NCBI RefSeq assembly: GCF_000020965.1 | Contig: NC_011297.1 | Location: 186,001-250,000, forward strand | From: Dictyoglomus thermophilum H-6-12 | GTDB lineage: Bacteria; Dictyoglomota; Dictyoglomia; Dictyoglomales; Dictyoglomaceae | Reading direction: 5' to 3' | DNA: 64,000 nucleotides | Part shown: piece after piece, positions 1 to 64,000 of the stretch | Layout of the letters: every line of letters starts with the position of its first letter | Numbering within the stretch: the first letter of the stretch is position 1 | Notes under the pieces: generated by a model | The model's input: only the letters and a program-made list of their open reading frames with translations | What the model was told of the DNA's origin: nothing | Database searches by the model: none | Position numbers and translations under genes: made by a program

Positions 1-426
1 GTAGATTCTCGTCTAAGAGAAGAGGGAATAAGAAATCAGGTATCCATAATAGTAGCAGGGTCTATAAGAAATAGCGCAGATGTGATTAAGGCAATTGCTT
101 TAGGAGCAGATGCGGTTTACATTGGTACTGCCGCTCTTATATCCTTAGGTTGTCATCTTTGTCAAAATTGTCATACAGGGAAATGCAATTGGGGTATTGC
201 GACTCAGGACCCTAAATTAGTAAAAAGGCTAAATCCAGAGATAGGAGCAAGAAGAGCAGCGAATCTTTTAAAAGCTTGGGCGCACGAGATAAAAGAGATG
301 TTAGGTGGCATGGGGATTAATGCCATAGAAAGTTTAAGGGGAAATAGATTAATGCTTAGAGGAGTTGGTTTGACAGAAAAGGAGCTTTCCATATTGGGAG
401 TAAAACATGCTGGGGAGGGAATGTAA
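1..426 (+). CDS. gltB: Glutamate synthase FMN/Fe-S domain, C-terminal part (5' end outside window)
   Basis: The frame is open from base 1, so this is the 3' part of a gene that starts upstream. It reads through a TIM-barrel end ('VAGSIRNSADVIKAIALGAD', 'GADAVYIGTAAL') followed by the Cys cluster 'CHLCQNCHTGKCNWGIATQ', the site that binds a 3Fe-4S cluster in glutamate synthase large subunits. The family transfers the glutamine amide to 2-oxoglutarate to give two glutamates. Here the enzyme is split into separate polypeptides, as in the archaeal-type arrangement: ferredoxin, FAD reductase and GXGXG domain follow directly. The stop is four bases before the ferredoxin start. The amidotransferase domain is presumably encoded upstream of the window. 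Confidence 0.9.
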   Translation, partial: VDSRLREEGIRNQVSIIVAGSIRNSADVIKAIALGADAVYIGTAALISLGCHLCQNCHTGKCNWGIATQDPKLVKRLNPEIGARRAANLLKAWAHEIKEMLGGMGINAIESLRGNRLMLRGVGLTEKELSILGVKHAGEGM

Positions 427-429
427 AAA

Positions 430-885
430 ATGTTAGTTAAAACTAAAAAGAGAATATATCCTAAGGAAGAAGTATGTATTGGATGCCATCTTTGTGAGAT
501 ATATTGTGTTCTTGCTCATTCTGGGACTCGAGATTTAATTAAGGCTTTTAAAAAGAAAGATAGACCTTCTCCTAGGGTTATTGTAGAAGAAAAAGAGGGA
601 GTACATGTGACTTTTGCATTACAATGTCGCCATTGCGATGATCCTTTATGTATTAAAGCCTGTATTACGGGTGCCATGCATAGAGATGAAAACACAGGAG
701 CCATCTTATGTGATGAAGAAAAATGTGTAGGGTGTTGGTCTTGTATTTTGGTATGTCCCTATGGAGCAATAAGAAGAGGAGAGAATAAGAAAGTAGCGTC
801 AAAATGTGATCTTTGTATTGAGAAAGGAGATCCTATTTGTGTTCAAAATTGCCCTAACTCTGCATTGGAACTAGTTGAAGTTTAA
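430..885 (+). CDS. Polyferredoxin subunit of split glutamate synthase
   Basis: A 151-residue protein with four groups of cysteines: 'CIGCHLCEIYC' near residue 14, 'CRHCDDPLCIKAC' near 64, 'CVGCWSCILVCP' near 97, and 'CDLC...CVQNCP' at the end. This fits a four-cluster [4Fe-4S] ferredoxin of the HycB/CooF type. It probably carries electrons between the FAD reductase encoded next and the FMN domain encoded before it. It starts with ATG three bases after the previous stop, so the genes are co-transcribed. The fold is assigned from the Cys spacing; the electron partner is inferred from position. Confidence 0.88.
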   Translation: MLVKTKKRIYPKEEVCIGCHLCEIYCVLAHSGTRDLIKAFKKKDRPSPRVIVEEKEGVHVTFALQCRHCDDPLCIKACITGAMHRDENTGAILCDEEKCVGCWSCILVCPYGAIRRGENKKVASKCDLCIEKGDPICVQNCPNSALELVEV

Positions 886-898
886 GGAGGGGATTGTT

Positions 899-2152
899 TT
901 GAAATATGTAATAATAGGGAATTCCATTGCTGCTGCAGGTTGTATAGAAGGAATAAGAAAAATAGATAATGAGAATGAGATTATTGTGATTTCCCAAGAA
1001 CCATACCATATATATTCAAGACCTTTAATATCTTATTGGCTTTCAGGGAAGATAAATGAGGAGAAAATCTATTATCGTCCTTGGGATTATTATGAAAAAT
1101 ATAGAGTAAAGCCTATTTTGGGAAGGAAGGTAGAAAGGGTAGACTTTGATGAAAAGAAATTATATTTGGATAACAATGACGAAATTTATTATGACAAATT
1201 GTTAATAGCCACTGGTGGAAAACCGTTTATTCCTAATATTCTAGGACTTGCTAAGAAAAATGTTTTTACTTTTATAAAATTTGACGATGTGAAGGCAATA
1301 GATAAAGCGATCTGTCCTGGAGCGAAGGCAGTAGTAGTTGGTGGAGGGCTAAGTGGATTAAAGGCGGCAGAAGCATTAATAAAGAGAGGATGTGAAGTAA
1401 CTGTTATAGAGCTTGCAGAAAGAATTTTAGGTTCTATCTTAGATGATGAAGGGGCAAAATTGGTCCAGAATGAATTGGAGAAATATGGGATAAAATTTGT
1501 TTTAAAGAATTCTGTAATAGAAATACTTGGGGAGGAAAGAGTAGAAAAGATAAAACTTCAAACCCAAGAAGAGATTCCTGCCGATTTAGTTATCTTCTCC
1601 ATAGGAGTAGTTCCTAATGTGGATATTTTTAAAGATACACCTTTAAAGATTAACAGGGGAATAATTGTAAATACAAAGATGGAAACAAATATACCTGATG
1701 TTTATGCTGCAGGAGATGTTGTAGAGGCTTTTGACTTAATTTTGGGGGAAAAGAGAGTAATTCCCATTTTACCCAATGCATATATTCAGGGAGAAGTTGC
1801 AGGTATAAATATGGCAGGAGGAGATTTTGAGTATGAAGGGAGTTTTCCCATAAATTCCATAGGATTTTTTGACATTCATATGATGACAGGAGGAATAGTG
1901 AATCCAAAAGAAGATTGTGAGGTATTAAAAAGGTTAGAAAGGGATAGGAAGATATATAGAAAGATATGTTTAAAGGATGGAAGAATTTTGGGATTTATAT
2001 TTATAAATTCCTTTGATAGGACAGGAATGATTGTAGATTTGATGAAAAACAAAGTGGACGTGTCAGGTTTTAAAGAAAGGCTTCTTTTGGACAATTTTGG
2101 TTTCTTAGATCTTCCAAAAGAAGTAAGAAGAGAGAAGATATGGAGGGTATAG
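899..2152 (+). CDS. FAD/NAD(P)-dependent pyridine nucleotide-disulfide oxidoreductase, glutamate synthase reductase subunit
   Basis: The N-terminal dinucleotide fold begins 'KYVIIGNSIAAAGCIEGI', a second NAD(P) fold reads 'AVVVGGGLSGLKAAEAL', and the FAD motif 'DVYAAGDVVEA' follows near residue 280. This is the class I NADH:acceptor reductase fold without the redox-active CxxxxC disulfide. An ATG at 875 is in frame but lies inside the preceding gene. TTG at 899 has AAGGAGG eight bases upstream and matches the usual N-terminus, so it is preferred. The likely role is to feed NAD(P)H electrons through the ferredoxin to the glutamate synthase FMN site. Confidence 0.87.
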   Translation: MKYVIIGNSIAAAGCIEGIRKIDNENEIIVISQEPYHIYSRPLISYWLSGKINEEKIYYRPWDYYEKYRVKPILGRKVERVDFDEKKLYLDNNDEIYYDKLLIATGGKPFIPNILGLAKKNVFTFIKFDDVKAIDKAICPGAKAVVVGGGLSGLKAAEALIKRGCEVTVIELAERILGSILDDEGAKLVQNELEKYGIKFVLKNSVIEILGEERVEKIKLQTQEEIPADLVIFSIGVVPNVDIFKDTPLKINRGIIVNTKMETNIPDVYAAGDVVEAFDLILGEKRVIPILPNAYIQGEVAGINMAGGDFEYEGSFPINSIGFFDIHMMTGGIVNPKEDCEVLKRLERDRKIYRKICLKDGRILGFIFINSFDRTGMIVDLMKNKVDVSGFKERLLLDNFGFLDLPKEVRREKIWRV

Positions 2153-2154
2153 AT

Positions 2155-2913
2155 ATGAAGATGATAGAAGATATGATTACCATAGATGGAAAGGGCTTAC
2201 ATTATAGAGTTCTTAATGAGATGATAGAAGAGAAGTTAAAAGAAGGATATGAGAGAATAAAACTTATTAATATCAATGGACAGAGATATATTGGGGCAGG
2301 ACTCACCTTTCCAGATAGAGAAATAGAGATATATGGAACTCCGGGAAATGATTTAGGAGTTTTTATGAATGGACTTAAAATAAAAGTATATGGAAACAGC
2401 CAAGATGGTGTAGGAAATACTATGAACGATGGAGAAATATTAATTTATGGATCTTCTGGAGATATTATGGGTTATGGGATGAGAGGTGGAAAGATATTTG
2501 TAAAAGGAAATGTAGGATATAGGGTTGGAATACATATGAAGGAATATAAAGAGAAGATTCCTGTAATTGTTATTGGGGGAACTGCTGGTGACTTCTTAGG
2601 AGAGTATATGGCAGGAGGTAGAATTATTATATTAGGTTTGAATGAAGATAAGGACGAAAATATATGTGGATTATTTTGCGCTACAGGAATTCATGGGGGA
2701 GTAATATATTTGAGGGGTAGAATTCCCGACTACAAGTTGGGAAAAGAAGGGAAATTATTAGAAATAGATGATAATGATAGAAAATTTATAGAGGAACATG
2801 TCAAAATTTTCTCTGAATATTTCAATATTGAATATGACCTTATAATGAAAAAAGACTTTTTTAAGGTTATCCCATATGATAAAAGACCTTATGGAAGATT
2901 ATATGCATATTAA
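2155..2913 (+). CDS. Glutamate synthase GXGXG-domain subunit (GltB domain 3-like)
   Basis: The protein consists mostly of a right-handed beta-helix of the GXGXG type: repeated strands such as 'GSSGDIMGYGMRGGKIFVKG' and 'GGTAGDFLGEYMAGGRIIIL', typical of the C-terminal domain of glutamate synthase alpha subunits and of formylmethanofuran dehydrogenase subunit C. In glutamate synthase this domain is structural and helps hold the ammonia channel. ATG 2155 has GGAGGG seven bases upstream (2142-2147). An in-frame ATG at 2140 overlaps the previous gene and lacks a good site. It is the last gene of the split glutamate synthase operon. Confidence 0.88.
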   Translation: MKMIEDMITIDGKGLHYRVLNEMIEEKLKEGYERIKLININGQRYIGAGLTFPDREIEIYGTPGNDLGVFMNGLKIKVYGNSQDGVGNTMNDGEILIYGSSGDIMGYGMRGGKIFVKGNVGYRVGIHMKEYKEKIPVIVIGGTAGDFLGEYMAGGRIIILGLNEDKDENICGLFCATGIHGGVIYLRGRIPDYKLGKEGKLLEIDDNDRKFIEEHVKIFSEYFNIEYDLIMKKDFFKVIPYDKRPYGRLYAY

Positions 2914-2941
2914 GAGAAATTAAATACTTCATATTCTAAAA

Positions 2942-4564
2942 ATGAAAGTAGCAATAGCCCAGATAAATCCAACCATAGGAGATTTAAAGGGAAATTTAGA
3001 AAAAATAATTAGTAAAATAGATAGAGCAAAAAATTTATCTGCTGACCTTATTATATTTCCTGAACTATCAATAATAGGATATCCTCCTAGGGATCTAATT
3101 TACAATATGGATTTGGCAAAAGCTATAGAAACGAGCCTAAAAGAAAAAATAGCCCCAAGAAGTTATGATATAGGAATAATTTTAGGAAGCCCATACTACG
3201 AAGATAAAAATATATACAACTCTGCATTGTTCTTTTATAAAGGTAAACTTTACTTTAGACAGGACAAGACCTTATTACCCAACTATGATGTTTTTGATGA
3301 GAAAAGGTACTTTAAACCAGCTTCAAATAATATTCCTATAAAGTTTAAAAACAAATTATTAGGGATAACTATCTGTGAAGATATATGGAATGATAAAGAT
3401 TATTGGAACAGAAAAATTTATGAGATCGACCCATTAGAAAAACTTGCTTCGCAAGGGATAGATATCATAATAAATATATCCGCCTCTCCCTATTATCATG
3501 GGAAAATCTCTCTTAGAATTGATATGCTGAGACATATAGCAAGAAAATATAAAAAAGAAATAATATATGTGAATCAGGTAGGAGGAAATGATGAGCTAAT
3601 ATTTGATGGAACAAGTTTGGTGATGAATAAAGACGGCTCTTTAGCATGGATAGGTAAAGAATTTGAAGAAGATTTTGTAGTTATAGATACAAATAAACTT
3701 TCAAGAGAAAATATTACTATAAATGAGGATATATCTTTCATATATAAGGCTTTGGTGTTAGGTGTAAGAGATTATGTAATAAAAACAGGATTTAAAAAGG
3801 CTCTTGTGGCTTTAAGTGGAGGTATAGATTCTTCGGTAACAGCTTGTTTAGCAGTGGCTGCATTGGGAAAAGAGAATGTTTTAGGTATTTATATGCCTTC
3901 TAGATATTCTTCTAAAGAGAGTGCGATAGATGCAGAAATGCTGGCCAAAAATCTTGGTATAGAATATAGGGTTATTCCTATAGAGAAGATTTTTAGTTCC
4001 TTCATAGAGACATTGAACCCTAATAATAGGGTATTCATGGACAATGCAGAAGAAAATCTTCAAGCAAGAATTAGGGGTAATATTATAATGTTTATATCCA
4101 ACAGAGAAGGTTACTTAGTATTAAGTACAGGGAATAAATCAGAGCTTGCAATGGGATACTGTACTCTTTATGGTGATATGACTGGAGGTTTATCTGTTAT
4201 AGGAGATTTACCAAAAACATTAGTATACGAACTTGCTAGATATATAAACAGAGATAGAGAAATAATTCCTGAGAGAGTTTTAAGAAAGCCTCCATCAGCC
4301 GAATTGAGACCAAACCAAAAAGATGAAGACTCATTACCTCCATACCATGTGCTTGATCCTATCATAAAATCTTATATAGAAGACAATTTGACAGTTGAAG
4401 AAATAATTAAACTTGGCTACAATTCCGAATTAGTTGAAAATGTAGTTAAAAAAGTAGACTCTATGGAATACAAAAGAAGACAAGCACCTCCGGTATTGAA
4501 AGTAACCTCAAAAGCTTTTGGGGTTGGTAGAAGAATGCCAATAGCCTGGAGAAGAAATTGGTAG
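2942..4564 (+). CDS. nadE: Glutamine-dependent NAD+ synthetase
   Basis: A 540-residue two-domain enzyme. The N-terminal nitrilase-fold glutaminase shows the Glu-Lys-Cys triad at about E41 ('FPELS'), K109 ('DKTLLPNYD') and C145 ('ICEDIW'). The C-terminal synthetase has the ATP pyrophosphatase loop 'SGGIDSS' at about S292, plus 'STGNKSELAMGYCTLYGD' and 'KPPSAELRPNQKDEDSLPPY'. It adenylates nicotinic acid adenine dinucleotide and amidates it with glutamine-derived ammonia. The full length matches the family. No Shine-Dalgarno sequence is visible before the ATG. It lies 28 bp after the glutamate synthase operon and may read through from it. Confidence 0.96.
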   Translation: MKVAIAQINPTIGDLKGNLEKIISKIDRAKNLSADLIIFPELSIIGYPPRDLIYNMDLAKAIETSLKEKIAPRSYDIGIILGSPYYEDKNIYNSALFFYKGKLYFRQDKTLLPNYDVFDEKRYFKPASNNIPIKFKNKLLGITICEDIWNDKDYWNRKIYEIDPLEKLASQGIDIIINISASPYYHGKISLRIDMLRHIARKYKKEIIYVNQVGGNDELIFDGTSLVMNKDGSLAWIGKEFEEDFVVIDTNKLSRENITINEDISFIYKALVLGVRDYVIKTGFKKALVALSGGIDSSVTACLAVAALGKENVLGIYMPSRYSSKESAIDAEMLAKNLGIEYRVIPIEKIFSSFIETLNPNNRVFMDNAEENLQARIRGNIIMFISNREGYLVLSTGNKSELAMGYCTLYGDMTGGLSVIGDLPKTLVYELARYINRDREIIPERVLRKPPSAELRPNQKDEDSLPPYHVLDPIIKSYIEDNLTVEEIIKLGYNSELVENVVKKVDSMEYKRRQAPPVLKVTSKAFGVGRRMPIAWRRNW

Positions 4565-4612
4565 TTATTCTCACTCTTGTATAATTGAACATGATTTAAA
4601 ATATTTTTGATA

Positions 4613-4650
4613 TAAAAAGAGGGAGACGCAATGTCTCCCTCTTTTTTATA
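4613..4650. terminator. Bidirectional terminator between nadE and glnA
   Basis: An inverted repeat AAAGAGGGAGAC / GTCTCCCTCTTT with a short loop and T-rich sequence on both strands lies between the convergent nadE and glnA genes. It can terminate both. Confidence 0.85.
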
Positions 4651-5986
4651 GTACAGGTAAATAGGTTTCTAATTCATAGGTAGTAACTTGTCTTCTATAA
4701 TTGTCCCATTCTATCTTTTTGTTCTCTATAAAGTTTGTGAAAACATGATCTCCTAATGCTTTTCTTACTAACTCACTTTTTTCTGTTATTTCTATGGCCT
4801 CAATTAAGCTTCCAGGAAGGCTTTCTATTCCTCTTTTTCTTCTTTCTTCTTCGGTCATATGATAAACATTTTCTTCTATAGGTTCAGGAAGAGGATATTT
4901 CTTTTCGATACCTTCGAGACCTGCAGCAAGTATTACAGCAAAAGCTAAGTATGGATTACAAGCAGGATCAGGAGCTCTGTACTCAATTCTTGTTGCTTCT
5001 TCCTTTCCAGGCTTATACATAGGAACTCTTATAAGGTCAGATCTATTTCTCATAGCCCAAGATATATAAACAGGAGCCTCATATCCAGGTACTAATCTCT
5101 TGTAAGAATTTACCCATTGGTTAGTAATAAGGGTTATCTCTTTTGCATGTTTTAAAAGACCTGCGATAAAGTGTTTTGCAGTATCAGAAAGATGATATTT
5201 ATCATTGGGATCAAAGAAGGCATTCTTGCCATTTTTGAATAAACTCATATGAACATGCATTCCAGATCCATTTTGGCCAAAGAGGGGTTTAGGCATAAAA
5301 GTGGCATAAACTCCATTAAGATATGCCACTTCTTTTACAGCTAATCTTGCAGTCATCACAATATCTGCCATAGTTAAAGCATCTTTATACCTAAAGTCAA
5401 TTTCATGTTGAGAGGGAGCCACTTCATGATGAGTAAATTCTACTTCAATACCCATTTCTTCTAATATTGATACTGTTTGATGTCTTAAATCAATAGCTTC
5501 ATCTCTGGGTATTAAGTCAAAATATCCTCCCCAATCCAAAACTTCAGGGTTAGAGCTTGGAGCTTTGAGATAGAAGTATTCTAATTCAGGTCCTACATAA
5601 TAAGTAAAGCCTAATTCTTTTGCTTTTGCAAGCATTCTTCTTAGGACATTTCTGGGATCTCCTTCAAAGGGTTTTCCGTTTGGTTCTAAGATTGTTGCAA
5701 ACATTCTTGCCACTTTTTTGTCTTTAGGTCTCCAAGGAAGGATGGTAAAGGTTTCTGGTTCAGGAAAAGCAATCATATCACTTTCTTCTATTCTTGTGAA
5801 TCCTCTAACAGAAGAGCCATCAAAACCCAATCCTTCTTCGAAGGCCTTTTCTAACTCATGGGCAGTTATAGTAAAACTTTTTAGGTACCCTAAGATGTCT
5901 GTGAACCAGATTTCTATGAAGTAGACATTATTATCTTTAACATACTTTAAAACCTCTTCTTTTGTCTTTGGAAAACTACCTGTCAT
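4646..5986 (-). CDS. glnA: Glutamine synthetase type I
   Basis: A 446-residue GSI subunit that makes glutamine from glutamate, ammonia and ATP. Visible signatures are 'DGSSVRGF' at residues 56-63, 'EVAPSQHEIDFRY', the ATP-binding 'KPLFGQNGSGMHVHMS' and 'EYRAPDPACNPYLAFA'. The length fits the short GSI-alpha form, which usually lacks the adenylylation insert, so feedback or PII-type control is more likely than adenylylation (family knowledge). GGGAGG precedes the ATG. The upstream region carries a clear promoter, a structured leader of roughly 140 nt and an element shared with the ammonium transporter promoter. It is monocistronic, next to the PII-amt genes. Confidence 0.97.
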   Translation of the reverse strand: MTGSFPKTKEEVLKYVKDNNVYFIEIWFTDILGYLKSFTITAHELEKAFEEGLGFDGSSVRGFTRIEESDMIAFPEPETFTILPWRPKDKKVARMFATILEPNGKPFEGDPRNVLRRMLAKAKELGFTYYVGPELEYFYLKAPSSNPEVLDWGGYFDLIPRDEAIDLRHQTVSILEEMGIEVEFTHHEVAPSQHEIDFRYKDALTMADIVMTARLAVKEVAYLNGVYATFMPKPLFGQNGSGMHVHMSLFKNGKNAFFDPNDKYHLSDTAKHFIAGLLKHAKEITLITNQWVNSYKRLVPGYEAPVYISWAMRNRSDLIRVPMYKPGKEEATRIEYRAPDPACNPYLAFAVILAAGLEGIEKKYPLPEPIEENVYHMTEEERRKRGIESLPGSLIEAIEITEKSELVRKALGDHVFTNFIENKKIEWDNYRRQVTTYELETYLPVL

Positions 5987-6059
5987 ATTTTTTCCCTCCC
6001 TTTTTCTTAAGATTTATTTATTAAAAAATTTTGATACTAAAAATTTTTATCCCTTCCTA

Positions 6060-6200
6060 CCTCCTTAGGAATTTGATACTTCCTTAGTAGGGCATCGTCG
6101 CCCCCCAAACGTCCTTGTTGAAAGCTTTTAATATGTTATTCTAAAGTTAATTTTTTGTCAATATCTACTTTTTAAAAAGGCAAACGGCAATATATTTCCG
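6060..6200 (-). promoter_or_regulatory. glnA promoter, shared nitrogen element and structured leader
   Basis: On the minus strand TTGACA (6156-6161) and TAACAT (6133-6138) are 17 bp apart. Immediately upstream is CCGTTTGCCTTTT followed by TAGATATTGACA, nearly identical to the sequence before amt. The leader contains ACAAGGACGT (6109-6118), a GGGC/GCCC hairpin, and an AGGAA/TTCCT hairpin. An isolated AAGGAGG about 70 bp before the ATG has no start codon behind it. Confidence 0.75.
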
Positions 6201-6218
6201 AATATATCTAAAAAATTT

Positions 6219-6557
6219 TTATATAGCGTTCTCTCCTCTTTCTCCAGTTCTTATCCTTATTGCATCGGCTATTTCTGAAATAAAAATCTTTCCGTCACCT
6301 ATTTCTCCAGTCCTTGCGCTTTCTATTATTACTCGAATAATATTTTCTACTTCAGAATCTTTTACTACCATCTCTATTTTTATTTTTGGTATTAACTCAA
6401 TTCTATATTTCTCTCCTCTCCACTGCTGAACAATTCCTTTCTGTTTCCCATGACCCTCTACCTCACTAATCATCAATCCAGAATATCCTATTTTATTCAA
6501 TGCTTTTCTTACATCGTCTAGTTTCTCAGGTCTAATAATAGCTTCAATTTTTTTCAT
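6219..6557 (-). CDS. glnB: PII nitrogen regulatory protein
   Basis: A 112-residue PII protein. It begins 'MKKIEAIIRPEKLDDVRKAL', has the T-loop 'RGEKYRIELIPK' whose Tyr corresponds to the uridylylated Tyr51 of PII proteins, and ends with 'IRIRTGERGENAI', the family's C-terminal signature. PII trimers bind ATP/ADP and 2-oxoglutarate and control Amt channels and glutamine synthetase. The ATG overlaps the stop of the ammonium transporter gene (ATGA), so the two are translationally coupled. This points to a GlnK-like role in gating the channel. Whether the T-loop Tyr is modified here cannot be seen. Confidence 0.96.
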   Translation of the reverse strand: MKKIEAIIRPEKLDDVRKALNKIGYSGLMISEVEGHGKQKGIVQQWRGEKYRIELIPKIKIEMVVKDSEVENIIRVIIESARTGEIGDGKIFISEIADAIRIRTGERGENAI

Positions 6558-7894
6558 TTTCTCACCTCCTCAGGTTTTACTACACTTATAAAAGAGATAT
6601 TGGGTTTACGGATTAAAAACTCTGGATATGCAGAGTTTCCGTGTTCTCCAATATCTAATCCTTCAATCTCTTCCTGTAGACTCACCCTTATTCCTATGGT
6701 CGATTTTAGTATGTACCAAGTTATTAAGGAAGTCAATAATACAAATATTCCTACAGATAAAACACCTATTAGTTGAATTAAAAAGAGCTTTAAACCGCCA
6801 CCAAAGAGTAGGCCGTTTACAGTAGAGAAACTTGTTACACCTTCTTTTGCGAATATTCCTACACTTAATGTTCCAAAGACTCCATTTACCAAATGAACAG
6901 ATAAAGCTCCCACAGGGTCGTCTATTTTTATCCTATCAAAGAATATTACTGAGACTACTACTAAAAATCCTGCTATTAGTCCTATAACAATGGAGCTTGG
7001 AATATCTACAAAAGCACAAGGAGCAGTTATAGCTACAAGACCTGCCAAACAGCCATTCAGAGTCATTCCTAAATCAGGTTTCCCCAATAAGATCCATGAG
7101 GTAATAGTAGAACTTAATATTGCTGAAGCTGCCGCAGTGTTTGTTGTAATAACAATATGTGAGATTGCTTGAGGATCAGCACTCATAGTAGAGCCTGGAT
7201 TAAATCCAAACCATCCTAGCCATAAAACAAAGGTCCCAAGGGTTGCTAAGGACAGATTATGACCAGGGATAGGTTTTATGCTACCATCGTCAGCGTATTT
7301 GCCAAATCTCGGGCCCAATAATATAGCTCCTACTAAAGCTGCCCATCCTCCTACAGAATGAACCACTGTAGAACCTGCAAAATCAAGCATCCCTAATTTA
7401 GAAAGGAATCCCCCTCCCCATATCCAATGTCCTACTATAGGATATATAAACATGGACATAATAAAGGAAAATATTATAAAAGAAATATATTTTATTCTTT
7501 CTGCTACCGCTCCAGAAACTATAGTTGCAGCAGTTCCACAAAAAACAAGCTGGAAGAAAAATTTTGCGAGAAGAGGAACTCCTGCCCAAGATATGGAAGA
7601 ATATACACCTCTATATGCCTCTCCTGTTGCGGGAGAATTGTCAGGGCCTGAGAGAAAGAACAATCCTTTTAAGCCTACGAAGGGTGTTCCATCTCCAAAC
7701 ATTAATCCCCATCCCAGGATGAGATATCCTAAAGAAGATATGGCAAAAACTATAAAATTTTTAGAAAGAATATTCACAGTATTTTTTACCCGGGCAAATC
7801 CAGATTCAACCATTGCAAAACCTAAATTCATGAAAAATACAAGCATACCTGTAAATAAAACCCAGATAGTATCAAGAATAACTTTGTTTTCCAT
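6554..7894 (-). CDS. amt: Ammonium transporter Amt
   Basis: A polytopic membrane protein of about 446 residues with roughly 11 hydrophobic segments. It carries 'FAMVESGFARVKNTVNIL' in the first helices, 'DFAGSTVVHSVGGWAALVGA' with the first pore His, and 'GCLAGLVAITAPCAFV', all Amt/MEP hallmarks. It conducts ammonium or ammonia across the inner membrane. TTG 7909 is in frame, but ATG 7894 has GGAGGTGA eight bases upstream and gives the usual N-terminus. Its stop overlaps the PII gene start. A promoter with the element found before glnA lies about 170 bp upstream. Confidence 0.96.
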   Translation of the reverse strand: MENKVILDTIWVLFTGMLVFFMNLGFAMVESGFARVKNTVNILSKNFIVFAISSLGYLILGWGLMFGDGTPFVGLKGLFFLSGPDNSPATGEAYRGVYSSISWAGVPLLAKFFFQLVFCGTAATIVSGAVAERIKYISFIIFSFIMSMFIYPIVGHWIWGGGFLSKLGMLDFAGSTVVHSVGGWAALVGAILLGPRFGKYADDGSIKPIPGHNLSLATLGTFVLWLGWFGFNPGSTMSADPQAISHIVITTNTAAASAILSSTITSWILLGKPDLGMTLNGCLAGLVAITAPCAFVDIPSSIVIGLIAGFLVVVSVIFFDRIKIDDPVGALSVHLVNGVFGTLSVGIFAKEGVTSFSTVNGLLFGGGLKLFLIQLIGVLSVGIFVLLTSLITWYILKSTIGIRVSLQEEIEGLDIGEHGNSAYPEFLIRKPNISFISVVKPEEVRK

Positions 7895-8011
7895 TTCCTT
7901 CACCTCCAAATTCTTAGATTTTGGAAAGGTTCTTAATTTTTAAAGTTCCTGATTTTAATAGACTTGCAAATCACCTCCTTTTATAGAAAATTTGTTTCCT
8001 TGCTGTTTTTG

Positions 8012-8110
8012 ACGCCCTTGTCTAAGGATTAGTTTGGATAAAATAATATCTTAAAATTTATTTTTTGTCAACATCTAATTTCTTAAAAGGCAAACGGAAA
8101 GTTATTGCCG
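8012..8110 (-). promoter_or_regulatory. amt-glnB promoter with shared nitrogen element
   Basis: On the minus strand TTGACA (8067-8072) and TATTAT (8044-8049) are 17 bp apart. CCGTTTGCCTTTT and TAGATGTTGACA lie directly upstream and match the glnA promoter base for base over most of about 33 bp. The leader carries ACAAGGGCGT (8012-8021), again like glnA. The rest of the 7895-8256 interval shows nothing else recognisable. Confidence 0.75.
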
Positions 8111-8256
8111 ACAAAATAAATTTTTTTATTTTATAAGGATTAAAGTTGAAGTTCGTAGTAAAATGAAACAAATTTTAGATAGCTGTTTGTATCATACTTA
8201 TGAGGATTTGAAGATGGCAGTACGCTTAATCCAGAGTTATGCGTCCTGTTAGGTTT

Positions 8257-8620
8257 TTAGCGTATATATAAACAATTCAAGAAAGAGAAAAAATAAAAGT
8301 TCATTTTTCTGGCAACCTCCAATAACCCCAAAACCCCGGGGGATTGACAGAAAGGAGTTTTACCATCCATACCAATTCCAAAACTTGGTCTTGTTATGTT
8401 CCATGTATCCTGCCATCTTTGAGCTTTAACAAGAAACTCCTTTACATTTTTACATCTTTCTGCATGAATACCAAGGAAATACTCATCATCCTGCCTATGA
8501 GAATTCTCAACTATACCCATAAGATATTTAGCTCCTTTCGGTATTGGTTTTAGCTCTACAATCTTTCACTTCCTAAACAAAACTCCTCACCATTATCCAC
8601 TCTTATACCTATTTGCAGTG
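8257..8620 (-). pseudogene. Remnant of integrase-core (DDE) transposase
   Basis: The minus strand reads 'RVDNGEEFCLGSERL' and then, after a frame change near 8560, 'ELKPIPKGAKYLMGIVENSH' followed by 'RQDDEYFLGIHAERC'. The Asp of 'DNGEEF' and the Glu of 'VENSHRQDDE' are the second Asp and the Glu of a DDE triad as found in rve-type transposases (IS481/IS3-like). The N-terminal half with the first Asp is missing and the frame is broken, so the element is dead. No terminal inverted repeats were recognised. Confidence 0.75.
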
Positions 8621-8644
8621 ACTCTTGTTATTGTTTCAACACCA

Positions 8645-8782
8645 ATGATATTACACTCATATTAAGGGAGTGAAGTCTTCATTATTATTCCTATATTTCT
8701 CATAGTGGTACCTATCTCAATACCTATGTGGAGGAGAAATAAAATTTTTATTGAAAAATTTAAGAAAGTAGATATAATTTAA
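8645..8782 (+). pseudogene. Relic of small membrane-anchored protein (copy of 11667 gene)
   Basis: A 45-codon frame with one internal TAA reads 'PIFLIVVPISIPMW', matching 'PIFLILVPISIPMW' at about 11705-11756 in both DNA and protein. It is a decayed paralogue of the anchor segment that precedes csx3, lying before the first of the two PQQ-repeat genes while the other copy lies after the second. Confidence 0.55.
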
Positions 8783-8818
8783 TTTGGGGATTTTAATCGA
8801 TTTTTAAACAAAAACTTT

Positions 8819-10222
8819 ATGAGAAGCAAAAGATTTTATAAGTTTCTGGTTTTAATTTTAGCTCTGTTTATTATTGGGGGATGTACATTAAAGGATAAGC
8901 CTCCAACGGTTATAATTATTTCGCCAACAAATGGTTCAACAGTAAGTGGAGTTGTAGAAATTATTGTTGAAGCTACTGATGATAGGTCAATTTTAAAAGT
9001 AGATTTCTACATTGATGGAATAATAGTAGGAGAAGACACTCAATTACCTTATAAGTATAGCTGGGATACTGCAAAAGTGAGCGATGGTGAACATTCAGTC
9101 TTAGCAAAAGCATACGATAATGGAGGGAATATAGGAAGTGCAAGTATAACAGTAATTGTAAAAAATCTAGTACCAGGAATTCTGAAGTGGTATTTTGAAA
9201 CTAATGGTTCAATATATTCTTCTCCAGCAATAGGTAAAGACGGAACTATTTATATTAATAGCAATGATCGAGTTATTTACGCAATTAATCCTGACGGATC
9301 TTTAAAATGGAAGTTTGAGACTGAATATGGTCCTCATTCTTTTATTTCCTCTCCTGCAATAGGGGAGGACGGATGTATTTATACAGGTAGTACCGATTAT
9401 TATGTTTACGCAATAACTCCTTATGGATCTTTCAAATGGAAATATAAAACTGAGAATTTTGTAGAGTCATCTCCAGCTATAGGTCTTGATGGAACGATCT
9501 ATGTAGGAGGTATTGACGGATACTTATATGCAATTAATTCAGAAGGAAAATTAAGATGGAGGTATTATTTTGGAAACCCTATAAGCTCATCTCCTGCTAT
9601 TGATTGGGATGGAACAATCTATGTGGGTTGTGAAGATGGTTATCTTTATGCCATAGATTCTGATGGATTTTTTAAATGGAAATATGAGATTTATGGTAAA
9701 GTCTCTTCCTCACCAGCTATAGGTCCAGACAGAACTATTTATATTGGGAGTGAAGATGGTTATTTGTATGCAATTGATTTCAATGGAACATTAAAATGGA
9801 AATTTAATCTCAATTCAAGAGTAAAGTACTCATCTCCTATCATTGATTCTGAGGGAACAATTTACATTGGTTGCGAGGATGGTTATCTTTATGCTGTAAA
9901 TCCTGATGGAAGTTTAAAATGGAAATTTCAAACTGACGGTTATATATGGTCTACACCTGCCATTGGTCTTGATGGGATGATATATGTAGGTAGTAGTAGT
10001 GGTTATTTGTACGCAATTAACCCAGATGGAACTCTTAGCTGGAGGTATTATTGTTCACCTTATGGATTAGATTCCTCGCCAGTAATAGCACCTGATGGAA
10101 CTATTTATGTTGGAAGTGTGGATGGTTATCTTTATGCAATAACCTTAACAAGTAAAGGTTTAGCAAATTCACCATGGCCTAAGTTCCGCCATGATAATCA
10201 AAATACTGGAAGAGTGAAATAA
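8819..10222 (+). CDS. Lipoprotein with Ig-like domain and PQQ-like beta-propeller repeats
   Basis: A 467-residue protein. A signal peptide ends in the lipobox 'IIGGC' (C22), so it is probably a lipid-anchored envelope protein. Residues about 30-115 look like a bacterial Ig-like domain ('VSGVVEIIVEATDDRS...VDFYIDG...SWDTAKVSDGEHSVLAKAYDN'). From about 120 onwards there are seven to eight repeats of about 40 residues of the form 'SSPAIGxDGTIYVGSxDGYLYAI', the PQQ/BamB-like propeller blade. The repeats probably bind a partner rather than the cofactor. The last 23 codons and the terminator are identical to those of the next gene. No Shine-Dalgarno site is visible before the ATG. Confidence 0.85.
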   Translation: MRSKRFYKFLVLILALFIIGGCTLKDKPPTVIIISPTNGSTVSGVVEIIVEATDDRSILKVDFYIDGIIVGEDTQLPYKYSWDTAKVSDGEHSVLAKAYDNGGNIGSASITVIVKNLVPGILKWYFETNGSIYSSPAIGKDGTIYINSNDRVIYAINPDGSLKWKFETEYGPHSFISSPAIGEDGCIYTGSTDYYVYAITPYGSFKWKYKTENFVESSPAIGLDGTIYVGGIDGYLYAINSEGKLRWRYYFGNPISSSPAIDWDGTIYVGCEDGYLYAIDSDGFFKWKYEIYGKVSSSPAIGPDRTIYIGSEDGYLYAIDFNGTLKWKFNLNSRVKYSSPIIDSEGTIYIGCEDGYLYAVNPDGSLKWKFQTDGYIWSTPAIGLDGMIYVGSSSGYLYAINPDGTLSWRYYCSPYGLDSSPVIAPDGTIYVGSVDGYLYAITLTSKGLANSPWPKFRHDNQNTGRVK

Positions 10223-10280
10223 TAAATGGGATAAGTTAATATTAACGGAGGAGCAGGGAGAAAACCCCTGCTCCTTTTTT
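10151..10280 (+). repeat. 130-bp direct repeat, copy 1 (end of lipoprotein gene plus terminator)
   Basis: This block is the same, base for base as far as read, as 11522-11651. It spans the final codons ('SKGLANSPWPKFRHDNQNTG' and beyond), the stop and the terminator of both lipoprotein genes. It indicates recent duplication or gene conversion. Confidence 0.9.
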
Positions 10281-10282
10281 TC
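10250..10282 (+). terminator. Rho-independent terminator of first PQQ lipoprotein gene
   Basis: Stem GGAGCAGGG / CCCTGCTCC followed by seven T. The same stem ends the second lipoprotein gene and, in variant form, the 61460 lipoprotein gene. Confidence 0.92.
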
Positions 10283-10483
10283 ATAAGTGAGCTTCTCTAA
10301 TATTCTTTTGCTGAAAGAGATTAAGAAAGGGGAAAGACTATTGAAGTTTTTTAAAAGAAGTTAGAATAATAACAAAAAGGTGAAAGGAGGAAATTAGTAA
10401 TCAAGATATAAAATATAACATCATTCCTCCCAATTATTCACTCTTCTTTTTCTCTCAAATTTTAAAAGAGGAGGTAAAAGAGA

Positions 10484-11593
10484 ATGAATGCAAAAAAGTA
10501 TTTCAAATTTCTTCCATTAGTCTTAATTCTTCTTTTGTTTTGTGGATGTGCGCCAGATGGTAAACTGAAATGGATATTTGAAACTAGATATTGTGTTGAT
10601 TCCTCCCCCGCGATAGGTCAAGATGGAACTATATATGTGGGGAGTATGGATCATTATCTATATGCGATAAATCCTGATGGCACATTGAAATGGAAATTTA
10701 AAACTGGAGGTTCGGTTCATTCCTCACCAGCTATAGGTCAAGATGGAACTATATATGTGGGGAGTAATGATCATTATCTTTATAAGATAAGTCCTTATGG
10801 TATACTGAAATGGAAATTTAAAACTGGACGTGCGGTTCTTTCCTCCCCCGCGATAGGTCAAGATGGAACTATATATGTGGGGAGTATGGATCATTATCTA
10901 TATGCGATAAATCCTGATGGTACATTGAAATGGAAATTTAAAACTGGAGGTTCGGTTCATTCCTCACCAGCTATAGGTCAAGATGGAACTATATATGTGG
11001 GGAGTGATGATCATTATCTTTATGCAATAAATCCTAATGGTAAACTGAAATGGAAATTTGAAACTGGACGTCCTGTTCATTCCTCCCCCGCGATAGGTCA
11101 AGATGGAACTATATATGTGGGGAGTATGGATCATTATCTATATGCGATAAATCCTGATGGCACATTGAAATGGAAATTTAAAACTGGAGGTTCGGTTCAT
11201 TCCTCACCAGCTATAGGTCAAGATGGAACTATATATGTGGGAAGTTTGGATGATTATCTATATGCAATAAATCCTGATGGTAAATTGAAATGGAAATTTG
11301 AAACTGGAAGTTGGGTTGATTCCTCACCAGCTATAGGTCAGGATGGAACTGTCTATGTGGGAAGTGGCAATCATTTGTATGCGATAAATCCTGATGGCAC
11401 ATTGAAATGGAAATTTGAAACTGGATATTGTGTTGATTCCTCCCCCGCGATAGGTCAAGATGGAACTATATATGTGGGGAGTGGAAGTTATGATAATTAT
11501 CTTTATGCAATAAATTCTAAAAGTAAAGGTTTAGCAAATTCACCATGGCCTAAGTTCCGCCATGATAATCAAAATACTGGAAGAGTGAAATAA
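10484..11593 (+). CDS. Lipoprotein made of near-identical PQQ-like repeats
   Basis: A 369-residue protein with a signal peptide and lipobox ending at C22 ('LLFCGC'). The rest is eight units of 40 residues, each 'LKWKFxTGxxVxSSPAIGQD' followed by 'GTIYVGSxDHYLYAINPDG', and the shared tail 'SPWPKFRHDNQNTGRVK'. It fits an eight-bladed PQQ-type propeller exposed on the cell envelope. It lacks the Ig-like domain of the neighbour at 8819. AGGAGG precedes the ATG. The leader and signal-peptide DNA resemble those of the lipoprotein at 63182, although the repeat domains are unrelated, which suggests domain swapping behind a common secretion signal. Confidence 0.85.
   Translation: MNAKKYFKFLPLVLILLLFCGCAPDGKLKWIFETRYCVDSSPAIGQDGTIYVGSMDHYLYAINPDGTLKWKFKTGGSVHSSPAIGQDGTIYVGSNDHYLYKISPYGILKWKFKTGRAVLSSPAIGQDGTIYVGSMDHYLYAINPDGTLKWKFKTGGSVHSSPAIGQDGTIYVGSDDHYLYAINPNGKLKWKFETGRPVHSSPAIGQDGTIYVGSMDHYLYAINPDGTLKWKFKTGGSVHSSPAIGQDGTIYVGSLDDYLYAINPDGKLKWKFETGSWVDSSPAIGQDGTVYVGSGNHLYAINPDGTLKWKFETGYCVDSSPAIGQDGTIYVGSGSYDNYLYAINSKSKGLANSPWPKFRHDNQNTGRVK
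10561..11510 (+). repeat. 120-bp tandem repeats inside lipoprotein gene
   Basis: Eight units of 120 bp (the last step is 117 bp) recur, for example GATGGAACTATATATGTGG at about 10622, 10742, 10862, 10982 and 11102. Alternate units are most alike, forming a 240-bp higher-order repeat. Such homogeneity at DNA level implies recent expansion or conversion. Confidence 0.9.
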
Positions 11594-11651
11594 TAAATGG
11601 GATAAGTTAATATTAACGGAGGAGCAGGGAGAAAACCCCTGCTCCTTTTTT
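11522..11651 (+). repeat. 130-bp direct repeat, copy 2
   Basis: Second copy of the block at 10151-10280, at the end of the second PQQ lipoprotein gene and including its terminator. Confidence 0.9.
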
Positions 11652-11652
11652 G
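11621..11652 (+). terminator. Rho-independent terminator of second PQQ lipoprotein gene
   Basis: Stem GGAGCAGGG / CCCTGCTCC followed by six T, identical to the terminator at 10250. Confidence 0.92.
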
Positions 11653-11666
11653 TTTTTCATAAACAT

Positions 11667-11965
11667 ATGATTATACACATTAGTGGAAAGAAAAGTTTTA
11701 TCTTTATTATTCTTCCTATATTTCTTATACTGGTACCTATCTCCATACCTATGTGGTTTTATTTTTTAATATAACCCTAATTAATGATATGAAGAGAGAC
11801 ATAAATATAGAAGTTCAAGGGGTTTATATTAATGGTAGGCCATATCCTTTTTTGGAGAAGATAGTTTTAAAAAATAGACAAAAATTGGTAATAACCTTTT
11901 CAAATGTTCTAAAAGATTATATGATAAAAGAAGGTAAAGTGAGTTTTGTGAAGATCTATTGGTGA
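11667..11965 (+). pseudogene. Small membrane-anchored protein upstream of csx3, probably frameshifted
   Basis: An ATG at 11667 opens a 35-codon frame rich in hydrophobic residues ('FIFIILPIFLILVPISIPMW'). A second frame, open from GTG 11753 to 11965, encodes 70 residues ('DINIEVQGVYINGRPYPFLE...VSFVKIYW'). Joined by a frame change near 11755 they would give one signal-anchored protein of about 98 residues. The anchor has a relic copy at 8645. The 3' frame ends eight bases before csx3. The family is not recognised. The 70-residue part may still be made from GTG 11753 as a cytosolic protein. Confidence 0.45.
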
Positions 11966-11973
11966 GGGGATAG

Positions 11974-12279
11974 ATGAAAGAGGATGTTCTTTTTGAGTTA
12001 GAAGAAAAAGAAAAATACACTATTTTATCTTTCCGTATGGAGAAAAATTTAGTTCCTTCTGCACTTTATAATCTTTCTCCTCCAAATGTAAATACAAGAA
12101 AAGGGCTGATATTGAATGGTAGGGGACCTATATGGTTGTATGCATTTTTAGTTCATTTTTATCATCCAACTCCATTTTTGGCAGTTTATGATCCGAGGGT
12201 GGGAGCAGTAGTTATAGCATCGCACGTTCCAGAATTTAGGCCTGGTGATGTTTTGGATATTTATTTAGGGGAGGGGTGA
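11974..12279 (+). CDS. csx3: Csx3 (Crn3) CRISPR-associated ring nuclease family protein
   Basis: A 101-residue protein with the Csx3 core 'LNGRGPIWLYAFLVHFYHPT' and 'AVYDPRVGAVVIASH'. Csx3 proteins bind and cleave cyclic tetra-adenylate (cA4), the second messenger made by Cas10, and so turn off Csx1/Csm6 effectors. H64, D73 and R75 show the nine-residue His-Asp spacing expected for the active site described in the family; this residue mapping is my inference. The gene lies five bases before cas10 and in one operon with csx1, which fits an on/off pair for cA4 signalling. Confidence 0.85.
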   Translation: MKEDVLFELEEKEKYTILSFRMEKNLVPSALYNLSPPNVNTRKGLILNGRGPIWLYAFLVHFYHPTPFLAVYDPRVGAVVIASHVPEFRPGDVLDIYLGEG

Positions 12280-12283
12280 AAAC

Positions 12284-14716
12284 TTGGATGACGTTAAGAT
12301 TTTACTTTCTGCTCTCTTTCATGATTTAGGAAAAGTACTTGAGAGAACAAAAGAGTATTATACGAAGGAACTTCCAGAGAGATTTGCTAAAGTTGAATAT
12401 GTTCATCCTAAATTTTCTGCTTTCTTGTTAGAAACCTTAGGCAAAGAAAAATCAGAATTATCTAATTTCTTAAAGGAGCATCTCACAGAGGAAGTTATAG
12501 ATTTAGTTTTATTTCATCATAGCCCACAAAATGATTATGGACAGATAATTCAGATTGCTGATTGGCTTGCGTCATCAGAAAGAGAAGAGAATCAAAGTCA
12601 AAAAGAGCATTATGTAAATGTGGTTCTAAGTGGACCTTTTAAGAAGGTTGATGAAAATGCTAAAGATATAAAATATCCGTTAACTACCTTAGAAAATATT
12701 TTCCCAAGCTCTGGTGATGTTAAGGCTAGTGATGAAAGTTATAAAAGATTAGTAAATTCCCTTTTAAAACTATTTCCCAAAGTTGATAATATAGATCAGT
12801 TGTTAACCTTGTTTGAATTTTACTTGTCACAAGTTCCTGCTCAAACCACAGGTTATGAACCAGATATCTCTATTTATGACCATTCTCGAATAACAGCAGG
12901 ATTAGCCCATGCTCTATATAAAGATTATAAAAATAATTTGTTGAATAAAAATGATCTTAACAAAATAAAAGATCTTTTAAGAGATAGGAAAAAGATTGAT
13001 ACGGCAGGCGAAGAGATTTTCAACCGAAAGCTATTTACCTTCATAGTAGGGGATATTTCTGGAATACAAAGTTTTCTCTTTAATGTCTCTTCAGAAAGAG
13101 CAGGTAGAATGTTAAAAGGTAAATCTGTTTTCATAGATCTTCTATCTAGGTATTCTGCCAAATTTATATTGGATAGTACAGGGTTTACAAGGGTAAATAC
13201 TCTATACCTTGGAGGAGGAAACTTTGAACTCTTACTATCTTATATTCCTGAAGACGAATTAACAAGATTAAGAAACCATATTATAGAGACCTTGTGGAAA
13301 TTTGTAGGAGATGATCTTTATCTTGGTATAGAGTGGGATTATCTATCAATAAATGACCTTCTGAACTTCATCAACAAAAGAGAAGAAGTTATGTTAAAAG
13401 CTAATCAGAGGAAAAAGAAGAGATACAGTACTTTGGAGAATTTTTACGATTTGATTTTTGTTCCTAAAAGTGAAGACATAAAAGAAGGAGAATATTGCAC
13501 TATATGTGGTAAGAAAAAAGTAGAAGATGCAAGTTCGCAAGATAGATGGTGTAAAACTTGTAAATCCTTTGTAGAGCTAACTGGTAAATTAAGAGATGCC
13601 TCCTTTTTAATTGAAGAGAGAGTAAATATACCTTCAAAAGATCCTGAAACTTGGGACGAATTCTTTGAAAAGCTAGGATACTGTATTGATTTTGTTAATA
13701 ATTTCTCCCGTTTAGGGCAAACTAGTAAAAAGATATATCAGTTAGAAGATGTTCATATAAAAGATGGATTTATACCTGATGGATTTTTGCTTGGAAGTTT
13801 CAAGATTATAGAAAGTAATTTTGAGGAGATTGCTGAAAGAAATATTGTAGGAGACTATGGCGATAAAAAGCTTGCTTATCTAAAAATGGATGCGGATAAT
13901 ATGGGAGAAATTTTCAAAAAATTAGGGGATAAAGAAAAGAAGAGAGAGGGATTAGCCTTAACAAGATATGGAATATTGAGTAGAAGAATGGAACTTTTCT
14001 TTGGAAAAGGAGTACTTGATTTAATAAAGGATAAAAGGGAGAAAGGTTATTTATATCCAGTGTTTGTAGGAGGAGACGATCTATTTATAATAGGTACCTA
14101 TAATGAGATAAATAATTTGGTAAGGGAGATAAGGGAAAAGTATTCAGAATACACAGGCTCTCAAGAAATCTTCACTATATCGACAGGTATGGGATATTTC
14201 CCTGATAATTTTCCTTTAATAAGGGGTGCTCGTATAGTAGAGGAATTTCTTGAGAAAGCTAAAAATTTTGTCTACCCCGAGGAGGAAAAGCCTAAGAAGA
14301 ATAAGATATGCGTGGATGGTGAAGTATTAAGCTATAGGGAATATGAAGAAGCTTTAGATATTGCTAATGAATTAACTAAAAGGATATTAGAAAATAAAGA
14401 GGAGAGACAAGAATCTGAAGAGGGCAAGTCAAAGGGGCAAACATCTCGTGCAGTAATTACAAAAATAGAAAGGTCAATTAAGGGATTTAATCCGCTTTTA
14501 GAACAGAGCTTAAATAGAAAGATTAGCCCTCCTGCTGTTTGGAGATTCATGTATTATTTGAGGGATTATAAAGATATTGGAGAAAGATTGGTAAATATAC
14601 TCCTAAAGAATTTATTAGGGGAGGGTGAGAAGATTAGAAATCCCAGGCTTATCCTTGTAGCTACCAAGATTGCGAGAATGAAAACTAGGAAATTGGAAGG
14701 GGGAAAGAGTAAATGA
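12284..14716 (+). CDS. csm1: Cas10/Csm1, large subunit of type III-A effector
   Basis: An 810-residue protein. An N-terminal HD nuclease motif 'ALFHDLGK' (H13-D14) is followed by a first palm region, a zinc finger with two CxxC pairs near residues 405-425 ('CTICGKK...CKTC'), and the second palm with 'GGDD' at residues 596-599. GGDD is the cyclic oligoadenylate synthase site, and HD cuts single-stranded DNA during transcription. Both catalytic motifs are intact. TTG 12284 is chosen because GGGGAGGGG lies seven bases upstream and no in-frame ATG is near. The stop overlaps the csm2 ATG. Confidence 0.96.
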   Translation: MDDVKILLSALFHDLGKVLERTKEYYTKELPERFAKVEYVHPKFSAFLLETLGKEKSELSNFLKEHLTEEVIDLVLFHHSPQNDYGQIIQIADWLASSEREENQSQKEHYVNVVLSGPFKKVDENAKDIKYPLTTLENIFPSSGDVKASDESYKRLVNSLLKLFPKVDNIDQLLTLFEFYLSQVPAQTTGYEPDISIYDHSRITAGLAHALYKDYKNNLLNKNDLNKIKDLLRDRKKIDTAGEEIFNRKLFTFIVGDISGIQSFLFNVSSERAGRMLKGKSVFIDLLSRYSAKFILDSTGFTRVNTLYLGGGNFELLLSYIPEDELTRLRNHIIETLWKFVGDDLYLGIEWDYLSINDLLNFINKREEVMLKANQRKKKRYSTLENFYDLIFVPKSEDIKEGEYCTICGKKKVEDASSQDRWCKTCKSFVELTGKLRDASFLIEERVNIPSKDPETWDEFFEKLGYCIDFVNNFSRLGQTSKKIYQLEDVHIKDGFIPDGFLLGSFKIIESNFEEIAERNIVGDYGDKKLAYLKMDADNMGEIFKKLGDKEKKREGLALTRYGILSRRMELFFGKGVLDLIKDKREKGYLYPVFVGGDDLFIIGTYNEINNLVREIREKYSEYTGSQEIFTISTGMGYFPDNFPLIRGARIVEEFLEKAKNFVYPEEEKPKKNKICVDGEVLSYREYEEALDIANELTKRILENKEERQESEEGKSKGQTSRAVITKIERSIKGFNPLLEQSLNRKISPPAVWRFMYYLRDYKDIGERLVNILLKNLLGEGEKIRNPRLILVATKIARMKTRKLEGGKSK

Positions 14717-15168
14717 ACGAAAGAAATTTTCCTCAGAAAAGAAAAAGTTCTGTAAATCCAGAAGAGGGCTGGCGTAGTGAGGTTGAGAAGTTTTTAGGAA
14801 AAGATTTTGTACAGAGAGTTTTAAATTTCCATGATTTAGAAATTGAAGAATTTAAGGATTTTAATAATAAAATACAGAAATTTGTTGAAGATATAGCAAA
14901 CAATATTACTACATCCAGTCTTAGAAAGATTTATGATTTGATAAAGAACTCTGAAGATGCTTCAGACTTAGTTTTTAAACTTCCCTATATGGTTTACATG
15001 GTAGGAAAAGAAAAGGATGCGAAGAGAGAGGCTTTAGGTAAGTTATACATAGCTCTTAAAGATCCTATAGAGAATATTAAAGATGAAAGACAAGTAAGAA
15101 ATATTAAAAAATTTGCGGAAGCTTTGGTGGCTTATCAAAAATTATATGGGGGGAAGGAGGAGAGATAA
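14713..15168 (+). CDS. csm2: Csm2, small subunit of type III-A effector
   Basis: A 151-residue, largely helical, charged protein. The C-terminal part 'YMVYMVGKEKDAKREALGKL' and 'NIKKFAEALVAYQKLYGGK' is typical for Csm2, which lines the inner face of the complex along the crRNA-target duplex. Four-base overlap with cas10 and one-base overlap with csm3 show tight translational coupling. The presence of Csm2 and Csm5 assigns the locus to subtype III-A. The N-terminal 15 residues are basic and unstructured-looking. Confidence 0.9.
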   Translation: MNERNFPQKRKSSVNPEEGWRSEVEKFLGKDFVQRVLNFHDLEIEEFKDFNNKIQKFVEDIANNITTSSLRKIYDLIKNSEDASDLVFKLPYMVYMVGKEKDAKREALGKLYIALKDPIENIKDERQVRNIKKFAEALVAYQKLYGGKEER

Positions 15169-15917
15169 TGAATAAATTTATAGGAAGGTTATTTATAGAG
15201 GGAGATATCAGGTTATTAACAGGTTTACATATTGGAGGATCAAGGGAGACGGTAGAGATAGGAGGACTTGATAATCCAGTTATAAAGACCATAGAGGGAA
15301 TACCTTATATTCCAGGATCCTCTTTAAAAGGGAAAATAAGATGTTTGTTGGAAAGAGCAAGGAATATTAATCCTAAAGAAGGAGAGCCATGTGGCTGTGG
15401 TAAATGTGAAGTATGTTTACTCTTTGGATCTCATAATGATAAGACAAAGACCTTGTCAAGAGTCATTATTAGAGACTCGTTTTTAGATCAAGAAGATTTT
15501 AAAAACAATTTTGGTAAATATTTTGATAGAGACATTGAGTATACAGAGGAAAAGACGGAAAACATAATAGATAGGATAGCTGGTACTGCTAGGTATCCAA
15601 GAACCATGGAAAGGGTTCCTGCTGGGGCAAAGTTTAAGTTTTCAAGTAGTATAGCTTTTTATGAGGGTGATGATGTGGAAAAGTTAGTTAAAACTTTTGT
15701 TGAGGGAATGAGAATGCTGGAGGACGATTATTTGGGGGGTAGTGGTACTCGTGGATATGGACATATAAAGTTTGAAAATCTTTCTTTTTATGTAAAGCCC
15801 TATGAGAGTTATTATAAAGATAATCAGAGAAAGGAAATAGGTAAAAGTGTAGCATTGACAGATAAAGATATAGTGGAAGAATTGGTAAAAGAGCTCAAAG
15901 AAGTGTTAAAGAAGTGA
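15168..15917 (+). CDS. csm3: Csm3, RAMP backbone and target RNase
   Basis: A 249-residue RAMP protein with 'PYIPGSSLKGKIRCLLERA', the Cys-rich insert 'CGCGKCEVCLLFG', 'RVPAGAKFKF' and the glycine-rich loop 'LGGSGTRGYGHI' near the C-terminus. Csm3 polymerises along the crRNA and cuts target RNA every six nucleotides. D35 in 'GGLDNPV' lies where the catalytic Asp of the family is expected (inference from position). The gene is fused by overlap to csm2 and is followed 17 bp later by csm4 with its own GAGGGG site. Confidence 0.95.
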   Translation: MNKFIGRLFIEGDIRLLTGLHIGGSRETVEIGGLDNPVIKTIEGIPYIPGSSLKGKIRCLLERARNINPKEGEPCGCGKCEVCLLFGSHNDKTKTLSRVIIRDSFLDQEDFKNNFGKYFDRDIEYTEEKTENIIDRIAGTARYPRTMERVPAGAKFKFSSSIAFYEGDDVEKLVKTFVEGMRMLEDDYLGGSGTRGYGHIKFENLSFYVKPYESYYKDNQRKEIGKSVALTDKDIVEELVKELKEVLKK

Positions 15918-15934
15918 AAAGAGGGGAATAAGTA

Positions 15935-16936
15935 ATGAGGGTTGAGATTTTTAAATTATTCAAAGAGGGTCCTATTTTGTTACATATAGGGCTCCGTAGA
16001 ATGGATAGAACTTCTACTATAGTTCACTCAGATACTTTGTTTTCTGCTCTAAGTAATTCTCTTGTTAAGCTTTTGGGCGAGGAGAAGTTTAAAACTTTTG
16101 AGGAGAAACTGATTATATCCTCCCTTTTCATAGGTTTAAGGATGCCTAATTTTGACATTTTATTTGTACCTATGCCCGATATATTTATTAAATTGCCCCG
16201 TGATAGAAGTGACCAACATAAAAGGTACAAGAAGATTCAATGGATATCTTTAAAGGCTCTTGGGAAAATTTTAAGCTTCTTTGATAAAGAAAATCTTTCT
16301 ATAAATTTGGAAAATTTAGATGATTTTAGTTTTTTGAATAGCAAATTTTTAGTAGCGAAAGAAGAGTTTGAGGAGATAAAAGAAGAGATAGACTTTATAG
16401 GTACTATTCTTGAACCTAAGGTAAGTGTAAATAGGGAGAGTAGTGTTTCAGAAAATTTATTCTTCCAAGAAAATCTTATTTTATGGCCTATAAAGACTTC
16501 TGATAATGTAGAGATAAGACCATTTTTGTACTTCTTTAAAAAAGAGGAACCTAATTTAGATAGCATTTTTATTCCTGTTTTAAACCTATTCATTGAGGAA
16601 GGGATAGGCGGAGAAAGGAGTACAGGAAAAGGTACTTTTGATTATTACGAAAAAGAGCTTACCGATTTGCCTGATGAAGGAAATTTGGAAATTACTCTTT
16701 CTCTTACTACACCAATGAGGGAAGAAGTAAATAATTTGATTTATTATCAGATTATAAAAAGAGATGGATTTGTTTTTTACAATGCTCCTAAAGGCTTTAG
16801 GAAAAAGGTACACTATAAAGTAAAAGAGGGCGCTTTAGTGAAGTCTCCTTATATTGGAGAAAATATTGATGTCTCACCAGTGGAAGAGTTAAGGGTAATA
16901 TCTTATGGAAAGAATTTGGGTTACAAATTTTCTTAA
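15935..16936 (+). CDS. csm4: Csm4, crRNA 5'-end RAMP protein
   Basis: A 333-residue RAMP protein beginning 'MRVEIFKLFKEGPILLHIGL' and 'TIVHSDTLFSALSNSL', with 'GIGGERSTGKGTFDY' as the glycine-rich loop near residue 225. Csm4 caps the 5' handle of the crRNA and contacts Cas10. It lies between csm3 and csm5 as usual for III-A operons. Some stretches are very hydrophobic and Phe-rich, as in thermophile Csm4 proteins. Confidence 0.92.
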   Translation: MRVEIFKLFKEGPILLHIGLRRMDRTSTIVHSDTLFSALSNSLVKLLGEEKFKTFEEKLIISSLFIGLRMPNFDILFVPMPDIFIKLPRDRSDQHKRYKKIQWISLKALGKILSFFDKENLSINLENLDDFSFLNSKFLVAKEEFEEIKEEIDFIGTILEPKVSVNRESSVSENLFFQENLILWPIKTSDNVEIRPFLYFFKKEEPNLDSIFIPVLNLFIEEGIGGERSTGKGTFDYYEKELTDLPDEGNLEITLSLTTPMREEVNNLIYYQIIKRDGFVFYNAPKGFRKKVHYKVKEGALVKSPYIGENIDVSPVEELRVISYGKNLGYKFS

Positions 16937-16955
16937 TTCAAAGGGGGAAGATTAA

Positions 16956-18032
16956 ATGAAACTGAATATTACTACAATAACCCCTACGATAGTAAGAAGT
17001 GGAGAAGAAATCTCTACAGTTTCAGAGTGCATAATAGAGGGTGATAATCTTTATATTGTAAACAAAGATAAATTGATAAACTTTTTGAAAACAAAAAAGG
17101 ATAATGTCAAGATAATAGAGGAGCTTTCTAAGACAGTGCTTGAAGGCCAAAATTTAAAAGGCTTTTTAGATAAGAATAATATTCCTATAAATGAAGTATG
17201 TGAACCACCATTAAAATTGAGTGAAAGAATGGATGATTATAGAAGGAAAAGTGTATATTTGCCAATGACCTCTTTAAAAAGGGCTTTTATTCCTGGAAGT
17301 ACTATAAAGGGAATACTGAGAAGTGCCTTACTTTTTCATTATTATCTTAGTACTAAAAAAGAACCACCTCATAGAGGAGATTCTAAAAAAGATAATTCTC
17401 CTTATATAGGGGAAGATGTGTTAAGAAACGAAAATAAAATATCTACAGATATAATGAAATATGTAATAGTTAGAGATAGCAGTAGTATAAATTTTGAAGA
17501 ATTAAGAGCATACAAAATTCAGAGAATTCCTCATAGGAAACTTTGGCAAATTATAATTGCAATACCTCCTCAAAGAAAATTTTCCATTGAAATATGTATT
17601 AAAAAAGACAAAAATTATAATGGACCAGATTTTTGGAAAGAGTTTTTTGAGAAAGACCCTGAAGTTAAGTTATGGGAATATCTAAAGGATTATTCTAACA
17701 GGCTTATTGATAAAGAGTTAGAAATATTGGAAAACTTAAGAAGAAAGAATTCAGGAAATGAAAATGATGGGGAAAGAAAGAAGATATTTGATGACTTTAT
17801 TAAGCACTACAAAAAAGTCAAAGAGGTGATGTCTCAAAAAGATGTCATCTTTATTCCTATAGGATTCGGAAAGACATACTATTTTAATTCTTTAGGATAT
17901 TTTTTAGGTAGTAATGTGCCTATTCGTAGAAAAAATGTAGATCTTAAGTTTTACCCTTCAACGCGATGGGCAGTGGAGATAAATGAAAAGTATTATCCCT
18001 TAGGATGGTGTGCACTAACAAGAAGTGAATAA
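16956..18032 (+). CDS. csm5: Csm5, crRNA 3'-end RAMP protein
   Basis: A 358-residue RAMP protein. 'AFIPGSTIKGILRSALLFHY' near residue 110 is the typical RAMP segment, and the C-terminus reads 'PIGFGKTYYFNSLGYFL' and 'TRWAVEINEKYYPLGWCAL'. Csm5 binds the 3' part of the crRNA and recruits host nucleases for 3' trimming. GGGGG precedes the ATG. Its end overlaps csx1 by eight bases. Because no cas6 is present here, crRNA must be produced from an array processed elsewhere. Confidence 0.92.
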   Translation: MKLNITTITPTIVRSGEEISTVSECIIEGDNLYIVNKDKLINFLKTKKDNVKIIEELSKTVLEGQNLKGFLDKNNIPINEVCEPPLKLSERMDDYRRKSVYLPMTSLKRAFIPGSTIKGILRSALLFHYYLSTKKEPPHRGDSKKDNSPYIGEDVLRNENKISTDIMKYVIVRDSSSINFEELRAYKIQRIPHRKLWQIIIAIPPQRKFSIEICIKKDKNYNGPDFWKEFFEKDPEVKLWEYLKDYSNRLIDKELEILENLRRKNSGNENDGERKKIFDDFIKHYKKVKEVMSQKDVIFIPIGFGKTYYFNSLGYFLGSNVPIRRKNVDLKFYPSTRWAVEINEKYYPLGWCALTRSE

Positions 18033-19308
18033 ATTAATTGTTGGTTTTGTACCAAAAGATAGCCGAGAGTTTGCATATGTAGTAGATAGTAAAAAGTATA
18101 AAGGGTATTCTACTATTGAGGCTTTGGCCTCTTATTTTTTACAAGACTCAGTAAATTTTAGGATATTACTTCTTAGACCCGAATCTTTAGACGAGTCTTG
18201 GGAAGAAGATTTAAAAAGCAGGTTAATTAGCATTGGAATGAAAGAGGAGAATATTGTGGTTTGTAAATTTCCTACCAATGGAAGTTATGAGGGAAAAAGG
18301 TTTATTACTGATCCTAAAATTATTTCAGATTTTATTTTCTTAGCTTTAAAGGAAAATTATAAAGAGGAAAAGGAAGTTATATTAGATGTATCAAGGGGGT
18401 TAAACTTCTTAGTCCTTAGTGCTGTAGAAGCTTATAGAAGATTTATTGTTGCTATTAAAGCTAAAAATATTTTGAATAGAGGAAACATACCTAACTTCAA
18501 ATATGTATACCTTACTCCTTTGGGAGAGGGAGGAGGCTTAAGCGAGATAAGGTTAGAGAAGATTGATGCTCATTTCTTTTTTGATTATTTTAAAAATTAT
18601 GATAGATTGCCTTTTGATTTTGAGACGGAAAAGAAGGAAGAATTGTGCATGAAATTTAATTTCATAAAGAAGTACATTACTCAAATAGTAAACACTTGTA
18701 TATACACTGTAAAAAGAGGTTTTGTTTTGGCTTTTCTAACCATTATAGATTGGAAAAAGGTTGAGGAATTCTTGAAAGAGGCAGAGGATAAATTAAATTT
18801 CTTAGCTTTAATGGATTTAGATTCTGAGCTCTCAGAATGGGAGAAAACTTCGGAGGGAGAAGAAATTATTAAGAGGAAATATGCCATGAATTATCCTTTG
18901 GGAAATCTCTGGATTTATATAAACCTATTAAAGGCTTTCTTGGAGATTTATTATGAGTATAGAGATAAAATTTTTATAGAAAATGATCTGAAATGGGTAA
19001 AGATAGAGACGCTTAAAGATTTTAACGAAAGGATAATTAATGGTGTTTTTAAAGAATATGGAACAAATGTGATTCTATGCAATGAGTTAGAAAAGTTTGA
19101 GTTTTCTTTCAAAAGAGGAGAAATTAGAGAAAGTAAAGGGGGACATTCGGATATTTTGAGAAACTTTAATGCTCATGCAGGACTCATATTGGACTTTTTG
19201 GAACAAGATCCTAAAAAAGGTGCTATAACTTATAAGAAAGAAATACATAACAAGATTAATAGTTTTTTGAGGGAATGGCAAAAAGAAATTGAAACATATA
19301 AAAGTTGA
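18025..19308 (+). CDS. csx1: Csx1/Csm6-family CARF-HEPN ribonuclease
   Basis: A 427-residue protein. The N-terminal CARF fold carries 'DVSRGLNFL' at D121-N127, where Csx1 proteins bind cyclic oligoadenylate, and 'YVYLTPLGEGG' just after it. The C-terminal HEPN domain has the RNase motif R379-xxxx-H384 ('RNFNAH'). Binding of the Cas10 product activates nonspecific RNA cleavage, causing dormancy or death of infected cells. Overlap with csm5 shows it belongs to the operon. The partner Csx3 at the operon start would clear the activator. Csx1 rather than Csm6 is preferred from the overall sequence, but this is not certain. Confidence 0.88.
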   Translation: MNKLIVGFVPKDSREFAYVVDSKKYKGYSTIEALASYFLQDSVNFRILLLRPESLDESWEEDLKSRLISIGMKEENIVVCKFPTNGSYEGKRFITDPKIISDFIFLALKENYKEEKEVILDVSRGLNFLVLSAVEAYRRFIVAIKAKNILNRGNIPNFKYVYLTPLGEGGGLSEIRLEKIDAHFFFDYFKNYDRLPFDFETEKKEELCMKFNFIKKYITQIVNTCIYTVKRGFVLAFLTIIDWKKVEEFLKEAEDKLNFLALMDLDSELSEWEKTSEGEEIIKRKYAMNYPLGNLWIYINLLKAFLEIYYEYRDKIFIENDLKWVKIETLKDFNERIINGVFKEYGTNVILCNELEKFEFSFKRGEIRESKGGHSDILRNFNAHAGLILDFLEQDPKKGAITYKKEIHNKINSFLREWQKEIETYKS

Positions 19309-19328
19309 ATTTAAAAAGGGTGAGAAAA

Positions 19329-20357
19329 ATGAAGGCAATGCTCCTTAGAGAAGTGAAAGATCTTACTGTATGGCAAGATCCTCTTTCTCTTGAAGAGGTT
19401 TCTATCCCTATTCCAAAGGAGAAAGAGATTTTGATAAAGGTTTCTGCTTGTGGAGTTTGTAGGACTGACCTTGATATTGTAGAGGGGAGACTTCCTCCTA
19501 CTAAATTACCTTTGATTTTGGGACACCAAATTGTGGGCACGGTTGTGGATAAGGGGAAAGATGCTAATAAATTCCAAATTGGAGATAGGGTTGGAGTTGC
19601 ATGGATAAATCATTCTTGTGGGGTGTGTAGGTTTTGTAGATCTGGTCAGGAAAATTTATGTGATGATTTCAAAGCTACGGGAAAAGATGTGGATGGAGGA
19701 TATGCAGAGTATACGGTTGTCTCGGAGGATTATGCTTATAAAATTCCTCAAAATTATTCTGATGAAGAAGCAGCACCACTTTTATGTGCCGGTGCAATAG
19801 GATATAGGTCGGTTAAGCTTTCTAATATAAAAAATGGGGATAATATTGGACTTTCTGGATTTGGAGCCTCAGGCCATTTAGTGTTGAAGATAATAAAGTA
19901 TCTTTATCCAGATTCTAAGATATTTGTTTTTGCAAGAAGTGAAAGAGAAAGAGAGTTGGCAAAGGAATTGGGAAGTTACTGGACAGGAGATTTTGGTGAA
20001 GTTACTCCCTTTAAACTAAATGCTATTATTGACACTACTCCTGTATGGAAAACTATAGTCTTAGTACTTAGGAACTTGGAAAAGGGAGGAAGATTGGTTA
20101 TAAATGCCATAAGAAAGGAAAATCAAGACAAAGACTTTCTCATTAACTTGAATTATGAAAGAGATTTGTGGATGGAGAAGGAGATAAAAAGTGTTGCTAA
20201 TATAACAAGGAGAGATGTGGAAGAATTTTTAACATTAGCAGAAAAGGTTGATTTAAAACCAGTGGTTGAAGTATATAAGCTGGAAGAGGCTAATAAGGCA
20301 TTGAGAGATCTTAAAGAGGGAAGGATAAGAGGGGCAAAAGTTTTGAAAATGAGCTAA
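19329..20357 (+). CDS. Zinc-dependent medium-chain alcohol dehydrogenase
   Basis: About 342 residues. Catalytic zinc ligands lie in 'CGVCRTDLDIVEG' and 'GHQIVGTVVDKG'; the structural zinc site is 'CGVCRFCRSGQENLC'; the NAD(P) fold is 'GLSGFGASGHLVLK'. This is the ADH family that oxidises alcohols or reduces aldehydes, close to the 'alcohol dehydrogenase AdhP-like' group; the substrate cannot be told. TTG 19305 is in frame, but ATG 19329 has AAAGGGTGAG upstream and gives the normal N-terminus. It follows csx1 by 20 bp and may be read from the CRISPR operon, though a functional link is not expected. Confidence 0.93.
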   Translation: MKAMLLREVKDLTVWQDPLSLEEVSIPIPKEKEILIKVSACGVCRTDLDIVEGRLPPTKLPLILGHQIVGTVVDKGKDANKFQIGDRVGVAWINHSCGVCRFCRSGQENLCDDFKATGKDVDGGYAEYTVVSEDYAYKIPQNYSDEEAAPLLCAGAIGYRSVKLSNIKNGDNIGLSGFGASGHLVLKIIKYLYPDSKIFVFARSERERELAKELGSYWTGDFGEVTPFKLNAIIDTTPVWKTIVLVLRNLEKGGRLVINAIRKENQDKDFLINLNYERDLWMEKEIKSVANITRRDVEEFLTLAEKVDLKPVVEVYKLEEANKALRDLKEGRIRGAKVLKMS

Positions 20358-20492
20358 CTTTCTTTATTATTTAATAATTCTAAAACTTAAATTTTTATGC
20401 TTGAAATTCATACTTAAATAGTATAAAATAAAAAATGAATTGTTTATATTTTTAGGCCAAAATAGTTTAATACTTAAGGAGGAGATATTTTT

Positions 20493-21716
20493 ATGAGTGA
20501 GCTTTTTGGTTTCAGAAAAGATAGAAAAGAAATGCTAAAAGAATTAATTAGAAAGATTCATAAGGGAGAAGATCCCGAAAAATTAAAAGCTCAATTTAGG
20601 GAACTTTTTGGTAGTGTTACAACTACAGAGATAGCACAAATTGAACAAGAGTTGATTCAAGAAGGTATGCCAAGAGAGGAAGTAATGAGGCTTTGCGAAG
20701 TACATCTTGCAGTATTTCAGGAGGCTTTAGATAAGGATAAACCTTCTGCTCAGTTGGGACATCCTGTGAATATTTTGATGGAGGAGCACAAAAAATTAAT
20801 AGAGTTTTCAGATAAATTGAAAAAAGCCATAGAGGAGCTTAGAGAAATAGGTGATTATGATAGAGGTAAAGATAAAATATTAGAAATCAAGGAAATTACA
20901 GATCATTTTAAGGAATCAGAAAAGCATTATTTGAGGGAAGAAAATGTTCTCTTCCCCTATTTAGAGAAGCATGGGATAACAGAGCCACCTGCTATTATGT
21001 GGATGGATCATGATAAGATTAGAGCAATCAAAAAGGATTTATATAAAATAGTGGATAACTATAATAGCATGAGTTTTGATGAGTTTATAAGAAGAATTGG
21101 GGTTGTGGCTATTGAGCTTGGAGATATGTTAGCTTCTCACTTTTACAAAGAAAATAATATTTTATTCCCTATGGGACTTCACGTAATATCCGAAGAGGAG
21201 TGGAAAGATATAAGGCTACAATTTGATGAAATAGGGTATTGTTGTTTTACTCCTCCTGATGTGATAACTCCTATAGAAGTAGAGAAGAAAGAGGTATCAA
21301 GTGTTCAGCAAGGTATGGTTAATTTACCTACAGGAAGCCTAAGTCTTATTGAGTTGGAGGCAATTCTAAATACCCTTCCTGTGGATATAACCTTTGTGGA
21401 TAAGAATGATGAGGTAAGATATTTCAGTGAGACAAAGGATAGAATTTTTGTGAGGACAAAAGCTGTGATTGGTAGAAAGGTCCAGCAGTGTCATCCTCAG
21501 AAAAGCGTTCATATAGTGGAAAAGATATTAGAAGAGTTTAAGAAGGGTACAAAGGATCATGCAGAGTTCTGGATAAATATGAATGGAAGGCTAATATATA
21601 TAAGGTATTTTGCTGTAAGAGATAGAGAAGGGAACTATTTAGGTACTTTAGAGGTCACACAGGACGTAACAGAAATCAAAAAGCTTGAAGGAGAAAGAAG
21701 ACTTTTAGATTGGTAA
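20493..21716 (+). CDS. DUF438-hemerythrin-PAS sensor protein
   Basis: A 407-residue protein with three parts. Residues about 5-80 are a DUF438 domain ('ELIRKIHKGEDPEKLKAQFR...EIAQIEQELI'). Residues about 88-235 are a hemerythrin-like four-helix domain with His/Glu ligands in 'HPVNILMEEHKKL', 'HYLREENVLFPYLEKHG', 'MDHDKIR' and 'HFYKENNILFPMG'. Residues about 285-400 are a PAS domain. Such proteins occur in anaerobes and probably sense oxygen, nitric oxide or redox state through a di-iron centre. AAGGAGGAG precedes the ATG. No output domain is fused, so it probably acts on a partner or as an oxygen scavenger. Confidence 0.9.
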   Translation: MSELFGFRKDRKEMLKELIRKIHKGEDPEKLKAQFRELFGSVTTTEIAQIEQELIQEGMPREEVMRLCEVHLAVFQEALDKDKPSAQLGHPVNILMEEHKKLIEFSDKLKKAIEELREIGDYDRGKDKILEIKEITDHFKESEKHYLREENVLFPYLEKHGITEPPAIMWMDHDKIRAIKKDLYKIVDNYNSMSFDEFIRRIGVVAIELGDMLASHFYKENNILFPMGLHVISEEEWKDIRLQFDEIGYCCFTPPDVITPIEVEKKEVSSVQQGMVNLPTGSLSLIELEAILNTLPVDITFVDKNDEVRYFSETKDRIFVRTKAVIGRKVQQCHPQKSVHIVEKILEEFKKGTKDHAEFWINMNGRLIYIRYFAVRDREGNYLGTLEVTQDVTEIKKLEGERRLLDW

Positions 21717-21723
21717 ATGGGAT

Positions 21724-21758
21724 AGCTGTCCTCTCTTTTACGGGAGGACAGCTTTTTT
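21724..21758 (+). terminator. Terminator after DUF438-hemerythrin gene
   Basis: Stem AGCTGTCCTC / GAGGACAGCT followed by a run of T, eight bases after the stop. Confidence 0.93.
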
Positions 21759-21871
21759 AACTAATTTTATCCTTATCATTTAAAATTTGTACTCATCAAG
21801 TGCTGATTTTTTATGATATAATTAAAATCTAAGCATATAGAGATAATTTGATAAAGCGTGCTTAATGAAAG

Positions 21872-22321
21872 ATGGAAAAAGTATTGATAAGAGCTGTTAA
21901 TAAAAAAGATATTGATTCAATTTACAATTTACTTAAAGAGCTTTATGAAACAATAGAGGATAAAAGCGGTTTAGACATTGATAGAGCTTATGAAAATCTT
22001 CAATTTTTTATAAGCAATGATAATAATCTTACTTTTGTAGCAGAGTGGGAAGGTAATATAGTAGGATTTATAAGCGTTTTTATAAGGAAAACAATTCTAC
22101 ATACATTACCTTCTGCATTGATAGAAGAATTAGTTGTTGACAAAAATTATAGGGGAAAAGGTATAGGTAAAAGGTTGATTGAGGCAGTAATAAAAAAATG
22201 TGAAGAATTAAATATAGGTGAAATTGAAGTGAGTACTGAGATAACTAATATAAATGCGAGAGAATTTTATAAAAGTATTGGATTTAAAGAAAAAGGTATA
22301 CTTTTGGAAATGGATTTATAA
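21872..22321 (+). CDS. GNAT-family N-acetyltransferase
   Basis: A 149-residue protein with the acetyl-CoA loop 'YRGKGIGKRLIEAV' near residue 92 and the C-terminal 'INAREFYKSIGFKEKG', both standard for GNAT enzymes. The acceptor is unknown; the size and 'STEITNINAREFYKSIGF' resemble small-molecule or protein-N-terminal acetyltransferases. A sigma-A-like TATAAT lies at about 21816. The ribosome binding site is weak. The gene stands alone between two terminator-bounded units. Confidence 0.88.
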   Translation: MEKVLIRAVNKKDIDSIYNLLKELYETIEDKSGLDIDRAYENLQFFISNDNNLTFVAEWEGNIVGFISVFIRKTILHTLPSALIEELVVDKNYRGKGIGKRLIEAVIKKCEELNIGEIEVSTEITNINAREFYKSIGFKEKGILLEMDL

Positions 22322-22466
22322 GTGTTACACCCCTCTTAAAGCCTAAAAAAGTGACATAAATAATATATCTCCATCCTCAAAAAAGATATTTTTTAATCTT
22401 ATCTACCCCTTTTTGAGATTTTTATGTTAATATACAAAAATTTTTTAAAAAGGAGGTTGGGAATAT

Positions 22467-23288
22467 ATGGTCGGTTTTATAGGCTATGGAAATATGGGAA
22501 GTATGCTTATTAGAAAATTCATTGAAGAAAAAGCCTTAAAACCACAAGAGATAATTGTATCTACAAGAACAAAAAGTAAACTTCAAAATTTAAAAGAAAT
22601 TTATAAAGATATTAATATTGCCGAGGATAATAAAGATCTTGCAAAAAGAGCAAAATACATTTTTATCTGTGTAAAACAGCCAGAAGTTAAGGGAGTTCTA
22701 GATGAGATTAAAGATTTCCTTGATTCTGATAGGCATATTATTTCTCTTGCAGGTGCTATAACCATTGAGAACATTGAAAAAATATTTCCAGGCCAAGTCT
22801 CAAAAGTCACACCTACGGTACTTTCGGAAATAAACGAAGGAGTAACACTTATTGCGCATAACGAAAAAGTGAAAGAAGAAAACAAGAAGTATATAGAGTC
22901 TTTATTTGAGAAGATAAGTAAAGTTAAGAGGATAACAGAGGAAGATTTTCCTTTTGCTGTAGAGATAACAAGTTGTGCACCAGGATTTTTGTCTTCAATT
23001 TTTAATGAATTTATGAAATCTTCTTTGAAGCATAATAAAACTCTAAGAGAAGACGAAGTAAAAGATATGTTAGTCTATACCATATATAGTACTGCAAAAT
23101 TAATTTATGAAAGGAATTTGGCTTTTGAAGATGTAATTGAGAAGGTTGCGACAAAGGGCGGGATAACGGAAGAAGGAGTTAAGGTTTTGGAGAAACATCT
23201 TACTCCAATTTTTGATGAAGTTTTTGAAAAAACTCTTGAAAAAAGAAGAATGATAAAAGAAAAAGCAGATGAACTTTTTAAAAGTTGA
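22467..23288 (+). CDS. Pyrroline-5-carboxylate reductase-like protein (ProC/ComER family)
   Basis: A 273-residue protein with the Rossmann loop 'GFIGYGNMGS' at residues 3-12, 'IFICVKQPEVKGVLDEI', and 'ATKGGITEEGVKVLEKH' near the C-terminus, all ProC-like. The middle reads 'VEITSCAPGFLSSIFNEF' where true ProC has a conserved Gly-Pro-Ala segment. This and the overall divergence place it with ComER-type proteins rather than clear proline biosynthetic enzymes. AAGGAGG precedes the ATG. It may reduce a proline precursor or a related imine; the substrate is not certain. Confidence 0.8.
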   Translation: MVGFIGYGNMGSMLIRKFIEEKALKPQEIIVSTRTKSKLQNLKEIYKDINIAEDNKDLAKRAKYIFICVKQPEVKGVLDEIKDFLDSDRHIISLAGAITIENIEKIFPGQVSKVTPTVLSEINEGVTLIAHNEKVKEENKKYIESLFEKISKVKRITEEDFPFAVEITSCAPGFLSSIFNEFMKSSLKHNKTLREDEVKDMLVYTIYSTAKLIYERNLAFEDVIEKVATKGGITEEGVKVLEKHLTPIFDEVFEKTLEKRRMIKEKADELFKS

Positions 23289-23293
23289 TGAAA

Positions 23294-23589
23294 TTAATCG
23301 GGATTAATTTTAGTATAATTATGAACCAAGATATTTCTAAACTTAGAGATTTTTTCCATAATATTATAAACCTCTTCAGATATTACCTTATTTTCATATA
23401 TTACTTTAAAAGTATCACTGTAACTTACAGGAGTTCTATATCCTTCATCTGAGATTATATGATTTGCAATATCTATGCATATCTCAATTGCTATTTGTAA
23501 AGTTCTTTCTACTATTCTTTGAGTTTTCCAATCACGAGAATATTCTTCTACGGTAATATTTTTCTTAAAATTAAATTTCTATCTATCAA
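23294..23589 (-). pseudogene. HepT-like HEPN toxin (DUF86), broken
   Basis: The minus strand encodes 'VEEYSRDWKTQRIVERTL' and 'IAIEICIDIANHIISDEGYR', then 'FRNILVHNY', which carries the HEPN RxxxxH motif of HepT RNase toxins. The N-terminus opens at TTG 23589 in another frame ('IDRNLILRK'), so about ten codons and the frame are lost. The product would also stop shortly after the RNase motif. The upstream neighbour encodes the matching antitoxin, also frameshifted, so the pair is inactive. Confidence 0.75.
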
Positions 23590-23992
23590 ACCTTATACCT
23601 CCTAAAAAGAATTTGTTTCTCCTTGATAGAAAAGTCAAGAAATTCTCTTAATGTAATGGACTCAAAGGAATATCTAAAAGATGGATCTCTATCAACTATG
23701 ACAATTTTATTTTCTAAAATTCTACCCTTTAATGATATGGGAGCTTCATTCAAAATTACAAGATCTATTTCATTTATATGAGTTTCTTCTTCTAAATCCC
23801 TTAGAATTTGAATTTTTTTATTAAAAAGATCTATATTTTTGGAATCTTCTAAATATATTGCAATATTGATATCACTTAAAGGGGTTATTCACCCTTTGCA
23901 AGACTGCCGAATACATATGCAAAAGCTATATCCTTGTGTTTTTCAAGAGCCTTTTTTATTTTTGGTATTATTTCTCTTAAATTCTCTAACAT
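23586..23992 (-). pseudogene. MntA-like nucleotidyltransferase antitoxin, frameshifted
   Basis: From ATG 23992 the minus strand reads 'MLENLREIIPKIKKALEKHK' and 'FAYVFGSLAKGE' before a stop. The next frame continues with 'PLSDINIAIYLED' and runs to 23586. Together they form the minimal nucleotidyltransferase motif GSxxxGxxxxxSDIxxxI. MntA antitoxins add AMP to the cognate HepT. The frame breaks between the Gly-Ser loop and the catalytic Asp-x-Asp-like segment. The end overlaps the start of the HepT relic, as in intact pairs. Confidence 0.75.
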
Positions 23993-24129
23993 AACTCTTC
24001 TTCTTATACCTCCTGATTTAAGTTTAACATAAAAATGTACCTTACAGAGATATAAAGTAAAACTATGTCCTATTTTAATTCCAATTTTGGTAAAATTTTG
24101 AAAAGTTTATTTTCTTAAAAAAATAACTT

Positions 24130-24148
24130 TTGCAGTATAATCAAAAAT
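24130..24148 (+). promoter_or_regulatory. -10 element placed for leaderless methyltransferase mRNA
   Basis: TATAAT at 24136-24141 ends seven bases before the ATG at 24149. A start site at the usual distance would fall on or next to the A of the ATG, and no Shine-Dalgarno sequence is present, which suggests a leaderless transcript. Confidence 0.55.
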
Positions 24149-24787
24149 ATGAAACATCAAGGTTGGGATTGGAAAGAAATAAAAGAAGAAAGATGGGATA
24201 CACCCGCAGAAGAGGTATATTATCTACTAAATCGTTGGAAAGATCAGGGAAAATCAAGATTTTTAGATTTAGGGTGTGGAAGGGGAAGACATTCTATATT
24301 CTTCGCAAAACATGGATTTGAAGTTTATGCTACAGATATCTCTGAGAGTGGTATTGAAATTTTAAAAGAGAAAGCTAAATTACAAAATTTGAATATAAAT
24401 GCTGAAGTATGTGATATGCACAATTTACCATATTCCAATGAATTCTTTGACTGTATGTTAGCCTTTCATGTAATATATCACACCAATAGAGAAGGAATAA
24501 GAAGAGTAATATCTGAAATATATAGAGTTTTGAAAAAGGATGGAGAATGTTTTTTGACCTTTAATTCCAAATTTAGTAAGAGCTTTAACAATCCTAATAA
24601 CATACTTCTTGAGGACGGCACCGTGATAAAAAAGGAAGGAATTGAGGCAGGAATACCTCACTACTACGTAGATAAAGAGGAAGTTCTTGAGTTGATGAAC
24701 AATTTTGAAATAATTAGTTTTAAATATGTAGAGGAAATACTTCCTAAAAGAAGTAATAAATTCTTTGTACTTGCAACTAAAAAATAA
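24149..24787 (+). CDS. SAM-dependent class I methyltransferase
   Basis: A 212-residue Rossmann-fold methyltransferase. Motif I is 'FLDLGCGRGRHSIFFAKHG', the acidic residue of motif II is in 'VYATDIS', and 'FDCMLAFHVIYHTNREGI' is motif IV. This resembles the TehB/UbiE-like small-molecule methyltransferases, but the substrate cannot be told. An overlapping plus-strand frame from 24130 is a shadow. The gene stands alone downstream of the decayed MntA-HepT pair and is probably translated from a leaderless mRNA. Confidence 0.88.
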   Translation: MKHQGWDWKEIKEERWDTPAEEVYYLLNRWKDQGKSRFLDLGCGRGRHSIFFAKHGFEVYATDISESGIEILKEKAKLQNLNINAEVCDMHNLPYSNEFFDCMLAFHVIYHTNREGIRRVISEIYRVLKKDGECFLTFNSKFSKSFNNPNNILLEDGTVIKKEGIEAGIPHYYVDKEEVLELMNNFEIISFKYVEEILPKRSNKFFVLATKK

Positions 24788-24793
24788 TATAAA

Positions 24794-24820
24794 AAGGCAG
24801 GAGAATATATCTCCTGCCTT
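24794..24820. terminator. Hairpin terminator between 24787 and 24831
   Basis: Stem AAGGCAGGAG / CTCCTGCCTT. The T-run is good on the minus strand (towards 24791) and poor on the plus strand, so it mainly ends minus-strand transcription. Confidence 0.8.
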
Positions 24821-24830
24821 GAAGTGGTTT

Positions 24831-25080
24831 TTAGTAAAGTTTTGAAATATCTACATTGTATATCTCAAGTTCATCATAGGTTCCCATCATAGAGTGTGGG
24901 CCGTATGGCCAATGTGAACCAAAAGGAATTATTATCAAGGTGAAGTAAGTCCTAATAGTAGCGTTAATATAAATATTCCTCACTATATGACCTTTGATAT
25001 AGTAATTGCAAGACCTTGTAAAGGAAAGATTGGTTGGCTCCATGGAAGGGAAAATGACGGTATTATAGTATACGTAGCAA
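24831..25080 (-). pseudogene. 3' remnant of a secreted-protein gene
   Basis: A minus-strand frame of 70 codons from ATG 25043 ends in 'GTYDELEIYNVDISKLY' and runs into a terminator. The reading frame extends a little further upstream without a start, ribosome binding site or signal peptide. It looks like the C-terminal end of a beta-rich extracellular protein whose 5' part was lost. The family is not recognised. Confidence 0.4.
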
Positions 25081-25101
25081 AGTAAGTATTAATTTTAAAA
25101 A

Positions 25102-25137
25102 GGCTCCTCTATTTTTATAAGAGGAGCCCTTTTAAAA
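25102..25137 (-). terminator. Terminator of lipoprotein gene 25143-26570
   Basis: Stem GGCTCCTCT / AGAGGAGCC with T-rich flanks on both sides, directly after the stop of the minus-strand lipoprotein gene. Confidence 0.88.
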
Positions 25138-25142
25138 TGAGA

Positions 25143-26570
25143 TTAATCTGCTTTACCTGTGTTTTTTAAATCCTTTCTATATTTAGGCCAGGGTGAATCC
25201 ATGAGTCCAGTACTATCAACTTTAATGGCAAATAGTTCTGATCCAAGGGTTCCGAAATACAAAATGCCATCATTAGATAAAGTAGTGTAATATGTTTGTG
25301 GGGCAGTGTAGTTCCACTTTATAGATAGATCTGATGCATCTATAGCTCTAATGACGTATTTGCTTGAATCAATACCTATGGCATAGATTATACCCTCTTT
25401 AGATATAACTAACGAAGAATGATAACCTATATTTGTAGATTCAACAATAGAGCCATTATTAGTTGATATTTTATAAATATTTTTGCTTTCATCGCAAACA
25501 TATAGATAGCCAGAATTATCAAATATTGGAGAATAATAGATGTTTCCAGAAACCTGAGTAGTCCATTGTAGAGTACCTTCTTTATCATACTTATATATCT
25601 TTCCATAGGTTCCGCTTGATATTGGCAAGTATATATTTCCTTCACTATCTATTGAGGGTGGAGCAGTGCACCATTCATTTATAGGAAAACTGTAAGACCA
25701 TCTATAATTACCATCAGAATTAATAGAGTAAAAGACACCTCCAGAACCAGTGTTTTTACAAAATGTATAAATATTATCATCTTTATCTACTACTGGGTAT
25801 GAGGTTATACCTTGTCCACAAGTGTAAGTCCATCTTATATTACCATTAGAATCTAATGAGTAGAGATAGCCTGCTGCATTTCCAAGATATATGTTTCCTT
25901 TAGAGTCAAGAGTAAGAGAAATATTTCCAATATGATTGTTTAATTTACTTATAAGAGTACTCCATTTTGTTGATCCATCTCCTGGATTTACAGCGTATAA
26001 TTGTGCATTGTCCCCACTGCTTACTACATAAATGGTTCCATCATTTCCAATAACAGGAGAGCATTGAACATTGAAATATTCATTCTCGAGGCTTTTTCCC
26101 CACTTTATGCTACCATCAGGATTAATTGCGTAGAGTTTACTTCCTATTACATAAATAGTTCCATCATCTCCTATGGCAGGGCAAGCATATATGTAACCTG
26201 TTCCAATGATCCATTTCAAGAATGCGTTTTTACCTACATTGATACTTGCAGATGACGTGTTTCCTTTATTGTCGTATGCTTTAACGGTGATAGTATGATT
26301 TCCTGTCTCAAATCCTTCTGTATTCCAACTGCATGTATATGGTGCTTGGGTTTTTGTGCCTATTTTTGTATCGTCTACATAGAATTCTACAGAACTTATA
26401 CTATTTTTCTCATCTACTGTTACTTGTACTTCTATGTTTACTGTTCCAGAGACAATATCTTCATTTTTTGGGTTTAGAATTGATATTTGAGGATTTTTTT
26501 TGGTTACACATCCACCAATGAAAAGAGTTAAAATAAGAGTAATTAAGAAAATTCTTGAAATCCCCTTCAT
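25143..26570 (-). CDS. Lipoprotein with Ig-like domain and PQQ-like repeats
   Basis: A 475-residue protein with a lipobox ending at C21 ('LFIGGC'). Residues about 28-112 form an Ig-like domain ('IVSGTVNIEVQVTVDEKNSI...VEFYVDDTKIGTKTQAPYTC') closely resembling that of the 8819 protein. The rest is PQQ-like propeller repeats ('CPAIGDDGTIYVIGSKLYAI'). It ends 'DSPWPKYRKDLKNTGKAD', the diverged form of the tail shared by the 8819 and 10484 proteins. It is the third member of this envelope lipoprotein family in the window. The role is unknown; binding of a partner protein or polysaccharide is plausible. Confidence 0.85.
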   Translation of the reverse strand: MKGISRIFLITLILTLFIGGCVTKKNPQISILNPKNEDIVSGTVNIEVQVTVDEKNSISSVEFYVDDTKIGTKTQAPYTCSWNTEGFETGNHTITVKAYDNKGNTSSASINVGKNAFLKWIIGTGYIYACPAIGDDGTIYVIGSKLYAINPDGSIKWGKSLENEYFNVQCSPVIGNDGTIYVVSSGDNAQLYAVNPGDGSTKWSTLISKLNNHIGNISLTLDSKGNIYLGNAAGYLYSLDSNGNIRWTYTCGQGITSYPVVDKDDNIYTFCKNTGSGGVFYSINSDGNYRWSYSFPINEWCTAPPSIDSEGNIYLPISSGTYGKIYKYDKEGTLQWTTQVSGNIYYSPIFDNSGYLYVCDESKNIYKISTNNGSIVESTNIGYHSSLVISKEGIIYAIGIDSSKYVIRAIDASDLSIKWNYTAPQTYYTTLSNDGILYFGTLGSELFAIKVDSTGLMDSPWPKYRKDLKNTGKAD

Positions 26571-26775
26571 ATCTTGCTCTCCTTTCGAGAATGTTTAAAA
26601 GGTTAAAAATAGAAATTAACGGTGCTAATTTATATTTTTAACCTTTTTGTATTTTAAATTGTATCACAATTTTGCCATTTTAGAAATTTATATATGTTTT
26701 TTAATAGTCAGCTTTTGAGTTATCACAAAATTTAATATAATTATTTATAATATTTGAACAAGTAGGGGGACTATT

Positions 26776-27795
26776 ATGAAAAAGAGGTTCTTTTTAATAC
26801 TCCTTTCAGTTCTTTTATTAACTTCTCCTATAATTTCTGAGGCAAAGTATATAAAGGAGGAAGATCTTTGGAGATATAATCTGGAGAAGGCTATACTTTT
26901 TGCTCTAAATCCTCAAAATCTTTCTAGTATTTCAAATTTGGCAATAAAATTAAAGGGCTCTGATATAAAAGAGAGTGCTTGGAATATTTTAAAGTGGGAG
27001 GAAGAAAATATTGAGTATGATATTGAAAAAGCAGAATTGCCTCCATCTTTGATTCGTATATACTCCACAGGAAGGATTGAAGTAGTACAAGGAGAAGAAA
27101 ATGTTTTTCAACTGCCTTCTGAGACAATAAGTAAAGGAAAAGGAATTTGTGGAGACTATGCTCTTCTTACTGCAGGCTTACTATTAAAAATGGATTACCA
27201 GCCTGTATATATTTTAGATATTGAGTTTGAGAATGATCCTATTAAACATGTGGTTACGGGGATAATAGTTAACGGTTGGTTGTTTATATTAGATCAACAT
27301 CCACCAGTTATGGATGCAGGAACGTTTTATAAATATTGGCTAAAGCATGAGGGAAAGATTATTAAAGATATTACCTTGTATGAGATTAGTTATGAAGAAG
27401 ATATAGTGGTAAAGAAATATGGAGTAGATAAAGAAGTATTTATGGGGCTTGATTACGATTTTAGTACTCGAGATTTAGAAGCTATAGGTGGTTATCTTAT
27501 GTTGAAGATAAAGGATAATTTTAAAAATTTGGTTATAGATCCTCAAATCGCCTCTTTAGATAAATTAGTATATTTACCTCGAGGTTATACTCAAGGAAAG
27601 ATCTATTCTTTTCAATTTCCAGAATTCTTAGATTATTACAATCCTATTTTTCATTTTCAGTTTATTGATTATTTATATGGCGAAATTTTGGATGATAAAA
27701 ATATTCTTGAGAATATGAAAAACTTTAAGTACTTCTTTGTAAGAGCAGACGCATTACAAGAGGATTTAGTAATTATTTTAAATTTAGCAAAATGA
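26776..27795 (+). CDS. Secreted transglutaminase-like protein
   Basis: A 339-residue protein with a clear signal peptide (residues 1-23). 'ETISKGKGICGDYALLTAGL' with Cys125, 'KHVVTGIIVNGWLFILD' with His158 and Asp173 form a Cys-His-Asp triad of the transglutaminase/cysteine protease fold. The preceding 'AWNILKWEEENIEYD' is the usual helix before the catalytic domain. It probably acts outside the cytoplasm as a protease or peptide-modifying enzyme. The C-terminal 130 residues match nothing I recognise. GGGGG precedes the ATG. Confidence 0.72.
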   Translation: MKKRFFLILLSVLLLTSPIISEAKYIKEEDLWRYNLEKAILFALNPQNLSSISNLAIKLKGSDIKESAWNILKWEEENIEYDIEKAELPPSLIRIYSTGRIEVVQGEENVFQLPSETISKGKGICGDYALLTAGLLLKMDYQPVYILDIEFENDPIKHVVTGIIVNGWLFILDQHPPVMDAGTFYKYWLKHEGKIIKDITLYEISYEEDIVVKKYGVDKEVFMGLDYDFSTRDLEAIGGYLMLKIKDNFKNLVIDPQIASLDKLVYLPRGYTQGKIYSFQFPEFLDYYNPIFHFQFIDYLYGEILDDKNILENMKNFKYFFVRADALQEDLVIILNLAK

Positions 27796-28042
27796 TTTAT
27801 TCCTATAAATTGTCAGATTGTTATCTTGGAAGAGCAAATATCTATCTTAGAAGATGAGGGGAGCGTGGTCTAATAAATAATAGTAAAATAGCTTTATGGT
27901 GTCCTTTTTATAGAGTTATAAAGAGTAAAATGGAGGCTATTTTGAGATTTTTAGATTTAAAATCTTTTAATTTTTTATTTATGCATAGGATGTTTTTAGA
28001 GTATAATATAAAATAAAAAAAATTAATAATAATTTTTAAAAA

Positions 28043-28460
28043 ATGAGTAAAAGGGGTTTTTCTCTTATTGAGCTTTTAGTAGTAATAGGCATATTGGGGG
28101 TATTAGTAGCAGTAGGTATTTTTATGTATTTTGAAGCTGTGAGGCAGGCAAAGAGAACTGTTCATTTTTATAATATTAAGCTAATTAAGGAAGCTTTAGA
28201 AATTTACTATTTAAAAAAATAAACATTATCCAATTGATGCTTGGTCTTTTACAACTTATGTACTTTGCAATCCCACTTATTTTGACGAGATTTTGATATG
28301 TCCATTAAATAATCAACCTTATAAAGCTATTCAGTGGCAACCCTATTACACTGATTGAGATTATATTTGGAATTGGATTGAGGTAAGTAATAACTATTAT
28401 CATCTCTATTACAAATCAGAAAACCCTACCTATGGTTATGCCTTAACCTATCACTCTTAG
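28043..28460 (+). pseudogene. Type IV pilin-like (pseudopilin) gene, frameshifted
   Basis: ATG 28043 begins 'MSKRGFSLIELLVVIGILGV', the prepilin peptidase site and N-methylated helix of type IV pilins or pseudopilins. After 59 codons a run of seven A ends the frame with TAA at 28220. Removing one A restores 'YYLKNKHYPIDAWSFTTY' and a mature pilin-like region running to 28460, with one further internal TGA near 28358 at a likely Trp codon. The gene therefore carries two lesions and is probably dead. Confidence 0.75.
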
Positions 28461-28502
28461 TAGACTAGGGGAGTTATTATGGTTTAAAATAGTTTTTGGG
28501 GG

Positions 28503-29621
28503 TTGGATTTTTATGGGGCTAAAGACTTTATATTAACAATTTTAGATACCTATCCTAAGGAATATGGTAAAATAGTTGAATCAAATAATACTCAAGATGA
28601 AAGATTGATCATAATAATTAAACAAAATCCTAAAAATATTAAAGTATATTTTTCTATTTTGCCGATTTTAAAATATCTCATTAATATGTGTCCTATTGGG
28701 CTTATAGCAATAGAAGGGGGTGTTGAGGGGAAATTTCCGGCTGAATTGAATTCACTACTCTTTAAGACAATACCTGATAATAAAGTTAAAAGGTTAATTG
28801 TAGAAAAATTCTTTAGAAGAGGCTTATTAACTCCTGCAGAGTATCTACACATATTAGATGATATACCCTTTGTTCTGTATGGTCCAGAAGAAGCAAGCTC
28901 TTATTTAGAAGGCTTGGAATTATTCTTTGTGTATAACGATATAACTTATTATATGGAAAAATCTATGAAAGAGGATTGGACTCCTTTGGGATTATTTAAA
29001 AAATACAAGAATGCTAAAAATTTTGAGAAAAGATTTTATCATGAAGTTTTAAAGGTTTTGTATGGAGAATTTTGGTATTTAAAGGAACTTGGTTTTCTAA
29101 GGGCTAAATATTATAGTTTAACAGAAGCAAGGGATAAAATTGTTGTGGATACCAACAGCTTTCATCAGGTAGTCACATTAGTAGTGATTTGGCTTATCGT
29201 AATATTTCTTACAGATTTATTCTATAAGAACATTGAGATTATGTTTAAAACTAGGAACAAGGAAAAAGTAAAATTTATAAGAATTGATATATCAAAATTA
29301 GATTCTTATTATTATAAACTTGAAGAAATAGATGTTGGTTTAGAGACCTTAGGAGAGATCTTTTATGATCTTAAGAATATGATTCCATTTCGTGAATATG
29401 ATAAGTTGTTAGAGCTTGTTGAGGCTTTGATTAAGTTTCCTGATTTCTCAAAAGTGCGCTCAATTAAAATAGTAAAAAACTTGCTTGAGAAAATGGAGGA
29501 GCTAAAAGTAGATTCTTCGATATTTATTTGTACTCCATATTTTTCCGATTATGTGAAGAAAAGACTAAAGGAGTATAATATTTCTTATGTTGTCATAGAA
29601 CCGGAGTATGTAGATATTTAG
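28503..29621 (+). CDS. Unrecognised protein with one central membrane segment
   Basis: A 372-residue protein with a single strongly hydrophobic stretch near residues 218-240 ('VVTLVVIWLIVIFLTDLFY'). The N-terminal half is globular, and the C-terminal half contains 'DVGLETLGEIFYDLKNMIPF', which looks helical. No family is recognised. It starts at TTG with only GGGGG directly before it, so the N-terminus is uncertain and the 5' end may be truncated. It lies between a dead pilin gene and an O-antigen ligase-like gene 37 bp downstream, so a cell-surface assembly role is possible but unproven. Confidence 0.6.
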   Translation: MDFYGAKDFILTILDTYPKEYGKIVESNNTQDERLIIIIKQNPKNIKVYFSILPILKYLINMCPIGLIAIEGGVEGKFPAELNSLLFKTIPDNKVKRLIVEKFFRRGLLTPAEYLHILDDIPFVLYGPEEASSYLEGLELFFVYNDITYYMEKSMKEDWTPLGLFKKYKNAKNFEKRFYHEVLKVLYGEFWYLKELGFLRAKYYSLTEARDKIVVDTNSFHQVVTLVVIWLIVIFLTDLFYKNIEIMFKTRNKEKVKFIRIDISKLDSYYYKLEEIDVGLETLGEIFYDLKNMIPFREYDKLLELVEALIKFPDFSKVRSIKIVKNLLEKMEELKVDSSIFICTPYFSDYVKKRLKEYNISYVVIEPEYVDI

Positions 29622-29658
29622 TAGTAATAGAGATTTAGATTTACATAGGAGGAAGGCT

Positions 29659-30813
29659 ATGCTTATTGAAAAATTAGGAACGGTATTATCTTCTTTTAGT
29701 TATTTTTTCCAAATTCCTTTTGCTCTTTATTTAACTTCGAAGGTAAAGAATTTTTGGGAAAAATTTTTTGAGGATAGGCAAGATAAAATCATTCTTGGTT
29801 TATTATTTATATCGGGTATTATAAGCTCTCTCCTCTCAGTTAAAAAGCTTGAAGCCTTTCTTGCTTCTCTCATACCTTTTGTCTTTGTATGGTTCTATGT
29901 ACTGGGAAAGCACAGTATTAAGTTAAATATTAAGAGTATTTTGTATTATATTTTAATTGGAAGTTCTATGTTGGGTTTCGTGTTAGTTTTTTCAAAGTTA
30001 TTAGATCTTTCTTGGTATATTGGAAGTTTTGCCATATTTGATGGAAAAGTTCCTCGGGGCTTAGTTATGGGGGTAAAAGCACAAGGTCTTGCCTTACTTT
30101 TAGAATTTGGTATTTTGGCAGGGTTAGGTTTATTAATTATAGAAAAAGATAAAAAATCTATTTTTAAAATTTTGTTTTTGCTGATTTTCTGCATAATTGG
30201 TTTTATGATTGCAGAGACTAGGGGTGGAATTTTGGGGTTGATATTTGGATTTTTAACCATACTATTTTCGGAAAAATCTTTTAGAGAGATAAAGAAAAGA
30301 TTAGGATTTGTATTAATCATATTACTTTTGTTATTAGTACTCTTTTTTACAGTATTTAACCAGTTTTCTCAAAGACTTTCTGTAGCTCTTGAAAAGGGTA
30401 GAGTAGGTTCTATATATGAGAGGGTATATATTTACTTAGGTACTTTGAGAATGATAAAAGATCATCTACTATTTGGGGTTGGTCCGGGTTGCTTTGTATA
30501 TGTTTATCCTGAATATGCCTTAAAAGATTTTCCTTATATTCCCGAAGAACTTAAAGAAGAGTTGGCAAATGCGGTGACTACTCATAATATATACCTATAT
30601 TTTCTTTCAGGATGGGGAATTATGGGGACCTTTTTATTCTTTTGGTGGCTGTTTAGAAAAATTTATAAGGGTATGAAATATGAATACTCTTTTGAAAAGC
30701 ATTTGATTTTAGCTATTTTGATGGTTTACTTTGGACATATAATTTTGGATGATCTATTTTCTATTCACATTCCTCTTTTAATTGGGATATTAAATAGAAA
30801 AGGAATAAAGTAG
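29659..30813 (+). CDS. O-antigen ligase/polymerase-like membrane protein (Wzy_C)
   Basis: A 384-residue protein with about ten hydrophobic segments. The pattern 'MIAETRGGILGLIFGFLTIL' followed by a long periplasmic loop ('LGTLRMIKDHLLFGVGPGCF...AVTTHNIYLYFLSGWGIMGT') is typical of WaaL/Wzy_C proteins, which join or polymerise polysaccharide on lipid carriers. Some relatives are PglL-type protein glycosyltransferases that act on pilins, which is notable next to a pilin relic. GGAGG precedes the ATG. Confidence 0.8.
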   Translation: MLIEKLGTVLSSFSYFFQIPFALYLTSKVKNFWEKFFEDRQDKIILGLLFISGIISSLLSVKKLEAFLASLIPFVFVWFYVLGKHSIKLNIKSILYYILIGSSMLGFVLVFSKLLDLSWYIGSFAIFDGKVPRGLVMGVKAQGLALLLEFGILAGLGLLIIEKDKKSIFKILFLLIFCIIGFMIAETRGGILGLIFGFLTILFSEKSFREIKKRLGFVLIILLLLLVLFFTVFNQFSQRLSVALEKGRVGSIYERVYIYLGTLRMIKDHLLFGVGPGCFVYVYPEYALKDFPYIPEELKEELANAVTTHNIYLYFLSGWGIMGTFLFFWWLFRKIYKGMKYEYSFEKHLILAILMVYFGHIILDDLFSIHIPLLIGILNRKGIK

Positions 30814-31081
30814 TATTAGGATATTGTTTTATATACTTTTATGTATTGTAAACTTCTTTAGATTTTAAGATTTTAGATTTTTTATTTTTTGAAGGAGAAA
30901 GAACTAATTCAACTTCTAAGAAAATAGCTAATTTTGTGAATTTTATTCTAATGGTGTAATGGGAAATGACAAAACAAAGGTATATTAGAAAATATAAAAT
31001 TGAAAGAGAAGGTTAAATTTTTTAAACTGTTAAATCCAACCCGAAAAAGGAGTATATATTTTAGCAAAATATCTTAAATAG

Positions 31082-31588
31082 GAGAAAGTTTCTAAAGAAA
31101 AAACTAAGGTAAAAGAAGAGGAGTTTTATGAACTTTTTGCTGATTATCTCGTAAATGACTTAGAGGAGTGCACAAGAGCTATTCCTCTTGGAGGTAACAA
31201 GTTTGGTGATAAATGGGGTACTCCAGATGTTTTGGGTGTCTATAAGTTTTCTGAGATAGATCCTATAAAAGCCTCTCTAGAAATAGTGAGTGCAGAGATT
31301 AAGACAGATACGAATCAGTTAATTACAGCTTTTGGTCAGGCATGTGCTTATAAACTCTTTAGTCATAAGGTTTATCTTGTTATTCCTAATGCTGAACAAG
31401 ATGTGGGAAGAATAGAGTCTTTATGCTTAATTTTTGGTATTGGTTTAGTACTTTTTGATCCACAAAATCCTGAGAATCCTAAATTTACTATAAGAACAAG
31501 GGCAGTTAAGAGTGAACCAGATTATTATTATCTTAATCGCTATATAAGAAGCTTAAATCAGGAGGATATTAAAAAATTATTGGGTTAA
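31082..31588 (+). pseudogene. Nuclease-like (PD-(D/E)xK-type) protein, 5'-truncated
   Basis: The frame is open from 31082, just after an in-frame TAG, but no plausible start is present before TTG 31232. It reads 'FADYLVNDLEECTRAIPLGG', then 'WGTPDVLGVYKF' and 'ASLEIVSAEIKTDTN', so the Asp and the Glu-x-Lys have the spacing of a PD-(D/E)xK nuclease core. The rest is 'AYKLFSHKVYLVIPNAEQD'. The sequence before 31082 (30814-31081) has only short frames that resemble an N-terminal part broken by stops. A defence or repair endonuclease is possible; the family is not recognised. Confidence 0.5.
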
Positions 31589-31933
31589 AATTGTAATGTA
31601 ATGAAATAGTAACATACTTTCTAAATAAAATTTTTTTCCTTTAAAAATAAAAAGCTACTTTATAAATAAGTCGTTTTTTATATATTAAAAAGTTCTTTTG
31701 GGGGTATAAAATTCTAAGTTTAGTGGAACTTTGATAGTATAGAGAACAAATTGGTGGCTTTTGGCTTCTTTGTATAAGTTTCAATGTATTTATAGAGTTT
31801 TTGGTAAAAGCGTCTTGTATTCATTTAATGTTGTAAGGTCAATTTTTCTGGAGTTGTGATATACATCACTTTTTTATTTTTAATTTTTGTTATAATGAAT
31901 CCAAAGGATACCAGTTTCCAGGGGGTGTGAAAG
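31589..31933. other. Intergenic stretch with little content
   Basis: No convincing gene. A 34-codon minus-strand frame (31720-31824, 'TRRFYQKLYKYIETYTKK') reads like protein but has no neighbours or ribosome binding site; it may be a relic. The last 80 bases presumably hold the promoter of the following lipoprotein gene, which has GGGGG before its ATG. Confidence 0.4.
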
Positions 31934-33004
31934 ATGAGACCAAATAAGACCACTAAAATTTTAATTCTTATTTTACTTATTATTCTTATTGCAGGATGTA
32001 CACCAAGAGAAATAGTATCGGTTGGCTTGGAAATTGCTAAAGAACAAGTTAGAGAGGAAGCTAAAATAAGAGAGGAGATAAGAAATAGATATCAGAAAGC
32101 TATTGAGATTGAGCCTGAAGAAGAAATAGAGAGAGAGCTACATGAATTTCTTCGTCCTATTTTTAACTCAATCTTTGGAGAAGCAAAACTAATAGATATT
32201 ACATATACTGATCTTCCTGCTTTCGGAATTAAAGCTTTTGTGCCTCTTTTAACATATATCCTTCCAAGATTGGTTAGCGAAGATGATATTACGAAAATTA
32301 AAGCGAGCATTGAAGATAAGGGATATATTGCAAAGAAATATGAGAGTATAGAAGGTAGTATCCTATTAGTTTTTGGCAGAAATGGAGATCCTCTTTTTGG
32401 AGTAAGTACTACTATTAATGCTCAAGAAATACTTGCTGGAGGTTCGCTTAGTAAGACTTATATTGAGCTTCTCTTCTTTGATGACTTTGAAGATTATGGG
32501 TTAGGTCAAGAAGCTCCCTTTGGTTATTGGAAGAAAAAAGGAGGAGGACGTATAGAACAGGTTGTTGAAAAAAATAAAAAGCTCGGTAAAGTTTTGAGTT
32601 TTAAAAGTTTAGGAGAGAAGTTTGGGGTTTATATCGATAAAATGTGGGAAAATTATTTCTTACAATTTGAGGCAAAAGGAGAAGATGTTTTTGCCTACTT
32701 TAAAGTAACAAAGACTGCTGACGCAGGTTATTATCTTTACTCTGGATGGATGAGTGATATAAAAGTTGTAAAATTTTCAGGAAAAGATGAACAGGTTATT
32801 GCGAGTGTAAAGAGAACATTTGATTATAAAGAATGGAGTGTGTTTCTTATCAAACTTGTTGGGAGTAAAATTTCAATATACGTAAATGGAGTAAAAATGA
32901 TAGATATAGTTGATGATGATCCACTTTTGAGGGTAGGTGGAATAGGTTTTGGAGGAGAGGATTGGGCTTATGTTAATAACGTTAGAGTTTTTAAGGTGAA
33001 GTAA
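31934..33004 (+). CDS. Lipoprotein with C-terminal LamG/DUF1080-like domain
   Basis: A 356-residue protein with a lipobox ending at C22 ('LIAGC'). Residues 30-75 are a charged helical stretch. Residues about 180-356 start 'FFDDFEDYGLGQEAPFGYW' and end 'VGGIGFGGEDWAYVNNVRVF', which is the pattern of concanavalin-like (LamG or 3-keto-disaccharide hydrolase-like) domains that bind sugars. The middle (residues 75-175) is not recognised. It is probably displayed on the envelope. A strong terminator follows. Confidence 0.75.
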   Translation: MRPNKTTKILILILLIILIAGCTPREIVSVGLEIAKEQVREEAKIREEIRNRYQKAIEIEPEEEIERELHEFLRPIFNSIFGEAKLIDITYTDLPAFGIKAFVPLLTYILPRLVSEDDITKIKASIEDKGYIAKKYESIEGSILLVFGRNGDPLFGVSTTINAQEILAGGSLSKTYIELLFFDDFEDYGLGQEAPFGYWKKKGGGRIEQVVEKNKKLGKVLSFKSLGEKFGVYIDKMWENYFLQFEAKGEDVFAYFKVTKTADAGYYLYSGWMSDIKVVKFSGKDEQVIASVKRTFDYKEWSVFLIKLVGSKISIYVNGVKMIDIVDDDPLLRVGGIGFGGEDWAYVNNVRVFKVK

Positions 33005-33026
33005 GATTTTAAGATAGGATAAAAAG

Positions 33027-33062
33027 AAGGGGAGAGGTTTGCTTGAATCTCTCCCCTTTTAT
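33027..33062 (+). terminator. Terminator of lipoprotein gene 31934
   Basis: Stem AAGGGGAGAG / CTCTCCCCTT followed by T-rich sequence, 22 bp after the stop. Confidence 0.92.
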
Positions 33063-33212
33063 TCTTTGATTTTAATCCACTTTATTGACGATTTTTTAAA
33101 TTGTTATACAATAAAATTGGAATTTAAGATTTTGAAATCATAATTTTGTTTACACCTTTAAAATCTTAAATTCCCTAAAAATCGTGTTCTTTCTTCATAG
33201 GGAGGGGGCGAC

Positions 33213-33710
33213 ATGAAAAGACTAATTAAGTTCCTTATTGTTATTTTATTTTTAACAATTATTGTTTTTGCATCAACCTTTAAGAATAAAGACTATACCG
33301 GTTCAAATTTTCCATATAAGGGTGCTCTATTTTTGCATGATGGAGATTATGTAATATTTGAATGTGCAGAAGGCTATAATGGATTTTACTATATGACAAG
33401 AAAAGGTGAAACACCTGTTGAGGTTATTGATAACAATACAGGGAAACAGATAGGATATTTATTTTTACAAGAAAATTATTATACTACTGGGGAAAGTTTT
33501 GATTATGCTGGTTTTAAGTGGGTGGACCTGCAACAAGGTTTTAAAGGAAAGATCTTAAAAATAGTTTTAAGGGAGAATAGAAAAATTTATAATAAAACTT
33601 ATGGTGACAGGGATCTGCTTATCAAATTTAAATCAGGTACAAAAATTATATACTGGCATGGAGTTGACTTAACGGATTGGTGTGACTTGGATTACGTAGC
33701 ATATTATTAG
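33213..33710 (+). CDS. Secreted protein of unknown function
   Basis: A 165-residue protein with a signal peptide (residues 1-20, cleavage probably after 'VFA'). The mature part is rich in Tyr, Asp and Gly ('HDGDYVIFECAEGYNGFYYM', 'WHGVDLTDWCDLDYVAYY') and has two Cys that could pair. No family is recognised. GGGAGGGGG precedes the ATG. It is monocistronic. Confidence 0.7.
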   Translation: MKRLIKFLIVILFLTIIVFASTFKNKDYTGSNFPYKGALFLHDGDYVIFECAEGYNGFYYMTRKGETPVEVIDNNTGKQIGYLFLQENYYTTGESFDYAGFKWVDLQQGFKGKILKIVLRENRKIYNKTYGDRDLLIKFKSGTKIIYWHGVDLTDWCDLDYVAYY

Positions 33711-33892
33711 TATTTTGTATAAATTTTTTCTCTCTTTCCTCTGTGCTTTTTGAAGATATGAAGTATAATTAATTATTGTTAAAAGTTAGTATTTAGGGGT
33801 TAATATATAAGGGAAATTCCTATTGCTTTGCAACTTTATTCTGTAAGAAAGGAATGTGAAAAGGATTTTGATTACAACAAATTAAAAATTTT

Positions 33893-33922
33893 AAGGGGGG
33901 AAGATTTTCTTCCCCCCTGTGC
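33893..33922 (-). terminator. Terminator for minus-strand unit 34816-33986
   Basis: Stem GGGGGGAAGA / TCTTCCCCCC. On the minus strand it is followed by TTAAAATTTTT, so it ends the operon that begins at 34816. Confidence 0.75.
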
Positions 33923-33985
33923 AGTTCCCTTTTTGTTTTTGATTTGAATAATTATAGTTTTTTCTTGATTATCTTATAGTCTTAT

Positions 33986-34185
33986 TTAACTCCCTAATCC
34001 TAACATTTTTAAGAGTTTATCTGTCCATGTTCCTAATTGGGTGAGAATAAAAGTCAAGAAAACTAAAACAATTCTAAGTATAGTGACTGAACATATTAAT
34101 AAAATTACCATCTGAATAAAAACCTTATAGGTCTCTTTATAGTTATTGGACCAAATATGTCTTTTAAAGATTGTAAATTTTTCAT
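33986..34185 (-). pseudogene. Small single-span membrane protein, start frameshifted
   Basis: AAGGAGGG is correctly placed before ATG 34185, but that frame stops after 26 codons. A second frame overlapping it reads 'RHIWSNNYKETYKVFIQ' and continues as 'MVILLICSVTILRIVLVFLT' to a stop at 33986, giving a small hydrophobic protein. Either a single-base change separated start and body, or a 41-residue protein is made from ATG 34111. It is co-transcribed with the secreted-protein gene before it. The family is unknown. Confidence 0.4.
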
Positions 34186-34201
34186 TCTAAAACCCTCCTT
34201 T

Positions 34202-34816
34202 TTACAGACTTACCGAGTCGGAGACACTCAGGGAAAAAGTTCCTATGGTAATACCTACTCCTTGGATTGCTATATAAACCCTAAAATTTGCCTGACCTCT
34301 TGCCCAAGCAGTATTGCTTCCTACAGTTCCGTATGAACAAGAAGTACTAACTTCTGTGAATATTCCAGAAGATGCGACAACATTAGCCCTAACCGATATT
34401 ACTTTTCTAGTATCATAGTTGTAAGTAAAGCTACCAACAAGTACGACAGATCCTCCATATTGCAGTGGTCCAATATTACCAACATATTCTGCGCTATCAT
34501 ACAAACTTCCATATCCTGTACGAGAAGAAAGATCATATGTTAATATTTTCTTTTGGGGGTCTTTTTTATAAGTAACTTTAATATTGCTTATTGCTGATAA
34601 TATTCTTTCTGCTTCTTCTATAGAGTTGACCCATATAACTTTCTTACCAGTTGGAATTTGGCTTAGTGGTATAAGATTATATACTTTTCCGTTCAGCATT
34701 ATTGTTTTGACCTCTTCTGCATTCCCCCAAACAATTGTCCCCAAGAGTAAAAATACTAAAAGAAAACATACTAAAGTTTTTCCCCTCAACCCTATAATAT
34801 AAAATTTTTTTGACAT
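34202..34816 (-). CDS. Secreted protein of unknown function under the shared 40-bp motif
   Basis: A 204-residue protein with a signal peptide (cleavage probably after 'VWGNA'). The N-terminal mature part 'EVKTIMLNGKVYNLIPLSQI' is followed by a beta-rich, Ser/Thr/Gly-rich half ('GSVVLVGSFTYNYDTRKVIS', 'ARGQANFRVYIAIQGVGITI'). No family is recognised. Its upstream region carries the 40-bp motif that also precedes the RiPP-like operons and the glycosyltransferase operon, so it may be part of the same response. A small membrane-protein frame follows 17 bp later. Confidence 0.7.
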   Translation of the reverse strand: MSKKFYIIGLRGKTLVCFLLVFLLLGTIVWGNAEEVKTIMLNGKVYNLIPLSQIPTGKKVIWVNSIEEAERILSAISNIKVTYKKDPQKKILTYDLSSRTGYGSLYDSAEYVGNIGPLQYGGSVVLVGSFTYNYDTRKVISVRANVVASSGIFTEVSTSCSYGTVGSNTAWARGQANFRVYIAIQGVGITIGTFSLSVSDSVSL

Positions 34817-34856
34817 TATATAAATTCCCTATTTAGTATTTTGCTTCAATTTTATC

Positions 34857-34900
34857 TTATTTGCATATGACTTTCAAATTTACCCTACTTGGAAATGTAG
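34857..34900 (-). promoter_or_regulatory. Dispersed 40-bp motif, copy M1
   Basis: TTTGCATATGACTTTCAA followed by ATTTACCCTACTTGG (plus-strand reading) lies 41 bp upstream of the ATG at 34816. The same core occurs at 43031, 51901, 55381 and 61161, in each case ahead of a minus-strand gene. Confidence 0.8.
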
Positions 34901-35033
34901 GTTAAATCCTGTTTTTAAAGTGTTATTTTTGTTATATTTTAACGTTTTTGTAAGTTGAACGTTTTTTGTGAAAAACTATTTATGAAAATATATTGAGAGT
35001 ATTTCAGTTATATGACCTATCTCTTTTAGAAAT

Positions 35034-35840
35034 TTATACTCCAGTTCCTTTATACCTTCTGGTACCTCTTATCCAAAGTTTATAGGCAATAATGAATAGA
35101 AATATACCTACAAAAGGAGAGATAAAAACTAATATATTGCTATTTTGGGGTCTTAAAAATATTTGAGAAGGATAAAAAGCTACAAAAGCTATAGGAATTA
35201 CAAAGCTGAAAATAAATTTAAAAAATGAGTCAAATATGTCTGTGGGATACCTGGTATATTCTCTTAGTCTGAAGATAAAATTTAATAATGGAGTAACGTT
35301 TAGCACCCAGAAAGCTATCGCAGATCCTATTACCATAAGTGATATCATAACCAGAGAGCTACTTATTAGTGAAATTATTAAAATAATAAATTTTAAAAGG
35401 TTAAACTCTAAGTTTAGTTTTACCCATGCGTGGGAAAGAGTAATTATACCTATGATAAGTTGGCTCAAGCCCTTCATATCAAAAACTTCTGCAAAATAAA
35501 AGAAGAATATATTAAGAGGTTTTAGATAATATTTTATGAAGTCACCTGAGATTAAATAGGAAGGTAAGTTCCAGAGATTATCAAAGAAAAGTTGTAGAGG
35601 AGATAAGGCAAGCAAAGAAAAGCCATATATGAATAAAATCTCATAATAACTCCATCCTAAAATATTGGGAATAGATTTAAAGATTACATATATGGAGAGG
35701 AGCCCCAAAAGATTTGTGATTACCATACCAATAGTACTAATAAAGAAGTCTACTCTATATTGCATCCTTCCTTTTATATCCTGAGCAATAAACCAAAAAT
35801 ATACCTTTATGTAGTACTTTAGTCTGGATTTAGCCCCCAT
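35034..35840 (-). CDS. ABC-2 type permease
   Basis: A 268-residue membrane protein with about six hydrophobic helices and no ATPase motifs. With the next permease and the ATPase it forms a three-gene exporter of the type found for viologen, antibiotic or polysaccharide export (two ABC-2 permeases, one NatA-like ATPase). The start overlaps the preceding gene by 11 bases. The last nine codons ('TRRYKGTGV') and the downstream DNA recur as a fragment at about 61310-61350. Confidence 0.85.
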   Translation of the reverse strand: MGAKSRLKYYIKVYFWFIAQDIKGRMQYRVDFFISTIGMVITNLLGLLSIYVIFKSIPNILGWSYYEILFIYGFSLLALSPLQLFFDNLWNLPSYLISGDFIKYYLKPLNIFFFYFAEVFDMKGLSQLIIGIITLSHAWVKLNLEFNLLKFIILIISLISSSLVMISLMVIGSAIAFWVLNVTPLLNFIFRLREYTRYPTDIFDSFFKFIFSFVIPIAFVAFYPSQIFLRPQNSNILVFISPFVGIFLFIIAYKLWIRGTRRYKGTGV

Positions 35841-36624
35841 TTATCTTAATAAACCTCTCTGTTAATTTGTAATATATTCTACTTAAAGTTAAAAAGACAA
35901 AAAGCCAAAAGATTTGTATTGCCAAAGAGTTTAAATAATCAAAAATAGTAAGACTTTTATTAATTAAGATCTCTATAGGCATATGGTATATGGTTTTAAA
36001 AGGTAAAATCTCTAATATTTTTCTTAGATTTTCTGGAAAAAGGGGAATAGGTATTATACCTCCTGATAGAAATAATATTATGGAATCCTTTGTGACAGAG
36101 AGTCCCCAAATAGATTCAGTAAAAAAGGCAGTAACTCCCACAATAAAATCAATATTGAAATATATTAAGTATGAAATGATTACAGAGATCACAAAGAATA
36201 AAAAATTAATGCCCATGTTAATTGGCATTCTGAGAATAAACTTTAATAGAACCAAAACTGGCAGGGTTATGGTTAGTAAATTCAGAATAACCCATGTTAT
36301 TCTCTTGAAAAACATATAAATTTGAAAGTCTAAGGGCTTTGTCAAAATTATGGAGAGATTTCCACTTATCATAAGCTGAGATATATCCCAATCTACCCAT
36401 GTTTGGAATAATCCAAAGATTGCAGTAGCTAAAGAAAGGTAGGTAAAAGTACTTTCAAAATTCATACTTAAATTTTCTTGTCCCAAGCTTTTATATATGG
36501 CCTTCCACAAAAAGAAAATCAGTAAAATATAAATATACTTCTCTAAGGCATTAAAAAATAGAGAAAACCTATAAACCATCCTTTCAAGGAGAAATCCTTT
36601 GGCTATATAAATGTACTTTTTCAT
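35830..36624 (-). CDS. ABC-2 type permease
   Basis: A 264-residue membrane protein with six predicted helices ('YIYILLIFFLWKAIYKSLG', 'YLIYFNIDFIVGVTAFFTES'). The segment 'DSIILFLSGGIIPIPLFPEN' with the loop before the last helix is typical of the ABC-2 permease superfamily. Paired with the permease at 35034 and the ATPase at 36621 through short overlaps (11 and 4 bases). It likely exports a lipid-linked or peptide product of the glycosyltransferase operon. Confidence 0.85.
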   Translation of the reverse strand: MKKYIYIAKGFLLERMVYRFSLFFNALEKYIYILLIFFLWKAIYKSLGQENLSMNFESTFTYLSLATAIFGLFQTWVDWDISQLMISGNLSIILTKPLDFQIYMFFKRITWVILNLLTITLPVLVLLKFILRMPINMGINFLFFVISVIISYLIYFNIDFIVGVTAFFTESIWGLSVTKDSIILFLSGGIIPIPLFPENLRKILEILPFKTIYHMPIEILINKSLTIFDYLNSLAIQIFWLFVFLTLSRIYYKLTERFIKINGG

Positions 36625-37646
36625 TTCCTTGACTCCTCATAAATGAGCTTTATTACTTCTTCGGTCTGTATATCTTCTGTATGGATATCCTCTATAGGTA
36701 TGAAGTTTGTAATGAACCTGAGTATTTCTAACAAATTTACATCTTGTTTTTTAAAGCTTATGTCTAACCAATAAGATTTAATCGCACAGTCAGATATTAC
36801 ATCGTTAAATTTTTCCAATAGAAGTACTTTTATCTTATTGATCTCTTCTTCATCTACATTATCTCCTACTCTTATTTTTGCCTTTCTATACATCTTGAAT
36901 TTTTCCTTTAGATCCTCCAAAAGACCATCGTATATGATTTTCCCTTTGTCTATCACAATAATACGAGGACAAAGAGCTTCCACATCGTTCATATCATGGG
37001 TTGCGAGAAGAATGGTTGTATTTTTTCTCCTGTTTAGTTCTTTTATTAATTTTCTTACCTTATCCTTTATCAAGATATCAAGTCCTATAGTAGGTTCGTC
37101 TAAAAATACTACCTTGGGATTATGGAGAAAAGAGGCTAAGATGTCACAAAGTACTCGTTGGCCTAAGGACATTTGCCTTACAGGTTTTCTGTAAAGAGCT
37201 TCTATACCGATGATTTCCTCAAAAAGCTCTAAATTCTCTTTGAAGGTTCTTTCATCTATCTCATAAATCTCTTTCAAGATCTTAAAAGATTCAATAAGAG
37301 GCAGAGACCACCAAAGTTGAGTTCTTTGACCAAAAACTACCCCAATATTTTTTGCATTTTTTATCCTATCTTTATAAGGAATAACATTATTTATTAAAAC
37401 TTCTCCACCATCTGGTTCTAAGACTCCTGTCATTATCTTAATTGTTGTAGATTTTCCAGCTCCGTTAGGTCCTAAGAAGCCTACTATCTCTCCTTCTTTT
37501 ATTTCCATAGAAATTCCATCTACAGCCTTTACATAGAAATAATCTTGAGAAAAAAGGTCTTTTACTGTACCCCAAAATCCCTCTCTCCTGTTTAACACTT
37601 TAAAATACTTTCTTAAATTACTTACTTTTATAACACTATCTACCAT
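36621..37646 (-). CDS. ABC transporter ATP-binding protein
   Basis: A 341-residue ATPase. Walker A '[20 protein letters not shown]' near residue 55, 'FGQRTQLWWSLP' as Q-loop, signature 'MSLGQRVLCDILASF', Walker B 'VVFLDEPTIGLD' and the switch His in 'LLATHD'. The N-terminal extension before Walker A ('RKYFKVLNRREGFWGTVKDL') is characteristic of the ATPase paired with two ABC-2 permeases in viologen-type exporters. It powers the exporter encoded at 35034-36624. The start overlaps the glycosyltransferase gene by seven bases. Confidence 0.93.
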   Translation of the reverse strand: MVDSVIKVSNLRKYFKVLNRREGFWGTVKDLFSQDYFYVKAVDGISMEIKEGEIVGFLGPNGAGKSTTIKIMTGVLEPDGGEVLINNVIPYKDRIKNAKNIGVVFGQRTQLWWSLPLIESFKILKEIYEIDERTFKENLELFEEIIGIEALYRKPVRQMSLGQRVLCDILASFLHNPKVVFLDEPTIGLDILIKDKVRKLIKELNRRKNTTILLATHDMNDVEALCPRIIVIDKGKIIYDGLLEDLKEKFKMYRKAKIRVGDNVDEEEINKIKVLLLEKFNDVISDCAIKSYWLDISFKKQDVNLLEILRFITNFIPIEDIHTEDIQTEEVIKLIYEESRK

Positions 37647-38725
37647 AGGCTTAAATCCTTTCTTATTTTTTCTTCCTCAAGTTTTATAGGAATAAAGGGA
37701 AATAAGAGCTTTATTAAGAATAATAATCTTGTAAAATTGAACTTATAAAAGAGGGATTTAAAGACAAAAAGAATAGCCTTAAACTTGTTGATCTTATGGT
37801 TCATAAAACCAAGGGTAAAATATTTTCTTCCAATAATATCCTTTATCCTATTAATACATTCCCTTTTTCTCACTATTTTCTGGGAGCTTTTTATAAGCTT
37901 TTTATGAATAGAATTTAATTTTATCTGACCTAAACCTACAAAAGTAAATTTTTCTATAAATCTTCTGTTTTCTAAAACATCGTCAATTTTTACATCTCTC
38001 CTATCAAAGAAGTTATAGATATTATCTGGACCTTGATAATAATAAAGATGATAATTGTCTATTAAACAGAAAGAATAATCAAGTATAACTCTATATACAA
38101 AATCTGAATCTTCACATACAAGTAAATCTTCATTAAATAATCCAATCTTTTCAATAACATCCCTTTCAATGACTAATGTATTAATATGGGTACAATAAGA
38201 ACCACCTTTAAGAAAGGATTCTTCGTAGAAATTGTCTCCAAAAAAGATATATTTTCCTTCTATTTTGGGATTAAAAATAGAGATTATTCTTTTTAATCTC
38301 GCACGTTCCTCTGGTATTTCTGAATCAAAGACTCTTCTAACTTCTCCATCTTCTTTAACGGTTATCCATAATGCAAAAGAAACTTTTACATCATAATTCT
38401 CTAAAACGTCAATGCTTTCTTCTAAATGTAGCTCTGACCACTCATCATCTGAGTCCAAAAAGGCTATATATTTTCCCTTAGAGTTTAATATGCCAAAATT
38501 TCTTGCTCCTGCTGGTCCCTTTTTTCTCTCGTTCTTTAAATATCTTATGCGATTATCTATGGAAAGATACTTTTTAACTAAACTCTCAGTGTTATCACTA
38601 CTTCTATCGTCTACAATTAAAAGCTCCCAATTTTCATAGGTCTGCCTTCTTACAGACTCTATAGCTCGAGGAAGGAGCTTTTCTCTATTATATGTGGGGA
38701 TGATAATACTGACTTCAGGTTGCAT
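37640..38725 (-). CDS. Glycosyltransferase family 2
   Basis: A 361-residue GT-A enzyme beginning 'PEVSIIIPTYNREKLLPRAI' with 'LLIVDDRSSDNTE' and the metal-binding 'IAFLDSDDEW' near residue 92. It uses a nucleotide sugar to extend a glycan or glycosylate a protein. The C-terminal 110 residues are Lys/Phe-rich and may lie at the membrane. It is one of three glycosyltransferases in this operon. The start overlaps the preceding gene by 11 bases. Confidence 0.9.
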   Translation of the reverse strand: MQPEVSIIIPTYNREKLLPRAIESVRRQTYENWELLIVDDRSSDNTESLVKKYLSIDNRIRYLKNERKKGPAGARNFGILNSKGKYIAFLDSDDEWSELHLEESIDVLENYDVKVSFALWITVKEDGEVRRVFDSEIPEERARLKRIISIFNPKIEGKYIFFGDNFYEESFLKGGSYCTHINTLVIERDVIEKIGLFNEDLLVCEDSDFVYRVILDYSFCLIDNYHLYYYQGPDNIYNFFDRRDVKIDDVLENRRFIEKFTFVGLGQIKLNSIHKKLIKSSQKIVRKRECINRIKDIIGRKYFTLGFMNHKINKFKAILFVFKSLFYKFNFTRLLFLIKLLFPFIPIKLEEEKIRKDLSLW

Positions 38726-39914
38726 AAGTTATATTAATTTTCTTCTTCCTCCATTCTTGAGCTTTTTCATAATCTCCTATTCTTTCCCAACAATTTATCA
38801 TATGATCAAAAATAGTTTTTGTTGATGATAAAAAGGTTCCAGATTTTTGTATTTTATATATATTGGCAACCTTAATTTCTTTATAAATAATTGAATTAAG
38901 CAAAAAGGGATTATACTTTAAAGCTATCTGAAGATGCCTTATAGCACTGATCGGATCAAATCTTTCTAATAAAGAAGCAAAATTTAAATTTAAATTAGGA
39001 CTCATGGGATCATACAATAAAGCTTCTTTAGTAAATGACAAAGCTTTATCAAGCTCTTGTCTTTTTAGAGAGATCTCGGCAAGTAAAGTGTAGATCTTAT
39101 CTTTAATACCTATGTCAAAGGAAAGCAAGTTTTCAACTATAGTTTCAGATTTTTCAATCTCATTCATACTTAAATAAAGTTGAGCAAGGAAAAACTGAGC
39201 TAATGGAGAACGATTATGGTCTAATGAAATTGCTAATTTAAATTCCCTTTCTGCTTCGTCTAATCTGTCTAAAGCCCAATATTCAAGTCCTAAATAATAA
39301 TGTAAGTTATGATCTTGGGGATTTTTAGCTATTTCAGACTCTAAAAGATTTATGTTTCTAAATCTTTTACTTAAAGATTTTTCTTCGCAGTATAACAAAT
39401 CAAAATGATGCAATAAAACACTACCTCTTGCAAAAGCTCCATTTAAGGCTTTTATAGAAGGAACCACTGATGCATGTATAGGTCTATCATTATATTTAAT
39501 TTGAGGATGTTTTCTAAATAGTCTGCACATTAAAAAATTTGCCCACTTTCCTTCTCCAAAGTAGTTTAGATGGGGTAAATAAAAAGCCATTATATTATCT
39601 GAGACCTCTCTTACAAGCTTTCGTAGTTCTAATCCTCCTTCAGGAGTTATAACTTCGTCAGCATCAATTACAAAGATCCATGGATAAGATGCTGCTTCTA
39701 TATATAGATTCCTTGCGCTATCAAAAGTAAAACTTTCTGCATTTATAATTTTACTTCCAAAATCTTTAGCAATCTCAACGGTCTTATCATTAGAACCATT
39801 ATCAACCAATATTATTTCATCTACATAATTAACAATACTTTTTAGACAGTTACTTATAACTTTTTCTTCATTTTTAGCCAAAATACAAGCGGTTATACCT
39901 ACCTTAGAAGTCAT
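38715..39914 (-). CDS. Family 2 glycosyltransferase with C-terminal TPR repeats (SunS-like architecture)
   Basis: A 399-residue protein. Residues 1-110 are a GT-A domain ('ITACILAKNEEKVISNCL', 'IILVDNGSNDKT', 'PWIFVIDADEVI'). Residues about 180-370 are TPR-like helices ('HYYLGLEYWALDRLDEAERE', 'AQLYLSMNEIEKSE'). This two-part layout occurs in SunS, the S-glycosyltransferase for the peptide sublancin, and in many GT2-TPR polysaccharide enzymes. A role in glycosylating a peptide is therefore possible but not shown. It overlaps the kinase-fold gene before it by 11 bases. Confidence 0.85.
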   Translation of the reverse strand: MTSKVGITACILAKNEEKVISNCLKSIVNYVDEIILVDNGSNDKTVEIAKDFGSKIINAESFTFDSARNLYIEAASYPWIFVIDADEVITPEGGLELRKLVREVSDNIMAFYLPHLNYFGEGKWANFLMCRLFRKHPQIKYNDRPIHASVVPSIKALNGAFARGSVLLHHFDLLYCEEKSLSKRFRNINLLESEIAKNPQDHNLHYYLGLEYWALDRLDEAEREFKLAISLDHNRSPLAQFFLAQLYLSMNEIEKSETIVENLLSFDIGIKDKIYTLLAEISLKRQELDKALSFTKEALLYDPMSPNLNLNFASLLERFDPISAIRHLQIALKYNPFLLNSIIYKEIKVANIYKIQKSGTFLSSTKTIFDHMINCWERIGDYEKAQEWRKKKINITYAT

Positions 39915-41154
39915 CTTTTAGAAAGATCCCCATTTTAGAATTCTCAAATAATAATTTTGCCCACTTTTTAAGAAATTCATTAATAGAATAATTATTGTAA
40001 TTAATAACAAGCATAATATCATTTATGTTGTATTGAGAAAGTAGATCTGAGAAATTATTCATGTCTATTATGAAGGCTTTGTAATAACTTTTCCATGTTT
40101 TTTTATCAATAAGAGACAGAAATTTCATTAGATACCTATATAATTTACCATAAAATATTATTAATAATAAAGATCTAGTTCCAATAAAAGATAATGGACA
40201 AATTAGTTTTGCTGTGTTCAAATCTTTTACAGTGTTCCAAGGGCTAAAATTTATCACAAGGTTAAAGTGTAGATTGTTTAAAATATCTTTATCTTCTCGA
40301 AGTAATTTTAGTAGTTTGCAAATTATCTCAGCTTCATATAGTTGCAACTCTGACCGTTTTATTCCTGAAACGTAGATTGCTTTTAAAATTCCGTAGGTAC
40401 ATAGTAAATTTTTGTAAAACATTTCTACAAGAAATTTAGAGTTTGAAATTTCTTTATACCATTTAGCAAGTTCTATAACTTCAGATGCGGCATTAAATTT
40501 ATACCAATTTCTGCTTAGTATAACCGAGACTATCTCACAGTAATGTTTTAAAAGATTAATTTTTTCTTCTTTAGTTAGCTGGTTGTCTGTAAATAAATAT
40601 TTAGTAAGGGATTTTCTTTCAAAATCCAAAATATTAGATAGAAGACCAATATTGTATTTATTCCCCAAAAAACAAATATTATCAAGATCTATAATGTAAC
40701 AATTTTTTTCATCAATAAGAATATTATTTCTAGATAAATCACCATGAAGTAATTTAGCCCTATCCCAAGAATAAAGTGTCTCTAAAATTATTCCAAGATA
40801 AGAAGTAGGATTGTGTATTTCAGATAATACTCTTGCTTTAATATTCTCCATTATTATTATTTTATTACTTAAACTAAATCCATAGATTCTTGGAATATTA
40901 TAGATTTTAAACTGGATTAATAAGCGATAATTTTTAAGAAAATTACTAATACTCGTATATGTGCCTATATCAGTATGTGAAATTTGGTAACTATAATCTA
41001 GATATTGCTTAGCGGTATAAAATCCATCCGTGGAAAAATAAATAATACTTCTTTTAGTCCGAATTTTTTCTATAAATATAGATGAGTCCCACATAAAAGT
41101 TTTATTCTCATTCTTATCTAAAATTTTTATTTTTGCAGCTTTATACCAAGACAT
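39904..41154 (-). CDS. Protein-kinase-fold protein (Kdo kinase/RIO-like), probable sugar or lipid kinase
   Basis: A 416-residue protein. 'KLLHGDLSRNNILIDEKN' followed by 'CYIIDLDNICFLG' is the catalytic loop (HGDxxxxN) and metal-binding Asp (DLD) of eukaryote-like, Kdo-kinase or aminoglycoside phosphotransferase folds, near residues 140-170. 'NKIIIMENIKARVL' is the hinge. The glycine-rich loop is not obvious. Within a glycosyltransferase operon it most likely phosphorylates a sugar of the growing glycan. The C-terminal 200 residues are not recognised. Confidence 0.65.
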   Translation of the reverse strand: MSWYKAAKIKILDKNENKTFMWDSSIFIEKIRTKRSIIYFSTDGFYTAKQYLDYSYQISHTDIGTYTSISNFLKNYRLLIQFKIYNIPRIYGFSLSNKIIIMENIKARVLSEIHNPTSYLGIILETLYSWDRAKLLHGDLSRNNILIDEKNCYIIDLDNICFLGNKYNIGLLSNILDFERKSLTKYLFTDNQLTKEEKINLLKHYCEIVSVILSRNWYKFNAASEVIELAKWYKEISNSKFLVEMFYKNLLCTYGILKAIYVSGIKRSELQLYEAEIICKLLKLLREDKDILNNLHFNLVINFSPWNTVKDLNTAKLICPLSFIGTRSLLLIIFYGKLYRYLMKFLSLIDKKTWKSYYKAFIIDMNNFSDLLSQYNINDIMLVINYNNYSINEFLKKWAKLLFENSKMGIFLKDDF

Positions 41155-42337
41155 CTTTTATTAATGATTTATATTCCCTTGCAACTCGACGTGATGAAAA
41201 AATTTTATCAACATACATTCGGCATAAGTACCGATCTATACTTTTAACGTGATTAATTTTTAAAATACATTCATCAAAAGTTTTAACAACAAAACCTACT
41301 AAACCATCAATTATGACTTCTGTGATTGCACCCTGATTCCAGGCTATGACTGGTGTTCCTACAGCTAAAGATTCTACTAGTACACGTCCAAAAGGTTCTC
41401 TCCAGTATGGGTCTTCGGAACCTCCAAAATATAGAGATGCTACGGCATATTTCATTAATTCTCTTTTTTCATCTTCATTTGCAGTACCATAGTAAATAAT
41501 ATCTTTCCCATCACATTGTTCAAGGACTTTCTTGTAATAATCCATTTCTTGCTCCTTTTCTCGCTCAAATACGCTGCCTGCTATAATTAGACATCCTTTT
41601 ATTTCTTTGATTAATTTTATAGCTGTCAATTGTCCTTTTATTTTGCAAATTCTACCTATTGTTATAAAGTAGTTAATATTTTTTCTCTTTAAACTTTTTA
41701 ATATTTTTATACTTGGTTCTTCGGGAGAGTCAGTTAAGACAAAAGGAGAAAATGGGAAATCTTCAACATCACATCCATAATATATTGGAATAATCTTTAT
41801 ATATTTGTTTTTGTTAAAATTCATAGGTATTCCTTTTATTATTTCATGATAGTGTGATAAGCTCAAAGCAATAATAATAAATGGAGCCTCTCGTTTAATT
41901 CTTCCTGCTATAAGATCTTCTAAAATCAACCTTATTTCTGTATTTATTTGATTATGAGGGCTATAAATAATAGGGCAATTAAACCTCTGTAATATCTGTC
42001 TTATAATAAAAGGACTATCATAATGGATGTTTATCAATTGAGGAGGATTAGAATTAAGACTATCTATTACAAATCTGTCGTAACTCTTTTGCAAAATAGC
42101 TCTTTCTTCTTTAGATAAGTTTATTCCTTCTTCCCAAAGTCCAAATGGGATATTTGTCATTAAAGTATCGACTTCAACAGATGACGAACCTGGAGCAAAA
42201 AGTCTAATTTTATAATCTTCTCTAAGATATTTTATTAATTCCCAAACTCCTCGTTGTGTTCCCCCATACCCTTTAAATGGAGGAACAGGTAGACTTGGTG
42301 AGACGATTATCGTTATTTCAAGATTACTCCTACTCAT
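41141..42337 (-). CDS. Glycosyltransferase family 4 (GT-B)
   Basis: A 398-residue GT-B enzyme. The N-terminus reads 'VSPSLPVPPFKGYGGTQRGV'; the C-terminal nucleotide-sugar site reads 'EPFGRVLVESLAVGTPVIAW' and 'GAITEVI' near residues 315-345. Such enzymes transfer sugars with retention from UDP-, GDP- or ADP-sugars. It overlaps the upstream nucleotidyltransferase gene by four bases and the kinase-fold gene by 14. The donor and acceptor cannot be told. Confidence 0.92.
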   Translation of the reverse strand: MSRSNLEITIIVSPSLPVPPFKGYGGTQRGVWELIKYLREDYKIRLFAPGSSSVEVDTLMTNIPFGLWEEGINLSKEERAILQKSYDRFVIDSLNSNPPQLINIHYDSPFIIRQILQRFNCPIIYSPHNQINTEIRLILEDLIAGRIKREAPFIIIALSLSHYHEIIKGIPMNFNKNKYIKIIPIYYGCDVEDFPFSPFVLTDSPEEPSIKILKSLKRKNINYFITIGRICKIKGQLTAIKLIKEIKGCLIIAGSVFEREKEQEMDYYKKVLEQCDGKDIIYYGTANEDEKRELMKYAVASLYFGGSEDPYWREPFGRVLVESLAVGTPVIAWNQGAITEVIIDGLVGFVVKTFDECILKINHVKSIDRYLCRMYVDKIFSSRRVAREYKSLIKDVLV

Positions 42338-42972
42338 AAGCTCCTTTTATTTTTGAATTCCCTCATATTTAATAAGCGTATTCTACAATTTATAAGAATA
42401 TTGGCAGTGTATGTGTCTATGATGTCTTCTTTAAGTAAAAATTCAATGGCTTCTAAATAAGCCTTATGAGAAAAAGCATGTTTATACAAAAACTCTTTAA
42501 TTTTACTAGAACTATTAAAGATAGGATTTACCCAGCCAGAGACAACAAAAACAATTTTTGCGCTTTCTATTCCAGAGTTTCTATGAAATTTATTTAACTT
42601 TACCTGAAAAGATTTCACATCTTCTTCTTTTATTCCAGTAATAAACAACAAGTTTGAATCATATCTACTTAGTCCTATTAATTCTTTAAAATATTTATCA
42701 GCTTCAGGATCATGTTCTTCATATAAAACAGGAAAAATATGAATATTAGATTTAATTCCTTCACTGATGTAAAAATTCTTTATAATATAAACCCGTTCTT
42801 TAGGGGTCAACAAATATACCTTAGAAGGGTTTACAGACCAAACAAGAGTATGGAAAAAAGAATTTCCAAAAGCTTGAGCCAGATTCCATACTTGTTTAAG
42901 GACATCTCTATGTCCACGATGAAGTATATCATAACTGCCGGCTGTAACAATAACTATTCCTTTTTCCTTCAT
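42334..42972 (-). CDS. Cytidylyltransferase-like nucleotidyltransferase
   Basis: A 212-residue protein starting with 'GIVIVTAGSYDILHRGHRDV', in which GxxxxxHxGH is the nucleotide-binding motif of the cytidylyltransferase/NadD superfamily. The second motif near 'TGIKEEDV' replaces the usual ISSTxIR. The family activates sugar or alcohol phosphates with CTP or ATP. As the first gene of the glycosyltransferase operon it may prepare an activated sugar or glycerol unit. The 40-bp motif lies 59-98 bp upstream, back to back with a regulator-like gene. Confidence 0.78.
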   Translation of the reverse strand: MKEKGIVIVTAGSYDILHRGHRDVLKQVWNLAQAFGNSFFHTLVWSVNPSKVYLLTPKERVYIIKNFYISEGIKSNIHIFPVLYEEHDPEADKYFKELIGLSRYDSNLLFITGIKEEDVKSFQVKLNKFHRNSGIESAKIVFVVSGWVNPIFNSSSKIKEFLYKHAFSHKAYLEAIEFLLKEDIIDTYTANILINCRIRLLNMREFKNKRSL

Positions 42973-43021
42973 AAAGATTCTAAAAAATCTTCCTCAAATT
43001 CTTTCCACTTAAACTTTTAAT

Positions 43022-43185
43022 TTCTACTTTACCTTTTTGCATATGACTTTCAACTTTACCCTACTTAGGAACGCTGATGAAATCTTTATTTTAATAGGGC
43101 AAATTTTTTTATTTTTAAATTTTTTGAAGATAAAACGTTTTACTAAAAAATTGCTTAGATTAAAGAATGTGATATAATTACAAAA
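43022..43185 (+). promoter_or_regulatory. Intergenic control module M2: 40-bp motif and regulator promoter
   Basis: The 40-bp motif sits at 43031-43070, ahead of the minus-strand operon at 42972. TTGCTT (43151-43156) and TATAAT (43173-43178) are 16 bp apart and drive the plus-strand gene at 43208, leaving a leader of about 23 nt without a clear Shine-Dalgarno. The whole block is repeated at 55381-55530 and, partly, at 51901-52020 and 63480-63582. Confidence 0.8.
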
Positions 43186-43207
43186 AAATTTTTCCCAATT
43201 TTGAGAT

Positions 43208-44731
43208 ATGCCCAAGGAAATTTCTTATATCAATAGGATTATATCCGCGTATGGATCTTATGCGAAACCATTTTTAAACTGGATTTTGGAAACAGGCAGA
43301 ATTTCTTCAGCCTGGAAAACTTATTTTTTAGCATTGAAATTATATTGGAAAGGAGAATATTTTTTAGCTTTAAGTAAATTAGAAAAAGCCCTTAATAAGT
43401 GCAATAATAGTAAAACATTATATTATCTTGTTCTTACTCAAAAGCTTGCATTTTTATCAAGGGTAAATAGTAAAGAAGGAGTAGAGCTCTTTCACAAGTT
43501 AAAACAAGAATTCCCTTATATTCCATCCTATGTAAGAAATATTGCAGTCTCATCACTCCTTCATTACTATGCTACTATCTTCCCATCTAATCTCCCCAAG
43601 TTTCGTATTTGGAGCAATAGTTATCATTTAGACTCTTCCTCCCAGGTTTTTATATTCTTAGGTAAGGCAAGAGAAGAGATAAAAAAAGAAAATATTAGAA
43701 AAGCCATATTTTACTACGTTAAAGCTTTTAGAACATCCCTATCTATTCCCCATCCAACAGGAATTATCAATAGTTTAAACAACCTCTCTTGGAATCTTAA
43801 AGAAAGACATCCTAAATTTTCTCTATCATTAGCTAAAAAAGCTGTTTATTACTGTGCTTTATATAGGGAAGATCTATCTTATGATTTTGCTGTTCTGGAT
43901 ACTCTTTTTGAAGTACAGAGGATTAATAATGATCTTTCTATTTGTGAGACTTCTATGATTATTAAGCACTATTATAAATTTTTGTCAGATTCTTCTGGAA
44001 ATTACAATAAACAGCACTACAGAAAAACCTTTGAATCCTCTAAAAGATTTTGTTTTGATTTAGAACCTTCTTTCTATAAAAATAATGGAGAATTGAGAGA
44101 TTTAAATAAAGTTTCAAATATTAAACCTGATTTTAATAATCTCCCCCTTGAAGTATTAATTGAATTGAGAAGAATAAACATATTAAAAAACTTTCAGAGA
44201 ACCATAGAAAAATTAAATAATGTATCAAAGGACGCAAGAGAAAATTTAATTCTCTCAAGTTTTATGAGTCTTTGTGATAGAAAAAGTTTATTTCCTTCTA
44301 CTTATAAAAAGATTAAAAACATATTGGATTTCTCAGAGAATATTAAAAGACTCATTAATTTTGCGAAGAGGGATTTTGAGGTTATAAGATTTTTATCCTA
44401 TATCTCTAATGACCATCCTTTTTTTGAAGCAAGAATGGATTTAGCAAAAAAATTTTTGGAAACTCTACTCCCAGAGAAAAGAGAATTTTTCATAAGTTTT
44501 TACCTCTCTCTAAAGGAAAAAGAAAAAGAGCTTATAGATGCTTTTGTGAGGAATTATGTAAGATATGATAGAGATTGGCATATTAAAATACCTACTCCTG
44601 CAGAAATAGTTTCTTTTGTTAAAGGATTTCAGCTGAAGGAACTGCCTTCTTCTTTAGCTTATTTTTGCTTTGAGAGGAGAGAAAGAAGAAATTTCAATAA
44701 AATAATTAATGAAATGATGGTTAATGCTTAA
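43208..44731 (+). CDS. Regulator-like helical repeat protein, full-length copy of a three-copy family
   Basis: A 507-residue protein without signal peptide or membrane span. Residues 30-120 read like TPR helices ('ALKLYWKGEYFLALSKLEKA', 'TLYYLVLTQKLAFLSRVNSK'), and more helical pairs follow to about 250. The C-terminal part 'IPTPAEIVSFVKGFQLKELP' is not a recognised DNA-binding motif. The first ~120 residues and the upstream 150 bp are almost identical to copies at 55560 and 63613. TPR architecture, divergent placement and linkage to peptide operons recall peptide-sensing RRNPP regulators, but no HTH is visible and the assignment is only a proposal. Confidence 0.7.
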   Translation: MPKEISYINRIISAYGSYAKPFLNWILETGRISSAWKTYFLALKLYWKGEYFLALSKLEKALNKCNNSKTLYYLVLTQKLAFLSRVNSKEGVELFHKLKQEFPYIPSYVRNIAVSSLLHYYATIFPSNLPKFRIWSNSYHLDSSSQVFIFLGKAREEIKKENIRKAIFYYVKAFRTSLSIPHPTGIINSLNNLSWNLKERHPKFSLSLAKKAVYYCALYREDLSYDFAVLDTLFEVQRINNDLSICETSMIIKHYYKFLSDSSGNYNKQHYRKTFESSKRFCFDLEPSFYKNNGELRDLNKVSNIKPDFNNLPLEVLIELRRINILKNFQRTIEKLNNVSKDARENLILSSFMSLCDRKSLFPSTYKKIKNILDFSENIKRLINFAKRDFEVIRFLSYISNDHPFFEARMDLAKKFLETLLPEKREFFISFYLSLKEKEKELIDAFVRNYVRYDRDWHIKIPTPAEIVSFVKGFQLKELPSSLAYFCFERRERRNFNKIINEMMVNA

Positions 44732-44740
44732 CACTACAGT

Positions 44741-45185
44741 TCAAAGAATCCCTTTAATTGCCTCTATAAAATCAGTGAAGTCTTTAATATCCTTTTTGGC
44801 ATACTCATAAATTTCTTAATCTCTCCGATAGATCTTTATCTAAGACTTTCTCTTTTTCAAGGATTTCTATGCATTCTCCTAAACTGGAAACTCCCTTATT
44901 GAATCTTTTAGTGCAGATGTGGACACATATCCCTCCTAAGGATTCTATAGCTTAGAGAAGGAAGTATTTTAAGGCTGCTATATTTCTCTTGTCAGACCAG
45001 AATTTCTCTGTTTTATTTTTTTCAATATCGATCTGCATCAAGGAAGAAGCTCCTTTAAAGATAAGTAGGATATATACTCATTACTAATGGCTTCAAGGGA
45101 TGTTGTTTCTATTAAATCTGTAAGGAATTTTTCAATCAATAATTCTTTATTCTTTCCTTTTCATAAAGGGAGTAAAATTCCTTGT
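44741..45185 (-). pseudogene. Decayed HepT-like HEPN gene with antitoxin tail
   Basis: Joining frames on the minus strand gives 'KELLIEKFLTDLIETTSL' (end of an MntA-like antitoxin), then 'NIAALKYFL', 'AIESLGGICVHIC', 'SLGECIEILEKEKVLDKD' and finally 'YEYAKKDIKDFTDFIEAI'. These are successive parts of a DUF86/HepT protein, but the segment with the RxxxxH motif is missing and several stops interrupt it. A second relic of the same tail lies at 52069-52149, after the other copy of the control module. Confidence 0.65.
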
Positions 45186-45196
45186 TCATAAAAATA

Positions 45197-46912
45197 TTAT
45201 ATCATTGTTACTATATTTACGATTTTTCCATTCTCCAAGTAAACAATTTTATTTATAAAGGTTTCCTTAGGTAAATCCTTAGGAGTAATGATAACACAAG
45301 TTGTATCTTTCATCTTTTCTTTTATAAATTTAAATATCTTTTCTTCTACCCTTGTATCTATTTCAGAGGTTGCCTCGTCAAGTATGAGAATTTCAGGATT
45401 TTTTAATATAGCTCTAAGAAAAGCAATCACCTTCTTTTGTCCTCCCGATATTCTTACTCCTCTTTCTCCTATTATGGTATCAAGCCCATTTGGGAATCCT
45501 TCCATAAAAAAGTGATATAAATCTATCTCTTTTAGGAGATTATTTATCTCATTGTCAGAGATGTTGGGATTTGCATAGGAAATGTTATTTCTAACAGTAT
45601 CATTAAATAAGAAGATGTTTTGGGAAACAATTCCAATTTTTTCTCTTAAAGAGGAAAGCTTTATTTTATCTAAGTCGATACCGTCTATAAAAATTTTTCC
45701 TTCCAAAGGTTTATACATTCTAAGAAGCAGTCGGATTAGAGTAGTTTTTCCACTACCATTAGGACCTACTATTGCGACTTTTTCTCCCACTTTTATATCT
45801 AAGTTTATATTTTCTAAAACTTTATTTTTTCCATCATAGGAAAAGGAAACATTAACAAAAGATATTCCTTCTCTTAACTTATTAATTGTTATTTCGCCTT
45901 CTTCTTCTTTTGCCATCTCCATAATTTCAGTAACTCTTTTTAAAGAGACAAGAGCTGGATAAATAGTAAAATTAAAAGTAGCTAAACTTTGAATAGGACC
46001 ATAAAGTCTCTGCACATAGGATGTGAAAGCAATATAACTTCCTAAAGTAAAGGATCCATTTATTATATCTAAACCTCCTCTCCATAGGATAAGAAGTCCG
46101 CCCAAAGCAATAAGAGTGATATTAAATTCTGAGAATAATGTAAAGATTATACTTTGTAGAATGTTCTTTCTGCTAATTTCTTTAAATCCCTTTTCAATTT
46201 CCATAGCCTCTCTTTCCTCTGTAGCAAAAAGTTTAATTACTTCTGCTCCTGAAATTCTTTCTTCTACTTTCCCCATTAATTTAGCAGAGGATTCTAAAAG
46301 ATCTTTTGTGATATATGTAATTCTTTGAGACAAGGGTTTAAGACCTAGATAATAAAAGGGTAAAATTGAAAGAGCGATTAAGGTTAATTTCCAATTGAGA
46401 TAAAAGAGCATAAAAAGAGCAAAAATAAATTCTCCTAATCTTATTAATTGGCTTACTAATGTAGAAGAGAAGAAGAATCCTAATCCTTCTATTTCTCCAA
46501 TTCTGCTTAAAAGATAGCCTGTTTGAGCTTGATCGTAAAAAGAGAAAGGTAGTTTCAAAATCTTTTTAAATAACTCACTTTTTAAAGTTGCTATAATTTC
46601 TTGGTTTAATTTTGTAAAAAGATATTGGGTAATACCAGAGAATACACTTCTTGCTATGTGAAGAATTGCCATAATAATGACTAAATTAACAAGTAATTTT
46701 GCATTTTTACTTCCTAATAAAACCTTATCGATTACTATCTTTGTTAAATAGGGAACAGGAATTGTAATAAAGGACGAGATTATAAGAAATATACTTGCAA
46801 TTATAAAATTACCAAGATGAATTTTAAAATAAGGTAACAATATTTTAAGTTTTGAGAAGGAAATATCTTCTTTCTTTGGAATAAGGAAATCAAAATCCTC
46901 TTTCATTTTCAT
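45197..46912 (-). CDS. ABC exporter with fused membrane and ATPase domains
   Basis: A 571-residue half-transporter. Six membrane helices (residues about 30-320) precede an ATPase with Walker A 'VAIVGPNGSGKTTLIRLLLR', signature 'ISGGQKKVIAFLRAIL' and Walker B 'ILILDEATSEID'. It resembles MsbA-type and peptide exporters. No N-terminal C39 peptidase domain is present, so it does not itself cut a leader peptide. The switch region has 'TTCVIITPKDLPKE' where a His is expected, which may impair or alter hydrolysis. Last gene of cluster A; a candidate exporter for the Cys-rich peptides. Confidence 0.92.
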   Translation of the reverse strand: MKMKEDFDFLIPKKEDISFSKLKILLPYFKIHLGNFIIASIFLIISSFITIPVPYLTKIVIDKVLLGSKNAKLLVNLVIIMAILHIARSVFSGITQYLFTKLNQEIIATLKSELFKKILKLPFSFYDQAQTGYLLSRIGEIEGLGFFFSSTLVSQLIRLGEFIFALFMLFYLNWKLTLIALSILPFYYLGLKPLSQRITYITKDLLESSAKLMGKVEERISGAEVIKLFATEEREAMEIEKGFKEISRKNILQSIIFTLFSEFNITLIALGGLLILWRGGLDIINGSFTLGSYIAFTSYVQRLYGPIQSLATFNFTIYPALVSLKRVTEIMEMAKEEEGEITINKLREGISFVNVSFSYDGKNKVLENINLDIKVGEKVAIVGPNGSGKTTLIRLLLRMYKPLEGKIFIDGIDLDKIKLSSLREKIGIVSQNIFLFNDTVRNNISYANPNISDNEINNLLKEIDLYHFFMEGFPNGLDTIIGERGVRISGGQKKVIAFLRAILKNPEILILDEATSEIDTRVEEKIFKFIKEKMKDTTCVIITPKDLPKETFINKIVYLENGKIVNIVTMI

Positions 46913-47661
46913 GAACTCCCTTTTTGTAGAATTTTTTCTATACTAGTATTTTTAACAAGATAATAGGAAATAATAAACAATACTAAACCTGCAAGTATGA
47001 AAATTAAGTTTGGTTTTAACAAGAAGTGTATTCTTTCTAATTTATCTGGCTCCATAAAATAAAAGAAAGCGATGAAAAGTATTGAATAAGCATAAGTTAT
47101 CAAAATTCTCGTGGGAATCAGTTTATCTACAAATAACAAGGACAAACATCCAATAAAGCTTAATATTCCAAAGTTGATTATGGGAGCTACAACAATAATA
47201 TGAAAGACATTCTGTAAAGTAATTCTAACAGATACACCCAACAATATTAAATAAAGGAGAAGCCCAAAGAGAGAAGACAGACTCATCACATATATGGCTA
47301 GTGATACATAAATGACCTTTCCCAGCCAAAAATCTACAAGAGTAAGAGGAGTAGAAAGAAGAGGTATTATGTTCTTAGTATAATATTCTGTGATAAATAA
47401 CAAAGTTATATGAAATGTTCCAACAAATATCATTGTACCTATAGGAATGTAATTTATCAATTTACTAACGAAGTTGCTGAAAAATATCTTTGTATTGGGC
47501 GAGTTTGCCATCTCTCTTACTATGTGAGGAATTCTAAATAGATTATCCTCCCCCTTTACTATAGTTGTGTTGAAGACGAACAAAAAGAAAATAGAGTAGA
47601 ATAGAGAGATGTAAAGAAATTTTCTGAATTGCTTCATCTCTTTATATAAAATTCCTAACAT
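46909..47661 (-). CDS. ABC-2 type permease of cluster A
   Basis: A 250-residue membrane protein with six hydrophobic segments. 'PLLSTPLTLVDFWLGKVIYV' is the coupling segment typical of ABC-2 permeases. It pairs with the separate ATPase at 47662, one base away, and overlaps the next exporter gene by four bases. In bacteriocin loci such pairs often give self-immunity by pumping the product out. Confidence 0.85.
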   Translation of the reverse strand: MLGILYKEMKQFRKFLYISLFYSIFFLFVFNTTIVKGEDNLFRIPHIVREMANSPNTKIFFSNFVSKLINYIPIGTMIFVGTFHITLLFITEYYTKNIIPLLSTPLTLVDFWLGKVIYVSLAIYVMSLSSLFGLLLYLILLGVSVRITLQNVFHIIVVAPIINFGILSFIGCLSLLFVDKLIPTRILITYAYSILFIAFFYFMEPDKLERIHFLLKPNLIFILAGLVLFIISYYLVKNTSIEKILQKGSS

Positions 47662-48591
47662 TTATTTTTCCTCCTTTACTATAGATAGGTATATATCTTC
47701 AAGAGAGTTTTTAATCTCATTGATTTTCCATACTTTTATGTTATTTTGTGTAAACCATAATAATAGATCTGGTAATTTGTCTTTATTTTCCAAAGAAACA
47801 ATTATCTTACCTTCCTCTTCTTTTACATTTTGAACAAAAGGCAGGTTTCTTAATGGTACTTCTACTTCTTGCAAGGGTTTATCTATGGAGATTTCTACTT
47901 CTTTTCTATCAAAGGCTCTTTGCAATTCAGAAAGAGTCCCACAGGCTACAATTTCTCCTTTATTTATTATTCCAATTCTAGTACATATTTGGGATATTTC
48001 GTAGAGATTATGGGACGTTATAAAAATAGTAACATTTTTATTATTAGCAAGATTGACTAAGAAATCTCTTATAAATTTTTGTCCTTCCACATCTAAACCT
48101 GTAGTTGGCTCATCTAAAAGAAGAAGTTCTGGCTCATGAAGAAGTGATCTTGCTAAGCATAATCTCTGCCTCATACCTGTTGAATAATTTTTAACCTTTT
48201 CTTTTTCTCTACCAGAAAGTCCTACAAGTTCTATTAATTCTTTTATTCTATTTTCTCTTATCTTTTTGGGCACTTTGTATAAAATAGAGTAAAATTCTAA
48301 GTTTTCATATCCAGTGAGATTTTCATATAACCCTCTTTCTTCAAGCATGAAACCTATTCTTCCTTTAATCTTATCCAATTCACTAATGTCGTAGCCAAAT
48401 ACTTTTACTTCTCCGTCATTGGGTTTTAACAGTCCAAGAAGTATTCTTATAGTGGTAGTTTTTCCAGCACCATTAGGACCTATATACCCAAAAATCTCTC
48501 CTTTTTTAACCTGAAAACTCGCTTTGTTCAAAGCCAAAGTTTTTTCGTATTTCTTTACCACATTATTAAAGGAAATGACAAAATCTCCCAA
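47662..48591 (-). CDS. ABC transporter ATPase of cluster A
   Basis: A 309-residue ATPase with Walker A '[20 protein letters not shown]', signature 'YSTGMRQRLCLARSLL', Walker B 'LLLLDEPTTGLD' and switch His in 'ITSHN'. The C-terminal 90 residues form the extension seen in NatA/CcmA drug and bacteriocin-immunity ATPases. It partners the permease at 46909. It follows the interrupted maturase by four bases, so it depends on reinitiation or readthrough upstream. Confidence 0.93.
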   Translation of the reverse strand: MGDFVISFNNVVKKYEKTLALNKASFQVKKGEIFGYIGPNGAGKTTTIRILLGLLKPNDGEVKVFGYDISELDKIKGRIGFMLEERGLYENLTGYENLEFYSILYKVPKKIRENRIKELIELVGLSGREKEKVKNYSTGMRQRLCLARSLLHEPELLLLDEPTTGLDVEGQKFIRDFLVNLANNKNVTIFITSHNLYEISQICTRIGIINKGEIVACGTLSELQRAFDRKEVEISIDKPLQEVEVPLRNLPFVQNVKEEEGKIIVSLENKDKLPDLLLWFTQNNIKVWKINEIKNSLEDIYLSIVKEEK

Positions 48592-48595
48592 AGCT

Positions 48596-49849
48596 TCACC
48601 CCCATATTCCTTCCAATGGATTATACTTACAAAATTTCACTTCACCTAGGCTACTCCCTTTTAGTAATTCGAAGGCTCTACAATCTAGACAAGCATATCT
48701 AAATTCGCAATACTTACATGGATAAAGCTTCTCTTTGGATAGTTCGTAAAATCTGTCAATTGTTCCCTTTATGAAAAGATCTGGTATTTTACTTTCTTTA
48801 ACGCTTCCCAATACTAAATTTCTAAGCATTGGGCAAAGGAGATATTTACCTTCAAGGGTAATTGTTATTTTCCCTTTAAGACAAGGATTGTAAATTTTTC
48901 GTAATTCAAAGTCAGAGACAAATACTGGTAGAATGTCATTTTTTTCAATGTAGTGATCAAACATATAGCTTTCAGAAATATTTTGTTTATTAATATTTAG
49001 GTCTGTAGTCATGTTTTCTATTATTATATTTTTTTGTTTATAAGATTCTAAATCGCAAAATCGAAAATTGATATAAAATTGAATATCTTCTTCTTTTAGT
49101 TTTCTTAAATTATTTAAAAGAAAAGCAAAACTCTTTTGAGAGATAGTATTATAGAGGGATTATGGCAAAAAAATGCTAATGATAGGTTTTAAATTGTAAT
49201 GCTTTATTAAATTTCTACTTTTTTTCGTAGCTATATTTATTCCATGAGTTAGAATAAAAATATTTTCAAAATTGAATTTGTCTAAATTTCTACAAAAATT
49301 GACTAAAGATGTGATTTCTAAAAATGGGTCACCTCCTAAAATTACTAATGTCTTACATCTCAAATTATTTACTTCCTGTAGTATTTCTAACCATAATTCT
49401 TCACTAATTCTTTTTTTGTAGCTTATTTGAGTACATCCCAAACAACCGAATTTTATAGGATAATTTTTACAAAAATAACAAGAAAAATCACATGTACTAC
49501 TCACTTCTATAAAGGCAATATCTAAATTAGGAGCAGGTTTGTTAAATAGATGTTTCTGCATAAAAAGAGGAAAGCCTAAACTTAATTTATCTATATAAGC
49601 TTTATTTTCATATTTTCTTATTATTCCGTTTTGCTTTAGAACTCTCACAAATTCCATAATTTCGGTCTTAGATAGTCCATTTATTATATTTAGTATCTCC
49701 TCAAAGGGCATTTTGTCTAAAAGTTCTATAATTCTTGTTCTTTCTTCACAAAGATGAATAATTTCCCCCTGAAGGGTATTATATAATGCACTTTTTTTTC
49801 TTCCTTTAACAAAATAGATTTCTGGAGATAGTCTATAATATGTGCTCAT
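48596..49849 (-). pseudogene. Radical SAM/SPASM peptide maturase 2 of cluster A, one in-frame TAA
   Basis: Two frames, 49849-49160 and 49012-48596, are in the same phase. The 49 codons between them are open except for a single TAA at 49162-49160 ('SIFLP stop SLYNTISQKS'). Read through it, a 418-residue protein results: an N-terminal PqqD-like peptide-binding domain (residues 1-85), the radical SAM site C120-xxx-C124-xx-C127, and a C-terminal SPASM cysteine set ('CKYCEFRYACLDC'). A TAA from CAA is the simplest lesion. It may be a recent pseudogene, a sequencing error, or programmed readthrough. Confidence 0.8.
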
Positions 49850-51245
49850 AATTCCTCCTCTTGTTTTTGGTATTTAAATGAAACAGTTTTTCTTCGAATG
49901 AAGGATCACTTTCTAATAGAGAGTATAATTCAGAGAAATCTGACAAAGTTTGTTTTATTAATAATTCGCATATATTCTCTGGATCTTTTGAAAATCTATT
50001 ATTAGTCATAAAAGTAGCAAAACACATAGTGCATAAACGTGATATTGGGCATTTTTTGCATTCATAGGTTATTTCTTCTTTGTATTTATTAAGTACCTGA
50101 ATTATTTTCTTATAATTTAGGCCTTCTTCTATATTACCAATTGGAAAAGAATAGTTTACTTTCTCACAAATGTGAAAATTCCCGTCGGTGTCGATAAAAA
50201 TTTTTACACCTGGGACACAACTTCCATGTAAGAAATTAAAAACACCTTTTGATTTTGTTATTTTTTCCCGAATTAAGAGAGTTCTATAATTTGATCCAAA
50301 AAAAATATCTAAAAACGCACTTGTTTTTTTCTTCTTTTTAATTTGTTCAAAATAAACATCCTTCAATTTTTGAATTTGACATTGATGGTTTAAAAAGTCC
50401 TCTTTGGTAAAAATTTGGTAATATTTAGAAAAGTAAGGAGCTGCGGCATTTACTCTTACTAAAGGAGGTAAATTTTTATTCGTACTAAAGAATTCTTCTA
50501 GTTTAAATAAGTCTGTTTTCCAGTCATAACAACAAATTAATGATATATTTTCATAAAAATATCGTGGATAATGAAATCGTATGTATTCAAGATTTTGTAG
50601 TATTTTATCAAATGTTTTTTGGCCTTTTATTGTTGTTCTATTTCTATCATGATTTTCTTTATATCCATCTAGGCTTACAGCAATATAAAAATCATTATCG
50701 ATTAAAAAATCTACGATATCCTTAGTCAACAAATACCCATTAGTAGTTATATTATATAAAACATTAATATTAGGGAACTTTTTTCTGATATAAGTAACTA
50801 TGCTTTTTATTAAATCAAAATTTAGTAAGGGCTCTCCCCCATAAAAAGTAACACAAGGTTTCCTATATGGATTATACTTTAATACTTGAAAAATATTATT
50901 GAAATAATAATCTACAGCCTTTTTGGCAATATCAAAATTCATATTTTTTCTATTAAAAATTGGAGCATAATCGTACATGCCTGAATAATAATAACAGTAT
51001 TTACATCTAAAATTACAATTTTCAGTAACACTTAAAATAAGTTGAGTAAAACCCTCATATAAAAGAAAATGTTGTATGTCTACTTCTCTTAATACAGGTT
51101 TTTCTTTCATATTATTATGTTTAAGCAAATTTATTATTTCTTTTAGTTTATCAATATCTTTTTTGGGAAATGTCAATCCTGTATCATCATTATAAATATA
51201 AGTAGTATTTTCTGTAGAAAACTCTATTATTTTAATATTATCCAA
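49833..51245 (-). CDS. Radical SAM/SPASM peptide maturase 1 of cluster A
   Basis: A 470-residue protein with the [4Fe-4S]-SAM motif C77-xxx-C81-xx-C84 ('CNFRCKYCYYY'), 'FYGGEPLLNFDLI' and a SPASM domain whose cysteines include 'CEK' and 'CKKCPISRLCTMCFA' near residues 370-420. SPASM maturases bind auxiliary clusters and introduce thioether or other cross-links into precursor peptides. The N-terminal 60 residues probably bind the leader. The end overlaps maturase 2 by 17 bases. Its likely substrates are the two Cys-rich peptides directly upstream. Confidence 0.9.
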   Translation of the reverse strand: MDNIKIIEFSTENTTYIYNDDTGLTFPKKDIDKLKEIINLLKHNNMKEKPVLREVDIQHFLLYEGFTQLILSVTENCNFRCKYCYYYSGMYDYAPIFNRKNMNFDIAKKAVDYYFNNIFQVLKYNPYRKPCVTFYGGEPLLNFDLIKSIVTYIRKKFPNINVLYNITTNGYLLTKDIVDFLIDNDFYIAVSLDGYKENHDRNRTTIKGQKTFDKILQNLEYIRFHYPRYFYENISLICCYDWKTDLFKLEEFFSTNKNLPPLVRVNAAAPYFSKYYQIFTKEDFLNHQCQIQKLKDVYFEQIKKKKKTSAFLDIFFGSNYRTLLIREKITKSKGVFNFLHGSCVPGVKIFIDTDGNFHICEKVNYSFPIGNIEEGLNYKKIIQVLNKYKEEITYECKKCPISRLCTMCFATFMTNNRFSKDPENICELLIKQTLSDFSELYSLLESDPSFEEKLFHLNTKNKRRNYEHIL

Positions 51246-51269
51246 ATTCTTACCCCTCCTCTTTAAGTG

Positions 51270-51297
51270 AAGGGGGCGTCCTTAAAGACGCCCCCTC
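51270..51297 (-). terminator. Hairpin between precursor peptide and maturase, cluster A
   Basis: Stem GGGGGCGTC / GACGCCCCC without a long T-run, just after the stop of the second precursor. It probably acts as a partial terminator or RNA-stabilising hairpin, giving more precursor than enzyme. Cluster B has an equivalent at 54948. Confidence 0.75.
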
Positions 51298-51302
51298 ATA
51301 AA

Positions 51303-51488
51303 TTAACTTTTAACTGCCCACGCGGTAGCAGCGTTAGCAGCGAGTCTGCTACCTATAAGATCAGTTACAGGAGAAGTAGCATCCATCATACAAATAGCGG
51401 CACAACCCCCGGCGCATCCCCCTGCGCAACCCAAAAAGCACACCCATCCTTTGTCTGTACCTTCTTTTCTGGACGCTAAAATTTCCAT
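51303..51488 (-). CDS. Cys-rich precursor peptide A2 (five Cys, spacing four)
   Basis: A 61-residue peptide. Cysteines at positions 17, 21, 25, 29 and 33 form CxxxCxxxCxxxCxxxC, embedded in Gly and Ala ('CFLGCAGGCAGGCAAIC'). The leader is short and charged; the part after the Cys block is Ala-rich ('DLIGSRLAANAATAWAVKS'). GTG 51494 is in frame, but ATG 51488 fits GGAGG better. Adjacent radical SAM/SPASM genes make it a probable RiPP precursor, perhaps with sactionine- or ranthionine-type cross-links. Peptide A1 has cysteines at the same five positions. Confidence 0.75.
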   Translation of the reverse strand: MEILASRKEGTDKGWVCFLGCAGGCAGGCAAICMMDATSPVTDLIGSRLAANAATAWAVKS

Positions 51489-51516
51489 ATCCACACCTCC
51501 TATATTTTAAAATTTG

Positions 51517-51705
51517 CTAAAGTACTTTTGCTTTACCATAAGCAGCGTAGCTTCCACGTGTTCCTGCTACAACATCCATTAGTGGTATACCAGGAGTATC
51601 CACATAACATCCTGCAGCACATATAGCTCCGCATCCTAAACCACAAACGAAAGGACACCATTTACTCGCGAGTGATACCTCTTCTTTTTTTACTATGTAT
51701 TCCAT
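51517..51705 (-). CDS. Cys-rich precursor peptide A1 (five Cys, spacing four)
   Basis: A 62-residue peptide with cysteines at 17, 21, 25, 29 and 33 ('CPFVCGLGCGAICAAGC'), the same spacing and positions as peptide A2 although most other residues differ. Trp16 precedes the block, and 'YVDTPGIPLMDVVAGTRGSY' follows, parallel to 'MMDATSPVTDLIGSRL' in A2. GGAGGTG is well placed before the ATG. The two peptides could act as a pair, as in two-component bacteriocins, or be alternative products. First precursor gene of cluster A. Confidence 0.75.
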   Translation of the reverse strand: MEYIVKKEEVSLASKWCPFVCGLGCGAICAAGCYVDTPGIPLMDVVAGTRGSYAAYGKAKVL

Positions 51706-51732
51706 ATTTCACACCTCCTAAAAATAATTTTA

Positions 51733-51860
51733 CTAGACTAAAATAAATGAAAATGTTATTAGATTTGATACCAAATTTAAATTCTTCCGTAGCATCTTAG
51801 AGTCTTTTTCTTGTTATCCTCTTCTAAAGGATCCTCATATGTAATTCTCATAGTGAACAT
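51733..51860 (-). pseudogene. Small membrane peptide relic at head of cluster A
   Basis: ATG 51860 reads 'MFTMRITYEDPLEEDNKKK'; with one extra A in the A-run the frame would go on 'DSKMLRKNLNLVSNL' to 51733. The parts match the small gene at 55340-55144 and the relic at 61107-60881. The N-terminal hydrophobic segment is missing. It sits between the 40-bp motif and precursor A1. Confidence 0.5.
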
Positions 51861-51894
51861 GAGCCTCACATATTCCCCTTAAGCTTTCTATTTT

Positions 51895-52022
51895 CACTTT
51901 ACCTTTTTGCATATGACTTTCAACTTTACCCTACTTAGGAACGCTGATGAAATCTTTATTTTAATAGGGCAAATTTTTTTTATTTTTAAATTTTTTGAAG
52001 ATAAAACGTTTTACTAAAAAAA
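51895..52022. repeat. Truncated copy of control module, M3
   Basis: The 40-bp motif at 51901-51940 and the following AT-rich block up to the CGTTTTACTAAAAA stretch match 43031-43150. The match ends before the regulator promoter, and no regulator gene follows. The motif can still serve the minus-strand cluster A. Confidence 0.8.
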
Positions 52023-52068
52023 ATAACTTGAAAATAAGGAAATATCTGTTAATATTGAGGGGTAAATT

Positions 52069-52149
52069 AATCGCCTCTATAAACTCAATAAAATCTTTTA
52101 TATCATGTTTGGCATATTCATAAACTTTTTGGTCCTCAAGAATAAACAA
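52069..52149 (-). pseudogene. C-terminal relic of HepT-like gene
   Basis: 'LEDQKVYEYAKHDIKDFIEF' followed by 'IEAI' matches the C-terminal helix of DUF86/HepT proteins and the relic at 44741 ('YEYAKKDIKDFTDFIEAI'). Nothing else of the gene remains. It marks where the regulator gene was deleted from module M3. Confidence 0.6.
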
Positions 52150-52179
52150 AAAAGGGAACTTAAATAAAACAGAACAACT

Positions 52180-52872
52180 TTATGGAATTGTCAAAACTAC
52201 GGTCTCATTATTAATTCTTTTTCCAAACACAAAAGAGACTAAAATTAAAATTATCCCTAATAAAGCTAAACCCAGAAAGATAAAACTATCATATTTCGCA
52301 TTCAATGGAATTTTCTGCATTATATAATTCCATCCAAATATGATTGAAAATCCAATTATCCACAGCAAGTTATTAATTAAGTTTACCTTTCTTATCCTCA
52401 AAACAAGAGTACACATCATACTCGCAAGTCCTATGTTAAAAATAGAAATAATACCTAATATCTTTATTAAATCAAAAAAATTAATAGATTTTTTAAGAAG
52501 CAAAAAAAGAATAAAATTAGCTATAAATACACAGAAAATTAATATAAACTCAGTTATTATCCATAGAGATATTATAGAACCAAAAAGATAAGACCTAACC
52601 CCAACCCCATTAGATAGTAAAAACTCTATCCTACCTGTAATTTTTTCATAAACTATAAGATCTGAAAGAATCATACTCGTTGTAAAAGCTAATATAGAAG
52701 ATCCCATAAGCAAAAGTATTCTTGAAAATATGAAATAAGATACATTAAAGGGCATATCCTTCAAAAGTGCAAAAAGAGTATAACTCACAACTCCTGTAAG
52801 GAAAATAACTTGAAAATAAAAAGTACTATTTTTAAACACATTTTGTAAATTATATTTGATAATTTTACCCAT
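52180..52872 (-). CDS. ABC-2 type permease of cluster B
   Basis: A 230-residue membrane protein with six hydrophobic segments. 'EKITGRIEFLLSNGVGVRSY' is the amphipathic coupling segment of ABC-2 permeases. It lies two bases after the ATPase gene and is the last gene of cluster B. It probably exports, or gives immunity to, the peptide made by this cluster. Confidence 0.82.
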   Translation of the reverse strand: MGKIIKYNLQNVFKNSTFYFQVIFLTGVVSYTLFALLKDMPFNVSYFIFSRILLLMGSSILAFTTSMILSDLIVYEKITGRIEFLLSNGVGVRSYLFGSIISLWIITEFILIFCVFIANFILFLLLKKSINFFDLIKILGIISIFNIGLASMMCTLVLRIRKVNLINNLLWIIGFSIIFGWNYIMQKIPLNAKYDSFIFLGLALLGIILILVSFVFGKRINNETVVLTIP

Positions 52873-52874
52873 TT

Positions 52875-53582
52875 TTAACCTCCCCCTATTACATCAAGAA
52901 ATAATTCCTCAAGATCTCTATATTTTCCAAGAATTTCACTCTTCATATCATCTACTAATATCTTTCCCTCTTTTATAAGAATCACTCTATGAGCAAGTTT
53001 TTCTAGCTCTCCCAAATCATGAGAGGTCAATATTACGCTTTTTCCTTTCTGATTTAAATCAAGAATTAATTCTCTCATATTTTTTCGAGAAATAGGATCA
53101 AGCCCACTCATAGGTTCATCCAAAACTAAGAGATCTGGATTTTTCAAAAGAGCTAAAAGAAAACTTAGTTTTCTTTTTGTCCCTTTAGAATAAGTATAGA
53201 CCTTTTGAGACAGAAAATCTAAAATTCCTAACTTCTCTGCATAAACTTCAATATCATTTTTTTCTACTCCTCTTCCAAGAAGTTCAGCATATATCTTTAT
53301 ATTCTCCCATCCTGAATACTTTTCCCATAAAAGATCTTTCTCAAGCATTACAGAGATGATTAAATTATTAACCTTTTCTATATTCCCAGAAGTAACATTG
53401 AATATCCCTGTTAAACAGCGAAGAATAGTAGTCTTTCCTGCTCCATTTGGACCCAAAAGTGCTGTAATCTCTCCTCTTACTATATCAAAGGAAATATTTT
53501 TTAAAATTTTCTTTCCATTTATTTCTTTTGAAAGATTTCTAATAGAAATGAGTTTTTCAGAAATTCTTTTCTCCATACACAT
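52875..53582 (-). CDS. ABC transporter ATPase of cluster B
   Basis: A 235-residue ATPase with Walker A '[20 protein letters not shown]', signature 'YSKGTKRKLSFLLALL', Walker B 'LLVLDEPMSGLD' and switch His in 'LTSHDLGE'. It partners the permease at 52180. ATG 53582 or 53576 is possible; both lie inside the end of the maturase gene, an overlap of about 60 bases that couples their translation. Confidence 0.92.
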   Translation of the reverse strand: MCMEKRISEKLISIRNLSKEINGKKILKNISFDIVRGEITALLGPNGAGKTTILRCLTGIFNVTSGNIEKVNNLIISVMLEKDLLWEKYSGWENIKIYAELLGRGVEKNDIEVYAEKLGILDFLSQKVYTYSKGTKRKLSFLLALLKNPDLLVLDEPMSGLDPISRKNMRELILDLNQKGKSVILTSHDLGELEKLAHRVILIKEGKILVDDMKSEILGKYRDLEELFLDVIGGG

Positions 53583-54916
53583 TTGTCTTCTCCTTCCCCA
53601 TATGCTTTCATTAAACCTCTAACTAGACAATTATTGCAAAACCACAAATTTTCGCATTCTTTACATATTCTTTTATTTGGTGCAGGAATTTGAGAAATAA
53701 TTTCGAAATACATCGAATAAGTTTGTAAAAAATTCTTTAAAGAGTTCCCAGAAAACTTTAAATTGCCTATACTCATATCTGACATTTGGCAAATTTTAAC
53801 ATCAAGATTAGGAGAGAGAGTTATGCCAGATCTTCCAACACCACAATTTATCGAATCTGACATAATTTCTTCTTCAATTACTGATATAAAATTCTTACCA
53901 TATTTTTCGATTAAATTTTCTATATTTTTTTCAAACATAGCAAAGGCTTTATCGTCAAGAGATATTATTAAATCATTATTAGACTTAGCTCGCCCAATAG
54001 GAGCAATAGGACCAAAAGCGACTGCGGTAGCTCCAAGTTTATAAGCAATTTCAGCAACATCTGCCATTTGCTCAACATTAAGTGAAGTTACATTACATAC
54101 GACTCTCACAACTATTCCTAAATCTGATAACTTTTTTATGCTGTCAATCGCTGAATAGTAAGCTTTTTCATTACCTGTAAACCAACGTACATACTCTGGA
54201 GAACTTCCGTGAAGATCTATTTGTACAACTACTCTTTCTCTATTATAGTATAAAAGTTGACATATCTCCTCAGAGAGATTACTCCCATTAGTAAGTAAGC
54301 CAATTAATTCGAAATTATAAGTAAACAATTTCTTGAGAAATTCTTCTATATTTGAATAAACAGTTGGTTCTCCTCCTGTCAATTCTATTTCTCGTATTCC
54401 TAATTTATATGCTTCTTCAAGTATAGAAAGAATAACATCTGTTTTCATTTCAGATAACATATATATAGAAGAGTTATTGTAACAATGTTTACATTGATAA
54501 TTACATCTGTAAGTTAATTCTAAGACTAAGCCAAATGGAACTAAATAATCCCAACTTCCTGTTTTTGTAAAACAAGAATTTTTTATTTCATATTTATTTT
54601 TGCATTCAATCACAGAAATACCGTATCTATTATAAAGACGTTCAAAAAATATTGATATATTTCTAAAAACATTTTCCTCTGTGTCATTATATTTTCTACA
54701 GAAATAATTTACTATCTCAGAAAGACTTAAAGGTTCATACATCTTTTCAATAATTTCACCAGCAACTTTATTTAATTTGATTGCAGCCTGTTGTTTAAGA
54801 CGACCTCTCTTAGGAAGTTTTTTAGAATCAAAACATAAAAAAGCATACTGAGGTTGTAAATGCAACCTTAGATTATCAACGTCTAGTTTTAGATAAACAT
54901 TACTATCCAGGTTCAT
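53519..54916 (-). CDS. Radical SAM/SPASM peptide maturase of cluster B (PqqD-PqqE-like)
   Basis: A 465-residue protein. Residues about 45-105 look like a PqqD-type peptide-binding domain ('AIKLNKVAGEIIEKMYEPLS'). The radical SAM site is C138-xxx-C142-xx-C145 ('CNYQCKHCYNN'), then 'ELTGGEPTVYSNIEEF'. The SPASM domain has cysteines in 'CGVGRSG', 'CQMSD' and 'CKECENLWFCNNCLVRG'. Intact and full length. It probably modifies the Cys-rich peptide encoded just upstream, behind a hairpin. Similarity to PqqE suggests a carbon-centred cross-link, but the chemistry is unknown. Confidence 0.9.
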   Translation of the reverse strand: MNLDSNVYLKLDVDNLRLHLQPQYAFLCFDSKKLPKRGRLKQQAAIKLNKVAGEIIEKMYEPLSLSEIVNYFCRKYNDTEENVFRNISIFFERLYNRYGISVIECKNKYEIKNSCFTKTGSWDYLVPFGLVLELTYRCNYQCKHCYNNSSIYMLSEMKTDVILSILEEAYKLGIREIELTGGEPTVYSNIEEFLKKLFTYNFELIGLLTNGSNLSEEICQLLYYNRERVVVQIDLHGSSPEYVRWFTGNEKAYYSAIDSIKKLSDLGIVVRVVCNVTSLNVEQMADVAEIAYKLGATAVAFGPIAPIGRAKSNNDLIISLDDKAFAMFEKNIENLIEKYGKNFISVIEEEIMSDSINCGVGRSGITLSPNLDVKICQMSDMSIGNLKFSGNSLKNFLQTYSMYFEIISQIPAPNKRICKECENLWFCNNCLVRGLMKAYGEGEDKCVWRKEFLKNSFLLEIFQKK

Positions 54917-54945
54917 GCCTTTTAATCTTAACCTCCTTTTCTTAT

Positions 54946-54976
54946 TTTAGGTGCCGCTTTTTCAGCGGCACCTAAA
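54946..54976 (-). terminator. Hairpin between precursor peptide and maturase, cluster B
   Basis: Stem TAGGTGCCGC / GCGGCACCTA with a seven-base loop and no long T-run, nine bases after the precursor stop. Same position and probable function as the hairpin at 51270 in cluster A. Confidence 0.75.
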
Positions 54977-54984
54977 GCTATAAC

Positions 54985-55122
54985 CTATCTTAACCCTACA
55001 AATCCTACAAAAGTGGCAATCCATGCAGCTTGTACTTTGCCAGGACACCACCTACAAAATCCACATCCAGTACACCCAGCACACCAATTTTTTTCTACCC
55101 CAATAATTTGAGGTTCAGGCAT
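54985..55122 (-). CDS. Cys-rich precursor peptide B (five Cys, spacing three)
   Basis: A 45-residue peptide with cysteines at 14, 17, 20, 23 and 26, that is CxxCxxCxxCxxC ('WCAGCTGCGFCRWCPG'). The tail 'QAAWIATFVGFVGLR' is hydrophobic. GGAGGTGAAGGAA precedes the ATG. It is placed like peptides A1 and A2 in cluster A, between the small membrane peptide and the maturase, but with a Cys period of three instead of four. It is a probable RiPP precursor. A ferredoxin-like metal-binding peptide is the alternative. Confidence 0.75.
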   Translation of the reverse strand: MPEPQIIGVEKNWCAGCTGCGFCRWCPGKVQAAWIATFVGFVGLR

Positions 55123-55143
55123 TTCCTTCACCTCCTTTCTTCC

Positions 55144-55340
55144 TTATAAATTAAAAATCTCTAAAAATCCAATCAAGGGTCCAGAGATTATTAAAACCAA
55201 GGGAATCTTCATAGTATCTTGGATTCTTTTTTCTTGTTATCATCTTCTAAAGGGTCTGCATATATAACTTTAATAGAAAGTATTAACATGAAAATTATTA
55301 AAAGTATTGAAAGAAATATATTTTTATCCTTCTTTTTCAT
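55144..55340 (-). CDS. Small signal-peptide-like protein (43 aa) and coupled 22-aa frame, head of cluster B
   Basis: ATG 55340 has GGGAGG nine bases upstream. It encodes 43 residues (stop 55209): a basic start, a hydrophobic stretch of about 20 residues, 'IYADPLEDDNKKKESKIL', then TGA. An ATG overlapping that stop (55212) opens a second 22-residue hydrophobic frame 'MKIPLVLIISGPLIGFLEIF'. Comparison with 61107-60881 suggests the two were once one two-span protein of about 95 residues. As it stands the first frame looks like a secreted peptide of the pheromone type. The function is unknown. Confidence 0.5.
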
Positions 55341-55374
55341 TTTACATATTCCTCCCACTTAAACTTTTAATTTC

Positions 55375-55557
55375 CACTTTACCTTTTTGCATATGACTTT
55401 CAACTTTACCCTACTTGGGAATGTTGATGAAATCTTAATTTTAATGGGGCAAAATTTTTGTATTTTTAAGTTTTTTTGAAGATAAAGCGTTTTGGTAGTA
55501 AATTGCTTAGATTAAAGGATATGATATAATTAACAAAAAGTTTTTCCCAATTTTGAG
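55375..55557 (+). promoter_or_regulatory. Control module M4: 40-bp motif and regulator promoter
   Basis: 40-bp motif at 55381-55420, TTGCTT (55503-55508) and TATAAT (55525-55530) 16 bp apart, then the same 23-nt leader before the ATG at 55560. Nearly identical to module M2 and to the copy at 63480-63612. Confidence 0.8.
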
Positions 55558-55559
55558 AT

Positions 55560-55970
55560 ATGCCCAAGGAAATTTCTTATATCAATAAGATCATATCCAC
55601 ATATGGATCTTATGCGAAACCGTTTTTAAACTGGATTTTAGAAACAGGCAAAATTTCTTCAACTTGGAAAGCTTATTTTTGGGCATTGAAATTATATTGG
55701 AAAGGGGAATACCTTTTAGCTTTAAGTAAATTAGAAAAAGCCCTTAATAAGTGTAATAATAGTAAAACATTATATTATCTTGTTCTTACGCAAAAACTTG
55801 CATTCTTATTAAGAGTAAATAGTAAAGAAGGGGTAGAGCTCTTTCACAAATTAAAACGAGAATTCCCTTATATTCCATCTTACGTAAGGAATATTACATC
55901 TTCAACTCTTATTAATTACTACAATTCGTTTCTTTCTTCTAATTCTTCAAAGTTTCGTATTTGGACATAA
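55560..55970 (+). pseudogene. Regulator-like protein, truncated copy
   Basis: A 136-codon frame matching the first 140 residues of the 43208 protein and almost identical to the copy at 63613. It ends 'KFRIWT' and then a stop, exactly where similarity to 43208 ends ('KFRIWSNS'). The following DNA carries fragments of unrelated genes, so the 3' two thirds were lost by recombination. The short product could still fold as a pair or two of TPR helices. Confidence 0.7.
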
Positions 55971-56062
55971 AATGCAAAATCTTGATTTTTGATCAATTTT
56001 ACTAACTGAGAAAGTATGCTGACTACACCACTCTAACTCTAAAAAACCTTCACATTAATAAA

Positions 56063-56335
56063 TCAATAAAATTTTTCAAGGATATATACGCTTTTAAAGG
56101 TCTTCAAAGAATAAATACCTAAAATAACTATAAGAATCATAAGATATATAAATGACCAAAATATACTAATTATGGAATTAAAACCTAAAGTAGATCTTAC
56201 CAAATTTAAACAATGAGTTATAGGATTTATAAGTAATACCGAAGTATATATAGGATGTAAATTATCTGTGGAGTAATATACGGGTGCAAAGAGTAGAAAG
56301 AACCACGAAAGCAAAGGAATTATACCTTTAAAAGA
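56063..56335 (-). pseudogene. C-terminal fragment of ABC-2 permease
   Basis: The minus strand reads 'GIIPLLSWFFLLFAPVYYS' and continues to a stop at 56063. 'PVYYSTDNLHPIYTSVLLIN' is the region before the last helix in ABC-2 permeases. There is no start, and the fragment is joined head-on to a sugar-isomerase fragment at about 56336. Confidence 0.6.
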
Positions 56336-56522
56336 ATATCCATTTTCTGCAAGAGCTATTGGAGAGGGTAAGATAAGATGGAAAGAGATTTTTGAGCTTT
56401 GTGAAACTATAGGTGGAACAGAATGGTATATAATAGAGTATGAAAATCTTAGATTTCCGGCTTTAGAGATGGTAAAATTGTGTTTGGAAAATCTTAGAAA
56501 ATTAAAGCGAGAGTCACTATAA
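56336..56522 (+). pseudogene. C-terminal fragment of sugar phosphate isomerase/epimerase
   Basis: The plus strand reads 'GEGKIRWKEIFELCETIGGT' and 'EWYIIEYENLRFPALEMV' to a stop at 56522, the usual last strand and helices of xylose-isomerase-like TIM barrels. No start is present. It is a broken gene end just upstream of the nucleotidyltransferase-HEPN pair. Confidence 0.65.
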
Positions 56523-56542
56523 TTGTAGAAGGTTTTTGTATT

Positions 56543-56887
56543 ATGGATAAAACAATTAATTATTTAAATGAAGTCGAAAAAGCCATACTTAAAGAGCTGA
56601 AAGTGAAGCTTTTAGAACTTTTGGGTTCTAATTTTATATCTATGGTTCTTTTTGGATCAAAAGCGCGCGGTGATTATGATGAGGATTCTGATATAGATGT
56701 GGTAATAATTGTGAATTATTTAGATAAAGACATAAAGGATAAAATTCTTTTAAAGGTTACGGAGTTAGAGACTAAATATGGCATAGTTTTGTCGACCTTA
56801 ATACTTTCTAAGGAGGATTTTGAGTATCTGAAACAAAGGGAAAGAAGGATTGCTCTTGATATTGAAAGAGAAGGAATTGAAATATGA
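56543..56887 (+). CDS. MNT-family nucleotidyltransferase, antitoxin-like
   Basis: A 114-residue minimal nucleotidyltransferase with 'FGSKARGDYDEDSDIDVVII' near residue 38, the complete GSxxxGxxxxxSDxD motif. In paired MNT-HEPN systems the enzyme modifies or neutralises the HEPN partner. The stop overlaps the HEPN gene start by four bases. Intact, unlike the pair at 23294-23992. It lies between broken gene ends. Confidence 0.88.
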   Translation: MDKTINYLNEVEKAILKELKVKLLELLGSNFISMVLFGSKARGDYDEDSDIDVVIIVNYLDKDIKDKILLKVTELETKYGIVLSTLILSKEDFEYLKQRERRIALDIEREGIEI

Positions 56888-57288
56888 AAGAGGAGAATAT
56901 AAGGATAAGTGTGAAAGAAGAGATAGAGAGAGCTAAAGAGGCTTATAAATCCGCAAATATTTTGTTTGAAAATGATCTTATAAAGGATGCCATATCACGT
57001 TTGTATTATTATGCTTTACATATGGTAAGAGCCCTTCTTTTTACAAGGGGATTTGAACCTAAAAGTCACGAGGGGGCTTTAAGACTTTTGAGTTTGTATT
57101 TTGTTAAAGAAGGAATATTTGAGCCAGAGATTGCTCATATCTTCTCAAGACTTATGAAGTATAGAGAAGAGGCAGATTATAATCCTTTCTATGTATTTTC
57201 TAAAGAAGATTTTTTAAACTATAGGAAAGAAGCTGAAATTTTAGCAAGTGAGATTGAAAAATATCTCGCAAAAGTTGGTTTGTTATAG
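56884..57288 (+). CDS. HEPN-domain protein, partner of MNT
   Basis: A 134-residue HEPN protein: 'ISVKEEIERAKEAYKSANIL', 'DAISRLYYYALHMVRALLFT', then 'SHEGALRLL' and 'MKYREEADYNPF', typical of the HEPN proteins found behind minimal nucleotidyltransferases. It lacks a clear RxxxxH motif; 'RLYYYALH' and 'REEADY' are present instead, so RNase activity is uncertain. Translationally coupled to the MNT gene. Confidence 0.87.
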   Translation: MKEENIRISVKEEIERAKEAYKSANILFENDLIKDAISRLYYYALHMVRALLFTRGFEPKSHEGALRLLSLYFVKEGIFEPEIAHIFSRLMKYREEADYNPFYVFSKEDFLNYRKEAEILASEIEKYLAKVGLL

Positions 57289-57333
57289 TTTAACTTTGTG
57301 AATATTGAGCTTTTTAAAAAAGCTAGCATTTAC

Positions 57334-58113
57334 TTAGTAAAGATTAATATTTCCAATATGCCTTGCTTTACGTTCTAAAAATTTAATTATAAATTGGCCT
57401 AAAAGGAAATACATTATAAGTAATCCGATTTCAGAGACTATGTAGGGTATTGCCATAGATATTTTATCCTGTATTATTAAGTTGAGACCTTCCATAAGAT
57501 GGGATAGAGGAAAAATCTGAGATAGATATTTCAAAAATGTTGGAAATCTAGAGATGGGTATATTAACACCGCTTAAAAGAATCATTAAAATCTCCATTCC
57601 GTTAAGAAGCATAATTTATATCTCTGGTTAATAGTCCCAAACTTGCTATAAGACTTCCAAAAAGGCTCACTGATATAACTCCTATTATTATCAATAAGAA
57701 AATAAATACAAATTGATATGGGGGATAGTATATTTGAATCCTGTAAGGATAATAGTAAGCCCAATTAATACTGTAATGAAAGCATTGATAATATGGAAAA
57801 ATATTTTTTGAGCGATGATTCTTAAACGAGATCGAGGGCTTACAATAAAATACATCAAAGTACCTTGTTGCCTTTCGGAGAAATAGATGATGCCTATTCC
57901 TTTTAAAGCACTTATTGAGGAGAGAAGGATGGCGTTACCTAAAATAAAAACTGCAATATTAGTTTTTTCTTTATATCCATACAATATTAAGAAGGAATAA
58001 AAAAGAAACCTAAATATAGGATTAATTACCTTTTCAATCATATAAGCCTTTGGATTTAGCCACAATGAGACTCCTTTGTAAGCTAACCAAGAATTTCTCA
58101 AAAAAATCCACAC
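57334..58113 (-). pseudogene. ABC-2 permease of cluster C, frameshifted
   Basis: Frames 58113-57691 ('WLAYKGVSLWLNPKAYMIEK') and 57690-57334 ('LEILMILLSGVNIPISRFPT' region) give one ABC-2 permease only if a frame change near 57690 is allowed. The first ends in a premature stop after 'INLYLFSY'. It would be the second permease of a pair with 58125. Confidence 0.75.
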
Positions 58114-58124
58114 TCTTTTGAGCT

Positions 58125-58886
58125 TTAAATACCTCCAAAGGTTGCATCTTTCCTATTTTTTCTCTCTATGTATTTAAAGAGAAAATGCCCTACAAGTAGA
58201 TATAGTACACTTAAGATAATAGAATAGTAAAATTCTTTTTCAATACTATTACATTTTTGCACAGAATTTTTTAGGAATGACACACTCCACCTAATGGGAA
58301 GGATATTAGAAATATATTGGACCCATGAAGGAAGAATTTCCACAGGAAATAGAATTCCAGATATAAAGTATATTGGATATAGAATAGAGGATATCAGGGC
58401 AAAAGCATTTCTAGATAATGTAAATAAAGTTGCAGTTAAGAAAGAAATTGCTAAAAGGGAGAGTAAGAGGGAAAATAATGAGAGCAAAAATAAGTCAATA
58501 CGAGAGATTATTAAAGGGATTCTTAAAATTAATATGGAATAAATTATAACTATTGCAAAAGAGATAAAACCTATTAAGGTATTAGCTAAAATTTTGGAAA
58601 AGATTATAAATTCAAATCTTATCGGGGTAACTGATACAGCCTCAAGAGTTCCTGATAGTCTTTCCCTCTCAATCTCGATAGCGGATGAATAACAAGCAAG
58701 TCCCCACAAAGAGGCAATTCCACTTCCCCAGATTATATAGACCATCTCTTTGCCTGAATATATAAAGTATAAGAGAGTGGAAAAGAATATGGGCATAATA
58801 AAGATAGAAAATTTATATAAATTTCTCGAGAAAGATATTTTGTAGTGGATTTTAAATATAGAGAACAAAGCCCTAAAATAGGTCAT
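58125..58886 (-). CDS. ABC-2 type permease of cluster C
   Basis: A 253-residue membrane protein with six hydrophobic segments. 'SAIEIERERLSGTLEAVSVT' is the coupling helix and 'YPIYFISGILFPVEILPSWV' the typical segment before the last helix. The frame is intact, but the cognate ATPase and second permease are both broken, so it is probably no longer functional. Confidence 0.82.
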   Translation of the reverse strand: MTYFRALFSIFKIHYKISFSRNLYKFSIFIMPIFFSTLLYFIYSGKEMVYIIWGSGIASLWGLACYSSAIEIERERLSGTLEAVSVTPIRFEFIIFSKILANTLIGFISFAIVIIYSILILRIPLIISRIDLFLLSLFSLLLSLLAISFLTATLFTLSRNAFALISSILYPIYFISGILFPVEILPSWVQYISNILPIRWSVSFLKNSVQKCNSIEKEFYYSIILSVLYLLVGHFLFKYIERKNRKDATFGGI

Positions 58887-58892
58887 TTCAGA

Positions 58893-59862
58893 CTACTCTC
58901 CTAACAATTTTAAGTATACATCCTCTAAAGATATCTTTTTTACAATAAGGTCATGGATTGGAATTCCCTTCAAGTTTGTGAAAATATTAGATATAGCTGT
59001 AGATTCTGGAGTAATAACTAGGATAACTTCTAAGAAGTTTTCATTTTCATGTATTTTTAAATTTTTGACATATTTTAATTTTTCAAGTTCATTTAATTTT
59101 GCCTTAAAATGTTTATCAATTAATAGCTTAATCTCAAAACTTTCCGAATATTTACTCTTTAAAGAGGCTGGCGTGTCTATGGTTATAATTTCTTCACTTT
59201 TAAGAAAAGCAATTCTATCACAAAGTTCTTCTACTTCCTGCATGTAATGACTCGTAAAAATAATGGTTTTTTCATATTTTTTAATCTCTTAATTATATTT
59301 CTGATCTCTCTTGCTCCTATAGGATCAAGACCAATAGTAGGCTCATCTAAAAAGATGATTTCAGGGTCGTTAATAAGTCCTCTTGCAATCTGTAATTTTT
59401 GTTTCATTCCTTTTGAATATGTTTCTACCTTATCTTTTAATCTATTACTGGGTAAGCCAACAATTTCAAGTAATTCCTTTATTTTTTCTTTTCTGTTTTT
59501 ATAGGGTACACCGTATAGATCAGCGAAGTACTCCAAATTTTCAATAGCGGACAACCTCGTATAAAGATTTCTTTCTCCTCCCATAACAAAATTTATACTC
59601 TTTCTAACCTTCTCAGGTTCTTTATGTTATGTCGTAGCCTAAAATTTTTACCTCACCACTGGTAGGTAAAAGTAAGGTACTAAGAATTTTTATAGTGGTA
59701 GTTTTTCCTGCCCCGTTAGGTCCTAAGATTCCAAAAATTTCTCCCTTATTTACTTGAAAGGATATTCCTTTGAGAGCAATTATTTTCTCTGGTTTCTTTT
59801 TAAAATCAAATATTCTTATTTTTATTAAGTATTTCCTATATAAATCCTTAACTTCTATTATT
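58893..59862 (-). pseudogene. ABC transporter ATPase of cluster C, two frameshifts and lost start
   Basis: Three frames make up one NatA-like ATPase. The first has Walker A '[20 protein letters not shown]' (near 59720), ending at 59620. The second (59584-59231) has 'YSKGMKQKLQIARGLI' and Walker B 'IIFLDEPTIGLD'. The third starts 'TSHYMQEVEELCDRIAFL' and ends at 58893. AAAAGGAG precedes codons TCA-ATA-ATA rather than an ATG, so the start is also lost. Confidence 0.85.
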
Positions 59863-59882
59863 GACTCCTTTTATGACCTCCC

Positions 59883-60874
59883 TCAACCAATAAGCTTCAA
59901 AGCATCATCAGCACTTTCTCCACAAAAAATGTTATAGATAAGATTATGAAACCCAATAATAGAAGCTCCTTTACTGTTTTGATGTCTCCCAACTAAATAA
60001 ACTCTTCCTATAATCTTTCCGTTCTCTATTATATGATATTCTTCCCATCTTTTTCGTTAGAATTAGAAAGTGAAAATTCTGCTCCTGGAATGATAAATAA
60101 AGGTGGATATTTATCAGGTGGAACCTCAATGGTATTTCCTAAAGATATCGCTTTCCCCGAATTAAATAATCCTTCAGTAATAATTACATATTCCTTCCAT
60201 TCCTTTTCGGAGAGAAAATTATATATCTCTATGAAATTTTCCTCTGCCTAACTCACAATGCATTTTTAGTTTTACTCCTCGGAATTTAAAATTTTTTTCC
60301 CTCAAAATTTTACACGCAGTTAAGAAATTTTTTAACCATGTCTCTCATTAGACTTATACCTAACGTATTATGGGACTCTATTTCTTCACGCGTGAGAACA
60401 GTTTTTTTAATGTGATTTACATATCTATATAAGCTTCCCGCATGATGTTCGTCACAAGATAGATGAATTTCTACATTTTCCTTTACTATTCCCAAGTTAA
60501 CTAAATTTTCTATGGTCTCTTTTACTCCTTCCTTTCCTTTTTTTAAAGAGATGACACCTTCTACCACTTGTAAAAATATATATTGGAATAGACCTTTCGA
60601 AATTTTTATAAGTCAAAATTTTAATAACTTCTGATAATCCTTTATATTCTAATGGTTCACCCCCAGTAAGTCTTATTTCTCTTAGTTTATTAAAATCTAC
60701 TTTCCTCCAAAAATTAATGTGCCATTCTGTAGGTAAGTAAAAACCTAAAAATTTATTATAAGACCAACAATGAGCACAACTCCCGCTACAAGAAGGATTT
60801 AGGAAATAAACAACTTCCCATCCATTAGGATGTATTTTTTTATTATCAAAGTCCAAATATAATGGAAGATTCAT
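59883..60874 (-). pseudogene. Radical SAM protein of cluster C, frameshifted
   Basis: ATG 60874 opens a frame with C29-xxx-C33-xx-C36 ('CSGSCAHCWSY') and 'IRLTGGEPLEYKGL', which breaks near 60560. It continues in other frames as 'VVEGVISLKKGKEGVKETI', 'MHCELGRG', 'YNFLSEKEWKEYVIITEGLF' and 'GRVYLVGRHQNSKGASIIGF' to 59883. About 330 residues in total with at least three frame changes. It lacks a clear SPASM Cys set, so it may belong to a different radical SAM type from clusters A and B. Confidence 0.75.
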
Positions 60875-60880
60875 TTTGTT

Positions 60881-61107
60881 TTAAGTATTATGATAGTATT
60901 CATACTTTTTCCATATAAGCCCTTCTATTACTTGTTTTGCAAAAATAGGTAGTATCCTTTTCCCTTCCTTTCTTCCTTTAAAATTAAAAATCTCCAAAAA
61001 TCCAATCAAGGCTCCGGAAATTATTAAAACCAAGTGAAACCTTTGTAGTATCTTGGATTCTTTTTCTTGTTATCACCTTCTAAAGGATCCTCATATGCAA
61101 TTCTCAT
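60881..61107 (-). pseudogene. Small membrane protein relic at head of cluster C
   Basis: ATG 61107 reads 'MRIAYEDPLEGDNKKKNPRY'. In the neighbouring frame the DNA goes on 'ILQRFHLVLIISGALIGFLE' and 'IFNFKGRKEGKRILPIFAKQ' to 60881, where it almost touches the radical SAM start. This is the longest version of the family seen at 55144 and 51733. The A-run after 'DNK' is one base shorter than in the 55340 copy. Confidence 0.5.
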
Positions 61108-61154
61108 AGTAAATATGAGCCTCACATATTCCTTTCACTTAAACCTTTTGTTTT

Positions 61155-61215
61155 CACTTTACCTTTTTGCATATGACTTTCAAATTTACCCTACTTGGGA
61201 ATGTTGTTAAGATCT
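61155..61215 (-). promoter_or_regulatory. Dispersed 40-bp motif, copy M5
   Basis: Motif core at 61161-61200, upstream of minus-strand cluster C. The DNA beyond it (61200-61350) resembles 34895-35070 rather than the regulator-bearing modules. Confidence 0.8.
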
Positions 61216-61299
61216 TATTTTCAAGTTTTATTTTTTTATATTTTTCAATTTTTTGTAATTTGAGTGTTTTTTGTAGAAAAATATTTGTATATGAATTAT

Positions 61300-61350
61300 C
61301 TTTTTAAGAAGATTTATACTCCAGTTCCTTTATATCTTCTGGTACCTCCA
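61300..61350 (-). repeat. Fragment of permease gene 35034 3' end
   Basis: TTTATACTCCAGTTCCTTTA and the next 25 bases match the last codons ('TRRYKGTGV') of the ABC-2 permease ending at 35034. Together with the motif M5 it shows that a block like 34857-35070 was copied here. Confidence 0.75.
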
Positions 61351-61395
61351 AAAGGAGAAAAGTAATAACATAGATCCATATAAATATACAAAAAC

Positions 61396-61424
61396 AAGGA
61401 GCAGGGTTTTGCCCTGCTCCTTGA
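61396..61424 (-). terminator. Terminator of repeat lipoprotein gene
   Basis: Stem AAGGAGCAGGG / CCCTGCTCCTT, with the same core as the terminators at 10250 and 11621, downstream of the minus-strand gene ending at 61460. Confidence 0.88.
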
Positions 61425-61459
61425 AATTTTTAAAAGAAAGATTTTAACAGACTAACTTC

Positions 61460-63182
61460 TCACTTAGTTGGATATGGTCCTGTGTTTCCATTGCTATCCA
61501 GTTTTATTATGTAAACATCGATTCCACCTGCACCAAAGGAGGTTGTACCTCCTGCAACTATATATCCCCCATCTGATGTTTGCTGAATTGAACATGCCAA
61601 ATCATTATCACTTCCACCGAAAGTTTTCTCCCACATTTTATTTCCATCCTTATCCAGTTTTATTATGTAAACATCTACTCTTCCTGCACCAAAGGAGGCT
61701 GTACCTCCTGCGACGATATATCCGCCATCTGATGTTTGCTGAACTGAAGCTGCCACATCATCACTTTTTCCACCGAAAGTTTTTTCCCACATTTTATTTC
61801 CATCCTTATCCAGTTTTATTATGTAAAAATCGTTTCCTCCTGCACCAAAGGAGGTTGTAAACTCCTGCGACAATATATCCCCCATCTGATGTTTGCTGAA
61901 TTGACCATGCCCGATCATCACTTTTTCCCCCAAAAGTTTTTTCCCACATTTTATTTCCATCCTTATCCAGTTTTATTATGTAAACATCGATTCCTCCTGC
62001 ACCAAAGGAGGTTGTACCTCCTGCAACTATATATCCGCCATCTGATGTTTGCTGAATTGAAGCTGCCCCATCATCACCTTTTCCGCCGAAATATTTTTCC
62101 CACATTTTATTTCCGTTACTATCCAGTTTTATTATGTAAACATCTACTCCTCCTGCACCAAAGGAATATGTACCTCCTGCGACAATATATCCCCCATCTG
62201 ATGTTTGCTGAATTGAATATGCCCCATCATCACTTTTTCCGCCAAAAACTTTTTGCCAAGTTATCACTTCTTGTGATGAAGATGGTTGAGTAGGTTTTGA
62301 AGATTCACCTGCGTCCAGTTTTATTATGTAAACATCGATTCCTCCTGCACCAAAGGAGGTTGTACCTCCTGCAACTATATATCCCCCATCTGATGTTTGC
62401 TGAATTGAATTTGCATAATCATTACCACTTCCACCGAAAGTTTTTTCCCACATTTTATTTCCATTCCTATCCAGTTTTATTATGTAAATATCTTCTCCAC
62501 CTGCGCCAAAGGAGGGTGTATATCCTGCGACGATATATCCGCCATCTGATGTTTGCTGAATTGAATTTGCCACATCATCACTTTTTCCGCCGAAAGTTTT
62601 TTCCCACATTTTATTTCCATTGCTATCTAGTTTTATTATGTAAACATCTTCTTCTCCTGCACCAAAGGAATATGTACCTCCTGCAACTATATATCCCCCA
62701 TCTGATGTTTGTTGAATTGAACATGCCAAATCATTATCACTTCCACCGAAAGTTTTCTCCCACATTTTATTTCCATCCTTATCCAGTTTTATTATGTAAA
62801 CATCTGCTCTTCCTGCACCAAAGGAATATGTGCCTCCTGCGACGATATATCCGCCATCTGATGTTTGCTGAACTGAAGCTGCCACATCATCACTTTTTCC
62901 CCCAAAAGTTTTTTCCCACATTTTATTTCCATCCTTATCCAGTTTTATTATGTAAAAATCGTTTCCTCCTGCACCAAAGGAGGTTGTAACTCCTGCGATG
63001 ATATATCCCCCATCTGATGTTTGCTGAATTGAATATGCCCCATCATCACTTTTTCCCCCAAAAACTTTTTGCCAAGTTATTCCTTCTTGTGATGAAGATG
63101 ATTGAGTGGGGTTTGAAAATCCACAAGACAAAAGAAGGATTAAGATTAATGGAATAATTTTAATATACCCTTTTAAATTCAT
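61460..63182 (-). pseudogene. Lipoprotein with ten ~52-residue propeller-like repeats, one frameshift
   Basis: ATG 63182 begins a signal peptide with a lipobox ending at C20 ('LLLSC'). Ten repeats follow, each 'WEKTFGGKSDDVAxSIQQTS' then 'DGGYIVAGGTxSFGAGG' and 'DVYIIKLDxxGNKM'. They form two blocks of five, the second introduced by a second copy of the 'PTQxSSSQE' linker. An extra A at about 61858-61861 breaks repeat eight; the frame resumes and ends 'NGNTGPYPTK' at 61460. The product is truncated to 458 residues unless this is a sequencing error or slippage site. Probable envelope beta-propeller protein. Confidence 0.8.
61480..63110 (-). repeat. ~156-bp tandem repeats in lipoprotein gene
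   Basis: Ten units of about 156 bp, for example CATCTGATGTTTGCTGAA recurring at about 61570, 61726 and onward. Units are highly alike at DNA level, and the pattern 5+5 points to an internal block duplication. Long plus-strand frames here are shadows of the repeat. Confidence 0.88.
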
Positions 63183-63349
63183 TCTCTTTTACCCCCTTTT
63201 AAAGATTTGAGAGAGAAAGGAGAATGAATAGTTGTAAGAGATGTTATTACATTTTATTCTTGGCTATTAGTTTGACTTCTTTAAATTTTTTGTTATTATT
63301 TTAATCAATTTTAAAAAAATTTCAATATTCATATACTATCATATACTAT

Positions 63350-63610
63350 TTTCACTTTAGTTTTTTATGCAAAAGACACAATGGGATATTTGTCATCAAA
63401 GGATCAAGCTCAATTGACCATCAATAAGCTGTAAAAATAATTTTTGAGTTTTTCTGTTCTATAGCTTGTGTGAATTGATAAAATCTTTATTTTAATAAAG
63501 CAAAATTTTTATGTTTTTAAATTTTTTTTGAAGATAAAGCGTTTTGGTAGTAAATTGCTTAGATTAAAGGATATGATATAATTAACAAAAAGTTTTTTCC
63601 CAATTTTGAG
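63350..63610 (+). promoter_or_regulatory. Control module copy with diverged motif and regulator promoter
   Basis: TTGCTT (63555-63560) and TATAAT (63577-63582) are 16 bp apart and lead to the ATG at 63613. From about 63480 the sequence matches module M4. The motif position (63350-63380) holds only a diverged TTTCACTTTAGTTTTTTATGC, and the minus-strand neighbour is the lipoprotein gene. 63183-63349 shows nothing else recognisable. Confidence 0.65.
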
Positions 63611-63612
63611 AT

Positions 63613-64000
63613 ATGCCCAAGGAAATTTCTTATATCAATAAGATCATATCCACATATGGATCTTATGCGAAACCGTTTTTAAACTGGATTTTGGAAACAG
63701 GCAAAATTTCTTCAACTTGGAAAGCTTATTTTTGGGCATTGAAATTATATTGGAAAGGGGAATACTTTTTAGCTTTAAGTAAATTAGAAAAAGCCCTTAA
63801 TAAGGGCAATAATAGTAAAACATTATATTATCTTGTTCTTACGCAAAAGCTTGCATTCTTATCAAGAGTAAATAGTAAAGAAGGGGTAGAGCTCTTTCAC
63901 AAATTAAAACGAGAATTCCCTTATATTCCATCTTACGTAAGGAATATTACATCTTCAACCCTTATTAATTACTACAATTCATTTCTTTCTTCCAATTCTT
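63613..64000 (+). CDS. Regulator-like protein, third copy (runs off window)
   Basis: 129 codons are visible, almost identical to the 55560 copy and about 90% alike to the 43208 protein over the same stretch. It is still open at the window end ('TSSTLINYYNSFLSSNS'), so whether it is full length is unknown. Same promoter and leader as the other copies. The TPR-like helices lie at residues 30-120. Confidence 0.75.
   Translation, partial: MPKEISYINKIISTYGSYAKPFLNWILETGKISSTWKAYFWALKLYWKGEYFLALSKLEKALNKGNNSKTLYYLVLTQKLAFLSRVNSKEGVELFHKLKREFPYIPSYVRNITSSTLINYYNSFLSSNS

Follow-up and report, generated by a model that had tools for sequence, protein, structure and literature searches.

Gene clusters in the window

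The window, a stretch of 64,000 nucleotides from Dictyoglomus thermophilum H-6-12 (contig NC_011297.1, positions 186,001 to 250,000 of the forward strand; coordinates below count from its first letter), carries three RiPP-type gene clusters on the minus strand, denoted here as A, B and C, each headed by a copy of one short motif. Cluster A begins with two Cys-rich precursors of 62 and 63 residues (51517..51705 and 51303..51494), whose scores against the HuaA_fam_RiPP model NF037972 (30.7 and 27.2 bits; 2e-7 and 3e-6) fall short of the curated cut-off of 35 bits. A hairpin (51272..51295, about -24 kcal/mol with its flanks) occupies the gap between the precursors and an intact radical SAM maturase of 470 residues (49833..51245), for which the best family was CcpM (1e-75, under the equivalog cut-off). 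The second radical SAM/SPASM maturase (48596..49849) is nonsense-broken: it consists of one frame with a single in-frame TAA at 49160-49162. It is followed by an ABC ATPase (47662..48591), an ABC-2-type permease-like protein with no Pfam match (46909..47661) and an ABC exporter combining membrane and ATPase parts (45197..46912).

Cluster B opens with a small secreted-type peptide, discussed below, after which come a Cys-rich precursor of 45 residues (54985..55122), a hairpin in the precursor/maturase gap (54946..54976, again about -24 kcal/mol with flanks), an intact radical SAM maturase with an N-terminal PqqD-like domain (53519..54916), an ABC ATPase (52875..53582) and an ABC permease-like protein with no Pfam match (52180..52872), all on the minus strand. 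The best model for this maturase was AlbA, at 2e-39 and 135 bits, well under the equivalog cut-off of 850 bits. None of the precursors of clusters A and B matched NF033413, the model for TM1316. Cluster C is decayed, with its radical SAM gene left in frame-shifted pieces (60310..60874, minus strand) and its ABC transporter genes broken (57334..59866, minus strand). A previous reading of this DNA from sequence only had described both this decay and, for A and B, the order of Cys-rich precursor(s), hairpin, radical SAM maturase(s) and ABC genes, and every one of these elements was recovered. Several of these clusters probably make chemically cross-linked, bacteriocin-like peptides.

A fourth copy of the motif, M4, lies ahead of a minus-strand operon (35034..42972) encoding a nucleotidyltransferase-like protein, glycosyltransferases, a RIO-like kinase, an ABC ATPase and two permeases. 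The earlier module picture needs one correction at M4: regulator and motif are back to back there, but the operon (42972-35034) has no radical SAM gene and is not a RiPP operon.

A promoter with a box in its spacer

What had been described as a recurring 40-bp motif is a promoter, with a -35 element TTGAAA, a conserved box GTCATATG within a 16-nt spacer, and a -10 element TAAAGT. The 28-nt core occurs in four perfect copies in the window, all on the minus strand, when none was expected from 100 shuffles: M4 (43026..43053, reading TTGAAA-GTCATATGCAAAAAGG-TAAAGT), M3 (51896..51923) at the head of cluster A, M2 (55376..55403) at the head of cluster B and M1 (61156..61183) at the head of the decayed cluster C. 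The recurrence of the motif at these four places was therefore as claimed. Among 33 non-redundant relatives, the -10 element formed a separate information peak exactly 16 nt past the -35, and since this element had played no part in selecting the relatives, the motif can be identified as a promoter. Two other readings were rejected. An ATG within the box opens a short frame (MQKGKVEIK...) that might have been a leader peptide, but relatives do not preserve this frame, and what they conserve is the -35, the box and the -10; as for a structured RNA, no Rfam match was found across 42000-64000. The box-promoter stretch TTGAAAGTCATATG is a candidate site of direct control.

An outlying fifth copy, TTGAAAGTCATATGCAAATAAGATAAAAT (34849..34877, minus strand), has a 17-nt spacer and comes from the genome-wide run of the pattern with that spacer length, in which control matches were as many as real ones in several genomes (with the 16-nt spacer they were near zero). 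Behind it lies a gene for a putative secreted protein of 204 residues with no known family (34202..34816, minus strand), a relative of which sits divergent to the related regulator at locus L024. Elsewhere in the D. thermophilum genome, a search based solely on the box returned an orphan exact copy at genome position 1787080. It heads an unsuspected fourth RiPP cluster, which encodes a 9-Cys precursor and a pair of radical SAM proteins and also has a hairpin and ABC genes. The maturase of this cluster scored best against AlbA (1e-64), under the curated cut-off.

The regulator and its divergent peptide

Back to back with M4, on the plus strand, lies an intact gene (43208..44731) for a TPR regulator or receptor-like protein of 507 residues, preceded by a strong sigma70-like promoter of its own (43151..43178, TTGCTT-N16-TATAAT), as had been proposed. 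A decayed, truncated copy with internal stops adjoins cluster B (55560..56210, plus strand), and a further intact regulator of 503 residues, 83% identical to the first, starts at 63613 and extends past the window end (63613..64000, plus strand); the promoter divergent to it is destroyed. The absence of the regulator at M3 was likewise confirmed, as no copy adjoins cluster A within the window. No Pfam model covers the family, and neither Rgg nor any other model in Pfam or NCBIfam matched it; no match was found in phage or plasmid collections either, and a phage- or plasmid-borne origin was discarded. A related-locus search from a single regulator found nothing, and the family was reached by a wider genome search.

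The predicted structure of the receptor (pLDDT 91.7) comprises TPR-like helical hairpins in residues 1-256 and a helical C-terminal domain, the latter common to all members of the family. Most members also have a central Cro/C1 helix-turn-helix (HTH), modelled at about residues 289-349 and in agreement with their HTH_26/HTH_3 matches; it is absent from the window copy. The HTH state changes twice on the regulator tree, and the HTH was probably lost twice in the family, once in the lineage of the window. The receptors of the window lack the HTH, yet they lie opposite intact boxes, and across the family the box is found with HTH-bearing and HTH-less receptors alike and is equally good in both. 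No RRNPP receptor emerged from profile searches of PDB chains, whose only matches, at weak E-values, were generic or designed TPR proteins, proteasome RPN6 and a HipB HTH. Foldseek against the PDB similarly gave generic TPR proteins; its many hits included Rap-CSF (4gyo), at a TMt of 0.50, and Rap-Phr (6t46), at a TMt of 0.36-0.39, and none had E<0.001.

The second recurring element is a peptide of about 45 residues with a putative secretion signal, found on the divergent side of the regulator and usually followed by a RiPP operon. In the window it is intact in only one of the four modules, cluster B, where it is a putative secreted pheromone precursor of 43 residues (55209..55340, minus strand) made of MKKKDKNIFLSILLIIFMLILSIKVIYA and, after a cleavage site that is a guess, DPLEDDNKKKESKIL. 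The earlier notion of a small hydrophobic peptide in each cluster therefore holds for B; clusters A and C keep only remnants of the sequence for the mature part (51804..51833 and 61060..61089, minus strand), and no intact peptide gene adjoins the receptor at M4. The peptides can be aligned across phyla and are under coding constraint, with a pooled pN/pS of 0.39. The possibility that they are RiPP precursors was rejected: most lack Cys and none matched a precursor family. Their position, between box and cargo and beside the regulator, is constant. They also stand beside regulators that have no RiPP genes (L012, L025, L026, L027 and L039) and are missing from the RiPP cluster L079, which carries the box and lacks the regulator. 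Because the peptide tracks the regulator even where there are no RiPP genes, it looks like a signal and not like part of the RiPP machinery.

This association extends well beyond the window. Besides Dictyoglomota, a second phylum (inferred to be Thermotogota) harbours the regulator family, in 60 of 103 genomes. Of 59 regulators, 39 have a signal-bearing small ORF 90-420 nt off, on the divergent strand, compared with 45 of the 565 long ORFs of other kinds (OR 22.5), signal peptides being assigned by a crude hydrophobicity rule. The box, with up to two mismatches, was found on the divergent strand of 21 of 54 regulators at Thermotogota-like loci, compared with none on the opposite strand and 0.4 for shuffled sequences, and it is conserved in the second phylum to about one mismatch. 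Whole-genome scans placed the box pattern in 19 of 24 genomes carrying the regulator and in one of 22 without it (Fisher p 2e-7, a value that, like the others here, overstates independence because the loci often come from related genera); no box was found in the remaining five carriers at the stringency used.

Maturases lie on the divergent upstream side of 16 of 43 regulators, compared with 0 and 0 in the same-strand controls and two on the opposite strand downstream, while a moderately sensitive search found neither radical SAM nor ABC genes within 4 kb upstream of 19 of the 43 testable regulators. The sequence-only reading had asked whether the family might occur mostly away from such genes; more of the divergent neighbours belong to radical SAM (23 of 93 proteins) and ABC (21 of 93) than to any other Pfam family, and the repeated regulator-plus-RiPP module is supported both in this genome and across the second phylum. 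At three loci (L046, L048 and L049), TM1316 (NF033413, 84.5 bits) occurs together with a receptor of this family and a small ORF bearing a signal. The published Thermotoga TM1316 operon lies in such a receptor/peptide module.

A candidate peptide signalling system

Taken together, the promoter, the receptor-like protein and the secreted-type peptide look, from their sequences, like an undescribed form of cell-to-cell signalling resembling the pheromone systems of Bacillota. The closest parallel comes from streptococci, where Rgg/SHP controls the RaS-RiPPs (streptide, tryglysin, streptosactin): the regulator and a short peptide gene are divergently transcribed there, and a radical SAM RiPP operon is the target (review PMC13361665). 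The same layout is seen here, with peptide and regulator divergent and the RiPP operon downstream on the peptide side. In contrast to Rgg/SHP, the peptides described here are Phr-like, with a hydrophilic mature part behind a Sec-like signal, the receptor belongs to a different family and the promoter spacer contains a conserved box. Similarly, the RRNPP(A) receptors (Rap, Rgg, NprR, PlcR, PrgX, AimR) share with this family the pairing of a TPR protein with a neighbouring gene for a small propeptide of exported type, the numerous paralogues per genome, the coexistence of HTH-bearing and HTH-less receptors, and targets among biosynthetic clusters. However, none of the RRNPP chains of the PDB set matches this family in sequence, and the domain order of its HTH-bearing members is TPR, HTH and helical C-terminal domain instead of N-terminal HTH and TPR. 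The members come from Dictyoglomota and, by inference, from Thermotogota, whereas a large RRNPP survey covered complete Firmicutes and viral genomes only (PMC10075063). In a 2018 survey, Dictyoglomi figured as one of the groups lacking all the quorum-sensing proteins sought, and no thermophile was found to have a complete peptide two-component system (PMC6022435).

The likeness to the TM1315-TM1319 locus of Thermotoga maritima is one of content, with L046, L048 and L049 combining TM1316, itself previously described as a RiPP peptide, with a member of the receptor family and a small ORF that carries a signal. In a literature search covering papers other than the original TM1316 report, the divergent TPR protein and upstream peptide are nowhere described as a signalling pair. 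Considering also the maturases of cluster B and the fourth cluster, which recall AlbA of subtilosin A, and the precursors of cluster A, which recall HuaA of thuricin Z/huazacin (all scores being under the curated cut-offs, and thioether linkages here being only predicted), the earlier suggestion of an undescribed RiPP class finds no support. The novelty is in the control system, that is, in the promoter with its spacer box and the peptide that tracks the regulator.

Building on gene order, promoter anatomy, conservation in two phyla, the joint occurrence of box, receptor and peptide, and the coding constraint on the latter, all of which were observed directly, we infer a mechanism for secretion, processing, import, binding, DNA contact and the sense of regulation. 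The TPR protein, expressed from its own promoter, would be a cytoplasmic receptor, and the divergent box promoter would drive an operon whose first gene encodes the small peptide with a Sec-type signal. After export, this peptide would be cut down to a short C-terminal pheromone that re-enters the cell and binds the TPR domain, so that the receptor alters transcription from the box promoter. Activation with positive feedback is the probable sense, because the peptide gene comes first in the operon under its control. The operon would then yield the Cys-rich precursor, its radical SAM maturase or pair of maturases and an ABC exporter, the hairpin behind the precursor allowing an excess of it. 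The module has been duplicated in tandem in this genome. We consider it reasonably probable that the RiPP operons are placed in this way under peptide-signal control, in an RRNPP-like manner and with Rgg/SHP of the RaS-RiPPs as the nearest model.

Three other explanations have been weighed. The TPR/HTH protein might control the box promoter while sensing nutrient state, envelope stress or another protein, leaving the peptide as an accessory for immunity or export. Small signal-bearing peptides beside bacteriocin clusters can be immunity proteins. The title of the TM1316 paper, as cited in PMC13157175, names nutrient levels besides stationary phase. This explanation is nevertheless doubtful, given that the peptide accompanies the regulator at the five loci devoid of a RiPP cluster, is missing at L079 where the cluster lacks the regulator, and keeps its fixed place between box and cargo. 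Alternatively, a separate unlinked factor (a regulator or a sigma factor) might read the box, with the TPR protein acting only through protein-protein contact, as Rap does, which would fit the loss of the HTH. The location of the box inside the spacer, adjoining the -35, would suit such a reader, as would a box that remains equally good despite two changes in HTH state. We regard this as improbable: the box occurs in only one of 22 related genomes without the TPR family, so a separate reader would need to have been lost jointly with that family, and the C-terminal domain common to all members could itself bind DNA.

Finally, the clusters might be ordinary duplicated sactipeptide-like clusters, in which a local duplication carried along the TPR gene and the short repeat upstream as passengers. 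The window does contain an obvious tandem duplication, with receptors 83% identical and near-identical upstream blocks. This explanation is already contradicted by the cross-phylum conservation, as numerous genomes of the second phylum show this gene order with diverged sequences, the box there differing by about one mismatch, and the distant orphan box also heads a RiPP cluster; it is thus very unlikely.

Beyond the peptide-controlled RiPP operons that we favor, a wider proposal, whose chances we judge to be evenly balanced, is that two deep-branching thermophilic phyla possess a separate, non-Bacillota family of peptide quorum sensing, with TPR-HTH receptors, Phr-like peptides, a fixed box, sactipeptide-like and other operons, repeated HTH loss parallel to Rap, and one pheromone serving scattered operons. 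The D. thermophilum genome retains a single intact pheromone gene alongside two intact receptors. Its boxed promoters number at least five or six, and one lies 1.55 Mb away, so that a single signal would control scattered operons.

The two-phylum unit of receptor, peptide and promoter represents a concrete and testable candidate for peptide signalling in these groups. It offers an explanation for the expression of the TM1316 operon in stationary phase, an induction stated in the title of the paper cited in PMC13157175. The promoter signature alone can reveal RiPP clusters, as it did for one here, and the peptide may provide a handle for switching on such silent clusters.

A promoter with a conserved box in its spacer

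The genome is a single contig of 1,959,987 bases, of which the window covers bases 186001-250000. The motif reads TTGAAAGTCATATGCAAAAAGGTAAAGT in all four of the window's copies, and the same arrangement lies upstream of peptide genes in other genomes (e.g., TTGAAAGTCATATGGAAACTGGTAAAAT, TTGACAGTCATATGATATAGTGTATAAT and TTGACAATCATATAAATACGGATATAAT). When 33 non-redundant copies were aligned by the 14-base core alone, a second peak, TAAAAT, emerged at a constant distance of 16 nt from the -35, outside the alignment criterion; the motif is therefore a promoter, with -35 and -10 elements and a spacer holding the conserved box (A/G)(T/C)CATAT(G/A). Of 54 Thermotogota-type loci with sufficient sequence, 21 have the core (up to two mismatches allowed) on the strand that reads away from the regulator and none has it on the other strand, with 0.4 expected in dinucleotide shuffles. 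Similarly, the whole-genome pattern (at most one mismatch) was present in 19 of 24 regulator carriers vs. 1 of 22 non-carriers. Phylogenetic clustering of the loci makes the p-values optimistic.

Operons headed by the box

Within this genome, the box lies in front of clusters A, B and the decayed C, the glycosyltransferase/ABC operon (M4), a secreted-protein gene and a fourth RiPP cluster; a weaker, one-mismatch copy at genome position 264048 precedes an MFS transporter gene. The fourth cluster, 1.55 Mb away and discovered solely through the box search, looks intact (genome ~1781000-1787100; locus L079, 12236-17108). It encodes a 66-aa precursor with nine Cys (MPYCSACAACAACAGCRPNSACTTCQGCGGCVISPAPDFEV...), whose tail, PAPDFEVAITGIA, resembles that of subtilosin, followed by a hairpin, two radical SAM/SPASM proteins, one of them AlbA-like (1e-64), and ABC genes. 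The putative secreted protein (34202-34877, minus strand; gene at 34202-34816) has 204 aa, belongs to no known family and has a box promoter to itself; one relative, shortened, is divergent to the regulator in locus L024, and another lies at L079:2174-2524.

Across loci, radical SAM (23) and ABC ATPase (21) were the commonest domains among 93 divergently transcribed proteins. A maturase lay upstream on the divergent strand for 16 of 43 regulators, with none on each same-strand control and two on the opposite strand downstream; its position is thus directional. Since 19 of the 43 regulators have neither maturase nor ABC gene within 4 kb upstream, RiPP operons are one main target of the system, and others exist.

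The second maturase of cluster A (48596-49849, minus strand) is a single reading frame with one in-frame TAA (49160-49162). Adjoining the second intact regulator, tandem SIQQTSDGGYIVAG-type repeats make up a long protein (61460-63182, minus strand) with a frame break near 61850. At pseudogene sites, the deposited genome may carry sequencing errors. Nucleotidyltransferase/HEPN-like gene pairs recur dispersed among the modules (window 56543-57288; L011:2135-2979; L079:4695-5541 and 10323-11161), perhaps marking sites of rearrangement. In two related genomes (L044:4000-7000; L060:1-4000), the promoter on the regulator side is followed by a 130-aa protein that has 16 Cys and starts like a signal peptide; it may be a further type of Cys-rich secreted product. 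Window positions 12284-19308 hold a type III CRISPR-Cas set (Cas10/Csm-like), named solely from reading translations.

The regulator family and its divergent peptide

For the window regulator (43208-44731, plus strand), neither Pfam nor NCBIfam gave a family above threshold. Its homologues are present in Dictyoglomus-like genomes and, often in multiple copies, in 60 of 103 genomes of a second phylum, inferred to be Thermotogota because it includes genomes that encode the TM1316 peptide (NF033413). Across 386 genomes from 326 genera, in which other phyla are each thinly sampled, a profile search found no convincing regulator outside these two groups. An AlphaFold2 model predicts TPR-like hairpins (residues 1-256) and, at the C-terminus, a helical domain; a fold search retrieved TPR proteins generally, Rap included, and no specific relative. 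Most members carry a mid-protein Cro/C1-type HTH. It is lacking in the window regulator, in the 83% identical paralogue and in the L024 relative, and, as a separate case, in one second-phylum clade. On the unrooted tree, built without the HTH columns, this amounts to two changes, most simply read as two losses.

A short ORF with signal-peptide features by a simple rule (basic N-terminus, hydrophobic stretch) lies divergently to 39 of 59 regulators, 90-420 nt from their start, and to 45 of 565 other long ORFs of the same loci. These peptides, of about 45 aa, start with MKK, close their hydrophobic part with F/Y/L-A/G and end in a hydrophilic tail of 15-25 residues. The pooled pN/pS of 0.39 argues that they are translated and selected; the ratio is near 1 among very recent paralogues within one genome. 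The peptide also adjoins regulators facing HD-GYP or solute-binding-domain proteins without RiPP genes, and it is missing from the L079 RiPP cluster, which has the box and lacks the regulator; therefore, it belongs with the regulator. Within the window, only cluster B retains an intact peptide. In five loci (L012, L025, L026, L027 and L039), HTH-bearing regulators with this peptide type face HD-GYP (HD_5) and SBP_bac_3/GAF proteins rather than RiPP genes, a hint that the system may connect with cyclic-di-GMP signalling.

A candidate peptide-signal circuit

Judging from its anatomy, the module is most likely an auto-regulated peptide-signal circuit. Briefly, the receptor would be expressed from its own promoter and the box promoter would drive the peptide and cargo genes; the peptide would be exported by Sec, processed and imported, and the TPR domain would then sense it. 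The chief problem for this reading is that good boxes also lie opposite receptors without an HTH; either the conserved C-terminal domain of these receptors touches DNA, or they act via a partner.

RRNPP surveys covered Firmicutes and viruses alone (PMC10075063), and a survey of thermophiles found no peptide two-component system that was complete and, in Dictyoglomi, not one of the quorum-sensing proteins that it sought (PMC6022435). The TM1316 operon is published; the title of its paper, as cited in PMC13157175, names a response to stationary phase and to nutrient levels. Among the open-access papers searched, no peptide-receptor system for these two phyla was found. The closest working analogue of the proposed circuit is the Rgg/SHP control of RaS-RiPPs in streptococci (PMC13361665). 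Because the RiPP parts are related to sactipeptide systems already known, it is the control unit that is new.

What the first reader, a model, noticed from the sequence alone, without database searches (positions are those of the whole stretch)
51303..51705. Two precursors with five Cys at identical positions, strict spacing of four
A1 and A2 differ in most residues, yet both have Cys at 17, 21, 25, 29 and 33 (CxxxC repeated). Strict i+4 spacing would line all Cys along one helix face or set up regular cross-links. Conservation of position without sequence conservation implies the maturase or fold depends on the spacing.
Basis: seen in the sequence. Interest (0 to 1): 0.85.

Follow-up and report, generated by a model that had tools for sequence, protein, structure and literature searches.

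The report
Five-cysteine ladder sactipeptide precursor pair
Two short peptide genes in a heat-loving bacterium encode relatives of the known antibiotic peptides thuricin CD and thuricin Z (huazacin), with five instead of three or four evenly spaced cysteines; a neighbouring enzyme very probably stitches these into a ladder of sulfur cross-links, so this is a somewhat longer member of a known kind.

Summary
From their ATG starts, A1 and A2 (61 and 62 aa, 28% identical) both carry Cys at 17, 21, 25, 29 and 33, and each start follows a strong ribosome-binding site. They are diverged homologues, not unrelated sequences with a shared spacing. Both match the huazacin/thuricin Z family just below its cut-off, and sit in a thuricin CD/Z-like cluster: two precursors, a TrnC-like radical SAM/SPASM enzyme, a TrnD-like partner and ABC transporters. 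Homologous clusters have precursors with the same regular Cys ladder; a Clostridia one has exactly five Cys spaced by four. Thuricin Z (Cys4/8/12/16 joined to residues 38/34/30/26) explains the rule: Cys and acceptor positions are both spaced by four, giving nested hairpin thioethers. I predict five S-to-alpha-carbon bonds; in A1 C33-D43, C29-S47, C25-A51, C21-T55 and C17-V59. The spacing is not fixed by the maturase clade, since one relative uses seven Cys spaced by three, but regularity is. Unexpectedly, the TrnD-like partner is broken by one in-frame TAA. A second cluster nearby has five Cys spaced by three. Verdict: a new member of a known kind.

The parts
51303..51488 (-). Precursor A1, 61 aa, Cys17/21/25/29/33; leader about residues 1-14, core about 15-61 (boundary inferred)
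   Evidence: ATG after AGGAGGTG; NF037972 HuaA_fam_RiPP E 2.5e-6, 27.4 bits, cut-off 35; core aligns without gaps to the five-Cys Clostridia precursor, 19 of 45 identical
51517..51705 (-). Precursor A2, 62 aa, Cys17/21/25/29/33, one extra residue in the hairpin loop
   Evidence: ATG after AGGAGGTG; NF037972 E 2.3e-7, 30.7 bits
51261..51305 (-). Strong RNA hairpin between A1 and the maturase gene (GGGGGCGUC...GACGCCCCC), probable partial terminator or processing site
   Evidence: MFE -23.9 kcal/mol, z -3.7, 0 of 200 shuffles as stable; role inferred
49833..51245 (-). TrnC-like radical SAM/SPASM maturase (rSAM1), 470 aa; CNFRCKYC at 76-83; SPASM Cys 342, 359, 395, 398, 404, 407, 425
   Evidence: Radical_SAM E 3.5e-18; CcpM E 1.3e-75; CteB structure 5wgg is the best PDB sequence match; SPASM Cys spacing as given for TrnC in PMC12093266
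48596..49849 (-). TrnD-like partner (rSAM2), 417 codons, split by one in-frame TAA at codon 230 (49160-49162) into 229 aa (N-terminal leader-binding-like part plus CDFSCYFC) and a C-terminal SPASM part
   Evidence: reads through in frame and aligns over its length with four homologues; grasp-with-spasm SPASM E 3.2e-18 for the C-terminal piece
47662..48591 (-). ABC transporter ATPase (DrrA-like), probable immunity or export
   Evidence: ABC_tran E 2.3e-32, DrrA1-3_C E 1.2e-9
46909..47661 (-). ABC-2-type membrane protein (permease), 250 aa
   Evidence: position and hydrophobic sequence; no Pfam match; same gene order in R. albus and Coriobacteriales
45197..46912 (-). ABC exporter with fused membrane and ATPase domains, no C39 peptidase domain found
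   Evidence: ABC_membrane E 8.3e-39, ABC_tran E 1.5e-33
51789..52021 (-). Upstream regulatory block shared with two neighbouring clusters and one more operon
   Evidence: the 39-base core occurs only four times in the genome, all in this window
54985..55122 (-). Neighbouring precursor A3 (second cluster), 45 aa from ATG, five Cys spaced by three (14, 17, 20, 23, 26)
53519..54916 (-). AlbA-like radical SAM/SPASM maturase of the second cluster, with PqqD-type N-terminus
   Evidence: AlbA E 2.1e-39 below its cut-off; PqqD E 2.1e-5 and Radical_SAM E 5.4e-22

Best explanation
A1 and A2 are the two precursors of a thuricin CD / thuricin Z (huazacin)-type sactipeptide system. The short Cys-free leader is bound by the maturase pair. 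The TrnC-like rSAM1 abstracts alpha-hydrogens from residues in the C-terminal half and joins them to the Cys sulfurs, one by one, as nested S-to-alpha-carbon thioethers across a hairpin whose turn resembles C-x-[VMI]-D-x-P-x-P. Donors and acceptors run antiparallel, so both must have the same period, here four; that is why the Cys spacing is strict while the residues between drift. Predicted rungs in A1: C33-D43, C29-S47, C25-A51, C21-T55, C17-V59 (five bonds, -10 Da). In A2 the loop is one residue longer and the rungs shift by one (C33-D44 and so on), with lower certainty. ABC proteins export the product and protect the producer; the likely role is a narrow-spectrum, membrane-acting bacteriocin. 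Shown: genes, homology, cluster order, active-site motifs, Cys ladder and loop motif in homologues. Inferred: the chemistry, the pairings and the activity. In this genome the TrnD-like partner is interrupted by a stop, so the system may work poorly or be dying.
For: NF037972 (huazacin family) hits for both precursors, E 2.5e-6 and 2.3e-7. Same gene order in R. albus pRUMAL03, annotated there as two huazacin-family peptides, radical SAM protein, partner and ABC ATPase, and in Coriobacteriales OH1046. The Clostridia precursor L092 has five Cys spaced by four and aligns without gaps to A1's core. Asp at +10 from the last Cys of the ladder (the thuricin Z C16-D26 rung, PMC8172795) is present in A1, L092, R. 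albus and the G955 precursor, and at +11 in A2. L092's loop CMIDGPIPISDFVGAT matches subtilosin A, solved structure 1PXQ, CLVDGPIPDFEIAGAT, E 0.021. rSAM1 has CX3CX2C and seven SPASM Cys with the spacing of TrnC up to the last one; rSAM2 has C-x2-C-x5-C plus a Cys 20 residues on, as in TrnD. The precursors' rSAM1 enzymes group together in a tree apart from those with irregular-Cys precursors.
Against: Both precursors score below the curated huazacin cut-off. rSAM1's best family model is CcpM and its best PDB relative is CteB, a ranthipeptide enzyme; CcpM is far below its equivalog cut-off, so beta- or gamma-carbon links cannot be excluded by sequence. rSAM2 is broken, and the cluster is absent from the other six Dictyoglomota genomes, so it may be non-functional. 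The A2 register gives Gly48 as an acceptor, which is unusual. No product has been seen. AlphaFold was not informative (mean pLDDT 55.8).
Confidence: 0.8

Rival explanations
1. Ranthipeptide-like product: the same enzymes join Cys to beta or gamma carbons in local, non-nested rings, as in the Cys-rich CcpM/CteB relatives.
For: Best family and structure matches of rSAM1 are CcpM and CteB 5wgg.
Against: Relatives found here with KKLGK...EAY leaders have irregular Cys spacing and fall outside the clade in the tree; A1/A2 match the huazacin family, and their Clostridia homologue carries the subtilosin loop.
Confidence: 0.1
2. Decayed cluster: with the TrnD-like partner interrupted by TAA, A1/A2 are no longer matured in this strain, and the even spacing is a relic. 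(This concerns present activity and can be true together with the best explanation of what the peptides are.)
For: One in-frame TAA at codon 230; neighbouring third copy of a radical SAM gene at 60310-60874 is clearly broken; in thuricin CD TrnC alone gives under 5% of the paired activity (PMC12093266).
Against: Precursors, rSAM1 and transporters are intact; in thuricin Z each enzyme works alone (PMC8172795); the partner in Coriobacteriales L017 lacks the CX3CX2C motif altogether, so the partner's radical chemistry seems dispensable. A sequencing error at the stop is also possible.
Confidence: 0.35
3. Metal-binding or disulfide Cys-rich peptide, Cys aligned on a helix, not enzymatically cross-linked.
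For: Five Cys; AlphaFold draws helices, at low confidence.
Against: Adjacent radical SAM/SPASM maturase and exporter with conserved gene order; i+4 steps drift 40 degrees per Cys on an alpha-helix; family matches.
Confidence: 0.04

Closest known systems
Thuricin Z / huazacin (ThzA, ThzC, ThzD; NCBIfam NF037972)
   Same: Two precursor genes, two radical SAM enzymes, ABC ATPase and permease; CX3C ladder; Asp acceptor 10 residues after the last Cys; family HMM hit (PMC8172795)
   Different: Four Cys and two copies of one precursor there; five Cys and two diverged precursors here; score below cut-off; ThzD-like partner interrupted here
Thuricin CD (TrnA/TrnB, TrnC, TrnD)
   Same: Two different precursors with Cys at identical positions spaced by four (+5, +9, +13; PMC3132745), TrnC-like and TrnD-like enzymes with matching auxiliary-cluster Cys spacing
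   Different: Three Cys there, five here; no double-Gly leader end evident here; partner broken here
Subtilosin A (AlbA)
   Same: Hairpin loop C-x-V-D-G-P-I-P shared with the Clostridia and R. albus homologues
   Different: Irregular Cys spacing, head-to-tail cyclic, three thioethers (general knowledge), AlbA-type enzyme
CcpM/CteB-type Cys-rich peptide maturases (ranthipeptides, SCIFF)
   Same: Maturase superfamily and SPASM architecture
   Different: Different leaders and irregular Cys spacing in the relatives examined
Thurincin H
   Same: Regular Cys ladder with nested thioethers (acceptors spaced by three, PMC8172795); resembles neighbour A3 and the G977 precursor
   Different: Spacing three, not four

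Membership tests
Huazacin/thuricin Z precursor family (NF037972) | Score at or above the curated cut-off of 35 bits | tested here: not met
   27.4 and 30.7 bits, E 2.5e-6 and 2.3e-7
Huazacin/thuricin Z precursor family (NF037972) | CX3C ladder in the N-terminal half of the core, followed by a hairpin loop and an acceptor half | tested here: met
   Cys17-33 spaced by four; loop and Asp at +10/+11
Sactipeptide (S-to-alpha-carbon thioethers) | Thioether bond from Cys sulfur to an alpha carbon | not testable with these tools
   Needs MS/MS or NMR of the modified peptide
Sactipeptide (S-to-alpha-carbon thioethers) | Adjacent radical SAM enzyme with CX3CX2C and SPASM auxiliary-cluster Cys | tested here: met
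   rSAM1 CNFRCKYC and seven SPASM Cys
Thuricin CD-type two-component system | Two different precursors with Cys at identical positions | tested here: met
   A1 and A2, 28% identical
Thuricin CD-type two-component system | Intact TrnC-like and TrnD-like enzymes | tested here: not met
   TrnC-like intact; TrnD-like split by one TAA
Thuricin CD-type two-component system | Synergistic antibacterial activity of the two peptides | not testable with these tools
   Needs an assay
Ranthipeptide (CcpM/CteB substrates) | Leader and irregular Cys pattern of that group | tested here: not met
   Relatives with KKLGK...EAY leaders have irregular spacing; A1/A2 do not resemble them

The most novel reading that the evidence does not exclude
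A five-rung nested thioether hairpin, longer than the three- and four-rung hairpin sactipeptides described in the papers read here, made in a thermophile by a TrnC-like enzyme without an intact TrnD-like partner, as half of a two-component bacteriocin co-regulated with a second cluster whose precursor has a ladder of period three.
Probability: 0.3. Interest if true: 0.5.

Novelty: new member of a known kind. Interest (0 to 1): 0.36.

Why it matters
It extends the thuricin CD/Z type of sactipeptide to a thermophilic phylum and to five evenly spaced Cys. It gives a natural series (three, four, five Cys of period four; seven of period three; one with an empty rung) for asking how one enzyme counts rungs and sets the register. 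The interrupted partner gene and the motif-less Coriobacteriales partner bear on the recent finding that only TrnC's radical chemistry is strictly essential. Nested thioethers from a thermophile could be useful heat-stable scaffolds. None of this needs a new class of chemistry.

Tried and rejected
Convergence of unrelated peptides: rejected, both match the same family. Chance spacing: rejected. One helix face: rejected on geometry. Searching plasmids with A2: no match, probably too short and simple. The genome-collection scan with the maturase used generic motifs and returned mostly unrelated radical SAM proteins, with one useful locus, L017. The huazacin HMM over 395 genomes of one class found nothing. 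AlphaFold on A1 with A2 gave a low-confidence helical hairpin and is not used as evidence. No Rfam family in 44500-56500. Literature searches for Dictyoglomus with sactipeptide, or with radical SAM and precursor peptide, found none; a search for five-thioether sactipeptides found only a nisin-variant paper. The library holds open-licence papers only.

Full report
Observation. A1 (51488..51303, minus strand) and A2 (51705..51517) are real small genes: each ATG follows AGGAGGTG. From those starts both have Cys at exactly 17, 21, 25, 29 and 33 and nowhere else. They share 28% identity with one gap. Shuffled A1 sequences show five Cys all spaced by four in 4 of 300,000 cases. The corresponding DNA pattern occurs four times in the 1,959,987-base genome: A1, A2 and two other places, one of which has an in-frame stop; the reversed control pattern is absent.

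What they are. Both precursors hit NCBIfam NF037972, the huazacin-family RiPP peptides, at E 2.5e-6 and 2.3e-7 but below the curated cut-off. Shared Cys positions are therefore most simply inherited from a common ancestor. Downstream on the same strand lie rSAM1 (49833-51245), rSAM2 (49849-48596), an ABC ATPase, a permease and an ABC exporter. The R. albus plasmid pRUMAL03 has the same order: two annotated huazacin-family peptides, radical SAM protein, partner, ABC ATPase, membrane protein. Coriobacteriales OH1046 also has it. The cluster is absent from the six other genomes of the phylum held.

The maturases. rSAM1 is a radical SAM/SPASM enzyme with CNFRCKYC at 76-83 and SPASM Cys at 342, 359, 395, 398, 404, 407 and 425, all invariant across three homologues. 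The spacing 342-359, 395-398-404-407 equals that given for TrnC Cys 383-400, 437-440-446-449 (PMC12093266). rSAM2 has CDFSCYFC and Cys 378, 381, 387 and 407, the spacing of TrnD Cys 383, 386, 392 and 412. So the pair corresponds to TrnC and TrnD. rSAM2 is interrupted by one in-frame TAA at codon 230; reading through it gives one continuous protein that aligns with four homologues.

Homologous precursors. Beside rSAM1 relatives I found: L092 (same class as a Lachnospiraceae genome), five Cys spaced by four plus one C-terminal Cys; R. albus, Cys 19, 23, 31, 35, that is five slots with one empty; Coriobacteriales, gaps 5, 4, 4, 4 and a later Cys; L127 (same class as a Paenibacillaceae genome), four Cys spaced by four; and L126 (same class as L127), seven Cys spaced by three. 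The L126 cluster also has an S41-family protease, and a C-terminal protease gene is reported beside thuricin CD-like genes (PMC3132745). A1's core aligns without gaps to L092 over 45 residues with 19 identities. In a tree these rSAM1 enzymes fall together (support 0.93 at the node; the distant AlbA-like outgroup attaches next to it with weak support, so it is moderate evidence), apart from enzymes whose neighbouring precursors have KKLGK...EAY leaders and irregular Cys.

Mechanism. In thuricin Z, Cys 4, 8, 12 and 16 are bonded to residues 38, 34, 30 and 26 (PMC8172795): both series step by four, and the innermost pair is Cys to Asp ten residues on. A1, L092, R. albus and L127 all have Asp ten residues after the last Cys of the ladder, and A2 has it eleven residues after, with one extra loop residue. 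L092 matches subtilosin A (1PXQ) across the hairpin loop, E 0.021. This supports a nested hairpin with five rungs in A1: C33-D43, C29-S47, C25-A51, C21-T55, C17-V59. The bond type, the pairings and the antibacterial role are inferred, not shown. The AlphaFold model (mean pLDDT 55.8) is not used.

Interpretation check. Regular cross-links: supported by analogy. One helix face: not supported. Maturase dependence on spacing: the clade accepts periods of three and four and one empty rung, so the enzyme family does not demand exactly four; a common period in donors and acceptors is the better statement.

The broken partner. TrnC and TrnD act together, only TrnC's radical chemistry is strictly essential, and TrnC alone gives under 5% activity (PMC12093266). 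In thuricin Z each enzyme is reported to work alone (PMC8172795). The Coriobacteriales partner lacks CX3CX2C, and a motif-less TrnD homologue is reported in B. thuringiensis serovar huazhongensis (PMC3132745). So the TAA may weaken, abolish or barely affect maturation here; only experiment can tell.

Neighbours. A second cluster (A3 with five Cys spaced by three, AlbA-like maturase, ABC genes; 52180-55122) and a decayed third (60310-61033) lie next door. The same 39-base upstream element, containing a promoter-like TTGAAA-16-TAAAGT, occurs four times in the genome, all in this window, ahead of these three clusters and one glycosyltransferase operon, suggesting co-regulation.

Verdict. The finding is sound and explained: a five-Cys, thuricin CD/Z-type sactipeptide precursor pair. 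It is a new member of a known kind, with the longer ladder, the thermophile host and the broken partner as its points of interest.

Noticed in passing
49160-49162 (in 48596-49849, minus strand): One in-frame TAA splits the TrnD-like partner gene; the rest reads through without another stop or frameshift.
   Followed up: partly
43028-43066, 51898-51936, 55378-55416, 61158-61196, minus strand: A 39-base promoter-like element with 0-1 changes occurs only these four times in the genome, ahead of two RiPP clusters, one decayed cluster and a glycosyltransferase/ABC operon.
   Followed up: partly
52180-55122: Second RiPP cluster: 45-aa precursor with five Cys spaced by three, AlbA-like PqqD/radical SAM/SPASM enzyme, ABC ATPase and permease; an AlbA-like paralogue lies elsewhere in the genome.
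   Followed up: partly
60310-61033: Frameshifted radical SAM gene remnant with an upstream region resembling that of the second cluster, a decayed third RiPP cluster.
   Followed up: partly
43208-44731, 55560-55970, 63475 onward (plus strand): Three copies (90-96% identical DNA at their starts) of a gene of unknown family, no Pfam match; at least the 55560 copy is truncated; possible regulator or repeat-associated gene.
   Followed up: no
55209-55358, minus strand: Small ORF with a membrane/signal-like helix ending in YADPLEDDNKKKESKIL; related fragments lie ahead of A2 and the decayed cluster. Possibly a signal peptide gene.
   Followed up: no
L126:7381-7578 minus strand: Precursor with seven Cys spaced by three beside an rSAM1 relative, a longer Cys ladder than the one in question.
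   Followed up: no
L017:5412-5564: Coriobacteriales precursor of 50 aa that appears to have almost no leader (SD just before the ATG), with a partner enzyme lacking CX3CX2C.
   Followed up: no
61460-63182: Protein made of tandem repeats of about 50 residues (GGKSDDGAYSIQQTSDGGYIVAGGT...).
   Followed up: no

Follow-up and report, generated by a model that had tools for sequence, protein, structure and literature searches.

A putative five-cysteine sactipeptide precursor with a strict three-residue period beside an AlbA-like radical-SAM maturase in Dictyoglomus thermophilum

In a 64,000-nt stretch of the Dictyoglomus thermophilum H-6-12 genome (the window), a 45-codon frame on the minus strand (54985-55122) translates into the peptide MPEPQIIGVEKNWCAGCTGCGFCRWCPGKVQAAWIATFVGFVGLR, followed by a stop codon. 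The five cysteines of this peptide, referred to here as B, occupy positions 14, 17, 20, 23 and 26, exactly as an earlier note on this DNA had read them. Its leader is MPEPQIIGVEKNW and its tail PGKVQAAWIATFVGFVGLR, the latter being rich in Gly, Ala, Phe and Val. Translation starts at an ATG with a strong ribosome-binding site: the Shine-Dalgarno sequence GGAGGTGA (55128-55135, minus strand), seen by direct reading of the sequence, lies 5 nt before the start codon in the context AAGGAGGTGA-aggaa-ATG. The GTG start picked by the ORF lister lies upstream of the ATG and falls within this Shine-Dalgarno sequence. The earlier remark that the gene is too short for many gene callers does not hold in general, as a 41-aa homologue from Anaerococcus prevotii is annotated (WP_012797179.1). 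None of the NCBIfam precursor models fits B.

Among 200 shuffles of the window made with a second-order Markov model, none contained the five-Cys pattern of period three or that of period four, and four-Cys stretches of period three appeared at 0.03 per shuffle. Across the genome, a single contig of 1,959,987 bp, the five-Cys period-three DNA pattern is present at two sites, B and a second precursor, both of which adjoin an AlbA-like radical-SAM maturase. A reverse-read control of the genome count also gave 2; it was set aside and left out of the argument, because its two matches are probably the same TGT-rich places. Since searches with the pattern only yield many chance matches in other genomes, the period-three pattern is not diagnostic by itself, but becomes so together with the adjoining maturase.

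On the minus strand the genes are ordered precursor B, hairpin, maturase, ABC ATPase and ABC permease-like protein, with B in first position. The precursor, maturase and transporter frames are all open, and both B and the maturase are preceded by good ribosome-binding sites. Between the stop codon of B and the maturase gene lies a perfect 12-bp hairpin (54946-54976, minus strand) with no U-run behind it; the surrounding region (54900-55000, minus strand) folds at -28.5 kcal/mol (z -4.4). This element probably serves in RNA processing or stabilisation and would thereby set the precursor:maturase ratio. The ATP-binding protein of the ABC transporter (52875-53582, minus strand; ABC_tran) is encoded in overlap with the 3' end of the maturase gene and scores 152 bits, below cut-off, against the NCBIfam model galliderm_ABC (lantibiotic protection). 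Directly after it follows a hydrophobic ORF (52180-52872, minus strand) without a family above cut-off in NCBIfam or Pfam, whose permease-like membrane protein is a probable partner in export or self-protection.

The 465-aa radical-SAM maturase (53519-54916, minus strand) consists of an N-terminal PqqD/RRE domain at residues 43-96 (Pfam PqqD, 2.1e-5), a radical-SAM core (Pfam Radical_SAM, 5.4e-22) with the CxxxCxxC cysteines C138, C142 and C145, and SPASM-type C-terminal cysteines at 358, 376, 418, 421, 427, 430 and 446. The radical-SAM triad and the seven C-terminal cysteines are invariant across the relatives described below. With its RRE/PqqD domain, CxxxCxxC core and C-terminal auxiliary-cluster cysteines the enzyme has the features asked of the AlbA/SkfB-type maturase superfamily, and the locus has the short precursor gene next to a radical-SAM/SPASM maturase that is asked of a sactipeptide. 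In NCBIfam the enzyme scores highest with AlbA (135 bits), followed by SkfB (86) and PqqE (73). Hence, of the earlier description as a PqqE-like enzyme with a PqqD-like domain, the PqqD-type recognition domain stands, whereas the PqqE-like character gives way to AlbA and SkfB. In line with this, a PDB profile search places SkfB (6EFN, 1.5e-37) on top, with the SCIFF enzyme CteB (5WGG) also high. An AlphaFold2 model computed from a shallow alignment (mean pLDDT 78, pTM 0.80) retrieves SkfB 6EFN first in Foldseek (E 2.8e-21), then SuiB and CteB. The AlbA equivalog NF012164 has a cut-off of 850 bits, compared to 135 bits for the B maturase and 218 and 229 bits for relatives; judged from its sequence, the enzyme is therefore AlbA-like, not AlbA.

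AlbA-like maturases adjoin five-Cys period-three precursors in a Nanoarchaeota MAG (L017; MPLWCVGCAACAICTLCNWWDPNANAAGFVGFVAFTAW), on the Anaerococcus prevotii plasmid pAPRE01 (MKPEIVAMGNGCKLCAGCTGCMFCGPSPAAGVGVAGFVGFF, annotated as hypothetical protein) and in a genome from the Bacillota search (G464; METPKMNAAPICVGCMACGECIICGPTPSGTECAAVAVGLSAFYN), where the maturase contains an internal stop. A further AlbA-like maturase (G713) stands beside a four-Cys period-three peptide, and at two AlbA-like loci (G636, G442) the peptides have just CxxC and one more Cys. No precursor was found at the AlbA-like loci of Paraclostridium (L130) and of G1024 (L172), and the precursors not found for L016 and G493 presumably lie off-contig. 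Contig C221 of G008 has a B-like pattern (CFLCTGCRFCRCC) that was considered as the absent L016 precursor, but it lies out of frame within a 381-aa ORF and was rejected as a chance match. Altogether a period-three array occurs at 6 of 10 AlbA-like loci versus 1 of 78 distant radical-SAM loci (Fisher p 2.6e-6, in a post hoc comparison with unequal flank lengths). Gene orders similar to that of the B locus are seen in L016, L017 and pAPRE01.

The precursors themselves also share similarity beyond their cysteines. With Cys held fixed, the alignment of B to the A. prevotii precursor has a z of 4.6 and its score was reached by 0 of 1000 shuffles. B and the archaeal L017 peptide have FVGFV in common, equally far from the last Cys, and here 21 of 1000 Cys-fixed shuffles reach the alignment score. 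In a 17-row maturase tree the enzymes of B, A. prevotii and G464 form one subgroup (support 100/99); a second one unites the L017 enzyme with the other AlbA-like maturase of D. thermophilum (100/97), joined by G713 at 91/91. The node uniting these two period-three subgroups is weak (68/85). In the sets sampled such maturases are rare, with 1 among 279 for the phylum to which L017 belongs, 4 among 398 for a Bacillota-type phylum and 3 among 391 for the class of G464, thresholds differing between these sets. None was found in six other Dictyoglomota genomes (E<=1e-25), and the viral contigs searched gave no new member. One contig filed as viral (L111; IMGVR_UViG_3300006674_000791) has a sequence resembling the N-terminal part of the second AlbA-like maturase of the genome, followed by a frame break.

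This second maturase, 30-34% identical to that of B, adjoins a 66-aa precursor, MPYCSACAACAACAGCRPNSACTTCQGCGGCVISPAPDFEVAITGIAATAGYTVFAVGGVAGVAAW, with nine cysteines in one period-three register with a single gap. As the two maturases sit in separate supported subgroups of the tree, the B and nine-Cys systems do not stem from a recent duplication. Searched against all PDB sequences, the nine-Cys peptide has subtilosin A (1PXQ, E 0.037) as its sole match, and the score of this alignment was reached by 0 of 1000 shuffles with Cys held fixed. By eye, a hairpin-forming repeat follows this precursor as well. A second PqqE/AhbD-like radical-SAM gene lies nearby at the nine-Cys locus (L009:8190-9206, minus strand) and at the archaeal locus (L017:3616-4737, minus strand), where it may add a further modification; the B locus is without one.

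These data make it very probable that B is a RiPP precursor which keeps strictly to a Cys period of three and has a maturase of its own. More specifically, we regard it as probable that B is the precursor of a nested-hairpin (type I) sactipeptide with up to five rungs from Cys to alpha-carbon, which the 465-aa enzyme would make and the ABC pair would export. In type I sactipeptides, cysteines of the N-terminal half bond antiparallel to alpha-carbons of the C-terminal half (PMC8326336). For B, the maturase would bind the short leader via its RRE/PqqD domain, and its radical-SAM core would remove alpha-hydrogens within the C-terminal half of the peptide. Bonding of each Cys sulphur to an alpha-carbon would then yield as many as five antiparallel rungs at a distance of three residues. 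After removal of the leader, the downstream ABC pair would export the product, which is likely an antimicrobial peptide, or protect the producer.

The acceptor half of B, a 19-residue tail C-terminal to the five cysteines, is Cys-free, and several registers accommodate all five of them. On the register of thurincin H, with an innermost loop of five residues, the predicted rungs of B are C26-A32, C23-I35, C20-F38, C17-F41 and C14-L44; all these acceptors lie inside the peptide and none is Gly or Pro. The same register leads to N23, A26, F29, F32 and F35 in the L017 peptide. While several acceptor registers avoid Gly and Pro in B and in L017, the A. prevotii peptide has just one, with a four-residue loop, so that a step of +6 from the last Cys fits B and L017 and a step of +5 fits A. 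prevotii. Because A. prevotii fits a four-residue and not a five-residue loop, the register given for B stays a prediction. A sturdier sign is the length of the tail. Cys arrays spanning 9, 12, 12, 12, 12 and 27 residues have tails of about 20 (18-22), 19, 21, 17, 21 and 35 residues, respectively; on these few data points longer Cys arrays come with longer tails, as a nested hairpin would require.

Several known systems resemble this arrangement in part. Thurincin H (ThnA/ThnB, Bacillus thuringiensis), in which Cys 4, 7, 10 and 13 are bonded to residues 28, 25, 22 and 19 with period three on both arms and a five-residue loop (PMC8172795), shares with B the three-residue Cys period, a short leader and an RRE-bearing radical-SAM maturase. 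It differs in having four cysteines rather than five and in its core, which has no similarity to B beyond Cys; its cluster has the precursor gene in three identical copies and also encodes a protease and a regulator, and nothing of this kind is seen next to B. Subtilosin A (SboA/AlbA, Bacillus subtilis) is like B in maturase family, CxxC start, very short leader and hydrophobic Gly-rich tail, but has three cysteines and is cyclised head to tail, while B bears no sign of macrocyclisation. Against both peptides, Cys-fixed shuffles give no significant similarity of B beyond Cys. In the sporulation killing factor system (SkfA/SkfB), SkfB ranks as the nearest relative of the B maturase by structure and by PDB sequence, yet installs a single thioether and has a twitch instead of a full SPASM domain. 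A further counterpart is the A. prevotii pAPRE01 cluster, already listed as sactibiotic-like (Murphy 2011 PMC3132745; PMC4289311), with a homologous five-Cys period-three precursor, a homologous maturase and the same gene order; it differs in residing on a Bacillota plasmid and in its loop and tail lengths, and its product is uncharacterised in these two accounts.

Accordingly, the kind of system, the AlbA/SkfB enzyme family and the A. prevotii cluster are known already, and period three is not new because thurincin H has it. New are the predicted number of rungs, the nine-Cys sibling and the phylum Dictyoglomota. As described sactipeptides generally contain one to four thioethers according to a review (PMC8326336), five and perhaps nine rungs would widen the known range. 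The occurrence of AlbA-type precursors is also extended to Dictyoglomota and to an archaeal MAG, beyond Bacillus, Ruminococcus and Streptococcus as sources of characterised sactipeptides. The sactipeptide and bacteriocin literature searched yielded no published account of such a peptide in Dictyoglomus, which carries little weight as subscription literature lay outside the search. With a five-Cys and a nine-Cys substrate for a pair of related maturases, and in addition a period-four system next to B, this genome is a small natural experiment on how crosslinks are counted and spaced by a radical-SAM enzyme, and the enzymes and peptides involved are probably thermostable. More tentatively, and with appreciable doubt on our part, these peptides may form a "ladder" family: sactipeptides whose rungs are set by an AlbA-type enzyme at a constant spacing of three residues, and whose Cys and acceptor arms have lengthened together in evolution (four, five, nine Cys). 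A single type of processive maturase would in that case cope with widely differing numbers of rungs, and a thermophilic bacterium would make a five-rung B and a paralogue of up to nine rungs, more than in any described sactipeptide.

The alternative that fares best concerns the carbon attacked. With a like precursor and enzyme, B could give a ranthipeptide, in which Cys is joined to beta- or gamma-carbons (compare freyrasin and thermocellin) and the rings possibly lie in line instead of being nested. The B maturase has scores against SPASM ranthipeptide enzymes as well, CteB is among its high PDB matches, and sequence cannot tell which carbon is attacked; AlbA and SkfB are nevertheless its best scores, the tail lacks Asp or Glu acceptors, and the Cys-rich and acceptor halves are separate as in sactipeptide hairpins. 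We therefore consider a ranthipeptide unlikely.

Less probable still is a metal- or Fe-S-binding mini-protein, i.e. a ferredoxin fragment, without thioethers. CxxC runs are often metal ligands, and CTGCGFCRWCP does look superficially ferredoxin-like. A ferredoxin fragment calls for a CxxCxxCxxxCP motif and a family match, but B has the spacing 2-2-2-2 instead of 2-2-3 and no match in NCBIfam or Pfam. Its PDB search gives E 0.11 at best (dynactin), with an iron-sulphur protein at E 1 and no ferredoxin. Moreover, the relatives do not conserve the Pro that follows the last Cys, and an AlbA-type maturase and an exporter adjoin the gene. We attach the same very low probability to B being a non-functional relic, an open frame whose peptide is not made: a third unit near B is visibly decayed and the second radical-SAM gene of the neighbouring A unit is split, but the frames of the B locus are open, with good ribosome-binding sites and an exact Cys array.

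The A unit encodes the precursors A1 and A2, whose five cysteines are indeed spaced four apart, as noted earlier. Both lie just below the cut-off of 35 bits for the huazacin precursor HuaA (NF037972), with 27.2 and 30.7 bits, and adjoin a CcpM/RumMC-like enzyme; the NCBIfam assignments thus bear out that the maturases beside A and B differ in kind. Thuricin Z/huazacin (ThzA) resembles B as a nested sactipeptide with a strict period, but with period four and other maturases it is a relative of A1/A2, not of B. That the number of cysteines was kept and the period changed is probably a coincidence, given that A1/A2 are near huazacin, while the period-three relatives of B accompany AlbA-like enzymes in other phyla. 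The least credible reading, that B arose from A1/A2 by duplication and re-spacing, can point to the equal count of five, a distance of about 3 kb and similar upstream DNA cassettes; we reject it in view of the lack of a HuaA match for B, the grouping of its maturase with AlbA-like enzymes of other phyla (100/99), its far-better-than-shuffled alignment to the A. prevotii precursor, and the location of the shared DNA upstream of, not inside, the precursors.

This shared DNA is a repeated 122-nt cassette upstream of the B unit (55355-55476), the A unit (51875-51996) and the third, decayed unit (61135-61256), with flanking repeats at 55127-55283, 51789-51876 and 60960-61132; the 122-nt and the flanking repeats are 73-91% identical. 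The small ORFs of the cassette share the motif DPLExDNKKK. The copy upstream of B (55209-55340, minus strand) has a good ribosome-binding site, a hydrophobic N-terminus followed by ADPLEDDNKKK and no family match; it could encode a secreted signal peptide, a possible role on which the reading of B does not depend. A 507-aa protein with faint TPR similarity flanks the RiPP region in copies 84-97% identical (43208-44731 and 55560-55970 in the window, genome C1:249613, all on the plus strand), and the copy divergent from B is truncated to 136 aa. The protein could be a peptide-sensing regulator of the cassette. The third RiPP-type unit (60310-60874, minus strand) has a B-like 5' leader followed by broken radical-SAM gene fragments, and no Cys-rich precursor can be recognised in it. 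In the A unit, the second radical-SAM gene is split over two frames (48596-49012 and 49160-49849, minus strand), a GggB-like N-terminal and a SPASM C-terminal part, which suggests a frameshift; huazacin clusters, too, have two such enzymes. Finally, a protein of repeated GG(S/K)xDDxAxSxQQTSDGGYIxAG units, encoded by 156-nt DNA repeats (61460-63182, minus strand), is probably a beta-propeller-like surface protein.
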